Shown here: piece after piece, positions 1 to 41,978 of the stretch | Layout of the letters: every line of letters begins with the position of its first letter | Position numbering within the stretch: position 1 is the stretch's first letter | Origin: Chloroflexota bacterium | GTDB taxonomy: Bacteria; Chloroflexota; Anaerolineae; Promineifilales; Promineifilaceae | Direction: 5' to 3' | DNA length: 41,978 bases | Assembly: GCA_022616275.1 (NCBI GenBank) | Contig: JAKEFB010000058.1 | Location: 1-41,978 of the forward strand | Translations under genes and position numbers: made by a program | Notes under the pieces: generated by a model | The model's input: the letters and a program-made list of their open reading frames with translations, nothing else | What the model was told of the DNA's origin: nothing | The model's database searches: none

Positions 1-168
1 GGCGAGATTTCGCTGCCCGAAGGGGTAGAGATGGTCATGCCTGGCGACAATGTCAACTTGAAGGTCAAGTTGATTACCCCGGTGGCGCTGGAAGAAGGCA
101 GTCGTTTCGCCATTCGCGAAGGTGGTCTGACCGTTGGCGCTGGCGTCATTACTAAGATTTTGAATTAA
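1..168 (+). CDS. tuf: Elongation factor Tu, C-terminal fragment
   Basis: The window opens inside this gene; 55 codons and the TAA stop are visible. The residues match the end of domain 3 of EF-Tu: a PGDN segment, then a stretch ending RFAIREGG and a terminal GVITKI-type beta strand. EF-Tu is the GTPase that carries aminoacyl-tRNA to the ribosome. The downstream order rpmG, tRNA-Trp, secE, nusG is the common bacterial arrangement after tuf and supports the call. The upstream part lies outside the window. Confidence 0.95.
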
Positions 169-175
169 GGAATTG

Positions 176-208
176 AGGTGACAGTCACTTAGCAAGTGAC
201 TGTCACCT
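176..208. repeat. Perfect inverted repeat of a GTGACnGTCAC element
   Basis: Two 15-bp arms (176-190 and 194-208) are perfect reverse complements around a 3-base loop, between tuf and rpmG. Each arm itself contains the palindrome GTGACnGTCAC. An almost identical element lies at 12488-12521, so this is a dispersed repeat rather than a unique site. No T-run follows, so it is not a standard intrinsic terminator; it ends 14 bases before the rpmG start. Confidence 0.8.
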
Positions 209-222
209 GAAGGTTTGGCGTT

Positions 223-387
223 ATGGCTAAGAAGGCAATTCGCTCCCACATCACTCTGGCCTGTACGGAGTGCAAAGAGCGCAACTATATTACTGAGAAA
301 AATCGGCGGAACGATCCCGGCCGTTTAGAGTTGCTCAAATATTGTTCTCGCTGCCGCAAGCACCAAATGCACCGGGAAACGCGTTAG
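223..387 (+). CDS. rpmG: 50S ribosomal protein L33
   Basis: A 54-residue basic protein starting [10 protein letters not shown], with CTEC and CSRC pairs that form the zinc ribbon of the Zn-binding L33 type. It contains the family signature ending [10 protein letters not shown] and the C-terminal KYCSRCRKH segment. L33 is a small protein of the large ribosomal subunit near the E site. It sits between tuf and tRNA-Trp as in many bacteria. Length and start agree with the family. The presence of all four cysteines suggests a zinc-dependent, not zinc-free, paralog. Confidence 0.95.
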
Positions 388-413
388 TGGGCTAACAAGT
401 CTGCCTCCATAAT

Positions 414-486
<73 letters not shown>

Positions 487-520
487 TTCATTACTTTTGG
501 GAAGAGGTTATAAGATTATC

Positions 521-775
521 GTGGCGCAATCAAAAGCAGAGAAAGGAACCAGCGCGAAAAAAAGTGAGAATGGCCAGCCCAACCGCCTGGAGATGTATTT
601 CCGGCAGACTCGGGGCGAACTGCGCAAAGTCACCTGGCCGTCGCGCCAGGAGTCTCAACGGCTAACCGCTATCGTCCTGGGGGTCACGATTTTAATGGCC
701 CTGTTCTTAGGGATTTGGGACCTTGTTTTTTCCACGGCCGTCAACGCCCTGGTGCAGTTTGTCGTTGGCGCTTAA
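521..775 (+). CDS. secE: Preprotein translocase subunit SecE
   Basis: A short protein (84 residues from GTG 521) with a hydrophilic N-terminus, the conserved amphipathic segment ELRKVTWPSRQE that contacts SecY, and one C-terminal membrane helix (LTAIVLGVTILMALFLGIW region). It is the single-helix type of SecE and stabilises the SecYEG channel in the inner membrane. A longer frame opens at TTG 497, but the GTG at 521 follows a GAGG at 504-507 and avoids a non-conserved extension; the start remains uncertain. It is followed by nusG as is usual. Confidence 0.93.
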   Translation: MAQSKAEKGTSAKKSENGQPNRLEMYFRQTRGELRKVTWPSRQESQRLTAIVLGVTILMALFLGIWDLVFSTAVNALVQFVVGA

Positions 776-832
776 CATTTTGTTTTAGTGAACGAATGCA
801 AAAGGTAGCGGTATCAAGGGGGCAACTGAACG

Positions 833-1459
833 ATGAGTGAAGAACTAGAAATTCTCGATTCCCCCGAAGAAGAATTGGAAGAGGAAGCACAGCTTTTGGC
901 TGAGCCTGAGCTGGAAAAGGCGGCCGTTGAAGACGACGGCCGGGCCTGGTACGTGGTCCATTGCTACTCGGGTTACGAGAACAAGGTGCGCCACAGCATT
1001 GAACAGCGCATCGAAACCATGGGCATGCAGGATAAGATCTTCGACGTCGTCGTGCCCACGGAAGAGGAAATTGAAATTAAAGACGGCAAACGACGGACCG
1101 TCGAGCGCCGGGTTTTCCCCGGCTACATCCTGGTCCAGCTTATTATGGACGAGGACTCCTGGTACGTGGTCCGCAACACGCCTGGCGTCACCGGCTTTGT
1201 CGGCATGGGCAACGATCCTACACCGCTACGCGCCGATGAAGTGGCCAAAATTATGAACCGGATGGAAGCGGAAGCGCCCAAAGTCAAGTTCAACTTCCAG
1301 CCAGCCGAAAAAGTACGCATCCGGTCTGGTCCGTTCAGTGACTTCATTGGCACAGTCCAGGAGATTGACATGGAGCGGGCCAAGGTGCGGGTGTTGGTGT
1401 CCTTCTTTGGGCGGGAAACACCCGTTGAATTAGATTTCTTACACGTCGAGAAAGTTTAG
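833..1459 (+). CDS. nusG: Transcription termination/antitermination protein NusG
   Basis: A 208-residue protein with an acidic N-terminal extension of about 35 residues, then the NGN domain beginning RAWYVVHCYSGYENKV, and a C-terminal KOW domain (about 155-208) with the VRIRSGPFSDFIGTV motif. NusG binds RNA polymerase to promote processive elongation and links it to Rho or the ribosome. The acidic extension is longer than in E. coli NusG but is common in other phyla. It lies directly upstream of rplK. Confidence 0.95.
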   Translation: MSEELEILDSPEEELEEEAQLLAEPELEKAAVEDDGRAWYVVHCYSGYENKVRHSIEQRIETMGMQDKIFDVVVPTEEEIEIKDGKRRTVERRVFPGYILVQLIMDEDSWYVVRNTPGVTGFVGMGNDPTPLRADEVAKIMNRMEAEAPKVKFNFQPAEKVRIRSGPFSDFIGTVQEIDMERAKVRVLVSFFGRETPVELDFLHVEKV

Positions 1460-1536
1460 AAGGGGCACGAACTATCGTGGCCCTACCAAAGTTGGAGGAG
1501 CCTTAATAAGGCGCTTGGACTCCAGGAGATCAATAG

Positions 1537-1962
1537 ATGGCGAAAAAGATAAAGGCTGTTGTTAAAATTAATGTTCAGGGTGGTAAGGCAACGCCTGCTC
1601 CCCCGGTTGGCACGTCGCTCGGCCCTCACGGAATTAACTTGATGCAGTTTTGCAAAGAGTATAATGCCCGGACCGCCAACCAGGTTGGCCAGGTCATCCC
1701 GGCCGAGGTGACTATTTTCCAGGATGGAAGCTTTACTTTCACCCTCAAGACCCCGCCCACGGTTGACCTGCTGAAAAAGGCTCTCAGCTTGCCAAAAGGC
1801 TCGGCCGTGCCCAACCGGGACAAGGTTGGCACCATTTCGAGAGAGCAACTACGTGAGATTGCCGAGGTCAAAATGAAGGACCTGAATGCCCTGGACATTG
1901 AGGCGGCCATGCAAATTGTGGCCGGAACGGCCCGGAGCATGGGAATTCGCGTGGAAAAATAA
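1537..1962 (+). CDS. rplK: 50S ribosomal protein L11
   Basis: The 141 residues match the family length. The N-terminal domain carries the [20 protein letters not shown] region and [16 protein letters not shown], the binding site for the stringent factor and thiopeptides; the C-terminal rRNA-binding domain ends in the MGIRVE motif. L11 forms the GTPase-associated centre of the large subunit. The ATG follows an AGGAG at 1522-1526. It is the first gene of the L11-L1 pair, with a structured spacer before rplA. Confidence 0.96.
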
Positions 1963-1972
1963 TTGAGGTTTA

Positions 1973-2026
1973 GAGCTGGAGCCGAGTTTTGGCAAGGCCA
2001 AAACTCGGCTAGGGTGACTCTAGCTC
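1973..2026 (+). promoter_or_regulatory. Structured rplK-rplA spacer element, possible L1 autoregulatory site
   Basis: A perfect 14-bp inner stem (980-993 with 997-2010, counted from 1000 and 2000 respectively, i.e. 1980-1993 and 1997-2010; loop AAG) sits beneath a 9-bp outer pairing, GAGCTGGAG (1973-1981) with CTCTAGCTC (2018-2026), which includes one G-U pair; the arms partly compete. No T-run follows, so it is not a typical terminator. Ribosomal protein L1 is known to repress its own mRNA by binding a site that mimics 23S rRNA; assigning that role here is inference from position only. Confidence 0.45.
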
Positions 2027-2074
2027 ATATAGGTGGGAGGATGGTTTTATCCGTTTGGACCACAAGGAGACAGT

Positions 2075-2776
2075 ATGCCTAAAAGAGGACGTAAATATTT
2101 AGAAGCAGCAGCCAAAGTGAGTCAAGACAAATATTACAGCCGCGCCGAGGCAGTCAAGCTGATTAAAGAAACGGCTTACACTCGCTTTGATCCCACCGTC
2201 GAAGTACATATGCGCCTGGGTGTAGACCCCCGCCACGCCGATCAGCAGGTCCGTGACGTGGTGGTTTTACCCCACGGGCTGGGCAAGCAGGTGCGGGTGC
2301 TGGTCTTTGCCGAAGGCGAGGACGCCCGCGTGGCCCAGGAATCCGGCGCTGACTATATTGCCGACGACGAACTGATTAAGAAGATCCAGGATGGTTGGAC
2401 CGATTTTGACGTGGCCATCGCCGTACCATCCATGATGGGTAAGGTCGGCCGCCTGGGCCGTGTTTTAGGTCCCCGGGGCCTGATGCCGAATCCTCGCGCC
2501 GGGACGGTAGCCCCTGGCGAAGATCTGCCCCGCCTGATTAACGAGGCCAAGGCCGGCCGCGTGGAATTCCGGGTAGACAAGACCAGTAACCTGCACGCGC
2601 CCATCGGCAAGGCCAGCTTTAGCGAAGAGCAGCTCCTGGACAATCTGAATGCCCTGCTGGACGCGGTGAAACGGGCCAGGCCCTCGGCCGCCAAAGGCAC
2701 TTACGTGCGCAAAATTACGGTGGCCAACGCCATGGGACCTGGCATTCGCCTGGACGTTGTCGAGGCAATACCGTAA
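2075..2776 (+). CDS. rplA: 50S ribosomal protein L1
   Basis: A 233-residue protein starting [15 protein letters not shown], with the L1 signature around [17 protein letters not shown] and a C-terminal half typical of the L1 stalk protein. It binds 23S rRNA at the stalk that moves deacylated tRNA out of the E site. The frame opens at GTG 2033, but ATG 2075 is preceded by AAGGAG and gives the family N-terminus, so 2075 is preferred. Confidence 0.95.
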
Positions 2777-2786
2777 AATAGGTATC

Positions 2787-2811
2787 GGTTATTGGTGATT
2801 AGCCAATAACC
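2787..2811. repeat. Small inverted repeat after rplA
   Basis: GGTTATTGG (2787-2795) pairs perfectly with CCAATAACC (2803-2811) around a 7-base loop. It follows the rplA stop by 10 bases. No T-run follows. It could be a weak 3' processing or stability element; function is not shown. Confidence 0.4.
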
Positions 2812-2844
2812 AATTACTTCTTTGTACAGTTAACAAAAAAGTAT

Positions 2845-3063
2845 CTTCTCGCCTGAGACAGTTGGCGCCGGGTTCCGGGTGGAACGCCGGCTTAATTAAT
2901 ACCAGCCGAGGTGGAGGTTCAACAACGCAGGAATGCAAGTTGCGCCCGGCCGCAAACGCCAGGGCACGCTGGCTACCCTGCCCCACAGCGCCGTCTTGAG
3001 CTGACGAGCCAGGCGGCCTGAACAGAGTTGTTTACGAATCCTCACACCGGCCGGTGTGAGGAT
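2845..3063 (+). promoter_or_regulatory. Ribosomal protein L10 leader
   Basis: The roughly 310-base spacer before rplJ holds the hallmarks of the L10(L12)4-binding leader: CGCCTGAGACAGTTGGCG near 2850, a following imperfect hairpin (GCCGGGTTCCGGGTGGAACGCC region), and ACCAGCCGAGGTGG at 2901-2914, which resemble the conserved arms of the L10 leader family. The leader ends in a strong hairpin (3038-3063). Excess L10-L12 complex is known to bind such leaders and reduce rplJL expression. Recognition is by eye, not by a covariance model. Confidence 0.8.
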
Positions 3064-3067
3064 TTTT
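3038..3067 (+). terminator. Intrinsic terminator/attenuator ending the L10 leader
   Basis: ATCCTCACACCGG (3038-3050) is followed at once by its exact reverse complement (3051-3063) and a run of T (3063-3067), only 7 bases before the rplJ Shine-Dalgarno (AAGGAGGTG, from 3073). The site fits a transcription attenuator controlled by the leader; read-through would be needed to express rplJL. Confidence 0.8.
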
Positions 3068-3088
3068 ATTTGAAGGAGGTGAAATCCA

Positions 3089-3643
3089 TTGGCTATTTCT
3101 AAAGCTCGTAAAGAAGAACTGGTTGGTGATTACGTGGAATTGATCACGCAAAGCCGGGCTATCTTCATCACCGAGTACAAGGGAATGAGTATGAAGCAGA
3201 TCGAGGCCCTACGTGGTGAGATACGCAAGGCAGATGGCACATTTCATGTCACCAAAAATACTCTGCTCCGCCACGCGTTGGCACAGGCTGACAAGCCCGT
3301 CCCGGCCGAACTCTTGACGGGCCAGGTGGCGACTACGTTTGCCCTGAACGAAGCGCCCAGCCTGGCAAAGGTGCTGACCGATTATGCCAAGAAAGAAGCG
3401 CTTTTTACCATCAAGGGCGGCATTCTGGGCAACGACTTGCTGACCGCCGCCCAGGTGGAAGCGCTGGGCAAGCTGCCCTCGCTGGAGGAACTGCGGGCGC
3501 AAATTCTCGGCCTGCTCTCGGCCCCGGCGCAGAGCCTGACCTCGGCCGTGGCCAATGGCGTCCGCCAGGTGATCAACGTCCTGGACGCTTACGCCAAGAA
3601 GGACGCGGAAGCGGCGGCGGTAAGTGAGCAAGTGAGTAATTGA
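3089..3643 (+). CDS. rplJ: 50S ribosomal protein L10
   Basis: A 184-residue protein starting at TTG 3089 behind a near-perfect AAGGAGGTG ribosome site. It has the L10 N-terminal rRNA-binding domain (motif YKGMSMKQIEALR, then FHVTKNTLLRHAL) and a C-terminal helix that docks L7/L12 dimers. The last residues, VSEQVSN, come from an 8-bp tandem repeat (3624-3679) that also supplies the stop codon, so the extreme C-terminus is not ancestral sequence. Regulated by the upstream leader and attenuator. Confidence 0.95.
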   Translation: MAISKARKEELVGDYVELITQSRAIFITEYKGMSMKQIEALRGEIRKADGTFHVTKNTLLRHALAQADKPVPAELLTGQVATTFALNEAPSLAKVLTDYAKKEALFTIKGGILGNDLLTAAQVEALGKLPSLEELRAQILGLLSAPAQSLTSAVANGVRQVINVLDAYAKKDAEAAAVSEQVSN

Positions 3644-3679
3644 GTAATTAAGTAATTACCCAATTACCTAATTACGAAA
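3624..3679. repeat. Tandem array of seven 8-bp units across the rplJ stop
   Basis: Seven consecutive octamers, from GTGAGCAA and GTGAGTAA through TTGAGTAA and TTAAGTAA to TTACCTAA and TTACGAAA, run without gaps. The rplJ TGA stop (3641-3643) lies in the third unit. The early units pair partly with the later ones (AAGTAATTA against TAATTA-type sequence). Confidence 0.8.
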
Positions 3680-3737
3680 ACAAGTAATTTCTAACTCTAC
3701 ACTTTAATTAAGTAAGGATATCTGGAGGAACTATCAA

Positions 3738-4121
3738 ATGGCAGACCTTGCAAAAATTGTTGATGATCTGAGCAGCCTGAGCCTGCTGGAGGCGGCTGAA
3801 TTGACCAAGATGTTGGAAGCCAAATGGGGCGTGACCGCGGCGGCGCCGATGGCAATGGGCATGATGCCGATGGGCGGCGCTCCGGCAGCGGCCGAAGAAG
3901 TTGAGGAAAAGACTGAGTTCGACGTCATCCTCAAGGACGTTGGCCCCAAGAAGATCAACGTTATCAAGGAAGTTCGCGCCCTGACCGGCCTGGGCCTGAA
4001 GGAAGCCAAGGACGTCGTGGACGGCGCTCCCAACAAGATCATAGAAGCGGTGACCAAGGAAGCGGCCAACGAAGCCAAGGCCAAGCTGGAAGAAGCCGGC
4101 GCTGTCGTCGAAATCAAGTAG
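3738..4121 (+). CDS. rplL: 50S ribosomal protein L7/L12
   Basis: A 127-residue acidic protein. The N-terminal dimerisation domain (about 1-35) is followed by an Ala/Met/Gly-rich hinge (about 36-52, [17 protein letters not shown]) and the C-terminal factor-binding domain with [19 protein letters not shown] and [16 protein letters not shown]. It forms the stalk that recruits translation GTPases. It is preceded by a GGAGG site. A terminator follows, so rplJ-rplL is the end of this operon. Confidence 0.96.
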
Positions 4122-4151
4122 ACAACAGGTTATTGGGAAACTGTGTAAGGT

Positions 4152-4186
4152 AAAAAGGCCGGCCTGGAAACAAGCTGGCCTTTTTG
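4152..4186 (+). terminator. Intrinsic terminator after rplL
   Basis: AAAAAGGCC (4152-4160) pairs with GGCCTTTTT (4177-4185), extended by imperfect pairing inside, and ends in a T-run. It lies about 30 bases after the rplL stop and closes the ribosomal protein operon. The symmetrical A/T tails allow action on both strands, but only the plus-strand gene ends here. Confidence 0.8.
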
Positions 4187-4316
4187 CCTTAACCTGGCCT
4201 ACAACCTTTTGGGCAAACTTACGTAAAGCATAGCGAAGGCAGGCCTATCAGCAGGCCTGGTTTCTTAAACTGCGTTTGACAAAGCACCAATTGTAGCAAG
4301 ATAAGGAGAGACAACG

Positions 4317-4769
4317 ATGAGCGACGAAGAGGTTCCCAGCGTCGAAGAAATTAAGTCCCGTTTGGGCGATGAAATTCCTGTTGAGGAGGAGCCAACCGAA
4401 GCGTCCAAAGCCAACAAGGGCGAATCGGAGGTAGCCGCCGAGCTGCGCAACCTGGGCCGGCAGTTTGCCGAAACGCTGCGCACCGCCTGGAACAGCCAGG
4501 AGCGGCAGAAGTTTGAAAGTGAGGTGCGGGAGGGCGTCAAGTCCTTTGCCGACGAGGTAGACAAGGTGATCCGCGAGCTGCGGGAAAGCCCGGCCGCCCA
4601 GAAGGCCAAAGAAGAAGCCACCACGCTGAAGACAAAAGTGGAAGCGGCCGAGGTTGGCCAGAAGGCGCGGACTGGCCTGGTTCAGGGTCTGAACTGGTTG
4701 AGCGAAGAGCTGGGCAAGCTGGCCAACCAGTTTACGCCACCTGAGAAAGAGCCACCGGCGGAAGATTAA
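4317..4769 (+). CDS. Small acidic helical protein, function unknown
   Basis: A 150-residue charged protein with no signal peptide or clear membrane segment. Residues 1-40 are very acidic; about 40-125 are rich in Lys, Glu, Ala and Arg with heptad-like spacing (ELRNLGRQFAETLRTAW; SFADEVDKVIRELRESPAA), suggesting long amphipathic helices or a coiled coil; the tail is Pro/Glu-rich. It is preceded by AAGGAG. I do not recognise a family. It stands alone between the rplL terminator and a convergent F420-type oxidoreductase; the stop is followed at once by a 7-bp tandem array. Confidence 0.75.
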   Translation: MSDEEVPSVEEIKSRLGDEIPVEEEPTEASKANKGESEVAAELRNLGRQFAETLRTAWNSQERQKFESEVREGVKSFADEVDKVIRELRESPAAQKAKEEATTLKTKVEAAEVGQKARTGLVQGLNWLSEELGKLANQFTPPEKEPPAED

Positions 4770-4772
4770 GGG

Positions 4773-4800
4773 TTTTGGATTTTAGATTTTGGATTTTAGA
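4773..4800. repeat. Four 7-bp tandem units (TTTTGGA/TTTTAGA)
   Basis: TTTTGGA and TTTTAGA alternate four times directly after the stop of the small acidic protein. The same unit, in reverse complement (ATCTAAA/ATCCAAA), recurs at 26236-26260 and 28758-28778, and in the same orientation at 38821-38834. Confidence 0.75.
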
Positions 4801-4840
4801 TTGGGAAGACCCGACTAAATCCAAAATTAGCTCTGGCCAG

Positions 4841-5773
4841 CTACAGTTGTGGTAAAACGGTCTGGGCCAGGGCTTCGAGGCCGTCCAGGTCGTCCAGGGC
4901 CAGCCACTGGAGCATGATGCGTTGAACCCCGGCCGCTTCGTACTGCTTTAACTGCTCGACTACTTCGCCGGGGACGCCGACGACCAGCCCCTTTTCCCGA
5001 AGGGTGGCCGGCGTCTCCCGGCCGGCGGTGCGGGCCGCCACTTTGCGGGTCACTTCGGCCGTGTCCCGGCCAAATTCGGTCCCCACCATCACCGAGCGGC
5101 GGGCGTCTTCCGGCCGGCGGCCCTGGGCCACCAACAGCTCATCTAAGCGGCTGTTCAAATCGGCAAAACGGGCCGGCGTCAAGAAGACGCCGTTCCACTC
5201 GCTGGCGTAGCGAGCGACCAGGGGCAGCGTCCGGGTCTGGCCGTTGCCGCCGATGAGAATAGGTGGTCCGCCCGGCCGCAGAGACCGGGGGAGCAAGATG
5301 GCTTCGTGGAGCCGGTAAAAACGCCCCTGAAAATCCACCGGCTGGTCGCTGTGCAGCAGGCGGGTAATGACCTCCAGCCCTTCCTCAAAGCGGGCAAAAC
5401 GGCCGGGCACGTCCAGTAACTCCCAGCCGTAGTTGTGGTGTTCCCGCTGCTGCCAGCCGGCCCCTACACCCAGGGTGAGCCGGCCGCCGGAGAGATCGTC
5501 CACGGCGCTGGCCATACGGGCGGTCATCGTCGGCTGGCGGAAGGAAAAGGGGGTGACCAGGGGGCCAAACTCAATCCGCCTGGTGTGGCTGGCCAGCCAG
5601 GTTAGCGAGACCCAGAGTTCCAGGGAATCTTTGTCCGGCGGGTTGGCGTTGGTGTAATGGTCAGAACGGTACAGCCCGGCGAAACCCAGCGCCTCTACGG
5701 CCGTGGCGATTCGCTGCCAGTGCGGCCAGTTCAGCCCGTTTTGGCCCTCGATCATGATCGCGACTTGGATCAT
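4841..5773 (-). CDS. LLM-class flavin-dependent (probably F420-dependent) oxidoreductase
   Basis: A 310-residue luciferase-like monooxygenase-fold protein. Its N-terminus (GQNGLNWPHWQRIATAVEAL, then LYRSDHY) and the segments LWVSLTWLASHTRRIEFGPLV, RPTMTARMASAVDDLSGGRL and LGVGAGWQQREH follow the F420-dependent class of TIM-barrel oxidoreductases. ILIGGNGQTRTLPLVARYA is the usual mid-region phosphate-binding segment. Such enzymes reduce or oxidise organic substrates with F420; the substrate cannot be told. Cofactor assignment gains support from npdG and cofE at 7932-9449. Confidence 0.85.
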   Translation of the reverse strand: MIQVAIMIEGQNGLNWPHWQRIATAVEALGFAGLYRSDHYTNANPPDKDSLELWVSLTWLASHTRRIEFGPLVTPFSFRQPTMTARMASAVDDLSGGRLTLGVGAGWQQREHHNYGWELLDVPGRFARFEEGLEVITRLLHSDQPVDFQGRFYRLHEAILLPRSLRPGGPPILIGGNGQTRTLPLVARYASEWNGVFLTPARFADLNSRLDELLVAQGRRPEDARRSVMVGTEFGRDTAEVTRKVAARTAGRETPATLREKGLVVGVPGEVVEQLKQYEAAGVQRIMLQWLALDDLDGLEALAQTVLPQL

Positions 5774-5825
5774 CTTCTTCCTTCGGGGTGCAGAACGATT
5801 TTGAAAATCGTTCTACAACGAGAAC

Positions 5826-5857
5826 AAAAACGCCCATCTTTGGGGATGGGCGTTTTT
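5826..5857 (-). terminator. Intrinsic terminator downstream of trxA
   Basis: A 13-bp stem (AAAAACGCCCATC with its complement, 5826-5838 and 5845-5857, loop TTTGGG) with T-runs in both directions. On the minus strand it lies about 20 bases beyond the trxA stop, separating trxA from the oxidoreductase gene. Confidence 0.85.
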
Positions 5858-5876
5858 AATCTAACAATTCAGCGTT

Positions 5877-6215
5877 TTAGGCTGGTTGCTTCTCCAGGTG
5901 CGGCAGAATCTCGGCCAGGATGCGGTCCTTGGGGCGAGCCCCGGTGATTCGGGCCACTGCTTCGCCATTCTTGAAAAGCATCAGGGTCGGAATGCTCATG
6001 ATGCGGTAAATACCCGGGGTTGCCGGATTTTCGTCAATGTCCATCTTGGTGACTTTCAAGACGTTGCTATATTCGGCCGCAATTTGTTTCACGTGGGGCG
6101 CGATCATGTGGCAGGGGCCACACCACTCCGCCCAGAAATCTACCAATACAGGCTTGTCAGACTCCAGGACTTCTTTCTGGAAGGCATCGTCTGTAATGTG
6201 CTTTAGTTCGGCCAT
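5877..6215 (-). CDS. trxA: Thioredoxin
   Basis: A 112-residue protein with the classical thioredoxin fold landmarks: KPVLVDFWAEWCGPC (redox cysteines 32 and 35), the cis-proline in SIPTLMLFKNG, and the terminal helix. It is a cytosolic disulfide reductase. Length fits a single-domain thioredoxin. An AGGAG precedes the ATG. It is monocistronic, ending at the terminator at 5826-5857, and is divergent from the amidohydrolase across a spacer that contains inverted heptamer arrays. Confidence 0.95.
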   Translation of the reverse strand: MAELKHITDDAFQKEVLESDKPVLVDFWAEWCGPCHMIAPHVKQIAAEYSNVLKVTKMDIDENPATPGIYRIMSIPTLMLFKNGEAVARITGARPKDRILAEILPHLEKQPA

Positions 6216-6265
6216 TTGATTCTCCTTACATTAAGAAATTGTTTAAACAGCTTGCCGTTTTGTAA

Positions 6266-6341
6266 GGAGATTAGAGATTTGAGATTAGAGATTGATTACA
6301 CCAAGGTTGCATACAATCTCCAATCTCCAATCTCCAATCTC
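6266..6341. repeat. Inverted pair of 7-bp arrays (GGAGATT / CAATCTC)
   Basis: Four GGAGATT/AGAGATT-type heptamers (6266-6293) are followed after about 20 bases by four CAATCTC heptamers (6314-6341), which are nearly the reverse complement. The pair could form a long imperfect hairpin. It occupies the divergent spacer between trxA and the amidohydrolase, where both promoters must lie. Confidence 0.8.
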
Positions 6342-6471
6342 CAATGACAGTGTCGTCGAGTTTACCCCAAGCTATAGGGCTGTCAAGAAAGGAAGTATAC
6401 AAGACAAATAGACAAATGTCAATATGATTGCCACATTGGCACGGCCGGCAACTGGCGCTAGAATCAACGTC

Positions 6472-7824
6472 ATGGATGAGCTGTTAATCAGTAACGGCCG
6501 GCTGGTTGTGTGGGGCGAGGAAATCCGGGAAAACGGGGCTCTGCTCCTGCAAGACGGCCGGATTGCTGCCCTGGGCGACAGCGCCACTCTGGCCAGGCAA
6601 CATCCCGAGGCCGGGACGCTGGATGCGCGGGGCCAATTGGTAATGCCCGGTAATATCTGCGCCCACACCCATTTTTACGGCGCATTTGCCCGCGGCCTGG
6701 CCATTCCCGGCCCGCCGATGAAAGATTTTCCCGACATCCTGGAACGGCTGTGGTGGCGGCTGGACCGGGCCTTGCTGGACGTGGACGTCAAGTACAGTGC
6801 CCTGGTCTGCCTGGTGGACGCGATTAAGCATGGCACGACCACGCTGATCGATCACCACGCCAGCCCCAACGCCATTGACAGCTCGCTGGACCAGATTGCC
6901 GAGGCAGTGGAAACGGCCGGGGTGCGGGCCGTGTTGTGTTACGAAGTCACCGACCGCAACGGGCCGGCCGGGGCTCAAAAGGGCATCGGCGAAAACGTCC
7001 GTTTTTTGCACTCCCTCAAGGAGCGCCGTAGCCCCCTGCTGGCCGGCACGTTTGGCCTGCACGCCTCGCTGAGCCTATCCGACGAAACGCTGGCCGACTG
7101 CGTAGCGGCCGTCCAGGAGCTGAATACCGGCTTCCACATTCACGTGGCCGAGCACGAGGCGGACGAGTACAACTCGTTGCAGCGTTACGGCCGGCGGGTG
7201 GTGGACCGCCTGGCGGCGGCCGGCATCCTGGGGCCGAAAAGTATTGTCGCCCACGCCGTCCACGTGGACCCGGCCGAAATGGCGCTGCTGCGGGAAACAA
7301 AGAGCTGGGTCACCCACCAGCCGCGCAGCAACATGAACAATGCCGTCGGCGCGGCCGACGTGGAAGGGATGCTGCGGTTGGGCATTCCCGTTTGCCTGGG
7401 CAACGACGGTTTCAGCAACAATATGTGGGCCGAGTGGAAAAGCGCTTACCTGCTGCACAAGGTGGCCCACCGCGACCCGCGCCGGGCCGGCGGCCTGGAT
7501 GTCGTCCAGATGGCCGTCCACAATAACGCCGCCCTGGCCGGCGTTTTCTGGCCCGATCTGCCCATTGGCCAACTGGCCGTGGGGGCGGCGGCCGACCTCA
7601 TTTTCGTGGACTACTACCCCACCACCCCACTGACGGCCGGCAACCTGCCCTGGCACGTGCTTTTTGGCTTTGAAAGTAGCCTGGTGACGACGACCATCGT
7701 CGCCGGCGAAGTGCTGATGCGCGACCGGCAGTTACTGACGCTGGACGAAGCTGAGATTACAGCCCGCAGCCGGGAATTGGCGGCAGCCGTGTGGCAGCGT
7801 TTCGTCCAGTTGAGCGAAAATTAA
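6472..7824 (+). CDS. ssnA: SsnA-like amidohydrolase
   Basis: About 450 residues of the amidohydrolase superfamily. The metal-binding landmarks are present: HTH within ICAHTHFYGAFARG (His 65), HIHVAEHEADE, VAHAVHVD and the Asp in LGNDGFSNN. HTHFYGAFARGLAIPGPPMKDFP, ERLWWRLD and DHHASPNAI closely follow the SsnA family named from selenium/purine-catabolism clusters; true substrate is unknown, with deaminase or hydrolase activity on a heterocycle likely. The frame extends to ATG 6424, but the family N-terminus (LLISNGRLV) fits a start at ATG 6472. No selenium or xanthine genes are adjacent. Confidence 0.85.
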   Translation: MDELLISNGRLVVWGEEIRENGALLLQDGRIAALGDSATLARQHPEAGTLDARGQLVMPGNICAHTHFYGAFARGLAIPGPPMKDFPDILERLWWRLDRALLDVDVKYSALVCLVDAIKHGTTTLIDHHASPNAIDSSLDQIAEAVETAGVRAVLCYEVTDRNGPAGAQKGIGENVRFLHSLKERRSPLLAGTFGLHASLSLSDETLADCVAAVQELNTGFHIHVAEHEADEYNSLQRYGRRVVDRLAAAGILGPKSIVAHAVHVDPAEMALLRETKSWVTHQPRSNMNNAVGAADVEGMLRLGIPVCLGNDGFSNNMWAEWKSAYLLHKVAHRDPRRAGGLDVVQMAVHNNAALAGVFWPDLPIGQLAVGAAADLIFVDYYPTTPLTAGNLPWHVLFGFESSLVTTTIVAGEVLMRDRQLLTLDEAEITARSRELAAAVWQRFVQLSEN

Positions 7825-7903
7825 AAATCGCGAATGACACGAATCGGACGAATGACGCGAATCATAAAAATATTCGCGCGATTCGCTCATTCGCGTGATT
7901 CTC
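7824..7903. repeat. 9-bp repeat array with inverted counterpart (GACRCGAAT family)
   Basis: Units of the type GACACGAAT, CGGACGAAT, GACGCGAAT lie in tandem just after the amidohydrolase stop, followed by the inverted form (ATTCGCGCG, ATTCGCTC, ATTCGCGTG). The same family recurs at 8590-8616, 9460-9487 and 27645-27728. Confidence 0.7.
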
Positions 7904-7931
7904 GATAATAAAAAGCAGAGAGAAAACAGTA

Positions 7932-8609
7932 TTGAAGATCGCAATTTTAGGCGGCACAGGAAAGGAGGGGGCGGGACTGGGTTTGCGCTGGGCAGCGGCC
8001 GGCCATGAAATCATCATTGGCTCTCGCTCGGCCGAGCGGGGAGCTGAGGCGGCCGGGGCGCTGCGGGCCAGGCTGCCGGCCGGGGGAACGGTACGCGGAA
8101 TGGACAACCTTTCGGCCGCCCGCGAAGCAGAGGTGGCGGTGCTGGCCGTGCCTTACGAGGCCCAGGCGGCCACGCTGGCCGAGGTGCAGGAGGCGCTGGC
8201 CGGCAAGCTGCTGATCAGCGTGGTCGCCCCCCTGGGGCAGCCCCGCAGCCGGGTGTGGTTCCCGCCGGGTGGCTCGGCCGCGCTGGAGGCCCAGGCCCAA
8301 CTGGGCGAGGCGACGCGGCTGGTGGCGGCGTTCCAGATCATCTCGGCCGAACACCTGAAAGAGTTAGACCACGTGATAGAGTCGGACGTGCTGGTTTGCG
8401 GCGAGAAGGCGGAGGATCGGCAGGTGGCTGTAGAGCTGGCCGAGGCGGCCGGGATGCGCGGCGTCCACGCCGGGCCGCTGCAAAACACGCCGGTGATTGA
8501 AGGGCTGACGGCGGTGATGATTGCCATCAACGCGCGCTACAAAATCAAGAACGCCGGCCTGCGCGTTACCGGGATTGACAATGAAAGGCAACGAATTGAC
8601 GCGAATTGA
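7932..8609 (+). CDS. npdG: NADPH-dependent F420 reductase
   Basis: A 225-residue protein starting at TTG with the dinucleotide-binding motif ILGGTGKEGAGLGLRWA, then IIIGSRSAERG, which is the NADP-phosphate-binding pattern of F420H2:NADP oxidoreductase. Later segments VAVLAVPYEAQ, ISVVAPL and the C-terminal LTAVMIAINARYKIKNAGLRVTGI match the family. It transfers hydride between NADPH and F420. The last residues (about RQRIDAN) and the TGA stop are contributed by a 9-bp tandem repeat, so the true ancestral end is probably GID. The cofE gene follows 51 bases downstream. Confidence 0.92.
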   Translation: MKIAILGGTGKEGAGLGLRWAAAGHEIIIGSRSAERGAEAAGALRARLPAGGTVRGMDNLSAAREAEVAVLAVPYEAQAATLAEVQEALAGKLLISVVAPLGQPRSRVWFPPGGSAALEAQAQLGEATRLVAAFQIISAEHLKELDHVIESDVLVCGEKAEDRQVAVELAEAAGMRGVHAGPLQNTPVIEGLTAVMIAINARYKIKNAGLRVTGIDNERQRIDAN

Positions 8610-8616
8610 CACGAAT
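8590..8616. repeat. CGAATTGAC-type repeats across the npdG stop
   Basis: Three consecutive ACGAATTG/ACGCGAATTG/ACACGAATT units. They encode the end of NpdG and contain its stop codon at 8607-8609. Same family as 7824-7903. Confidence 0.7.
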
Positions 8617-8660
8617 TATTTCGCGTTAATTGGTTGCAGTTTGCGCGGGAGGCGTGAACA

Positions 8661-9449
8661 ATGAGTAAGTTGGGCCTGACGTCGGAAGCGTCCATTACCC
8701 TGACGGCCGTGCCCGGCTTCCCGGAGGTCCGGCCGGGAGACGACGTGGCCGAACTGCTGCTGGCGGCGCTGGACGCGGCCGGCCTGGCGCTCCGGGATGG
8801 CGACGTGCTGGCCATTGCCCACAAGGTTATCTCCAAGGCGGAAGGCCGGCAGGTAGAGTTGGGTAAGGTGACGCCAAGTCAAGAGGCCCACGAGTTGGCG
8901 GCGCAGACGGGGAAGGACCCGCGCCTGGTAGAGCTGATTCTACGCGAAAGCGTCGGTATTTCCCGGATGCGGCCGGGCCTGCTCATTGTCCGCCACCGGC
9001 TGGGCTTTACCAGCGCCAACGCCGGCATTGACCGCTCCAACGTGGCCCAGAGCGGCCAGGGGGAAACGGTGGTCTTGTTGCCCCTGGACCCCGACGGCTC
9101 GGCGGCCCGCCTGCGCCAGGCCATGCAGGAGCGGTGGGGTGTGCGGGTCGGGGTGTTGATTACGGACAGCCACGGGCGGCCGTTCCGCCTGGGGACGGTG
9201 GGCGTGGCTATCGGCCTGGCTGGGCTGCCGGCGCTGTGGGACCGGCGTGGCGAGCCGGACCGGTACGGTTACCGGCTGCAGCATACCGAAGTGGGCACGG
9301 CCGACGAGATTGCCGCGGCGGCCGGCCTGCTGATGGGCCAGGCGGCCGAGGGCCGGCCGGTGGTCCTGATTCGCGGCCTGCAATTGCCGCCGATTGAAGG
9401 CCAGGCCGGCGACCTGATCCGGCCGCCGGAATTAGATTTATACCGTTAG
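8661..9449 (+). CDS. cofE: Coenzyme F420-0:L-glutamate ligase
   Basis: A 262-residue protein with the CofE/FbiB ligase-domain landmarks: [86 protein letters not shown] and the C-terminal RGL segment. It adds glutamate residues to F420-0 using GTP. It lacks the C-terminal nitroreductase-like domain of actinobacterial FbiB, so it is the stand-alone form. Directly downstream of npdG, forming a small F420 cluster; cofC, cofD and cofGH are not in the window. Confidence 0.93.
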
Positions 9450-9459
9450 CATTGTTTCC

Positions 9460-9487
9460 TGACACGAATGACACGAATTGCACGAAA
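9460..9487. repeat. GACACGAAT repeats containing the start of the glycosidase-like gene
   Basis: GACACGAAT, GACACGAAT, then TGCACGAAA. The ATG at 9468-9470 is formed inside the repeat, and the repeat encodes the first six or seven residues of the lipoprotein. Confidence 0.7.
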
Positions 9488-10724
9488 AATTTTATTCCCG
9501 GTAGCCTGGCGCCTTGGCTTAGCGCTGGTCGGCCTGTTGCTGGTCGGCTGCCAGTGGGTGGTGGCCGAGCTGCCCACCCGCGCGCAACTGGCGGCCATTT
9601 CTCCCACCTCGTCGTCTGACCTGCCGGCCACCTGGACGCCCCTTCCGGCGACGGCGTTGCCAACAGCCACCCCAGCAGCGCCGACCGTGGGCCGGCCGCC
9701 CAGCACCACGCCGCTGCCCATTCCCACCAACACGCCGATCACCCCCAGCCCGACGCCGTCGGTGACGCCGTTCCCCTCGGCCACGGGCACGGCCACGCCG
9801 GTCATCAAGCCGTTGAACCAGTACGCTTTGGACGAGGTCATCCCCCCGGAGGCGTTCCCCCGGCCGCCGGGCGACAATGGCTGGGGCATGCACTGGATTC
9901 CGACCAACAGCCAGTCGCCGGCCGTGGTGGACCGCTTCGTGAGCCAACTGGTGCGGATGCACATCGAGTGGGTGGTCTTCCTTAACGACGGGGCCAATAT
10001 TGGCGACAACGACTACCTGGTGGAGCGGCTGGTGGCCAGTGGCATCATGCCGGTGATGCGCGTCTATCGCAGCAATATCCAACCCTACGACAGCGATTTA
10101 GGGCCGATGGTCGCCTATTACCGGCGCAAAGGGGTCTACTATTACCAACTGTACAACGAGCCGAACGCCAACGAGGAAAACTCGCAGGGCTTTGCCAACA
10201 CCAACCAGTATGCCAACGCCTGGGCGGCGGCCGCCCGCCAGGTGGTGGCCAACGGCGGCCTGCCGGGCATTGGCGCGTTGAGCCCGGGCGGGGCCTACAA
10301 CCACTACACCTTCCTGGACCGGACGCTACGCGCCCTGCACTACAACGGCGACGCCTGGCTGCTGAACCGGACCTGGCTGTCGGTGCATAATTACCACGGT
10401 ACGCGGCCGTTTGACGACCCGGACGGCTTTCTCCTCTTCCGCCGCTACGACGAGATCATCCGCACCCAACTGGGCCATTCGATGGCGATGATTGGCACGG
10501 AGGGCGGCTCCTATAGCCCTGACCCCCAGGTGGAAAAGGAGCTGATCATTTACCAATACACGTATATGCGCCAGGCCGAGCCGTACTTCCTGGCCTTCAG
10601 CTATTGGCTGCTGGCCAACCAGGAAGGCGGAGCCTGGGATACACGCTGGGAGTGGCAGGCCCTTTTCCGCAATAGCTTCGTCCACCCGGCGGTGACGGAC
10701 TTTTTCTATAAGACGCTCCGTTAA
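9468..10724 (+). CDS. Lipoprotein with glycosidase-like TIM barrel
   Basis: 418 residues: a hydrophobic N-terminal segment with a lipobox ending LLLVGC (Cys 28), a Pro/Thr/Ser linker (about 45-115), then an alpha/beta-barrel-like domain. YYYQLYNEPN places an Asn-Glu pair (Glu 221) and MAMIGTEGG a second Glu (335), the arrangement of acid/base and nucleophile in clan A glycoside hydrolases. Substrate is unknown. The first codons (MTRIAR) lie inside a 9-bp repeat (9460-9487), so the start codon itself is repeat-derived. It may be secreted and lipid-anchored, acting on an external polysaccharide; this is inference. Confidence 0.75.
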   Translation: MTRIARKILFPVAWRLGLALVGLLLVGCQWVVAELPTRAQLAAISPTSSSDLPATWTPLPATALPTATPAAPTVGRPPSTTPLPIPTNTPITPSPTPSVTPFPSATGTATPVIKPLNQYALDEVIPPEAFPRPPGDNGWGMHWIPTNSQSPAVVDRFVSQLVRMHIEWVVFLNDGANIGDNDYLVERLVASGIMPVMRVYRSNIQPYDSDLGPMVAYYRRKGVYYYQLYNEPNANEENSQGFANTNQYANAWAAAARQVVANGGLPGIGALSPGGAYNHYTFLDRTLRALHYNGDAWLLNRTWLSVHNYHGTRPFDDPDGFLLFRRYDEIIRTQLGHSMAMIGTEGGSYSPDPQVEKELIIYQYTYMRQAEPYFLAFSYWLLANQEGGAWDTRWEWQALFRNSFVHPAVTDFFYKTLR

Positions 10725-10732
10725 GGGAAGGA

Positions 10733-10762
10733 TAGAGCTAGAGCGAGAGCTAGAGGTAGAGG
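10733..10762. repeat. Five 6-bp units across the HIT gene stop
   Basis: TAGAGC, TAGAGC, GAGAGC, TAGAGG, TAGAGG run in tandem. The stop codon of the minus-strand HIT gene (10750-10752) lies inside the array, between two convergent genes. Confidence 0.65.
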
Positions 10763-11250
10763 TTCTCCGCAGCGGGCCACCGCGCCAGGATGTATTGCCG
10801 AATAGTCAACGCCAAGGGAGTTAGCACATCACTTAGGAGCGGGTCATCCACTTTAGGGCCGAGGCCGTTGAAGACGTGTGCCCCTTTTAGCTCGGCCGGC
10901 CACTCCGGCAGGCGGGCAATGACGTGAAAGTGGACGTGGCTGTGCCCGGCGGCTTCAGCGAATTGCATCACATACTCTTTTTCCGATCCGACAATTTCGT
11001 GCAGGGCCTGGCAAAGTATGGGCAGTAATTGGCCAAGAGAGGCAAACTCTTCGGCCGTCAACTCGTGGAGGGCGGCAGCGTGGCGGACGAGGGCGACAAC
11101 TAGCCAGCCGCGCACTGAGGTTGGGTGGGCGTGCTCCACGCGCCAATGGGACGTCTCCAGGATACGTGGCGCATTGGTCAGCAATACGAACCCCTGTTGG
11201 GCCTGGCAGGTGAGGCAATAAGCATCTAAACTGCGCTGCTCAGCGTTCAT
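10750..11250 (-). CDS. HIT-family nucleotide-binding protein
   Basis: About 166 residues from the ATG at 11250. It has the histidine triad HVHFHVIARL preceded by GHS, the active site of HIT hydrolases and transferases that act on nucleotide phosphoesters. An N-terminal CLTC pair and HWRVEHAHPTSVRGWLVVALVRHAAALHEL match the family, with a CxxC that may hold zinc. A longer frame exists upstream to 11457 but would overlap the preceding gene. It starts 16 bases after the stop of the zinc-ribbon membrane protein, so the two are probably co-transcribed. The final residues come from a 6-bp repeat. Confidence 0.85.
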   Translation of the reverse strand: MNAEQRSLDAYCLTCQAQQGFVLLTNAPRILETSHWRVEHAHPTSVRGWLVVALVRHAAALHELTAEEFASLGQLLPILCQALHEIVGSEKEYVMQFAEAAGHSHVHFHVIARLPEWPAELKGAHVFNGLGPKVDDPLLSDVLTPLALTIRQYILARWPAAENLYL

Positions 11251-11266
11251 CAACTGTTCTATTGTC

Positions 11267-12469
11267 TTACGGGTACGCTTCAACCAACCGTTCGAGGACG
11301 CGGTAGACGTTGTTGGAGCGGTCCACTTCCAGGCGGTAAGTATCACCGGCGAGATAGGCCGTCCACTCTTCCTGGCTGACGGCCAGCCGGTAGGTGTTGC
11401 CGGCCTGGCCGGCAAACTCGACGTACTGGTACTGGCTCCGGCCGGCCTCGCGCTCATCGGCCGCCAGGGTGAAGGTGGGCCAGAAGGGGTTCTGGTCTGC
11501 GCCGGAGACCTCCTCGCTGCGGGTGTAACTCCACTGGTCTATTTCGTAGGTATACTGGGTGACGTAGACGGGGTCGCTGCGGTAGACCGGTTCCTGGGTC
11601 GTTTCGGTCCGGTAGCGGGTCTCGTAGACCGGCTCGGTACACTCGATGTCTTCAAAGAAGCCGTTGCCCAGGTCGCGCTGGCCACAGACGTAGGTGCGGA
11701 CGCCCGTCTGAACTGTTTCGGCCACCTGGGTGGAGCGGGTCTCGTAATGGTCCAGGATCTGCTCGTAATGGTCAATGACCTGGGTCTGGTTGAGGATGCG
11801 GCCGCCGGGTGGAACCGACGCGCCGGTCTGAACCAGGGGGCTGAGCTTCTCAATGGAAACGCTCCAGAGCCAACTGAAGCCGCTGACGGTGGCCGTGACT
11901 TCCCGGTAGGGATCAATGGTGGGGGCCGGGGTAAAGACGAAGAGGGCGGCCGTTGGCGGGCCTTCGTCTATCTGGGGCTGGCCGCCGCGAGCGTTCGCCA
12001 ACAGCAGGACCGAGAGAAGCCCACAGAAGAAAAGAACAGCCACTGCGGCGACGATGCCGCCTGGTAAAAACCACTTCCTGGCCGGGGCGGCCGGCAGCGC
12101 CGCCGGCTCGGGGAGATGGGCCTGGGGCGTTTCCTCCGAAGACGAGGCGTTATCCCAGGTTCGAGGGATGGCCGCCGGGGAATAATCTTTGACGGCCTGG
12201 CTGGGGCTGGAGCCTTTGGGGGCGTCGCAACTGGCGCAACGGTCCCGGCCGGCGGCGTTGCTGGAACCGCAATGTTCGCAGAGCCAGTCCGGGCCGGCTT
12301 TGGCTATCTTCAATAACTGGGGGTCGGCGACGGCCGGGGCGCTGCCCGGCAGGTAAAATTTGGTCCCCTCGGGGCGGGAGCGGCCGCAATTGGAGCACTC
12401 TTTGTGCCGGCCGAGAATGCCTGTTTGCCCGCACCACTGGCAATCCCATAGACCCTCACGAACAGCCAT
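11267..12469 (-). CDS. Zinc-ribbon single-pass membrane protein
   Basis: 400 residues. Two RanBP2-like zinc knuckles lie in the cytoplasmic N-terminus: WDCQWC...CSNC (about 9-26) and WLCEHC...CASC (about 62-80). A linker follows, then one membrane helix (about 131-158, IVAAVAVLFFCGLLSVLLLANA), and an exterior domain rich in Tyr, Thr and Gln with the segments LDHYETRSTQVAETVQTG, YVCGQRDLGNGFFEDIEC and repeated ETRYRTETTQEPVYR-like motifs. I do not know a function. The architecture suggests a link between an internal zinc module and an external beta domain. Operon with the HIT gene. Confidence 0.75.
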   Translation of the reverse strand: MAVREGLWDCQWCGQTGILGRHKECSNCGRSRPEGTKFYLPGSAPAVADPQLLKIAKAGPDWLCEHCGSSNAAGRDRCASCDAPKGSSPSQAVKDYSPAAIPRTWDNASSSEETPQAHLPEPAALPAAPARKWFLPGGIVAAVAVLFFCGLLSVLLLANARGGQPQIDEGPPTAALFVFTPAPTIDPYREVTATVSGFSWLWSVSIEKLSPLVQTGASVPPGGRILNQTQVIDHYEQILDHYETRSTQVAETVQTGVRTYVCGQRDLGNGFFEDIECTEPVYETRYRTETTQEPVYRSDPVYVTQYTYEIDQWSYTRSEEVSGADQNPFWPTFTLAADEREAGRSQYQYVEFAGQAGNTYRLAVSQEEWTAYLAGDTYRLEVDRSNNVYRVLERLVEAYP

Positions 12470-12487
12470 GTTTAACCCTCCTCTGCC

Positions 12488-12521
12488 AGGTGACTGTCAC
12501 TTGCGGAAGTGACAGTCACCT
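12488..12521. repeat. Second copy of the GTGACnGTCAC inverted repeat
   Basis: Arms 12488-12502 and 12507-12521 are perfect reverse complements around GCGG. Each arm contains GTGACTGTCAC or its complement. It matches the element at 176-208 except for the central base orientation and the loop. It lies between the aminotransferase (3' end, and overlapping the last codon region at 12516-12521) and the zinc-ribbon gene, both on the minus strand. Confidence 0.8.
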
Positions 12522-13631
12522 CTGAACCTGGCGCAAGAACTCTTCCAGGCGGGCTATAGCTTCGGGTAAGTTGCGCCGGCCGAAGCCGATTCGGAAGTGG
12601 TTGCCGGGGTCGTCATAGACGGCGCCGGGGAGCAGGAGGACGCCGGCCGTGGTGACTAAGTCGTGGCAGAAGGATTCTGCGTCCTCGTTCAGCAGCCGGG
12701 GGTAGGCGATGGGGCCGGCCTGGGGGCGAATCCAGGCGAACCGGTCGTCGTGCCGGGCGAAAAAGTCGTCCAGGATAGCCAGGTTGGCGGTGATGATGTC
12801 CAGGTTGCGCCGGGCGAGTTTCTCCCGGTGGCGGAGCGCCAGCCCGGCCAGGAACTCGCTGGGGGCGCTGTTGCAAATAGTGGTGTAATCTTTCAACGTG
12901 GCCATCCGGGCGTACAGTTCGGCGTCGTGAGTGGCGATCCAGCCAATGCGCAGGCCGGGCAAGCCGTAGGTTTTGGACATGACGCCTAACGAGACGGCCT
13001 GTTCGTTGACGTCGCAGCCGGCCGGCAGGCGGTTGGCCGGAGCGTACTCGGACTCGCGGTAGACTTCGTCGGAAAAGAGAATGAGGCCGTTTTCCCGGGC
13101 GATGCCGTTGACTTCGTCAAACTGTTCACGTGGCATCAAAAAGCCGGTGGGGTTGTGGGGGGTGTTGAGCACGACCACGCGGGTGTTGGGGCGAATGCTG
13201 CGCCGCAACTCGTCGTTGTCGAGCGCCCAGCCATTGCTTTCGCTGGCCTGCCAGGGCGTTACCTCACAGCCAATGGCGCGGGCTACTTCGGCGAGCGATT
13301 GGTAGCAGGGCGAGTGAACGATGGCGTGGTCGCCAGCCTGGAGTGCGGCGTGCATGAATAAAAATATGGCTTCTTCAGCGCCGCTGTGGACGAGCACCTG
13401 GTCAGGCTGGATGGTGGTGTAAACCCGGCAAATTTCCTGCCGCAGCGCCAGCGCCCCCGGCGACTCGGTGTAGCCCAGCCAATGGCGCTGGAACAAATCG
13501 TGGGCGGCCGGCTCCAGGGCCAGTAGTTCTTGAACTGTCCAGGACTCGCAGTCAGAGCTAGACAGCAGGTAGGGCGCGGTGAACTCGTACCTGGCGAAAT
13601 AGCGTTCGAGTTTAAAAGGCGGGAGTTGCAT
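12516..13631 (-). CDS. PLP-dependent aminotransferase, class I/II
   Basis: About 371 residues from ATG 13631. Fold-type I landmarks: VHSGAEEAIFLFMHAAL, the NTPHNPTG motif that binds the cofactor ring, LILFSDEVYRE with the conserved Asp, and SLGVMSKTYGLPGLRIGW holding the Schiff-base lysine. The C-terminus FRIGFGRRNLPEAI carries the substrate-carboxylate arginine. The substrate cannot be told. The start codon comes one base after the stop of the penicillin-binding protein (TAA-G-ATG), so translation is coupled; an upstream in-frame extension would overlap that gene. Confidence 0.9.
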   Translation of the reverse strand: MQLPPFKLERYFARYEFTAPYLLSSSDCESWTVQELLALEPAAHDLFQRHWLGYTESPGALALRQEICRVYTTIQPDQVLVHSGAEEAIFLFMHAALQAGDHAIVHSPCYQSLAEVARAIGCEVTPWQASESNGWALDNDELRRSIRPNTRVVVLNTPHNPTGFLMPREQFDEVNGIARENGLILFSDEVYRESEYAPANRLPAGCDVNEQAVSLGVMSKTYGLPGLRIGWIATHDAELYARMATLKDYTTICNSAPSEFLAGLALRHREKLARRNLDIITANLAILDDFFARHDDRFAWIRPQAGPIAYPRLLNEDAESFCHDLVTTAGVLLLPGAVYDDPGNHFRIGFGRRNLPEAIARLEEFLRQVQR

Positions 13632-13632
13632 C

Positions 13633-15852
13633 TTACTCCCAGGGATAGGGCCTGACCGGCGTAATGCCGTAATAGAGTTCGACGACGCGGCGGAAGATGG
13701 GCGCGGCCACGGCCGACCCCTCGCCGGCGTTCTCAATCATGACGGCAATGGCCAGTTGGGGGGCGTTGACGACCGTGCCGTCAGACAGGGTGTAGGGCTC
13801 GGCCGGCGCATAACCAATAAACCAGGCGTGAGGCTGGCCGCCAGGCGTTTCGGCCGTCCCGGTCTTGCCGGCTACCGGCACGGGGAGACCGGTAAACTGG
13901 TAAGCGGCGGTGCCGTCGGCGCTGTTGGCCACGGCCCGCAGGCTCTGGCGAATCACCTCCCGGTAGTCGTCTGACAGCGGCAACTGGCCCTGGGCCTCGA
14001 CAGGCCACTTCTCTTCCGGCGCGCCGCCGCCGGCGCCAATCCGGTCAATGACTGACGGCCGGTAGAGAACGCCGCCGTTGGCTACGGCAGCAATGAGCCG
14101 GGCCATTTGCAGCGGCGTGACCAGGACGAAGCCCTGGCCAATGGCCATGTTGACCGAGTCGCCGGTGACCCAGCCCTCGCCCTGGACGTTGATTTTCCAC
14201 TCCGGGTCGGGAATCAGCCCGCCGGCCTCCAGCAGGCCGACAATGCCGGTGGGGGCGTCGAAGCCCAACTGGCGGGCGGTGTTGGGCAAGAAGAAGGGAT
14301 CATAGCCGTCGAGGTTATAGCCGACGTCGTAAAAACAGGAGTTGCAGGAGACGACCAGGGCCTGGCTGAGGCTGACCGTGCCGTGGCCGCCTTCCCGCCA
14401 GTCGCGCTTGATAAAGTTCTCGCCCAGCCGGTCCCAGGTGCCGGTGCTGGTGTATAAGCTGTTGGGCGTGTACAGGCCGCTGTTGACCCCGGCGGAAAAG
14501 GTGACAATCTTGAAGGTCGAGCCGGGCGGGTACTCGGCCTGGGTGACCCGATTGACCAGTGGCTGGTTGGGGTTGTCGAGGACGGCCTGCAACTGTTCGG
14601 CCGCGTCCACCCGGACCGAGTCAAAAATGGCCGGGTTGTAAGCCGGGTAGCTGGCCATGGCCCGCACCGCGCCGCTCTGGGCATCTAAGACCACGATTGA
14701 GCCAGCCGCGCCGGCCGGGTGGGTTTCAATGGCTTCGGCCAGGGCCTGTTCGACGGCGGCCTGGAAGGGGAGGTCAAGAGTGGTGTAAATGCTACGGGCC
14801 TGTTTGGGCTCGCTCTCCTGGATAGTAGAGATGTACTCCCCGTTGGGGCCGACGACAGTCAGGGCGCCGCCGCGTGTGCCGCTCAGGTACCTTTCGCCCC
14901 ACAATTCGACGCCGGCCAGCCCGACCTGTTCGTCACCCTGGTAGCCCAAGGCCTGGTATTCGGCCAGGCTCTCGGCCGGGATAAAGCCGGTGTAACCGAG
15001 GACGTGAGCGGCCGTGCCCGTCTCGGTGTAGAGGCGCGTCAGGCGGTCGTCGGTGGCCAGGCCGTTGTCCAGGTAGGGTTGCAGCTCGGCGTAATGGGCC
15101 TCCATTACCTCGCCGGTAATGTCGCCCAGGGGCACGTACCAATCGGGCAGGGCCGAGGCGTAAAGCGGCCGGATTTCCTCCGGCGTCTTGTTCAGGAGCG
15201 GGCTGAGCACGTTAAGCAGGCCGGCCTCGTCCTGGATGCGGCCGGGGATAACGCCCAGGGTGATGACCGTCCCCTGGAAAGCCAGTCCTTTGCCGTTGAC
15301 GTCGTAGATGTTGGCGCGGGCCGGGATGCGGTGTTCCATATACAGCCGGTAGCCGCCTTTCAACTCAGGCAGCACCAGCCCCTCGTGCCAGACGATGCCC
15401 CAGCGCCCGCTTCTGTAGACCAGCTCGGCCACGTGGTCGCGGATGATGGCGCCGACGACGGCCGTTTCCCAAGTCACCCGCGCCCCAAATTCTGCCCGAT
15501 CCCCGTTCTGCGCGGCCGAGAGGGGCTGGACGTGAATGGACTGGACTGCGGCAATGGCCATCATTTCCTCATAATAGGAAACAAAGGCGCTGCTGTCCAC
15601 CAGCGCCTGGCTCTGGGGTGAGAGCAGGCTGTACATGCCCAGGTAATCGCGCCCTTCCCAGGCGCGGAAAAAGGCCAGGCCAATCCCCTCGGCGCCGCCG
15701 GGCGCGGCCGTAATGGTGGGGATGAGCGTGGGCGTAGCCAGCGGCGTCAAAGTTACCTCGGCGTAAGAGTCCTGCACAGGGGGCGGGGCGTTGTCGTCGC
15801 AGGCCACGAGAAAAATTAAAAGCAACAAGAGGCTTACCCGTTTCCAGTTCAT
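13633..15852 (-). CDS. Class B penicillin-binding protein with MecA-like N-terminus and lipobox
   Basis: About 739 residues from ATG 15852 (MNWKRVSLLL). An N-terminal hydrophobic segment ends in LIFLVAC, a likely lipobox, not a plain anchor. A MecA/NTF2-like domain (about 50-170) and a PBP dimerisation domain follow, then the transpeptidase with SxxK as STFK (Ser 445), SxN as SCN (Ser 502) and KTGTAE (Lys 663). It cross-links peptidoglycan outside the membrane. The domain order resembles PBP2a-type enzymes. The frame opens further upstream, but 15852 is the first start that gives a signal sequence. It is coupled to the aminotransferase. Confidence 0.9.
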   Translation of the reverse strand: MNWKRVSLLLLLIFLVACDDNAPPPVQDSYAEVTLTPLATPTLIPTITAAPGGAEGIGLAFFRAWEGRDYLGMYSLLSPQSQALVDSSAFVSYYEEMMAIAAVQSIHVQPLSAAQNGDRAEFGARVTWETAVVGAIIRDHVAELVYRSGRWGIVWHEGLVLPELKGGYRLYMEHRIPARANIYDVNGKGLAFQGTVITLGVIPGRIQDEAGLLNVLSPLLNKTPEEIRPLYASALPDWYVPLGDITGEVMEAHYAELQPYLDNGLATDDRLTRLYTETGTAAHVLGYTGFIPAESLAEYQALGYQGDEQVGLAGVELWGERYLSGTRGGALTVVGPNGEYISTIQESEPKQARSIYTTLDLPFQAAVEQALAEAIETHPAGAAGSIVVLDAQSGAVRAMASYPAYNPAIFDSVRVDAAEQLQAVLDNPNQPLVNRVTQAEYPPGSTFKIVTFSAGVNSGLYTPNSLYTSTGTWDRLGENFIKRDWREGGHGTVSLSQALVVSCNSCFYDVGYNLDGYDPFFLPNTARQLGFDAPTGIVGLLEAGGLIPDPEWKINVQGEGWVTGDSVNMAIGQGFVLVTPLQMARLIAAVANGGVLYRPSVIDRIGAGGGAPEEKWPVEAQGQLPLSDDYREVIRQSLRAVANSADGTAAYQFTGLPVPVAGKTGTAETPGGQPHAWFIGYAPAEPYTLSDGTVVNAPQLAIAVMIENAGEGSAVAAPIFRRVVELYYGITPVRPYPWE

Positions 15853-15867
15853 GGGATGATTATAGCG

Positions 15868-15954
15868 AACCTCCCGGGGGTTTGCGATTTCATTGATAAC
15901 CTCCTGGAGGTTTGAGATTAGAGGTCGGCAGTAGGCATTAACCTCCGGGAGGTT
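15868..15954. repeat. Three 15-bp AACCTCC-N-GGAGGTT palindromes
   Basis: Palindromes at 15868-15882 (one mismatch), 15898-15912 and 15940-15954 occur in the divergent spacer between the penicillin-binding protein and the thioredoxin/NHL lipoprotein. Their centres are about 30 and 42 bases apart. The same palindrome pair forms a 15-bp hairpin at 29206-29238. They could be operators or a dispersed repeat; position in a divergent promoter region favours neither decisively. Confidence 0.7.
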
Positions 15955-16019
15955 TCGTTTAAGATTTTCACAAGATTTGACTAATTGAGATGTAAGGCAG
16001 CAGTGGTACACTATGACCT

Positions 16020-18095
16020 ATGAAAAAGAGAAGTCTGTCTATTCTTGTCCTGATCTTTGTCGTCCTTATGTTAACTTCTTGCGGCCGGGCCGATCCGCCG
16101 GCCAACGTCGAGGAGATTGGGGGAACGACGCGAGAGACAACGACTGCCCCTGAAGAAGAAGAATCACCGGAGGAAACTGTGGCCCAATCATATGCGGGTA
16201 GAGTCCCGGCCCCGGAATTTCCGGCCGGCCTGGACTGGCTCAATAGCGACCGCCCCCTGACCCTGGCCGACCTGCGCGGCAAGGTCGTCCTGCTGGATTT
16301 CTGGACGTACGGCTGCATTAACTGCATGCACATCATCCCTGAGCTGAAACGGCTGGAAGAAAAGTACGCCGACGAGCTGGTGGTCATTGGCGTCCACTCG
16401 GCCAAGTTTGAAAATGAGGGGGAAACAGACAATATTCGCCGCATTATCCTGCGCTACGAGCTGGAGCACCCGGTCATTAACGATAAAGATTTCGAGGTCT
16501 GGAACCAGTACGGGGCGCGCGCCTGGCCGACCCTGGTGCTGATTGATCCGGACGGCAAGGTGCTGGGCTTCCATTCCGGCGAAGGGATTTACGAGCCGTT
16601 TGACCATATCATCGGCTTGATGATTGCCGAGTTTGACGCCCAGGGCAAGATTGACCGCACGCCGCTCGACCTGCGGCTGGAACAGGAGGGCCAGGCGGAT
16701 TCGCCGCTGCGCTTCCCGGGCAAAATCCTGGCCGACGCCGCCCACAGTCGCCTCTTTATTGCCGATTCCAATCACAACCGCCTGGTCATCACCGACCTGG
16801 AGGGCAACGTCCTGGAAGTGATTGGCGACGGCCGGCCCCGGCTGGAGGACGGCGACTATGAAACGGCCAGCTTTTTCCGCCCCCAGGGGCTGACGCTGGC
16901 CGACGAAAACACGCTCTACGTGGCCGACACAGAAAACCACGCCATCCGCAAGGTGGACCTGGCGGCGCGCCAGGTGGAAACGGTGGCCGGCGTCGGCCGG
17001 CAGATTTACATGGAGGTCCCAACGGCCCAGGCCAAGACCTACGGGCTGAACTCGCCCTGGGACGTGCTCTATCACGACGGGTTTGTCTACATTGCCATGG
17101 CCGGGCAGCACCAGGTCTGGGCTTACGACGTGGCGGCCGGGACGATATTGCTCCACGCCGGCTCCGGCCGGGAGGAGCTGCGCGACGGCGGGTTGACGCA
17201 AGGTGGGCTGAACCAGCCCAGCGGCCTGGCGACCGACGGGACGGTGCTGTACATCGCCGACAGCGAGGCCAGCGCCATCCGCACGGCCGACCTGGATCCG
17301 GATGGGGAACTGAAGACCATCGTCGGCACAGGGCTGTTCGATTTCGGCGACGTGGACGGCGTGGGCAACGAGGTCCGCCTGCAACACCCGTTAGGGGTGG
17401 TCTACCACGAGGGGTTGCTGTACGTGGCCGATACGTACAACAGCAAAATCAAAATCGTGAACCCGGAAACGCAGGAGAGCACGACTTTCCTGGGCGGCGA
17501 CGAGGCGGGCTGGCGTGATGGCCAGGATCCGCTCTTTGACGAACCGGGCGGCTTGAGCCTGGGCGACGGCCGGTTGTACGTGGCCGACACGAACAACCAC
17601 GCCATCCGGGTGGTTGACCTGGAGAACGAAGAAGTGACGACGCTGGTGCTGGTAGACACGCAGGGGTTGTTGACCCGCCAGCCGGCCGGGGAGGAGTATA
17701 ACGGCAAGATCGTCACACTGGAACCGCAGACGGTGGCGGCCGGCGAGGGCATGGTGCGGCTGGAGGTCACGCTGCCGGCCGGCTACAAGGTCAACGACCG
17801 GGCGCCTTTCTCGATGAAGTGGAGTAGTGAGGATGGGCTGGTCGCCTTTGATACGGCCGAGGCCAACCGGACGATTGCCAAACCGACGTTCCCGCTCTCC
17901 TTCCCGGCCACGTTTAGCCAGGGCCAGGACGAGTTGACGGCCGACCTGGTGATCTATTACTGCGAAGCCGAGGCCCAGGCGCTGTGCTTCATCGAGCTGG
18001 TCCGGTTGGTGGCGCCGTTGACGGTGGCGGCCGGGGGTGAGGATACGGTGATCGTCGGCCATGCGATTGAGGTACCGGCCGGGGTTACGCCGTAA
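16020..18095 (+). CDS. Thioredoxin-like / NHL-repeat lipoprotein
   Basis: 691 residues. A signal peptide ends at lipobox LMLTSC (Cys 21), then an acidic linker. The thioredoxin-like domain (about 62-205) carries WTYGCINC (Cys 99 and 102), the active-site style of NHLRC2-type proteins, with a cis-Pro in ARAWPTLVLID. About six NHL beta-propeller blades follow (e.g. LFIADSNHNRLVI, LYVADTENHAIRKV, LYVADTNNHAIRVV). A C-terminal beta domain (about 570-691) ends VPAGVTP. Exported, probably membrane-attached; redox or scaffold role inferred. A degenerate second copy of its C-terminus lies at 19595-19679. Confidence 0.85.
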   Translation: MKKRSLSILVLIFVVLMLTSCGRADPPANVEEIGGTTRETTTAPEEEESPEETVAQSYAGRVPAPEFPAGLDWLNSDRPLTLADLRGKVVLLDFWTYGCINCMHIIPELKRLEEKYADELVVIGVHSAKFENEGETDNIRRIILRYELEHPVINDKDFEVWNQYGARAWPTLVLIDPDGKVLGFHSGEGIYEPFDHIIGLMIAEFDAQGKIDRTPLDLRLEQEGQADSPLRFPGKILADAAHSRLFIADSNHNRLVITDLEGNVLEVIGDGRPRLEDGDYETASFFRPQGLTLADENTLYVADTENHAIRKVDLAARQVETVAGVGRQIYMEVPTAQAKTYGLNSPWDVLYHDGFVYIAMAGQHQVWAYDVAAGTILLHAGSGREELRDGGLTQGGLNQPSGLATDGTVLYIADSEASAIRTADLDPDGELKTIVGTGLFDFGDVDGVGNEVRLQHPLGVVYHEGLLYVADTYNSKIKIVNPETQESTTFLGGDEAGWRDGQDPLFDEPGGLSLGDGRLYVADTNNHAIRVVDLENEEVTTLVLVDTQGLLTRQPAGEEYNGKIVTLEPQTVAAGEGMVRLEVTLPAGYKVNDRAPFSMKWSSEDGLVAFDTAEANRTIAKPTFPLSFPATFSQGQDELTADLVIYYCEAEAQALCFIELVRLVAPLTVAAGGEDTVIVGHAIEVPAGVTP

Positions 18096-18128
18096 ATTAA
18101 CCGCGGAGACGCGGAGAACGCGGAGAGG

Positions 18129-18251
18129 AGTAAGGCTTTCTCCTCCGCCGATCAGTTAGCTGATGAGTTGGCTGCTCTGATTACTGCTGATATACCGGTG
18201 TTATCGGACTACGCCGTGAGCCGCGCTGGCATTTACGAAGATCATCCATAA
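18129..18251 (+). pseudogene. Truncated C-terminal remnant of an unknown gene
   Basis: An open stretch without a usable start encodes about 40 residues ending SDYAVSRAGIYEDHP and a TAA that overlaps the acetyltransferase ATG (TAATG). The coherent protein-like end and the missing N-terminus suggest a gene truncated at its 5' side, right after the thioredoxin/NHL gene and a short CGCGGAGA repeat (18101-18128). I cannot name the family with confidence. Confidence 0.45.
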
Positions 18252-18733
18252 TGACCAACGCCAGGAAGCTACAAATCCACATACGGCCGGCAACGGTGGA
18301 CGATGTGCCGGTTTTGGCGGAGCTGCGCTACCGCTTTCGCAGCGAGATGGGGGCGCCGAACGAGGGGCGGGAAGCGTTTGTGGGCCGGGTGTCGGCCTGG
18401 TTGGGGGAGCGGCTGGATGGGAGGTTGTGGCGGGCCTGGGTGGCGGTGGCTGAGGACGGCCGGGTGGTAGGGCATGCCTTCGCCCAACTCATCGAAAAGA
18501 TCCCCAATCCAGTCCCGGAGGCCGAGTATATTCTTTACATCACCAACGTCTACGTGCTGCCGGAGCTGCGCAACCAGGGGATTGGCGGGCAACTACTGGA
18601 AGCGGCGCTGGCTGCCTGGCCGGAGAAAGAGAAGGAAAGCGCCATCCTCTGGCCGTCCGAAGAAAGCGTTAGCCTTTACCAGCGCCACGGCTTTGCCCGG
18701 CCCAGGCGGTTGTTGGAAAGGACTGAGGACTGA
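18251..18733 (+). CDS. GNAT-family N-acetyltransferase
   Basis: A 160-residue protein. It starts with IRPATVDDVPVLAELRYRF and has the acetyl-CoA-binding motif A within VYVLPELRNQGIGGQLLEAAL, then the motif B segment LYQRHGFARP. It acetylates an amine substrate that cannot be told. The ATG overlaps the stop of the preceding remnant reading frame. The C-terminal residues (RTED) and the stop are encoded by the first units of a GACTGAG tandem array, so the end is recent. Confidence 0.88.
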   Translation: MTNARKLQIHIRPATVDDVPVLAELRYRFRSEMGAPNEGREAFVGRVSAWLGERLDGRLWRAWVAVAEDGRVVGHAFAQLIEKIPNPVPEAEYILYITNVYVLPELRNQGIGGQLLEAALAAWPEKEKESAILWPSEESVSLYQRHGFARPRRLLERTED

Positions 18734-18780
18734 GGACTGAGGACTGAGTGGGCGAGTAGGCGAGTAGGCGAGTAGGCGAG
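18721..18780. repeat. Four GACTGAG heptamers followed by four (T)GGGCGAG/TAGGCGAG octamers
   Basis: GACTGAG is repeated exactly four times (18721-18748), then TGGGCGAG and three TAGGCGAG units (18749-18780). The acetyltransferase stop (18731-18733) lies in the second heptamer. After the array comes TGGCGACCAAAGGTCGCT, a short palindrome also found in diverged form at 24658-24675. Confidence 0.85.
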
Positions 18781-18839
18781 TGGCGACCAAAGGTCGCTGC
18801 AAGTAACTTGCCCCTTACCCGGGTGGCCGTGATCGGTAG

Positions 18840-19529
18840 TTACTCCTCTTCTTCTGCCGCCTGCCTTAACTCGCCCATTAAAGCGCGGAGTAAGAATCCC
18901 ATCTCATTTTGGACCGCGTCCTCCTCGGCCAGGTAACTCGAAAATGGATGCCGCTCCGTCTAATTCCTCATCACTATACAGTCCCAGGAACAGGTCGCCG
19001 GTGAACAGGGCGCCCACACCCTTTTCCCAGGCCTCGTCGGCCTTTTTGGTGAGAAAGGAAGTTAAACCGGGAACCTCGCCTAGCTGCTGAGCCATCTTCG
19101 CCGTCGCGCCACTTTGTTCCAGTCGCTCTTTTAAGGCCAGGATGTTGTCCTGCTCCCTCCCCGCTTCGGAACCGTCCTCCAGGCTGTCAAAAATTTCGGC
19201 CGACGTCTCGAACAGGCTAAAGCCGGCAAAGACACTTTTAACGACTAAAGCCTGGATCAGGCCGATGGGCGCCCATGCGCCAGGATCGTCGGGGGCTCGT
19301 TGCAGGAACAAGTGCAGTGCAGCCACTTCGGCTACCTGGCGGTGCCTACCCTTCCGCTTCAGACGAGCGCGCAGGCTGTCCAGGGCGTCAAATATTTCAT
19401 CGCGGGATTCCGGCGTGATAAGCTCGCCAGCAATTTCAACGACAAGCTCGAGGTTGGCAAGTGCGCCTGCTCTATTTCCTGTTGGCGCTGGCGTTTTAAC
19501 TCTTGGCGCGATAGCTTTTTCTTAGCCAT
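18840..19529 (-). pseudogene. Frameshifted gene of unknown function (two frameshifts)
   Basis: Three reading frames join into one plausible protein of about 230 residues. It starts MAKKKLSRQELKRQRQQEIE at ATG 19529, shifts frame near 19448 into LELVVEIAGELITPESRDEIFD, continues through ALHLFLQRAPDDPGAWAPIGL and LTSFLTKKADEAW, then shifts again near 18942 into SSYLAEEDAVQNEMGFLLRALMGELRQ, ending in EEEE and a TAA at 18840. The middle part alone is open as 18904-19326. The product is helical and soluble; no family recognised. The frameshifts are either decay or assembly errors. Confidence 0.6.
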
Positions 19530-19594
19530 TTCAACTCTTGACCTCAATACCCTACTCCAGATTGATAAGTCCAATTATACTTTAGGGGGAGATT

Positions 19595-19679
19595 ACCCAG
19601 CCACCACTGGAGGTAGCAACTGGCAGCGAGGACACCGTAATCCTCAACCATACCATTAAAGTACCGGCCAGGGTTTCTT
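19595..19679 (+). pseudogene. Degenerate copy of the thioredoxin/NHL protein C-terminus
   Basis: In frame, this stretch reads PPLEVATGSEDTVILNHTIKVPARVS then stop. The end of the gene at 16020-18095 reads APLTVAAGGEDTVIVGHAIEVPAGVTP then stop. The match is close at protein level, yet there is no open frame upstream, so it is the leftover 3' end of a second, deleted paralog. It marks a recombination or deletion border at the left edge of the restriction-modification island. Confidence 0.7.
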
Positions 19680-19706
19680 GACTAGAGGCTTACTATGCGC
19701 TATAAT
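19678..19706 (+). promoter_or_regulatory. Strong sigma70-type promoter of the antitoxin gene
   Basis: TTGACT (19678-19683) and TATAAT (19701-19706) are separated by exactly 17 bases. The initiation point would be near 19713, about 30 bases before the antitoxin ATG. This is the clearest consensus promoter in the window. Confidence 0.75.
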
Positions 19707-19722
19707 AGCTATATTAGCTAAT
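19706..19722. promoter_or_regulatory. Operator-like TAGCTA palindromes
   Basis: Two TAGCTA hexamers (19706-19711 and 19715-19720) lie right after the -10 box; the second is the core of the 10-bp palindrome ATTAGCTAAT (19713-19722). Antitoxins of the Phd/YefM family are known to bind short palindromes over their own promoters, so autorepression is a reasonable inference. Confidence 0.5.
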
Positions 19723-19741
19723 ACGGCCAAGATATAAAGTT

Positions 19742-19993
19742 ATGAAGACAAGAACTATTCCTTCAACGCAGGCCCAGAATAATTTCGGCCGCATAATAGA
19801 CGATGTTGTGCAAAACAACAGCAGGTATATCGTTATGCGTCGCACTACTCCCCAAGTCATCATATTGAGTTTAGTAGATTTTGAGTCGCTATTACGTGAT
19901 GAAACTGCGCGAACTCAGATAGGCAACTTGATTCGCGAATTAAGTCCAGACTACAATCTTGGCACAGCAGTTTCGCTCGGAAACAATGAATAG
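19742..19993 (+). CDS. Phd/YefM-family antitoxin, without a visible toxin
   Basis: An 83-residue protein with the family N-terminus TIPSTQAQNNFGRIIDDVVQNNSRYIVMRRTTPQVIILSLVDFESLL, which forms the DNA-binding dimer. The C-terminal tail (about 55-83) would bind a toxin, but none of the usual Doc, YoeB or PIN toxins follows; instead a DNA methyltransferase starts 17 bases later. It has its own promoter and operator-like site. It may be an orphan antitoxin or may have been recruited to control the methyltransferase. Confidence 0.85.
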   Translation: MKTRTIPSTQAQNNFGRIIDDVVQNNSRYIVMRRTTPQVIILSLVDFESLLRDETARTQIGNLIRELSPDYNLGTAVSLGNNE

Positions 19994-20010
19994 GCAACAG
20001 TTGTTAAGTA

Positions 20011-20907
20011 ATGAGTAATTTGGAGAACTCACCAGTGGCTTCAGATAAAAAGCAATGGCTCGACTCAATTTTGCTGGGGGACGCCTGCAAGGTCTTAACT
20101 GAATTGCCGGATCTCTCAGTACACTGCATTGTAACAAGCCCTCCTTATTACCAACAGCGAGACTACAGTACTCCAGTTCAAATCGGCAATGAAAACAGTC
20201 CGGAAGAGTACATCGGTAATCTTCGTCGTGTCTTTATTCAATGCTTTCGTGTGCTGAGAGAGGACGGTACGTTTTGGCTAAACCTGGGAGATAAATATCA
20301 GGATGGGGCATTATTGGGAATGCCCTGGAGAATAGCGCTAACTCTCAAAGACGATGGTTGGTTCCTCCGGTCAGATATAATATGGCACAAACCTAACGCA
20401 ATGCCATCTTCTGTCAAGAATAGACCTACCACTGGTCACGAATACATATTCTTGTTTTCCAAAGGCAAGACCTATCACTATGACATTGATGCGGTAAGAG
20501 AACCACACGTTACCTTTACACCTCAAAGCCGGATGAGAGGTGGACGCAACCACTTTGGTAAGACAAATGGAACACCAGAAGAGGGTAAAAATAAGGGCAA
20601 TTCAAATCTACACAATGGCAGATGGGATCAAGCTTTTCATCCTAAAGGTAGAAATAGACGTACTGTCTGGGAAATTGCTCTTTCCAAATTCAGAGACGCC
20701 CATTTTGCCGTCTTTCCAGAAAAGCTCGTAGAGTTGTGTGTTCTAGCTGGCTGCCCCGAAAATGGTATCGTCCTCGATCCGTTTGTTGGTAGTGGAACAA
20801 CGGCCGTAGTTGCCCAACGCCTTGGTCGGCACTATGTAGGGATTGACAGTAATCCGAAATATTGCAATATGGCAAAAGAACGGGTGCTACAACCAACATT
20901 GCTTTAG
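20011..20907 (+). CDS. Type II DNA methyltransferase, beta class (N4-cytosine or N6-adenine)
   Basis: 298 residues. Motif IV, TSPPYYQQRDY, is near the N-terminus (SPPY at 43-46), and motif I, DPFVGSGTTAVVAQ, near the C-terminus, followed by YVGIDSNPKY. This order defines the beta class, and the SPPY variant is frequent among N4-cytosine enzymes. A variable stretch rich in Gly and Asn (about 170-210) should be the target-recognition region. Base composition is clearly more AT-rich than the flanks. It converges on the probable endonuclease, and their stop codons overlap (TAG at 20905 against TAA on the other strand at 20906). Confidence 0.9.
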   Translation: MSNLENSPVASDKKQWLDSILLGDACKVLTELPDLSVHCIVTSPPYYQQRDYSTPVQIGNENSPEEYIGNLRRVFIQCFRVLREDGTFWLNLGDKYQDGALLGMPWRIALTLKDDGWFLRSDIIWHKPNAMPSSVKNRPTTGHEYIFLFSKGKTYHYDIDAVREPHVTFTPQSRMRGGRNHFGKTNGTPEEGKNKGNSNLHNGRWDQAFHPKGRNRRTVWEIALSKFRDAHFAVFPEKLVELCVLAGCPENGIVLDPFVGSGTTAVVAQRLGRHYVGIDSNPKYCNMAKERVLQPTLL

Positions 20908-21788
20908 CCTACTGCTATTTGCCTGAACAATGGCAACAACCCTTCTAGTTTTTCAGCAAGCACTGGCTCAATGGCTGCAACTTGATTTGGATTCGCCTGT
21001 ATATGGATATAGAGTTCCGATTTGAGAGTGTCCAGATCGCCTGACCACGATTCCGCAATAATAATGGGAATGCATGTGTAGCCATGCTCAGTAGCGACAA
21101 GAATAGATTTATAAATATCGCGCGTAAACAACAGTGCATGCCCTCCCCCCATCGTTTCACGGGTTTTTACTGGCAGAAGAATTACTCCCCCTCCTCCAAC
21201 TATCTGTACATCGTAAGTTTCATCATGAATTCTGGCTTCCTTTGTGCTCACTGTTAAGAACAGCCCGTACTTCGTTATTAGTTTCTCCAGGCTACGCCTC
21301 ACCAAGTCTTCAAACAGTGTACCTTTGAGGGAACGTCGGCTACCCTCAAGTCGAGCTAACATTACTTCTGATACGGCCGGCCACTCCCAACTTTCGGGTT
21401 GTGGAAAAAGGGGTGCAACAAATTTACGGATCTCGTTCAACAGGTAGGTTTTTCTCTGAACGATAGTCCTACCCGGAACACCCCTCAAAAGTGGTTGGAG
21501 TCGTTGCGTGGCTGCATCTCGCAGTAACCATGCCAGAAAAAACCACTTTGCTTTTGAATTGTCATAAGGACGTAGCAAGCCATCATATAGAATAACATCC
21601 GCCGGCCGGTTCAAGTAGCTTGAAATGGTTTGCGCGGCTCTTTCATCGGATGGATCTTGAATGAAATCGAGGACGGTTCGATAGCCTTGTTCTTGCAAAA
21701 AAGAAACGAAGTCCTCGTAGAAGCGTTTGTTCTCTTGGACGATTGCCACTAATTCTTGTAGTCGCAGGTTATGTATGACGAAATCCAC
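20904..21788 (-). CDS. Probable type II restriction endonuclease
   Basis: 294 residues from GTG 21788, with GAGG eight bases upstream. No full family match is recognised, but the middle looks like a PD-(D/E)XK nuclease: GTLFEDLVRRSLEKL (Glu 160), then TYDVQ (Asp 193) and the strand VILLPVKTRET (Lys 208), followed by a beta-alpha region LLFTRDIYKSILVATEHGY. Position 206 is Pro where Asp or Glu is usual, so the acidic residue may come from Glu 211 or elsewhere. The tail-to-tail overlap with the methyltransferase and shared low GC support a restriction-modification pair. Cleavage site unknown. Confidence 0.7.
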   Translation of the reverse strand: MDFVIHNLRLQELVAIVQENKRFYEDFVSFLQEQGYRTVLDFIQDPSDERAAQTISSYLNRPADVILYDGLLRPYDNSKAKWFFLAWLLRDAATQRLQPLLRGVPGRTIVQRKTYLLNEIRKFVAPLFPQPESWEWPAVSEVMLARLEGSRRSLKGTLFEDLVRRSLEKLITKYGLFLTVSTKEARIHDETYDVQIVGGGGVILLPVKTRETMGGGHALLFTRDIYKSILVATEHGYTCIPIIIAESWSGDLDTLKSELYIHIQANPNQVAAIEPVLAEKLEGLLPLFRQIAVG

Positions 21789-21824
21789 CTGCTTAACCTC
21801 GTTGAATAGACATTCTGTTTACAA

Positions 21825-22628
21825 TTATTCGCGGTCACCCCGGCCGCCACTCTCCTGCGTCAAGCGGTGGGCCAGGAGGATGGGGATGGTGGTCAGGGCG
21901 ATGACGAAGATGGCGACGACGTTGGTCACCGGCCGCTGGCGCGGACGGGCCAACTGGCTAAATATCCAGATGGGCAGGGTTTGCTGCTGGCCGGCGGTAA
22001 AGGTGGTGACGATAACCTCGTCGAAGGAGAGGGTAAAAGCCAGCATCCCGCCGGCCAGGAGGGCGGTGGCCAGCTCGGGCAAGATAATGTAGCGGAAGGT
22101 CTGGAAACCGTTGGCCCCCAGGTCCATCGAGGCTTCCATTTGGGAGCGGCCCATGCGCCGGAAGCGGGCCAGGACGTTGTTGTAGACGGTCACGACGCAG
22201 AAGGTGGCGTGGCCGATGACGATGGTCCAGAAGCTAAAGGGGATGTCCAGCAGGCCGACGGCCGAGCGCAGAGCAATGCCGGTGACAATGCCAGGCAGGG
22301 CAATGGGTAGGACCAGCAAGAAGGAGATGGCTTCCCGGCCGAAGAATTTGCTGCGGTAGACGGCCGCGGCGGCCAGACTGCCCAGGATCAGGGCCGCCGT
22401 CGTGGAGATGAGGGCTACACGAACCGACAGGAACAGCGCCTCCCACAGGTCCTCCCGTCCCCAGGTGACGCCAAACCAACGCAAGGTCAGGCCGGGCAGC
22501 GGGAAGCTAAAGCTGGCTTCGTCGGTGGTAAAGGCGTAGAGGAGGATAAGCCAGACCGGCACGTGCAAAAAGAGCAGCGCGCCGGCGGCGGCCGCTTTCA
22601 ACGAGAAAGGGGCTTTCTCAGAGCGCAT
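21825..22628 (-). CDS. ABC transporter permease, PotC/YdcV type
   Basis: A 267-residue protein with six predicted membrane helices and the EAA-loop motif near [23 protein letters not shown]. It matches the second permease of polyamine importers (PotC, YdcV). It overlaps the stop of the first permease by 11 bases, so translation is coupled. It is the last gene of the five-gene transporter operon; no hairpin terminator separates it from the endonuclease gene 36 bases downstream on the same strand. Confidence 0.92.
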
Positions 22629-23583
22629 CGAAGGCCCCCAATTTCCTGGCCCCCAATAAATAGAAGGTCATGATGACAATCGGGACGACGGTGATGGCTG
22701 CAGCCAGGGGAATGTTGCCGGACGTGCCCTGGTGGGAAAGCACCGCCTGGCCGATAAAGAAGCTGGAATTGCCCAACGTGGTCGGGACGATAAAGTCGCC
22801 CAACGTCAGGGAGAAGGTAAAGATAGAGCCGGCCACCACTCCCGGCAAGGCCAGGGGGAGGGTAACGTAGCGGAAGGTGTGGGCCGGGCGGCCGCCCAGG
22901 TCACCGGAGGCCTCTAATACAGAACGAGGCACACGCTCCAGGGCAGCCTGGATGGGCAGGATCATGTAGGGCAGCCAGATGTAGACGAAGACGAGGAACA
23001 TCCCCAGGAAGGAGACGGTCAAGGACGGGCCGCCAATGACCGGCAACTGCAGGACCGCCTCCAGGGCGCCGGCCAGGCCCAGCTTGCCGATAAACCAGCT
23101 TAAAATCCCTTCCTTGGCCAGGATCAGGCGCCAGGAGTAAACGCGGATGATATAGCTGGACCAGAGGGGCATGAGGACGGCCAGGTAGAGCAAGGCTCTG
23201 GCCCGGCTGGCGGCGTAACGGGCCATATAGTAGGCCAGGGGGAAGGCAATGATGGCCGCCGCCAGGGTGACGGCCGCGGCCATGCCGGCCGTGCGGGTGA
23301 AGATGTCGAGGTTGGCCCGGGTAAAGAGCTGCCCGTACGTGGAGAGGGTAAAGTCGCGCACGACCTGGCCGGTGAAATCGTCCAGCCGGAAGAAGCTCTG
23401 GATGAGCAGGGTAAACAGCGCGCCCAGGTAGACGACGAGCATGTAAAGCAGGGGCGGCCCAAGGAGCAGGGCCAGCAGGAGTTTCGGCCGGCGGTACAGG
23501 AATGTGGACAAACGCTGCGCCAGGCCCCGTTTAGGCTGGGCCGCCGGCTGGCTGGCAGAAGGCAAAGAGGAGTTCGCTTCCAT
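22618..23583 (-). CDS. ABC transporter permease, PotB/YdcU type
   Basis: About 321 residues from ATG 23583 ([10 protein letters not shown]). After a 35-residue cytoplasmic head come six membrane segments and the EAA-loop [38 protein letters not shown] is typical of polyamine permeases. A longer frame upstream to 23799 overlaps the ATPase gene and is not needed. It starts 8 bases after the ATPase stop. Confidence 0.92.
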
Positions 23584-23591
23584 CCCTGGCC

Positions 23592-24629
23592 TCACCCGGC
23601 CGCGGCCGACACCGGCCGGTTGTAGCGGCAGTCCCACACCAGCCGGACCCGGCGGCCGCGCGCCCCCAGAACGTCCATCGAGGTAGTTTCCAGGTTCTGG
23701 GAGACGACGGTCAGGTCGCCGCCGCCATCCAGCTCGACCAGATAGCGAGTGTGCATGCCCAGATAGACCACGTCGCGGATCTGGCCATCGGCGGCGCACA
23801 GTCCCTCTTCTACGACGGTATCGGGCGGGCAGAGGCGGATCTTCTCCGGCCGGATGGCAAAGGTCTGGGGCGAGCCGGTGATGGCCTGGGCCAGCGCCCC
23901 GCCGATCAGGTTGGAAACGCCGACGAAGCCGGCGACGAAGGAGGTGGCCGGGTGCTCGTAGACTTCGGCCGGGCTGCCGATCTGCTCAATCCGGCCGAGG
24001 TTAAAGACGGCCAGCCGGTCACTCATCGTCAGCGCCTCTTCCTGGTCATGGGTGACGTAAATGAAGGTAATGCCGACCTTTTGCTGGATGGCCTTCAGCT
24101 CGATCTGCATTTGCTGGCGCAGTTTCAAGTCCAACGCGCCCAGCGGCTCGTCCAGCAGGAGGACGCGCGGCTGGTTGACCAGGGCGCGGGCCAGGGCCAC
24201 CCGCTGCCGCTGCCCGCCGGACAGTTGCGACGGCTTGCGGCCGCCCAGCCCCGGCAGGCGGACCAGTTCCAGCATCTCCGCTACCCGGCGCTGTCGCTCG
24301 GCTCTGGGCACCTTTTTAATCATCAGCCCATAACCGACGTTGTCGGCCACGGTCATGTGGGGAAAGAGGGCGTAATCTTGGAAGACGGTGTTGACTTCGC
24401 GTTCGTAGGGGGGTAGGCCGGAGACTTCCCGGCCGAACAGGGCAATGCCGCCGGCCGTCGGCCGGTCAAAGCCGGCGATCAGGCGCAGGCAGGTGGTCTT
24501 GCCCGAACCGGAGGGGCCAAGCAGCGAGAAGAACTCGCCATCATAGACCTCGAAGCTGACATCGTCAACAGCCCTGACCTCGCCGAAATAGCGGCTGACT
24601 TCGGAAAAGCGGACGGCAGGTGCGGTCAT
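23592..24629 (-). CDS. ABC transporter ATP-binding protein, PotA/YdcT type
   Basis: 345 residues. Walker A is GPSGSGKT (38-45), Q-loop VFQDYALFPH, signature LSGGQRQRVALARAL, Walker B VLLLDEPLGALD, then the switch histidine in YVTHDQEEAL. The C-terminal part (about 240-345) is a TOBE-type regulatory domain with FAIRPEKIRL. It energises import by the two permeases downstream. The start lies directly next to an inverted heptamer array (24631-24698). Confidence 0.95.
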   Translation of the reverse strand: MTAPAVRFSEVSRYFGEVRAVDDVSFEVYDGEFFSLLGPSGSGKTTCLRLIAGFDRPTAGGIALFGREVSGLPPYEREVNTVFQDYALFPHMTVADNVGYGLMIKKVPRAERQRRVAEMLELVRLPGLGGRKPSQLSGGQRQRVALARALVNQPRVLLLDEPLGALDLKLRQQMQIELKAIQQKVGITFIYVTHDQEEALTMSDRLAVFNLGRIEQIGSPAEVYEHPATSFVAGFVGVSNLIGGALAQAITGSPQTFAIRPEKIRLCPPDTVVEEGLCAADGQIRDVVYLGMHTRYLVELDGGGDLTVVSQNLETTSMDVLGARGRRVRLVWDCRYNRPVSAAAG

Positions 24630-24630
24630 G

Positions 24631-24698
24631 AGAGATTGAAGATTAGAGATTGGAGAGTGGCGACCAGAGGTTGCTCATTATCTCCAATCTCTACCCTC
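24631..24698. repeat. Inverted heptamer arrays between the ATPase and dehydrogenase genes
   Basis: AGAGATT, GAAGATT, AGAGATT and GGAGAGT (24631-24658) are followed by TTATCTC, CAATCTC and TACCCTC (24678-24698), their approximate reverse complement. In the loop lies GGCGACCAGAGGTTGC, a diverged copy of the palindrome at 18781-18798. Confidence 0.7.
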
Positions 24699-24699
24699 T

Positions 24700-26145
<1,446 letters not shown>

Positions 26146-26164
26146 GATCACCACCTCCGCATTG

Positions 26165-26260
26165 AGCCATCAGCTATCAGCTTTTAGCTATCAGTTGTCA
26201 GTTTTTGGCTGGCGGCTGATAGCTGATAGCCCTCAATCTAAAATCTAAAATCTAAAATCC
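26165..26260. repeat. Heptamer arrays AGCTATC/AGCTGAT and ATCTAAA
   Basis: Ten 7-bp units (AGCCATC, AGCTATC, AGCTTTT, AGCTATC, AGTTGTC and on to GGCTGAT, AGCTGAT, AGCCCTC; 26165-26234), in which the last units complement the first, are followed by three ATCTAAA units (26236-26256). The array fills the spacer between the solute-binding protein gene and the dehydrogenase gene and ends at the stop of the former. Confidence 0.8.
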
Positions 26261-27541
26261 CTACCTTCCGCCAATGACGGCAATGTAGTTGGTCACCCAC
26301 TCGTGATAGGGGACGCACTCCATCCGGCCGTCGCCACAATCGGCGGTAGGCGTTTTCCAGAAGGCAATCTGGTCAAAGTTGCCCAGGCCGTTAATGTCGC
26401 AGCCTTCCGCGCCCAGCAGCTCGTTGCCGTCGCAGGCGGCCAGCACGGCCGGGACGGAGCCAAACCAGGCCGCCAGGTCGCCCTGGAGCTTGGGATTAAT
26501 GGAGTGTTCCAGCCACATGTAGGCGCAGTTGGGATGGGGCGCGTCCGCGTGCATCATCGTCGTGTCGGCCCAGCCGGTGGCTCCTTCGACGGGAATGACA
26601 CTGGCCACTGGCTCACCCTCGGCGGCCAACAGGTTGACCTGGAAAGGCCAGGAAGAGGAAGCGACCACGCCTTCGTTCTTGAAGTCGTCAATCTGGATGA
26701 AGGCGTCGTGCCAGTAGCGGCCGACGAGCTGGCGCTGCTGGCGCAGCAAGTCGAGAGCGGCGTTAAATTGATCGCGAGTTAAGGCGTAAGGGTCTTCAAT
26801 GCCCAGCTCGGGCTGGTGCTGCTTCAGGTACAGGGCGGCGTCGGCGACGTAAATCGGGCCGTCAAAAGCCTGGACCCGGCCGGCGTTGGACTCGCCATCG
26901 GGTAGGGTCGTTTCCTCAAAGACGACGCTCCAACTGTCGGGCGGGGTGTCGCCAAAGACCTCGGTATTGTACATGAGCACGTTGGAACCCCACTGGTAGG
27001 GCACGCCGTAGTGGACGCCGTTGACAGTGTGCCAGGGGGCGTCTTGCAGCCGTTCGTCAACGGTGCTCCAACTGGGGATCAGGTCAAGGTTGATTGCCTG
27101 GACCTTGCCGCCGGAGACCAGGCGCAGACTGGCATCACCCGACGCGGTCACCAGGTCAAAGCCACCTTCGTTCATCAGGGCAACCATTTCGTCGGACGTG
27201 GCGGCGACCTTGACCTCGACCATGCAGCCGGTCTCGGCTTCAAAATCGGTCACCCAGTCAAAGTTTTCGTCGGTGTCGCCACGCTCAATGTAGCCGGCCC
27301 AGGCGACGATGGAGACGGCGCCTTCTCCTTCGCCGATGGCCGTCATTGGCCCACCCTCAACTTCCTCCTCTTCGGCTACTTCCTCCTCTTCGGCCGCGTT
27401 CTCGTTGGTCGTCGCGGGCGCCTGGGTTGGTTCGCCGCCACTTTCGGCGGTGGGCTCCTCGGTCCCACCACCGCAGGCGGCCAGCAGCAAAGCAATCAAC
27501 AACAGGATAACTATGGATTTTCTGGACAATAGGGTTTGCAT
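26261..27541 (-). CDS. Polyamine-type ABC transporter substrate-binding lipoprotein
   Basis: 426 residues. Signal peptide with lipobox ALLLAAC (Cys 23), then a Glu-rich acidic linker (about 27-68) and a periplasmic-binding fold of the PotD/YdcS type: VSIVAWAGYIERG, FDWVTDFEAETGC, GVPYQWGSNVLMYN and the C-terminal helix region. An Asp/Trp-rich binding cleft is expected for polyamines. The start has AGGAG 8 bases upstream. First gene of the operon binding protein - aldehyde dehydrogenase - ATPase - permease - permease. Confidence 0.9.
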   Translation of the reverse strand: MQTLLSRKSIVILLLIALLLAACGGGTEEPTAESGGEPTQAPATTNENAAEEEEVAEEEEVEGGPMTAIGEGEGAVSIVAWAGYIERGDTDENFDWVTDFEAETGCMVEVKVAATSDEMVALMNEGGFDLVTASGDASLRLVSGGKVQAINLDLIPSWSTVDERLQDAPWHTVNGVHYGVPYQWGSNVLMYNTEVFGDTPPDSWSVVFEETTLPDGESNAGRVQAFDGPIYVADAALYLKQHQPELGIEDPYALTRDQFNAALDLLRQQRQLVGRYWHDAFIQIDDFKNEGVVASSSWPFQVNLLAAEGEPVASVIPVEGATGWADTTMMHADAPHPNCAYMWLEHSINPKLQGDLAAWFGSVPAVLAACDGNELLGAEGCDINGLGNFDQIAFWKTPTADCGDGRMECVPYHEWVTNYIAVIGGR

Positions 27542-27644
27542 TCCTCTCCTCCTGAGAAAAATGTAAAGGGCTCCTCTGAAGTAAATTGACCTGTGTGCCG
27601 GGAAGTTTACAATATGGTCTGAAGGCCGTCAACGTGTTTGTTTA

Positions 27645-27728
27645 ATCGCGAATCACGCGAATGAACCAATGACGCGAATTTATAACGAAAATCATTCGCG
27701 TCATTCGCCTATTCGTGCCATTCGCGAT
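27645..27728. repeat. GACRCGAAT-family repeats with inverted half
   Basis: TCGCGAATCACGCGAAT and GACGCGAAT units are followed by ATTCGCGTC, ATTCGCC, ATTCGTGCC, ATTCGCGA, giving a long imperfect palindrome in the divergent spacer between the binding-protein gene and the RNA methyltransferase gene. Same family as 7824-7903. Confidence 0.7.
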
Positions 27729-27754
27729 GAGCCTGGTGATGTGATCGGTAAGAC

Positions 27755-28711
27755 ATGAGCGAAACATTACTGGAGTTACCCGAGGAATTTCGCCAGCGGC
27801 TGGCGGCCGTTCTGCCTGGTGACGCTCTAGAAGGTTGCCTGGCCACTTTTGCCAGCCAGAAGCCGACAGCTTTTCGCGCCAATACGCTGAAGGCCGGTGT
27901 GGCCGAGGTCCGGGCGGAGCTGGAAGGGCAGGGCCTGGCCTTGACGCCGGTCAGTTGGTATCCAGAAGCGTTCCTGGTAGACCAGGGCCAGCGGCGGGCG
28001 CTGACCGAGTCGGCCGCTTTTTACGACGGCCGGATTTACATCCAGAACCTGTCCAGCATGCTGGCCCCCCTGGTCCTGGACCCCCAACCGGGGGAGGCAG
28101 TATTGGACCTGGCGGCCGCGCCGGGCGGCAAGACGCTGCAACTGGCGGCGATGATGGCCAACGACGGCCGGCTGGTGGCGGTGGAGGCGGTCAAGGGGCG
28201 CTATTACCGGCTGAAAGCCAACTTGCAGCAGTATGGGGCGACCATGGTCGAGGCGTACCTGATGGACGGCCGGGCCGCCGGCCGGCGCTGGCCGCAGGTG
28301 TTTGACCGGGTGTTGCTGGACGCTCCCTGCTCGTCCGAGGCCCGCTTTAGCCAATTGGAGCCGGAGAGCTGGGCCCATTGGAGCACGCGCAAGGTCAAGG
28401 AGAGCGCCCATAAGCAGAAAGGGTTGCTCCAGGCGGCCGTTTATGCCCTGCGGCCGGGAGGCACACTGGTCTACTGCACCTGCTCTTTCTCGCCGGAGGA
28501 GAACGAGGTAGCCGTCCATGCGCTGCTGCGCAAATTCGGCCCGGCGCTGGAAATCGAGCCTATCTCCCTGCCGTTAGATAACGTCCGGCCGGGGCTCACT
28601 GAATGGGAGGGCAAAGCGCTCCATCCCGACCTGGCCCACAGCGTGCGTATTCTGCCGACCGAGGTGATGGATGGGTTTTACTTGTGCAAGCTCAAAAAGA
28701 GCAATGAGTGA
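27755..28711 (+). CDS. RNA m5C methyltransferase, NOL1/NOP2/Sun family
   Basis: 318 residues. AdoMet-binding LDLAAAPGGKTLQLAA, then VLLDAPCSSEARF (Cys 192, the release cysteine) and VYCTCSFSPEENE (Cys 243, the catalytic nucleophile). The upstream substrate-recognition part has TAFRANTLKAG and YIQNLSSMLAPLVL. The length is short compared with RsmF or RsmB, lacking their C-terminal extension, so it may methylate a tRNA or rRNA cytosine; target unknown. The last codons and stop lie in a heptamer/octamer array. Confidence 0.9.
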   Translation: MSETLLELPEEFRQRLAAVLPGDALEGCLATFASQKPTAFRANTLKAGVAEVRAELEGQGLALTPVSWYPEAFLVDQGQRRALTESAAFYDGRIYIQNLSSMLAPLVLDPQPGEAVLDLAAAPGGKTLQLAAMMANDGRLVAVEAVKGRYYRLKANLQQYGATMVEAYLMDGRAAGRRWPQVFDRVLLDAPCSSEARFSQLEPESWAHWSTRKVKESAHKQKGLLQAAVYALRPGGTLVYCTCSFSPEENEVAVHALLRKFGPALEIEPISLPLDNVRPGLTEWEGKALHPDLAHSVRILPTEVMDGFYLCKLKKSNE

Positions 28712-28778
28712 TGAGTGGGTGAGTGGGCGAGTTTGGAGGTACGTACTCACTGATCCAATCCAAAATCTAAAATCTAAA
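28701..28778. repeat. GTGATGA/GTGGGTGA and ATCTAAA arrays after the RNA methyltransferase
   Basis: GCAATGA, GTGATGA, GTGGGTGA, GTGGGCGA (28701-28730) include the TGA stop at 28709. About 25 bases later come ATCCAAA, ATCTAAA, ATCTAAA (28758-28778). Both arrays lie between two convergent genes. Confidence 0.75.
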
Positions 28779-28837
28779 ATTCATCGTTGCGGACGATGAC
28801 GTGATTGGTCTGGGCGTGGCAGATTAGACAGTCTGCG

Positions 28838-29194
28838 CTACGGGCCAGGCAATACTCCCACTGGCACCAGCCAGGGGTGGAGTTCGACGATTAGCCGGCC
28901 GGCCTGGACCGAGGGATCGGCCGCGGCCAGGGCTTCGGCCTCCTCCAGCGATTCGGTGCGGAACAAGAACACGCCCCGCAGGTCGCCGCCGTCGGTAAAC
29001 GGCCCGGCCAGCACCAGCTTGCCGGCCTCACCTATACGCCGGATGTTGGCCATGTGGGCTTCTTGCAGCGCCTCGACCTCGGGCGTCACTTCCGGCGTCC
29101 AGGCCGGGCCGCGCCGCAGCAGCCCCAGGTAGTAGATGGTCATATGGGGCGGTATGGCGTTCTCGTCTTTAGGCACTGATTTGTCGTCAGTCAT
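28838..29194 (-). CDS. YciI-family protein
   Basis: 118 residues. After a short leader come HMTIYYLGLLRRGPAWTP, HMANIRRIGEAGKLVLAGPF, then GVFLFRTESLEEAEALAAADPSVQAG and VELHPW, the dimeric ferredoxin-like YCII fold with the conserved His and Asp region. Members occur as small stand-alone enzymes or dehydrochlorinase-like proteins; the reaction here is unknown. It stands between convergent RNA methyltransferase and PEP carboxylase on the same strand, with a palindromic hairpin just upstream. Confidence 0.85.
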   Translation of the reverse strand: MTDDKSVPKDENAIPPHMTIYYLGLLRRGPAWTPEVTPEVEALQEAHMANIRRIGEAGKLVLAGPFTDGGDLRGVFLFRTESLEEAEALAAADPSVQAGRLIVELHPWLVPVGVLPGP

Positions 29195-29205
29195 GTATCA
29201 CTCCT

Positions 29206-29238
29206 ACCCTCCCGGAGGTTCGGAACCTCCGGGAGGGT
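29206..29238. repeat. Perfect 15-bp hairpin made of two AACCTCC/GGAGGTT halves
   Basis: ACCCTCCCGGAGGTT (29206-29220) and AACCTCCGGGAGGGT (29224-29238) pair fully around CGG. It lies between the PEP carboxylase 3' end and the YciI start, both on the minus strand. No T-run follows on either strand. It shares its unit with the three palindromes at 15868-15954. Confidence 0.8.
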
Positions 29239-29300
29239 GTAACGGCGGTCTACCGATGCTTCGAAACTCCAACACGACCACACAACGACACAACGACACC

Positions 29301-32075
29301 TTACCCTGTATTCTTCAACCCGGCGGCAATACCATTAACCGTCAGGAAAATCACTTCCAGGATGGCCTGGGCCTCTGGGCTTTCGTGGTTGGGCAGGGCA
29401 CGGAGGCGGCGGAGCAGGTCTACCTGGATAAAGTTGAGCGGGTCCACGTACGGGTTGCGGCGCTGGATGGAGTGCTTGAGGGTGATGGCGTTGTCCAGGA
29501 TTTCTCGCTGGCCGGCCAATTGGAGGACCCAGTGGACGGTGCGCTGGTAAGCGGCGGTAATCTCGCCATAGATCTGCCGGCGCACCGCTTCGTCCTGCAC
29601 CAGCCCGGCGTATAGCCCGGCAATGCCGATGTCGGCCTTGCCCAGGGCCATCTGGGCGTTGTCCAGCAGGCTGCGGAAGAAAGCCCATTCTCGGGCCATC
29701 TCCTGCAACTGGCGCAGGCGACTTTCGTCAGTGGCATAAGCTTGCAGCGCCTCACCCAGGCCATACCAGCCGGGCAGGCCGTGGCGGCTCTGCATCCAGC
29801 TAAAGCCCCAGGGAATGGCTCGCAGGCTGGCAAAGGGGTTGTCGGACTGGCGGCGGGCCGGCCGGGAGCCAATGCGTAACTGGCTGATTTCCTGGATAGG
29901 CGTGGCCTCCATCCAGTAGGTCAACAGCTCCGGCGTTTCGTAAATAAAGCGGCGGTAGGCGCGGTGGGCGCGGGCGGCCAGCTCGTCCATCGCTTCACGC
30001 CAGGCCGGCCGGGGCGATTGGCGGGCGGCGTAGTCGGGCGCGCTGGCCAGCAAGACGGCGTGGGTGACCTGCTCCAGGTGGCGGCGGGCAATGGCCGGGT
30101 TGCCGTAACGGTCGTCAATGACTTCTCCCTGTTCGGTGATGCGAATGCGGCCGTCCACCGAGCCGGCCGGTTGGGCCAGGATAGCCCGGTTGGTGGGGCC
30201 GCCGCCGCGGGCCACGGTGCCGCCCCGGCCGTGGAACAGCGTCAGGGCCACCCCATGCTCGCGGCAGACCTGGGCCAGCCGCTCTTGAGCCTGGAACAGT
30301 TCCCAGTTGGCGGCCAGGTAGCCGGCGTCCTTGTTGCTGTCGGAGTAGCCGACCATGATTATTTGCCGGCGGCCACGGGCTTCCAGGTGACGGCCGTAAG
30401 CCGGGTGGGTGAAGAGGGCGGCCATCGTGGCGGCGGCGTTGTCCAGGTCGCTCCGCGTTTCAAAAAGCGGGGCCAGGGCCAGCTTTTCCTGGCTATCGGG
30501 GCAAAGGCACAACCCCGTCCACTGCGCCAGCAGCAAAACGGCCAGCAAATCATCGGGGCTACGGGTCATGCTGACGACGTAGGGGCCAAGCACTTCCGGG
30601 CCATAGTGGGTAGCGGCCCGGTGCAGTGCCCGCAGCAAAGCCAGGCTTTCTTCACTTTGGGGCGAGAGGTTGTCCAGCGAAGCCAGGTCAGGAATGGGAG
30701 TATCCAGCAGAGTAGAGAGCAACGCCGTCCGCCCGGCCGGCTCCAATTGATCGTAAGCGTCGTGGTGGCCCAGGGCACGGCACAATTCGGCCAGGACGGC
30801 GGTGTGGACCTCGCTGTACTGGCGCACGTCCAGCCGGGCGGCGTGCAGGCCAAAGACGCGGGCCTGGTCCAGGAACGGCCGCAGGCTCATCTCGGCCACG
30901 GCCGCCGCCCCACCCTGGCGCAGGCTGTCGCCGAGCAGGGCCAGCCGCCCGGCCAACTGCGGCCCGGTTTGCAGGTGGGGCAAGGGGGTCTCGACTTCAC
31001 CCAAGAGGCGTTCGGCCACCGGGTCGGCCGAAGCCTCGGCCAGGTCGGCGGCCAGCAGGGCGGCGTGAATGCGGTACGGCTCCTGGGGATAGCGGCGGAG
31101 CAGGTAAGCGACGTGCGGCGAGGGATTGGCCTCTTCCAGGGCGCCTTGCAGCGCCGGGCTGGGCGGCGACAGGCGGCTGGAAAGGCTCAGGAAGCGGCCG
31201 AGCTGCTGGGCGGCCTGGCGGTGGCGCTCCACGGCCAGGCCCCGGTGCAGGCGGAGCGTCTCGGCGGTAATGGGTGTGATCACGTTGGGGTTGCCGTCCC
31301 GGTCGCCGCCAATCCAGGAGCCGAAGGTCAGGAACCGCTGGGGGACGGCCAGGCCGGGATAGTGGCGGGCCAGCGCCTCGGCCAGGGAGTGGTAAATTTC
31401 CGGGGTCACGTCCCAGATGGACGTGTCAAAGTAGTGGAGGCCGGTCCGCACTTCGTCGGTCACTTCCGGCTTGCGGGTGCGGGTGCGCTCGGTCAGCCAC
31501 AGGGCCGTCACTTCGGCCAGGATTTTATCGTGCAGCACCTCGCGCTCGGCCGGCAGCGGGTCGTGGCGCTCCAGGGCGACCAGGTCCTCGGCCAGGTCGC
31601 GCAGCTTGTCCAACACTGAGCGGCGCTTGGCCTCGGTGGGGTGGGCGGTGAAGACCAGCTCAATGTGCAGCCGTTCCAGAAGGTTGGCCATGGCCGCCTC
31701 GTCTACGCCATTGGCCTGCAGCGTGGCGACTGCCTCGGCAATGGATTCGGCCGGCGGCCGGGGGTGGGCCTGGGCCTCGCGGGCGCGCAACATGCGTACG
31801 CGGTGGTTTTCCTCGGCCAGGTTGATCAGCTCAAAGTAGGTGGTAAAGGCGCGGGCCACGTCCTCGGTTTTGTCTAGCCCCAGGTCGCCGACCAGCTCAG
31901 CCAGGTAGCGGTCCAACGCCGGGTCGGGGTCGCCACGGCGGGTCTTGGCCAGGGCGCGGGTGCGCTCGACCAGGTCAAAAACGTCTATCCCGGCCTGCTG
32001 ACGAATCACCCGGCCGAGGATGTCGCCCAGGAGGTGGATGTCGCTGCTGAGTAAGTCTGAAGTATCGTCGGCCAT
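29301..32075 (-). CDS. ppc: Phosphoenolpyruvate carboxylase
   Basis: About 924 residues, normal for bacterial PEPC, from ATG 32075. It has the signatures VFTAHPTEAKRRSVL (catalytic His), GGDRDGNPNV, MVGYSDSNKDAGYLAANW and LFHGRGGTVARGGGP, plus a C-terminal ITLKHSIQRRNPYVDPLNF and an end in KNTG. It fixes bicarbonate onto PEP to give oxaloacetate, feeding the TCA cycle or carbon fixation. The ATG comes one base after the TGA of the YcaQ-like gene, so the two are coupled. An upstream extension of the frame would overlap that gene and is rejected. Confidence 0.96.
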   Translation of the reverse strand: MADDTSDLLSSDIHLLGDILGRVIRQQAGIDVFDLVERTRALAKTRRGDPDPALDRYLAELVGDLGLDKTEDVARAFTTYFELINLAEENHRVRMLRAREAQAHPRPPAESIAEAVATLQANGVDEAAMANLLERLHIELVFTAHPTEAKRRSVLDKLRDLAEDLVALERHDPLPAEREVLHDKILAEVTALWLTERTRTRKPEVTDEVRTGLHYFDTSIWDVTPEIYHSLAEALARHYPGLAVPQRFLTFGSWIGGDRDGNPNVITPITAETLRLHRGLAVERHRQAAQQLGRFLSLSSRLSPPSPALQGALEEANPSPHVAYLLRRYPQEPYRIHAALLAADLAEASADPVAERLLGEVETPLPHLQTGPQLAGRLALLGDSLRQGGAAAVAEMSLRPFLDQARVFGLHAARLDVRQYSEVHTAVLAELCRALGHHDAYDQLEPAGRTALLSTLLDTPIPDLASLDNLSPQSEESLALLRALHRAATHYGPEVLGPYVVSMTRSPDDLLAVLLLAQWTGLCLCPDSQEKLALAPLFETRSDLDNAAATMAALFTHPAYGRHLEARGRRQIIMVGYSDSNKDAGYLAANWELFQAQERLAQVCREHGVALTLFHGRGGTVARGGGPTNRAILAQPAGSVDGRIRITEQGEVIDDRYGNPAIARRHLEQVTHAVLLASAPDYAARQSPRPAWREAMDELAARAHRAYRRFIYETPELLTYWMEATPIQEISQLRIGSRPARRQSDNPFASLRAIPWGFSWMQSRHGLPGWYGLGEALQAYATDESRLRQLQEMAREWAFFRSLLDNAQMALGKADIGIAGLYAGLVQDEAVRRQIYGEITAAYQRTVHWVLQLAGQREILDNAITLKHSIQRRNPYVDPLNFIQVDLLRRLRALPNHESPEAQAILEVIFLTVNGIAAGLKNTG

Positions 32076-32076
32076 A

Positions 32077-33312
32077 TCACTGAAATGCCTTTTGCCACCC
32101 GGCCGGCACTGTCTCACCGTAGACGACTTCGTTAGCCCCCAGAAAGGTAGCCAGCTCTGCAATCGCTCCGGCCACGGCCGCGCCCGTTTCGGCTGTCTGG
32201 GGTGCGGCCGGCTCGGCGTAGACGGCGTTGACGATCAGCCGCTTCTGTTGGCGGTCCATCCTGGGGTCCACCCGGCCGATGATCCGGTCGCCGTGCAGGA
32301 TGGGCAGGACGTAGTAGCCGTACTGCCGCTTGGCCTTAGGCACGTAAATCTCAACTCGGAAGAAAAAGTTAAAAAACTGCTCCGTCCGCTCCCGGTCACA
32401 GATAAGGTTGTCGAACGGCGATAGCAGCGTCGTGCGGGGCCGCCAATCACCGTTGGCCAGCGCCTCAACCAGCGGCACGTCGTCGGCGTGAACGTACCAG
32501 GGGCCGGGCCAGACCTGCCCATCTTCGACGATCTGCGCCGGGACGATCCGGCCGTCGGCCGCCAGTCGCTTGAGCACTCCATTCAGACCCGGATAATTTT
32601 TACGGGTAAAATGGCGGCTAATCTGGTTCGGCCGGGCCACACCCAGGCCCCGCAGCGACTTCTGGGCCGCGTCGTAAACCACCTGCGGCCACTCCCACTC
32701 CTGGCGCGGCGTCCAGGCTGGCAGGCAGCGCTCGGCCAGGTCCCACAACCGTTGCTGGCCGCTCCGGCCGGCGACCATCACCCTGCCCTGTGTCCACAAA
32801 AACTCCACCATCCAGTTCGCGTGCCGGCCGGACGACCAGACCCCAGGCTGGCTGCTGTCCGATTCAAAATAATCAGACGGCAGCGGGCCGCGTTGAGCCA
32901 GTTCGGCCAGGATATACTCGGCCAGCGCCGTATTTTTGGCCATCCACTCCCTGGCCCGCTTCACCCAGATCCCGTTACCGCTCCCCCAATCGCGCATCTG
33001 CGCCTGGAAGAGCGCATAATCTTCGGTCAGGACAATGGAAGCGGCGTGGGCCCAGTACTCAAAGAGGCAGCGTTCCTGCCAGAGCAGCCGGTCCAGATCG
33101 GCCGGGTTGTAATGGCCCAACCGGCTCCACAACACCAGGTACTGGGTGCGCTCTACGGCCCGGATGGGGTCGAGCTGCAGGCAGCGGATGTCACGCAGGA
33201 TGTTCATGATGCCGTCCAGATCGGCCGGCGGCCGGCGGCCGGCCAGGCGCTGGCGGCTAATGGCCAGGCGGCGGGCCAGGGTGGGGGTTAGAGTCAGTTC
33301 GGTAGCTATCAT
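32077..33312 (-). CDS. YcaQ-like DNA glycosylase (HTH_42 winged-helix family)
   Basis: About 411 residues from ATG 33312. The N-terminal region carries RCLQLDPIRAVERTQYLVLWSRLG; QLD (46-48) fits the QxD catalytic motif of AlkZ/YcaQ glycosylases, which unhook interstrand crosslinks and remove alkylated bases. Further family segments are CLFEYWAHAAS, LLSPFDNLICDRERTEQFF and YGYYVLPILHGDRIIGRVDPR. It is followed by ppc in a one-base-spaced pair; no functional link between them is evident. Confidence 0.87.
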   Translation of the reverse strand: MIATELTLTPTLARRLAISRQRLAGRRPPADLDGIMNILRDIRCLQLDPIRAVERTQYLVLWSRLGHYNPADLDRLLWQERCLFEYWAHAASIVLTEDYALFQAQMRDWGSGNGIWVKRAREWMAKNTALAEYILAELAQRGPLPSDYFESDSSQPGVWSSGRHANWMVEFLWTQGRVMVAGRSGQQRLWDLAERCLPAWTPRQEWEWPQVVYDAAQKSLRGLGVARPNQISRHFTRKNYPGLNGVLKRLAADGRIVPAQIVEDGQVWPGPWYVHADDVPLVEALANGDWRPRTTLLSPFDNLICDRERTEQFFNFFFRVEIYVPKAKRQYGYYVLPILHGDRIIGRVDPRMDRQQKRLIVNAVYAEPAAPQTAETGAAVAGAIAELATFLGANEVVYGETVPAGWQKAFQ

Positions 33313-33428
33313 AAGGCAGATAATACGGGATGGCCGGCCGATAATCAAACGATTATTGGGGCTTGCCAAGTTTGAATAGTTTATTTATCCTTAACGGACT
33401 ATTCACAATTACAAGGAGAGTTTTTATC

Positions 33429-33641
33429 ATGAACGAACGAGAAACAGGAACCGTCAAATGGTTCAACCCTAAAAAGGGGTACGGTTTTATTGCTCGTGAC
33501 GCCGGTGGTGACGTTTTTGTCCATTACAGCGCGATTCTGGGCGGTGGTCTCAAGACCTTAAACGAAGGAGAACGCGTGGAGTTCACGGTGGAGCAGAGCC
33601 CCAAAGGGCCGGCCGCCGCTCAAGTAGAGACCGTAGTCTGA
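33429..33641 (+). CDS. Cold-shock protein (CspA family)
   Basis: 70 residues from ATG 33429, preceded by AAGGAGAG at 33412-33419. It has the cold-shock domain with RNP1 [10 protein letters not shown]2 VFVHY and the family N-terminus [12 protein letters not shown]. It binds single-stranded RNA or DNA and melts RNA structure. The frame extends to 33363, but the extension lacks a ribosome site and is not conserved. A spacer of about 320 bases with three hairpins follows. Confidence 0.95.
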
Positions 33642-33656
33642 CACTCTGTTACCGGC

Positions 33657-33788
33657 AGTGCCTGGCACGGGGCAAACGGCTATAGATTAAGCAGAGTGGT
33701 TCTACCCCGTGCCAGGCACTATGGAGATCCGATCTCGAAACCCCGCAGGTCGGGGCACGAAGCGTGCCCTCAGAGACCTGCGGGGTTT
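33657..33788 (+). ncRNA. Structured region with two strong hairpins, possible small RNA or 3' UTR element
   Basis: A 16-bp perfect pairing, AGTGCCTGGCACGGGG (33657-33672) with 33705-33720, is followed by a nested hairpin. Its outer stem AAACCCCGCAGGTC (33738-33751) pairs with 33775-33788; its inner stem GGGCACG (33753-33759) pairs with CGTGCCC (33763-33769) around AAG. A third hairpin with a T-run (33794-33831) ends the series. No reading frame of note lies here. The arrangement fits a long structured 3' UTR of the cold-shock gene or an independent small RNA. Confidence 0.4.
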
Positions 33789-33793
33789 GATAG

Positions 33794-33831
33794 CAGAGGA
33801 CCTTACTGGTGTAAGGTCCTCTGTTCTTTTT
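33794..33831 (+). terminator. Intrinsic terminator
   Basis: CAGAGGACCTTAC (33794-33806) pairs exactly with GTAAGGTCCTCTG (33811-33823) around TGGT and is followed by TTCTTTTT. It is about 150 bases beyond the cold-shock stop and would end any transcript from that gene or the structured region. Confidence 0.88.
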
Positions 33832-33965
33832 GCCTTTCTTCGTCTGATGTGCGATCCTTGGAGACATTCCTTAAGAGGATGATTGTTGCCGAGCCACATC
33901 AACGGGAAAGAGGAGTATCCCAAGGGCATTGTTTGCCGCCAGGGTAGCGGGTGCCCTAAAAATAG

Positions 33966-36404
33966 ATGTTCCCAATGAACCAGCCATACGTGCCCTCCGC
34001 CCAGTCCACACCGTTCATTGGCCGCCAGGCAGAGCTGGCAGAAATCAATCGTTGCCTGGCCGACGCGGGGTGTCGCCTGTTGACCCTGATCGGCCCCGGC
34101 GGCGTTGGCAAAACACGCCTGGTCCGTGAGGCCCTTGACCACCTACCGGCCGGCGCCAGGGCTTATCTCATTCCACTGGCCTCTGTGCCTTCGGCCGATC
34201 TCCTGGTGCCCACTATAGCCGCTGCGCTGGACTTCTCCTTTTACGGCGAAAAGCAGAACGACGAAAGCGCTCGCCAACAACTGTTCAATTATCTGCAACG
34301 GCAAAAGCTGGTGCTGGCGCTGGACGACTTTGACCATTTGCGCGACGGAACGCCACTCCTGGTAGAAATGCTGTCGGCCGCCCCCAACGTAAAAATCCTG
34401 GTGACGGCCGAAGAACGGCTGGAGCTACCCGAGGAGCGGCCCCTGCCGGTGCATGGGCTGCCATACCCGGCCGAGGACGCCAACCCCGAGGAAGCGATCA
34501 GCTACGACGCCGTTCAATTGTTCGTCCATTGCGCCCGCAAAGCCCAGCCGGATTTCTCTCTCTCGGCCGAAGAAGCGCCGGCCGTCGTTCAAATTTGCCA
34601 GTTGTTGGATGGTCTACCGTTGGGGATTGAACTGGTCGCTCCCTGGGTAGAGTTATTTTCCTGCCGGACGATTGCCCGAGAACTGGAACGTAACCTCCCT
34701 TTCCTGGCCGGCCCGGCGGCGACCGGCAGGGAAAGCCAGCGCAGCCTGGCGGCCGTTTTTGAAAATTCCTGGAATCGCCTGCCGGCCGAAGAACAATTCT
34801 TAATCTGGCAATTGACTGTTTTTGAGGGTGGCTTCCGGCCGGAAGCGGCCGCCTACGTTTGTGGCGCGACCCCGGCCCAACTGGCTACCCTGGCCGAAAA
34901 ATCGTTTCTGCGCCCGGCCGGCAGCCGAGGCCAGGAGAATAGCCGCTACGAGATACCGGTCTTCTTCAAACGCTTTATCCAGGAGAAAGCCAAGGCCCTG
35001 GACGAATACCAGCGGGAAGCGGCCGAAATGGAAGCGCGCAACCGGCATTGTGATTACTTTGTCGCCTTTTTAAAGGAACGTGAGGCGCGCCTCAAAGACG
35101 ACAGGCAGATTGAGGCAGTGGCCGAAATCACCCGGGAAATTGAGAACGTGCGGGCTGCCTGGAACTGGGCGACCAGCCAGGCTCGAGAGGTAGCCATTGG
35201 CCAGGCCCTTGACAGCCTCTATTACTTTTACGAGTTGCGAAGCTGGTTCCACGAAGGTGTCCGGGCCCTGTCGCGGGCCAGCCGATCCCTGGCTCGCTAT
35301 ACCGGCGGACTGACGGATTTGATGGGCCGGGTGTTTGCCCGGCAGGCCTGGTTCTTGCTCCGCCTGTCACAATATGAGTCGGCGGCCGGGCTGCTCCAGG
35401 ACAGCCTGCTCATCCTGCTGCGCCATTCGGCCGGTCAGGAAGAAGTTGCCTTCACCCTTGGCGCTTTGGGCGTGGCCCTGGACGCCCAGGGAAAGCACGC
35501 CGAGGCCCAGCGGAACCTGCAAGAAAGCCTGTCGCTCTACCAGGCGGCCGATGACCCCTGGGGCACGGCCAACGCGCTCATCCGGTTAGGTAACAACGCC
35601 CTCAGCACCGGGTCGTACCGGGAAGGGCGCGATTTTTACGGCCAGGCGGCGACACTCTGTGAAGAACACAGCTACGTGAGAGGCTTTGCCCTGTGCCTGA
35701 ACAACCTGGCCCACATTGCCGAAAAATCGGGAGAGTACGTCCTGGCTAAAGAGATGTACCAGGAAAGCCTGGCCCTTAGAGAGGATATTGGCGACCAGGT
35801 GGGCGTGGCTTTTTCGCTAAACAACCTGGGCTACATCGCCTTTTTGCTGGGCGAGTACGAAGAAGCGCTGTCGCATTTGCAGCGGAGCCTGGCCATTTTT
35901 GAGTCCATTGGCGAGCGGCGCGGCCAGGCTTACGCCCTGGACAACACCGGCCACGTGGCCCTGGCCCGGCAAGAGTACGGAAAGGCCCGGGAGATGTACG
36001 GGCAGAGCCAGGCCATCTTCCTGGAAATTGGCGACCCGGCCGGCGTGGCTTTTTCGAGCAGCGACCTGGGCCACGCCCTGTTTGCGCTGGGGGAGCACGG
36101 CGAAGCCCGGCAGCAATTCGTGGCCGCCTTGCGGCTCAGCCAGGGCCGGCCGGCGTGGGTGGCCCTGGCTGCTTTGAGCGGGCTGGCCGCCCTGCTGGCC
36201 CAAGAAGGCAAGGCGGAGCAGGCTGTCTCCCTGGCCGCAGTCATCCGGCGGCACAACGAAAGCAACCCCAAGACCCGGGAAAGGGCCCAACTTTTCCTGG
36301 AGCAGATGGAGGAGCGCCTGCCGCCGGAGCAGTTCAACGCCGCCCGCCAGCGGGGCGAGGCGCAGGGGTTGAAGGAGCTGATTATTGAGATTGTGGGTAG
36401 TTGA
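33966..36404 (+). CDS. STAND ATPase with NB-ARC-like and TPR domains
   Basis: 812 residues. Walker A is GPGGVGKT (43-50), Walker B LVLALDDFD (115-123), followed by ILVTAEERLELPEE and the GLPLGIELVAPW motif typical of NB-ARC-like STAND proteins. A helical linker follows, and about seven TPR repeats fill residues 440-740 (e.g. ALCLNNLAHIAEKSGEYVLAKEMYQES). There is no DNA-binding or enzymatic effector domain at either end, unlike LuxR or AfsR relatives. A TAG sits directly before the ATG, so the N-terminus is not cut by annotation. Function may be signal sensing or defence; unknown. Confidence 0.88.
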   Translation: MFPMNQPYVPSAQSTPFIGRQAELAEINRCLADAGCRLLTLIGPGGVGKTRLVREALDHLPAGARAYLIPLASVPSADLLVPTIAAALDFSFYGEKQNDESARQQLFNYLQRQKLVLALDDFDHLRDGTPLLVEMLSAAPNVKILVTAEERLELPEERPLPVHGLPYPAEDANPEEAISYDAVQLFVHCARKAQPDFSLSAEEAPAVVQICQLLDGLPLGIELVAPWVELFSCRTIARELERNLPFLAGPAATGRESQRSLAAVFENSWNRLPAEEQFLIWQLTVFEGGFRPEAAAYVCGATPAQLATLAEKSFLRPAGSRGQENSRYEIPVFFKRFIQEKAKALDEYQREAAEMEARNRHCDYFVAFLKEREARLKDDRQIEAVAEITREIENVRAAWNWATSQAREVAIGQALDSLYYFYELRSWFHEGVRALSRASRSLARYTGGLTDLMGRVFARQAWFLLRLSQYESAAGLLQDSLLILLRHSAGQEEVAFTLGALGVALDAQGKHAEAQRNLQESLSLYQAADDPWGTANALIRLGNNALSTGSYREGRDFYGQAATLCEEHSYVRGFALCLNNLAHIAEKSGEYVLAKEMYQESLALREDIGDQVGVAFSLNNLGYIAFLLGEYEEALSHLQRSLAIFESIGERRGQAYALDNTGHVALARQEYGKAREMYGQSQAIFLEIGDPAGVAFSSSDLGHALFALGEHGEARQQFVAALRLSQGRPAWVALAALSGLAALLAQEGKAEQAVSLAAVIRRHNESNPKTRERAQLFLEQMEERLPPEQFNAARQRGEAQGLKELIIEIVGS

Positions 36405-36432
36405 GGGCGCAGTTTCAAAACTGCGCCCTCAA
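36401..36432. terminator. Bidirectional terminator between STAND ATPase and herA
   Basis: TTGAGGGCGCAGTTT (36401-36415) and AAACTGCGCCCTCAA (36418-36432) are perfect reverse complements. The STAND stop (TGA at 36402) lies in the left arm, and the herA stop follows the right arm. A/T tracts inside the stem and its placement between two converging genes suggest shared termination; the T-run is short, so efficiency is uncertain. Confidence 0.65.
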
Positions 36433-38139
36433 TTACCCAAACAACTCTGCGTTAATGTCTTCCACCTTGCGCCGGCCGTTGCTGGTTCCGCTCTTCCGGC
36501 CGCGCATCTCGTCGTAAAAGGCGTCGTCGTAGCGGCGAGACTTGACGGGAATGGGCATCTTTACCCCCCAGCCCAACAGCAGCACCTCTTCCTTTTCTTG
36601 CAGCCGGGCCAGCATGCCCCGCAACTGTTCCCGGCCGGCCAGGCCGGTGAGGACGGCGCGAATGTCGTCTTCGTCGCCCAGCCAGCCGGTAATGCGGGTG
36701 CCCAGTTGGGACATGACTTCGTCGTCAATGCCCGACGGCCGCTGGTCCACGACCAGCAGGGTGACAAAGTATTTGCGTAGCTCGCGGGCAATCGTGCCAA
36801 AGGCCGTCTGGCCGGCCAACTGGGGGTTTAACAGCTTGTGCGCTTCCTCGATGGCCACGATCAGCGGCCGGGGATCTGGGCCGCCCGACGTTTTGCGTTC
36901 TTCTGTTTTCTTGACCCAGTGCTGGCGGATGCGCCGGGTGAGGATGTTGGAGACCAGCAGGTAGTCCAGCTCGCTATCGTGCTCGCCGAAGCTGAGGATG
37001 ACGTGTCTTTCATGCTCCAGTTTGTCCACAATGTCGGTCACGGCGTCGGTGGCCGGCCGCTCGACGACGTATGGCCGGTCATAAATCAGCTTCAGCTTGC
37101 GGTGCAACCCCTCGGCCGCCTTCTCGTGGACGTTGTTGGCCCGGGCCCAGGCGGCGACCGAGTTAGCGGCCGGCTCAGTAACGGTCCTGCCCGATTCGGT
37201 GGTATACGTTTCCGTTGCCCCTGGCTCCAGCTTCATAAATTCGGCAAACCAGCGCCCCTGGAAACTCCGTTCCAGGGCGTTGAGCGTCACCGCCGCCGTT
37301 TCGGTCAGATTCAGAGCCTCGGCCAGCAGGTGAATGTCGCCAGTCTGAAAGTCGCTCAGGGCCAGCTCCAGGGTAAAGTCAGGCAGGTGGCCGCGCACCG
37401 TCGCCCCTTTGCCCAACGCCGCTACCTGTACTTTGGCGTCAAACAGGGATTTCAGACCCCGCACGTTTTTATCTTCGTCGGTGGCAATATCGTCGAAGGC
37501 GTATTCGTTGTGCATATCAAAAACCAGGGCGGAGGCTACGTTCTCGCGCATTAATCCCGCTAACATGATTCGAGTCAGAAAACTCTTGCCCGTGCCGGTG
37601 GCGCCGAAGATGCCGCTGGAACGCTTGACGAACCGGTTCAGGTCCAGGCGAACCGGATAGCCCTGTTCAATGGTGTGGCCGACGATAAACATGCCCTTGC
37701 CTTCTTTGCCAAAGATTTCGGCCACGTCGGCTTCGCCGGCCGGGCGGACGGCAGCGTAATGGGCGGGCACGGTCTTCACCGGCCGGGGGCCGGGGTTTTC
37801 CAGCCCCTTGTCAACCCGCTCCTGCCAGTCCAGGAACCCGGCCGGGTCGTCTGGCCCCCGGTCGAGCATCAGGGTCGGATACATGGCCAGGGTGGTGTAA
37901 AGGGTCTTGCCCAGCAGGGCCTGGGTAATGGCCGGCTGCAGGCGGGCGCTCTGCTCATCGGCAAAGCGAGGGTCGGTGGCTCCCAGCAGCAGGTCGGTGA
38001 CCAGGCCGTAGTAGCGGTAGCGGCCGTTGTCGCAGACGACAAAGCTGCCTTCCTGGACGTTGTCGGCCGGGACGGTCAGCCGGATGTAAAACCCTTCTTT
38101 CAGGCCACCGCCGACGATGTAACCGATTGTTTCGTTCAT
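36433..38139 (-). CDS. herA: HerA-type hexameric DNA translocase/ATPase
   Basis: 568 residues. A small beta domain (about 1-60, GYIVGGGLKEGFYIRL) resembles the HAS barrel of HerA. The FtsK/HerA RecA core has Walker A GATGTGKS (179-186), LVFDMHNEYAF, Walker B PLIVAIEEAH (425-434) and the arginine/sensor segment VDQRPSGIDDEVMSQLGTRI, the usual HerA hallmark. HerA pumps DNA for end resection with the nuclease NurA. It is the third gene of the operon NurA - HAS-barrel protein - HerA; the 68-base gap to the second gene is filled by inverted heptamer arrays. Confidence 0.93.
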   Translation of the reverse strand: MNETIGYIVGGGLKEGFYIRLTVPADNVQEGSFVVCDNGRYRYYGLVTDLLLGATDPRFADEQSARLQPAITQALLGKTLYTTLAMYPTLMLDRGPDDPAGFLDWQERVDKGLENPGPRPVKTVPAHYAAVRPAGEADVAEIFGKEGKGMFIVGHTIEQGYPVRLDLNRFVKRSSGIFGATGTGKSFLTRIMLAGLMRENVASALVFDMHNEYAFDDIATDEDKNVRGLKSLFDAKVQVAALGKGATVRGHLPDFTLELALSDFQTGDIHLLAEALNLTETAAVTLNALERSFQGRWFAEFMKLEPGATETYTTESGRTVTEPAANSVAAWARANNVHEKAAEGLHRKLKLIYDRPYVVERPATDAVTDIVDKLEHERHVILSFGEHDSELDYLLVSNILTRRIRQHWVKKTEERKTSGGPDPRPLIVAIEEAHKLLNPQLAGQTAFGTIARELRKYFVTLLVVDQRPSGIDDEVMSQLGTRITGWLGDEDDIRAVLTGLAGREQLRGMLARLQEKEEVLLLGWGVKMPIPVKSRRYDDAFYDEMRGRKSGTSNGRRKVEDINAELFG

Positions 38140-38157
38140 GATCTTTCCCCTCGAAAT

Positions 38158-38222
38158 GGAGATTAGGGATTGGAGATTGGAGATTGGAGATTGCCAATCT
38201 CTAATCTCTAACCTCCAATCTC
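38158..38222. repeat. Inverted heptamer arrays, five GGAGATT and four AATCTC units
   Basis: GGAGATT, AGGGATT, GGAGATT, GGAGATT, GGAGATT (38158-38192) and, two bases on, CAATCTC, TAATCTC, TAACCTC, CAATCTC (38195-38222) form near-perfect reverse complements that could fold into a stem of roughly 28 bp. The stop of the HAS-barrel gene (38208-38210) lies in the second half. Confidence 0.85.
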
Positions 38223-38879
38223 CAGCTCCGGCAGCGCGTCGCTGATGGCCTCCAACGTCGGAACCAGCAGGTCGTAATTGCTGCGCAGCAGCTCGATCAG
38301 TTCCTCGATGGTGCGCATGGCCCAGGCGGCGTCCCGGCCGCGCTGCTGGTAGGTGTGGCCAATGTGGGCGACCAGCAACTGGTCTACTGGCACGGGACTG
38401 CCGGCCGTCCGCAAAATCAGCCGCAGGTAGCCCGGCCGGGCGGTAAACTCGCGGACCTCGTCTGGCTCGTCGCAGAGGAAGACGGGGTCCAGGTTCAGCG
38501 GCGGCCGGGGCGGCAGGCCGTGGTGGAGTTCGCCGTTCAGCCGGTAGCCGACGGCCAGGGTGCTCATCTCAATGGGCAGCAGGCGGTTGTTGCGCTGGTC
38601 TTCGATGACCGACTGGCGGGGGTTCTCGGCCAGCACCAGCCGGCGCACCAGCGGGTCGTCGTCAATGTGAATGTCGTAGACCAGGCCGTAAATGGCTTCG
38701 CGGGCATCCACCGGCTGGGCCTTGACCAGGCAGCCAAAGCTGGGCGCAGCCAACTGGTGGACCCGGCAGCCCACAGCAAAGCCGGCCGTGCTGGCCCGCA
38801 ACACCCGCCCAATTTCCAGATTTTGGATTTTAGATGCGAAAGCTTCGCGTTCGTCAAGATTTTGGATTTCGTCAAACAT
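38208..38879 (-). CDS. HAS-barrel-type protein between nurA and herA
   Basis: About 223 residues from ATG 38879. The recognisable part begins IGRVLRASTAGFAVGCRV and continues SFGCLVKAQPVDAREAIYGLVYDIHID, a beta-barrel pattern like the HAS domain of HerA/ATP synthase. A middle region (PIEMSTLAVGYRLNGELHHGLPPRPPLNLDPV) and a C-terminal helical part (GRDAAWAMRTIEELIELLRSNYD) are less familiar. The first 25 residues come mostly from TTTTGGA-type repeats, so the real start may lie downstream, near the GTG at about 38806. It is expected to help couple NurA to HerA; inference. Confidence 0.7.
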   Translation of the reverse strand: MFDEIQNLDEREAFASKIQNLEIGRVLRASTAGFAVGCRVHQLAAPSFGCLVKAQPVDAREAIYGLVYDIHIDDDPLVRRLVLAENPRQSVIEDQRNNRLLPIEMSTLAVGYRLNGELHHGLPPRPPLNLDPVFLCDEPDEVREFTARPGYLRLILRTAGSPVPVDQLLVAHIGHTYQQRGRDAAWAMRTIEELIELLRSNYDLLVPTLEAISDALPELEIGG

Positions 38880-38953
38880 CACCCATCACTCATCACTCAT
38901 CACTCATTACTCATCACTCAGTCCTCAGTCCTCAGTCCTCACACCTCATGCCT
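38877..38953. repeat. Eleven-unit heptamer array joining nurA stop and HAS-gene start
   Basis: Eleven 7-bp units run without a gap: CATCACC, three CATCACT, CATTACT, CATCACT, three CAGTCCT, CACACCT and CATGCCT. The NurA stop (38939-38941) and the start codon of the HAS-barrel gene (38877-38879) both fall inside. This is the longest such array in the window. Confidence 0.85.
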
Positions 38954-40189
38954 CGTTTTCCCGGCGCGGGCGACGTTTTTGGCGCTTTGTTTGGCGGTGA
39001 TGGCGTGGTAGACGCCGTAGCGCTGCATGGCGTACTCGATCATGGCGTCCAGGCTCTCGTGGTCCTGGTAGCCGACGACGGCAATTTCGTCGGCCCGGGC
39101 CAGGACGTAGGGATAATCGCCCATAATCCGGCATTGGTCGTAGACCAGGGCGTGGACGGCCGCTACAGCCGCCGGGTCCTGGGCCACGAAGCGGGGAATG
39201 TCTACGCGGGCAATCTGCCGGCCGGAGCGGCCGGGATTCAGGTAAAAGAAGCAGACTTCGTTGAGCGGGTCGCGGTGGTAAAAGTCCTGGTTGTGCTGGG
39301 AAACGTCCACAAAGACCTTGCTGCGCTGCCCCGGCTCCAGCAGGTGGCGGAAAAGAATGTTGTCGGCCAGGAAGGGCTGGGCGTCTCGCTCGGTCAGGAT
39401 GCGCAGGTCAAACCCGGGCCGGTTGACGTCGAGCGTGTGTAGCAGGGTAATGACCGAGCGCTTGCCGGGGTTGACGATGTAGCCGGCCAGCAGCGCGCCA
39501 GCGCGCCGGACGTCGCTCATGGCCGCCTGCCAGCCGTGCAAGACGCGGCTGCCTTCCGGGTCGTTGGTGCCCACGGCCGGCCAGTAGAGCAACCGCTGGT
39601 CCAGAAGGGCGACGAGCGGCCGGACCTCGTCCTGCTGTTCGTGGGCGATCCTGGCCAGGGTCTCTATTTCGGCCCGGTCGCGCCGCAGGCTGACCACGGC
39701 GCCGCTGTCGGCAAATTGTTCAGCCTCTTCCCCGGCCTCGTACGGGGCGGGTGGCGTGGCCGCCTGGCCGTTGCGGCCGGGGTAGTCCAGGGCCGGCTCG
39801 GTGAATTGGAGGGGTAGCCGGCCGCGGCCGTGGTAGTAAACGATGACGCCGACGTTGATGAGCGAATAGAGGTAAGGGGCGTGCCGGTCGGGCAGGATTT
39901 GCGAGCCGTCGGTGGCAATGAGCGTGGCCTGGGCCGGCAGGGGGGGCGGGTCTACGGCCGCGTCCAGTGGCTCGTCGTGGTCCAGCGGCCGGGCGGCGCG
40001 GAACTTCTTAAAGTCCACCCGCTGGATGGCCTGTTCCAGGCCGGCGTTGATCCCGTCCCAATCGGCGGCGTGGTCGCGCAGCTTTTGCAGCAGGCGTTCG
40101 ACCAACAACCGGCTTTGCTGCTGGCGGGCGTAAGTGCTGCGCACCATTTCCTCCAGGTTATCGGTTATTTTTTCAAACTCCAGCGTCAT
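38939..40189 (-). CDS. nurA: NurA-type nuclease
   Basis: 416 residues. The NurA signature is present: ATLIATDGSQI with catalytic Asp 94, LVALLDQRLLYW (Asp about 197), AGYIVNPGKRSVI, and RQIARVDIPRF near the C-terminus, which fits the last acidic motif. NurA is a Mn-dependent 5' to 3' nuclease that resects DNA ends together with HerA. First gene of the NurA - HAS-barrel - HerA operon. The final residues HEV are encoded in the heptamer array 38877-38953. Confidence 0.9.
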   Translation of the reverse strand: MTLEFEKITDNLEEMVRSTYARQQQSRLLVERLLQKLRDHAADWDGINAGLEQAIQRVDFKKFRAARPLDHDEPLDAAVDPPPLPAQATLIATDGSQILPDRHAPYLYSLINVGVIVYYHGRGRLPLQFTEPALDYPGRNGQAATPPAPYEAGEEAEQFADSGAVVSLRRDRAEIETLARIAHEQQDEVRPLVALLDQRLLYWPAVGTNDPEGSRVLHGWQAAMSDVRRAGALLAGYIVNPGKRSVITLLHTLDVNRPGFDLRILTERDAQPFLADNILFRHLLEPGQRSKVFVDVSQHNQDFYHRDPLNEVCFFYLNPGRSGRQIARVDIPRFVAQDPAAVAAVHALVYDQCRIMGDYPYVLARADEIAVVGYQDHESLDAMIEYAMQRYGVYHAITAKQSAKNVARAGKTRHEV

Positions 40190-40262
40190 GGCAGCACAAG
40201 GACCTCCACAGTACCCGGCAAGAGTGTAGCACGCATGAGCTAAGGAAGCGAATTTTGAAAGA

Positions 40263-40297
40263 GGGCTGAGGACTGAGGACTGAATGAAGAGTGATGA
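40263..40297. repeat. GGACTGA/GTGATGA heptamers upstream of the AT-rich region
   Basis: GGGCTGA, GGACTGA, GGACTGA, ATGAAGA, GTGATGA (40263-40297), the same unit family as 18721-18748 and the complement of 38919-38939. It marks the border to the AT-richer tail of the window. The next 130 bases hold no gene I can support; a possible -10 (TAGAAT near 40403) lies just before the next gene. Confidence 0.7.
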
Positions 40298-40431
40298 GCT
40301 ACGAAGTTGGCGTGGTCTTGCACTTGATCAACCGGCTGCAACGGCTGTTATCAGTCCAGATTTTCTGTACCCCTAAATTACCCTGCTGTCTTTAAACTTC
40401 GGTAGAATGGTATTTGAAGGAGGCATGATTC

Positions 40432-40803
40432 ATGAGTTCCGAGGTCAGATCAAACTTGTTCGAAATAACTGATCCGCAAAGACATTTATGTTCGGTCTAT
40501 TACTACATTTTGGACAAACCAAGAATGATCATCATGGTTGTAGATTTGCTTGGTGATGCCAGACGGCCGTTTTTTTTGGATTTCTTTGGAATTGAGTATT
40601 TTGAAGGTCCTTTAAATTGGGTTGGGGCCAATTTTTTTATTGGAACATATGAGGAAAAAAAGGATTTAGCAAGTCAGTATCTGGTTCTGCCGGATACTCC
40701 TGACGCTCGCTACACGTTACCTTTTTCAACAATTACACCGACGGAGCTAGAAGAACACATCACTTCGTTCACTTTGTATAAAGCTAAGTACACCGTTAAG
40801 TAA
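40432..40803 (+). CDS. Small protein of unknown function, possible immunity-type
   Basis: 123 residues, preceded by GAAGGAGG and ATG 40432. Aromatic-rich with short beta-like segments (CSVYYYILDKPRMIIMVVDLLGD; RRPFFLDFFGIEYFEGPLNWVGANFFIGTYEEKK), no signal peptide or membrane segment. No family is recognised. Base composition is much lower in GC than the upstream genes. Compact single-domain, aromatic and acidic proteins next to toxin-like fragments are often immunity proteins, but that is only a guess. Confidence 0.7.
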   Translation: MSSEVRSNLFEITDPQRHLCSVYYYILDKPRMIIMVVDLLGDARRPFFLDFFGIEYFEGPLNWVGANFFIGTYEEKKDLASQYLVLPDTPDARYTLPFSTITPTELEEHITSFTLYKAKYTVK

Positions 40804-41013
40804 ATAATTTAAACTTACTGCAGCTCAAGAACTTAAAAAGACTTGCTTAACGCTGTACTAAGTCAGTACAGGGATTTGAAATCAAGATTCTTGCGCATCA
40901 GGCAAGTAAAACTGCTGAGTGGCCATTGAAAACTATACCGAGGCCTTGGTGAGTAGTTTCAATTTGCCCCGAATTCCCGCGTTCCGAGGGAAAATAATCG
41001 ATCGGTACACATC

Positions 41014-41301
41014 ATGGATAATCATGCTGAATGGGGTGTTGTTGCCCGTCAACGTCTGGCGGCTGGTGGTCGCGTAGATATATTCGAAGGTTTAACAGAA
41101 AGCCAAATTAGGGCTCGTGTTGGTGCTGCATGGGGTCGAAGAGAACTTATGGAGAGTCAAGTCGACGTTGCACTTGGGGTCACCCGCCAGAGGTATCGTG
41201 GAGTAGACCCTGTGTCTGGTCGAACTGTAGAATTCTGGTTTAATACAAATACCAGAATTGTTGAAACAGCCTACCAAATAACACTAGGGATTGGCCACTA
41301 A
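41014..41301 (+). CDS. Small protein resembling a detached polymorphic-toxin tail
   Basis: 95 residues. The N-terminus is Arg/Gly-rich helix (WGVVARQRLAAGG, ESQIRARVGAAWGRR) and the C-terminus GRTVEFWFNTNTRIVETAYQITLG looks like the end of toxin domains at the tips of large secreted proteins. The frame stays open about 20 codons upstream of the ATG with no ribosome site, as expected for a detached C-terminal module. No family is firmly recognised. The neighbours on both sides may be immunity genes. Confidence 0.5.
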   Translation: MDNHAEWGVVARQRLAAGGRVDIFEGLTESQIRARVGAAWGRRELMESQVDVALGVTRQRYRGVDPVSGRTVEFWFNTNTRIVETAYQITLGIGH

Positions 41302-41420
41302 ATAAGTTGGACACTTTCTTGGGTTACTTTTCCTTGAATCGTTCAAGTTAAAAATTGTTAATCCCAAAGCCATTAGGAATGAGGCGATAACAATGCTTTC
41401 TGACTACCATAGGGTATCCA

Positions 41421-41900
41421 ATGCAAATTTGCTTAAGTTTTGACCAACAATTAATGGAAAAATACGATGCGCGGGGCTCTCCTCTTTTCTTTGGGATTGC
41501 CTGGGAACACGAGGGTGCCTATTATCCAGATAAAGCCTGGATGGATTTTGGAGCAGTGATTGTTGACTGGTGGCTTAGCACAGTAATCCACCTGTGGCGC
41601 GGCTCTAACTCGGATAAATTTCAATTTATGGATGGCCCTTATTTGATTGAAGCAGAGTATGACCCGCGAAGCGGGATGGTGGAATTAAAACCGGAAAACC
41701 TTGATATTACCTGGTACGTTCCCCTGACCAAAATTGTAGAGGAATTAGTAAGTGCTGCAGAAAAGATATGTCGCGAGTTGGGACGCATAGGAATTGCAAG
41801 GGAAACACAGGTAGGGCTAGAGAAATTTATCAATCAACTAAAAGTTGAGTTGCGGAATGGAGAAAATCCTATACTGATTTACAATACCTTCGTCAATTAA
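41421..41900 (+). CDS. Small protein of unknown function, immunity-like
   Basis: 159 residues, starting MQICLSFDQQLMEKYD. A central pattern AYYPDKAWMDFGAVIVDWWLSTVIHLWRG, then FQFMDGPYLIEAEYD and a helical C-terminus, resembles immunity-type proteins of contact-dependent toxin loci. This is a resemblance by eye, not an assignment. No signal peptide. Low GC like its neighbours. It follows the toxin-like fragment by 119 bases, an order (toxin then immunity) that supports the idea. Confidence 0.65.
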   Translation: MQICLSFDQQLMEKYDARGSPLFFGIAWEHEGAYYPDKAWMDFGAVIVDWWLSTVIHLWRGSNSDKFQFMDGPYLIEAEYDPRSGMVELKPENLDITWYVPLTKIVEELVSAAEKICRELGRIGIARETQVGLEKFINQLKVELRNGENPILIYNTFVN

Positions 41901-41978
41901 GGCGAATTGAGGCAGGGTTGAGCGTTATGAACACTGCCGAGCCTGGAAATCCGGTCAAGAATCCGGGCCAATAAAATA

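Follow-up and report, generated by a model that had tools for sequence, protein, structure and literature searches.

Dispersed short-period tandem repeats and G-first inverted pairs at the gene junctions of a Chloroflexota genome

Tandem repeats with periods of 6-9 bp and many different units occupy the gene junctions of a Chloroflexota bacterium (Promineifilaceae; GCA_022616275.1), and many of them are arranged as inverted pairs, giving hairpins in which the G-rich arm precedes its partner on either strand. They were studied in a window of 41,978 nucleotides (the whole stretch of DNA analysed, contig JAKEFB010000058.1), in samples taken from large contigs of the same genome and in related genomes. 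The explanation that is tentatively favoured is that lineage-specific dispersed repeats of short period settle in gene junctions, where they may form REP-like 3'-end hairpins with a putative function. In the sources cited here, each description of heptamer arrays deals with a single unit class, and no cause is generally accepted. The combination of many units under one strand order within a genome, and of different units at the same junction in different genera, separates the constant features (period, polarity and position) from the variable one (sequence), and the cause therefore becomes testable. Such spacer repeats are also able to alter the C-terminal end of conserved proteins, e.g., ribosomal protein L10.

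A family of arrays had been proposed in a preliminary description of the window, and a genome-wide family of short-period arrays, with periods 7 and 8 in excess, is supported. These two periods dominate a 442 kb sample (441,978 bp, score of at least 14) of the 8.5 Mb genome, with 32 noncoding and 8 coding arrays of period 7 and 11 and 9 of period 8, respectively. The corresponding numbers are 7 and 5 for period 6, 0 and 1 for period 11, and 0 and 0 for both periods 10 and 13, whereas five Markov sequences of the noncoding length gave a mean of 0.0 arrays at every period. At a score of at least 12, 84 period-7 arrays were noncoding and 15 were coding in 841 kb, 93 kb of which is noncoding. Identical units recur at many sites of the genome. 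Clustering of the periodic-hairpin units at a rotation distance of at most 2 gave eight groups, the largest with 31 members, but the number of independent unit families is uncertain because the procedure chains period-7 units into one group. Genes were called by a home-made program that misses part of an atypical island at about 19.3-21.8 kb and places stops more surely than starts.

The arrays of the window are listed in Table 1. Arrays were detected by TRF at all 11 of the stretches first described, with periods of 6-8 bp. Period 7, described at first as the prevailing one, is not universal: period 8 was found at 3620-3675, 18746-18786 and 28712-28732 (the last adjoining an array of period 7) and period 6 at 10733-10761. 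Several of the 11 stretches are inverted couples rather than lone arrays, which had escaped the preliminary description. Inverted couples lie at 3622-3675, 6267-6345, 24631-24698 (the right arm of which was missed by TRF and is visible in the fold), 26165-26230 and 38157-38224, and the couple at 28712-28780 joins two unrelated units. No Rfam family was matched at the arrays at gathering scores, the matches in the window being tRNA and the L10 leader only.

Table 1. Short-period arrays, inverted pairs and associated stop codons in the window
Position	Feature	Location	Evidence and remarks
3620..3675	8-bp array GTAATTGA and inverted partner AATTACCC	between rplJ and rplL	TRF, fold, orthologs
3641-3643	rplJ stop	within array 3620..3675	ORF ends, TRF
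4773..4802	7-bp array TTTTAGA/TTTTGGA	convergent spacer	4 bp past stop of ORF 4317-4769
6266..6345	G-first inverted pair: GAGATTA arm, loop of about 20 nt, CAATCTC arm	divergent spacer	fold -36.2 kcal/mol, flanks included
10733..10763	6-bp array TAGAGC	over stop 10750-10752 of minus-strand gene	
18719..18786	composite: 7-bp AGGACTG, then 8-bp GAGTAGGC		both G-rich on one strand
18731-18733	GNAT gene stop	within array 18719..18786	Pfam PF13508, PF00583
24631..24698	G-first inverted pair AGAGATT ... AATCTC with inner GGCGACCAGAGGTTGCTC hairpin	adjoins aldehyde dehydrogenase stop (24700, minus strand; Pfam)	left arm TRF, whole pair fold; -39.8 kcal/mol, flanks included
26165..26259	AGCTATC arm and GCTGATA arm, then AATCTAA array	AATCTAA array adjoins stop of solute-binding protein gene (26261, minus strand)	TRF, fold, Pfam
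27648..27708	9-bp-period inverted pair GCGAATCACGCGAATGA / TCATTCGCGTCATTCGC		G-first by one base; TRF array at 27692-27726; absent from preliminary description
28701..28780	couple of unrelated units: G-rich TGAGTGGG, then C-rich AATCTAA	after and partly across stop of RsmF-like gene	TRF, Pfam
29272..29299	8-bp array ACACAACG	adjoins stop end 29301 of minus-strand ORF	absent from preliminary description
38157..38224	G-first inverted pair TGGAGAT / CCAATCT	holds stop 38208-38210 of gene between nurA and herA	fold -44.4 kcal/mol, flanks included
38877..38948	CATCACT array, then CTCAGTC array		G-rich on minus = sense strand
38939-38941	nurA stop	within arrays 38877..38948	
40261..40283	7-bp array GAGGACT	divergent spacer upstream of nurA	

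The order of the arms is nearly invariant. The exact GAGATT pair pattern gave 208 overlapping matches in the G-first order and none in the C-first order, and distinct pairs numbered 63 and 0, respectively. Among hairpins with periodic arms in 842 kb, 49 were G-first, none was C-first and one was a tie, whereas the other spacer hairpins of this genome gave 36, 31 and 12, respectively. The same contrast was found in the discovery sample (31:0:0 for periodic and 20:17:6 for non-periodic hairpins, as G-first:C-first:tie) and in the hold-out sample (18:0:1 and 16:14:6). Removal of the GAGATT units left periodic hairpins at 29:0:1, and seven of the eight unit groups were G-first only, the eighth containing one G-first hairpin and one tie. 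The non-periodic control is clean only in this genome, because the non-periodic hairpins of nine relatives, in stretches not selected for arrays, also lean G-first (27:6:7). Exceptions comprise one C-first periodic hairpin each in the relatives G022 and G207 and, as the sole same-unit case in the window, the AGCTATC/GCTGATA pair at 26165..26259, which is C-first by G-C count. Some of the targeted regions, chosen for GAGATT arrays, were used for pair anatomy and others were kept separate in the polarity counts; two G361 stretches within the targeted polarity set were not chosen for arrays. A literature search found no description of many distinct units sharing one order.

When two telomeric ends fuse, the joined ends give a G-first order. 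A reverse transcriptase akin to telomerase, or another terminal polymerase, might likewise extend the 3' ends of breaks with G-rich repeats of 6-9 nt, and the joining of two extended ends would leave couples in the G-first order, with either identical or different units; many lineages would then have "interstitial telomere" repeats of their own where genes adjoin. This origin is decidedly improbable. It agrees with the telomere-like unit sizes, with the unequal and non-mirrored arms, and with couples scored as different units, which were G-first in nine cases and C-first in two, although several of the nine look related. However, it requires many templates for the many units, the pairs of G207 are near-perfect mirrors, which suggests copying, and reverse transcriptase and array counts were uncorrelated in 25 genomes of the family (rho 0.22, P=0.29). 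DRT10 synthesizes tandem repeats of 9 nt on an RNA template, but it is protein-primed and chromosomal addition is not mentioned in the portion of the source consulted (PMC12632851).

The anatomy of the 63 GAGATT pairs was analysed further. A single hairpin was formed by 62 of them on folding. At the variable site, 41 of 100 combinations were Watson-Crick against 48.5 expected, i.e., the arms are not kept complementary, and the arm lengths were uncorrelated (r=-0.16). Sense G.U combinations numbered 23 and A.C combinations 18, and neither these nor covariation supported RNA structure in the GAGATT pairs. Apical loops of 3-4 nt occurred in 30 of the 63 pairs and in about 26 under a random-loop null, and are thus not distinctive. 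A core hairpin, GCAACCnnnGGTTGCTC, is common to 18 copies. This core would suit REP/BIME elements moved by RAYT tyrosine transposases, which the arrays also resemble in being palindromic, in lying in spacers near gene ends and in having several kinds per genome (PMC3733652, as far as consulted). Such mobilization is nevertheless very unlikely, as the units are tandem and variable in number and no outer flank common to the 63 pairs was seen by eye. Counts of Y1 transposases were likewise uncorrelated with array counts (rho 0.09, P=0.68; Spearman, 25 family genomes, counts only), and the genome with the most array matches (G023, 165) has no Y1 transposase. Neither Y1 transposase nor reverse transcriptase numbers can therefore be named as drivers among these genomes.

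Periodic hairpins lie in codirectional or convergent spacers in 45 of 50 cases (841 kb), compared with 69 of 79 non-periodic hairpins. Strong hairpins past stops, 11 of the 50 being between convergent genes, could be ordinary intrinsic terminators that are repetitive by chance. This is extremely unlikely, since a T-run (at least 7 T in the 10 flanking nt, either strand) accompanied none of the 50 periodic and 5 of the 79 non-periodic hairpins, arrays occur within the rplJ-rplL and nurA-herA gene series, and no terminator-like match in positions 22001-41978 of the window has an array arm as its stem.

Stops had been reported to lie inside arrays, and this holds for rplJ, the GNAT gene, the minus-strand gene (10750), the gene between nurA and herA, and nurA. 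For the RNA methyltransferase, the RsmF-like stop (28709-28711) sits among repeat-like letters immediately ahead of position 28712, where the TRF array starts. A special link to stop codons proved weak once spacer length was allowed for. Arrays within 15 bp of a stop numbered 51 of 91 in the discovery sample (permuted mean 40.9, P=0.005) and 35 of 83 in the hold-out sample (29.6, P=0.086), and overlap with or abutment on the stop was not clearly above the permuted value (30 vs 29.0, P=0.45, and 26 vs 20.6, P=0.07, respectively). Arrays between divergent genes numbered 10 and 12 against 24.6 and 22.4 expected by length, but their frequency per divergent spacer (0.20 and 0.32) is not lower than in the other spacer classes (0.23-0.32).

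In arrays that neighbour a stop, the sense strand is usually the G-rich one (70:7 pooled; 43:3 in the discovery and 27:4 in the hold-out sample), and this bias extends to partnerless arrays (30:5; 18:2 and 12:3 by sample). Unpaired C-rich RNA loads Rho. The G-first order might accordingly be kept because an unpaired C-rich arm, if transcribed ahead of its partner, would recruit Rho and cause premature termination. This reading would account for the sense bias and for the location of both different-unit C-first couples in divergent spacers; it is improbable, since codirectional spacers often contain single arrays with C on the sense strand (26, compared with 43 sense-G).

In related genera, most of the orthologous junctions either lack an array or have a different unit. 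A search with L10 gave two Anaerolineae/Anaerolineales MAGs at 45% identity, with a tool that may omit near records. The rplJ array of the window is present in none of the 22 relatives with a readable rplJ end; the detector, applied to the rplJ spacer of 20 of these, found no array, and G015 has a degenerate TAATT-rich stretch there by eye. The L10 protein of the window ends in a seven-residue tail encoded by the array. The earlier statement that arrays encode C-terminal residues is thus upheld for rplJ, and the comparison supports the remaking of at least one C-terminus by an array gained after divergence; for the other genes, rewriting is read from the window alone. Of 12 orthologous rows with arrays in both genomes, six are self-matches of this genome, and the other six, five of them at two nurA-herA spacers, have no common unit by eye. 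A 73-bp spacer with a hairpin corresponds to a 2-bp gap in G361, and at one ABC transporter junction the present genome has an array of 9 bp period, G008 a 7-bp pair and G026 no array. Turnover is incomplete, because at one junction the GAGATT unit is common to this genome, G010 and, in short form, G013. The RNA methyltransferase junction was left out, its relatives (33-40%) being too distant.

This patchy presence across orthologs, the weak stop preference and the uncorrelated, non-covarying arms fit neutral slippage, in which the arrays are functionless by-products of the polymerase kept where harmless and the order reflects the G-rich strand slipping or folding back in replication or transcription. 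The idea, cited by Rehm (2015), that the heptamer mirrors the stretch of DNA in contact with the polymerase points the same way (PMC4692102, in the part consulted). Slippage is a real but rather unlikely explanation: alone it would require dispersal for identical units at many places, and a further cause is needed both for the order that different units share and for the sense bias near stops.

According to the favoured explanation, repeats of 6-9 bp, mainly 7 and 8, with many units, would enter and expand in gene junctions after the genera split, by some form of dispersal, some as lone arrays and others as inverted pairs whose G-rich arm leads on either strand. The survivors would sit in spacers, often near a stop, because copies that fall inside genes are probably removed. 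An array that extends backwards across the end of a gene could supply a short new C-terminus together with a new stop, since neither 7 nor 8 is divisible by three and many units hold a stop in some frame. If transcribed, the hairpin may act at the RNA level as in REP elements, as a 3' structure slowing exonuclease or polymerase in the upstream transcript. The absence of arm covariation, the uncorrelated arm lengths, the weak hold-out stop preference and the lack of a T-run count against this explanation, as do the C-first pair of the window, the C-first hairpins of G022 and G207, the skewed control of the relatives and the incomplete turnover.

Cyanobacterial STRR sequences are tandem heptamers in spacers. 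The likeness to them noted at first holds for period and location, and the Xanthomonas/Nostoc class is closer. The kind is already known from other bacteria through the Xanthomonas heptamers, with convergent pairs near stops. In the parts consulted, Rehm (2015) followed the GGGAATC and GGGGA(C/T)T heptamers of Xanthomonas and Nostoc as a single unit class, which has G-quadruplex tracts; convergent pairs numbered 70 in Xcc and 75 in Xac, and the repeats were under-represented between divergent genes (PMC4692102). Tandem GGGNATC and GGGGA(C/T)T gave no doublets on either strand of 1.52 Mb of the present genome, whereas GAGATTN gave 371. Period 7 occurs in both sets, and both are dispersed, mostly intergenic and close to the ends of genes, where the sense strand downstream is the G strand and some repeats overlap stop codons, but the arrays described here have many units, periods of 6-9 and different units at several orthologous junctions. 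The TAACTGA direct repeats of Beggiatoaceae (MacGregor 2015; PMC4679880, as far as consulted) are also intergenic heptamers, some beside ribosomal protein genes; they have one unit, lie mostly just upstream of starts and are reported to include a single indirect repeat in the main genome, whereas the present arrays lie near stops and form many inverted pairs. REP sequences are extragenic palindromes of many kinds, mostly downstream of genes (PMC3733652, in the part consulted), from which the arrays differ in that their arms are tandem repeats and their numbers are not linked to those of Y1 transposases.

The genome that holds the window comprises 8.53 Mb in 309 contigs, with the window as contig C259 (60% GC). 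Two named relatives turned up with the L10 protein; both are Anaerolineae MAGs at 45% identity, which makes Chloroflexota, Anaerolineae the most likely placement. Arrays were found by TRF at all 11 places listed in the preliminary description, which had called them mostly period 7; this period occurs, together with periods 6 and 8. A set of 441,978 bp from this genome, which takes in the window, contains 32 noncoding and 8 coding arrays of period 7, 11 and 9 of period 8, and 7 and 5 of period 6, but no noncoding arrays of periods 10, 11 and 13. Markov control sequences for this set contained 0.0 arrays for every period. At a lower threshold, noncoding arrays of periods 6, 7, 8 and 9 numbered 11, 84, 36 and 4, respectively, in 841 kb, and those of periods 10, 11 and 13 numbered 1, 1 and 0; these counts stand without a control. 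The 40 noncoding arrays of period 14 in the 841 kb are a harmonic. Spacers hold 91 arrays in the discovery sample and 83 in the hold-out sample (two sets of stretches from this genome), or about 200 per Mb.

Inverted array pairs share a common strand order. Among 49 close couples in the two samples, the G-rich array precedes the C-rich one in 29 same-unit and 9 different-unit couples. The opposite order is taken by one same-unit couple and by two different-unit couples, both in divergent spacers; the remaining eight are same-strand or neutral. A unit-blind detector found 129 spacer hairpins in these samples. Those with 6-9-periodic arms were G-first, C-first or tied in a ratio of 49:0:1, whereas the others gave 36:31:12 (Fisher, 9e-10). 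The periodic and other hairpins gave 31:0:0 and 20:17:6 in the discovery sample and 18:0:1 and 16:14:6 in the hold-out sample, and 29:0:1 periodic hairpins remained after removal of GAGATT units. The period-7 units link up into a single loose cluster, so the number of independent unit groups may be as low as 8. In stretches of nine relatives not selected for arrays, periodic hairpins were G-first over C-first by 14:1, but the non-periodic hairpins there were also skewed towards G-first (27:6:7). A separate set of relatives' loci, mostly selected for GAGATT arrays, gave 22:1:1 and 12:6:2, respectively.

Inverted pairs of GAGATT-type heptamer arrays follow the same order. The exact pair pattern has 208 overlapping G-first matches and no C-first match in the whole genome, and the C-first pattern is absent from all 41 genomes searched. 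None of the 63 distinct pairs in 1.52 Mb is C-first, and 62 fold into a single hairpin. The core GCAACCnnnGGTTGCTC occurs 18 times in this genome and its reversed pattern not once. By eye, GAGATT-type arms flank it in 16 cases, in one of which the inner part is degenerate; in the other two it lies inside an 8-bp array. Nine of 41 genomes, counting this one, carry a 20-base GAGATT array, and all nine belong to the family of this genome. The pair pattern is present in 7 of 400 genomes of the phylum (this one included), six of its class and one, G207, of another class. The inspected pairs of G207 are near-perfect mirrors with units varying by place. Array counts in 25 genomes of the family did not track with the numbers of Y1 transposases or of reverse transcriptases.

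Four hypotheses (H1-H4) were fixed before the hold-out sample was fetched. Arrays near stops (H1) numbered 51 of 91 against 40.9 permuted in the discovery sample (P=0.005) and 35 of 83 against 29.6 in the hold-out sample (P=0.086), so H1 is unconfirmed at the 5% level. Arrays near starts fell below the permuted value (20 vs 32.3 and 15 vs 23.7, respectively), and in codirectional spacers 79 of 125 arrays lie closer to the stop (P=0.004). Array-stop overlaps numbered 30 against 29.0 permuted and, with a slight surplus, 26 against 20.6 (P=0.07). Stops swallowed by arrays, described earlier as frequent, are therefore real but mostly due to short spacers. At arrays beside one stop the G-rich strand is the sense strand (H2) in ratios of 43:3 and 27:4, and, where the array has neither a partner array nor a hairpin, of 18:2 and 12:3. 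Measured by bp (H3), convergent spacers hold 15 arrays against 7.5 expected and 12 against 6.9, and divergent spacers 10 against 24.6 and 12 against 22.4; counted per spacer, array number in divergent spacers is no lower. In the discovery sample 24 of the 91 arrays, and in the hold-out sample 18 of the 83, have an inverted partner within 100 bp (H4), a count without control.

The array hairpins may serve as 3'-end structures. At the variable site of the 63 GAGATT pairs, covariation is absent (41/100 Watson-Crick vs 48.5 expected) and sense G.U and A.C stand at 23:18; the arm lengths of these pairs are uncorrelated (r=-0.16). The absent covariation is a real weakness for any functional hairpin claim.

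Different units occupy several orthologous junctions. The nurA-HAS-herA series was read by eye in 20 relatives with a match; apart from G010, G013 and those in the table, they showed no clear array. The unit is not always exchanged, since GAGATT recurs at the same stop of this series in G010 and, in a short form, in G013. The array-coded C-terminus proposed for rplJ is supported: L10 of the window ends in the addition VSEQVSN, encoded by the array, close relatives finish in residues like EAA, and the array of the window is lacking in all 22 relatives (of 23) with a readable end. The detector found no array in the rplJ spacer of 20 relatives compared; by eye, G015 has a degenerate TAATT-rich stretch there. 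Among 108 conserved pairs of neighbouring genes (27 spacers of this genome, self-matches counted, mostly loci fetched for its arrays), 12 have arrays in both genomes, 43 only in this genome, 5 only in the relative and 48 in neither. Six of the 12 are self-matches; the other six have other units by eye, five of them at the two nurA-herA spacers. At the place of a 73-bp spacer with a repeat hairpin in this genome, G361 shows a gap of 2 bp; another junction has three array states across three genomes. Insertion and expansion of arrays at gene junctions is the favoured reading, with an origin by neutral slippage close behind.

Pfam supports the L10, GNAT, aldehyde dehydrogenase, solute-binding protein, RsmB/F methyltransferase, HerA (central domain) and NurA genes. 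The genes named HIT and HAS-barrel went unmatched at 1e-3. A HAS-barrel trace below the Pfam cut-off lies in the herA protein. Near the Phd/YefM antitoxin and N6/N4 DNA methylase genes is a Pfam-unmatched gene, a candidate restriction enzyme; codon use in this region is atypical, as a gene caller trained on this genome leaves these genes uncalled. A dispersed palindromic element consists of AACCTCC(C/T)GGAGGTT, a 27-nt loop with recurrent letters around GGTCGGCAGTAGGCATT, and AACCTCCGGGAGGTT. In appearance it is a dimer of REP or MITE type; REPs are described in PMC3733652.

Features of the window, the compared genomes and the fetched loci
Feature	Source	Position	Detail
Further 9- and 8-bp arrays	window	27692, 29272	TRF; absent from preliminary list
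C-then-G same-unit couple	window	26165-26230	
L10 leader (Rfam)	window	2834-3077	upstream of rplJ; 45 vs cut-off 44 bits
Gene named HIT	window	10753-11250	no Pfam match at 1e-3
Gene named HAS-barrel	window	38211-38882	no Pfam match at 1e-3
Phd/YefM antitoxin (PF02604), N6/N4 DNA methylase (PF01555)	window	19742-21788	
Palindrome	window	15898-15954	
Palindrome	L060	2594-2654, 12539-12595	
Palindrome	L075	3073-3133, 11642-11700	
GAGATT/CAGATT mirrored hairpin	G207, L209	1265-1333	convergent genes
GAGATT/CAGATT mirrored hairpin	G207, L210	10001-10069	convergent genes
GAGATT/CAGATT mirrored hairpin	G207, L211	572-640	convergent genes
GAGATT/CAGATT mirrored hairpin	G207, L212	1147-1222	convergent genes
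nurA-HAS-herA spacers	this genome		GGACTGA/GTGATGA and GGAGATT
nurA-HAS-herA spacers	G005		AGACCTC
nurA-HAS-herA spacers	G008		TAGTGCG pair, stop inside
nurA-HAS-herA spacers	G011		ATTCGTG
nurA-HAS-herA spacers	G015		CGCGGATT/AATCTGCG pair, stop inside

The arrays are a variant of an already known kind of repeat. Two features look new: many units in one genome obeying one strand order, and different units at several orthologous junctions. Among the matches listed, no title dealt with such repeats in Anaerolineae or with one order across many units, which is weak evidence of absence given thin coverage of subscription journals. TAACTGA repeats upstream of starts are reported in MacGregor 2015 (PMC4679880). 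Rehm 2015 (PMC4692102) reports heptamers of one class from Xanthomonas and Nostoc that match the present arrays in location, strand bias and stop overlap and that, in Xanthomonas, also occur as convergent pairs.
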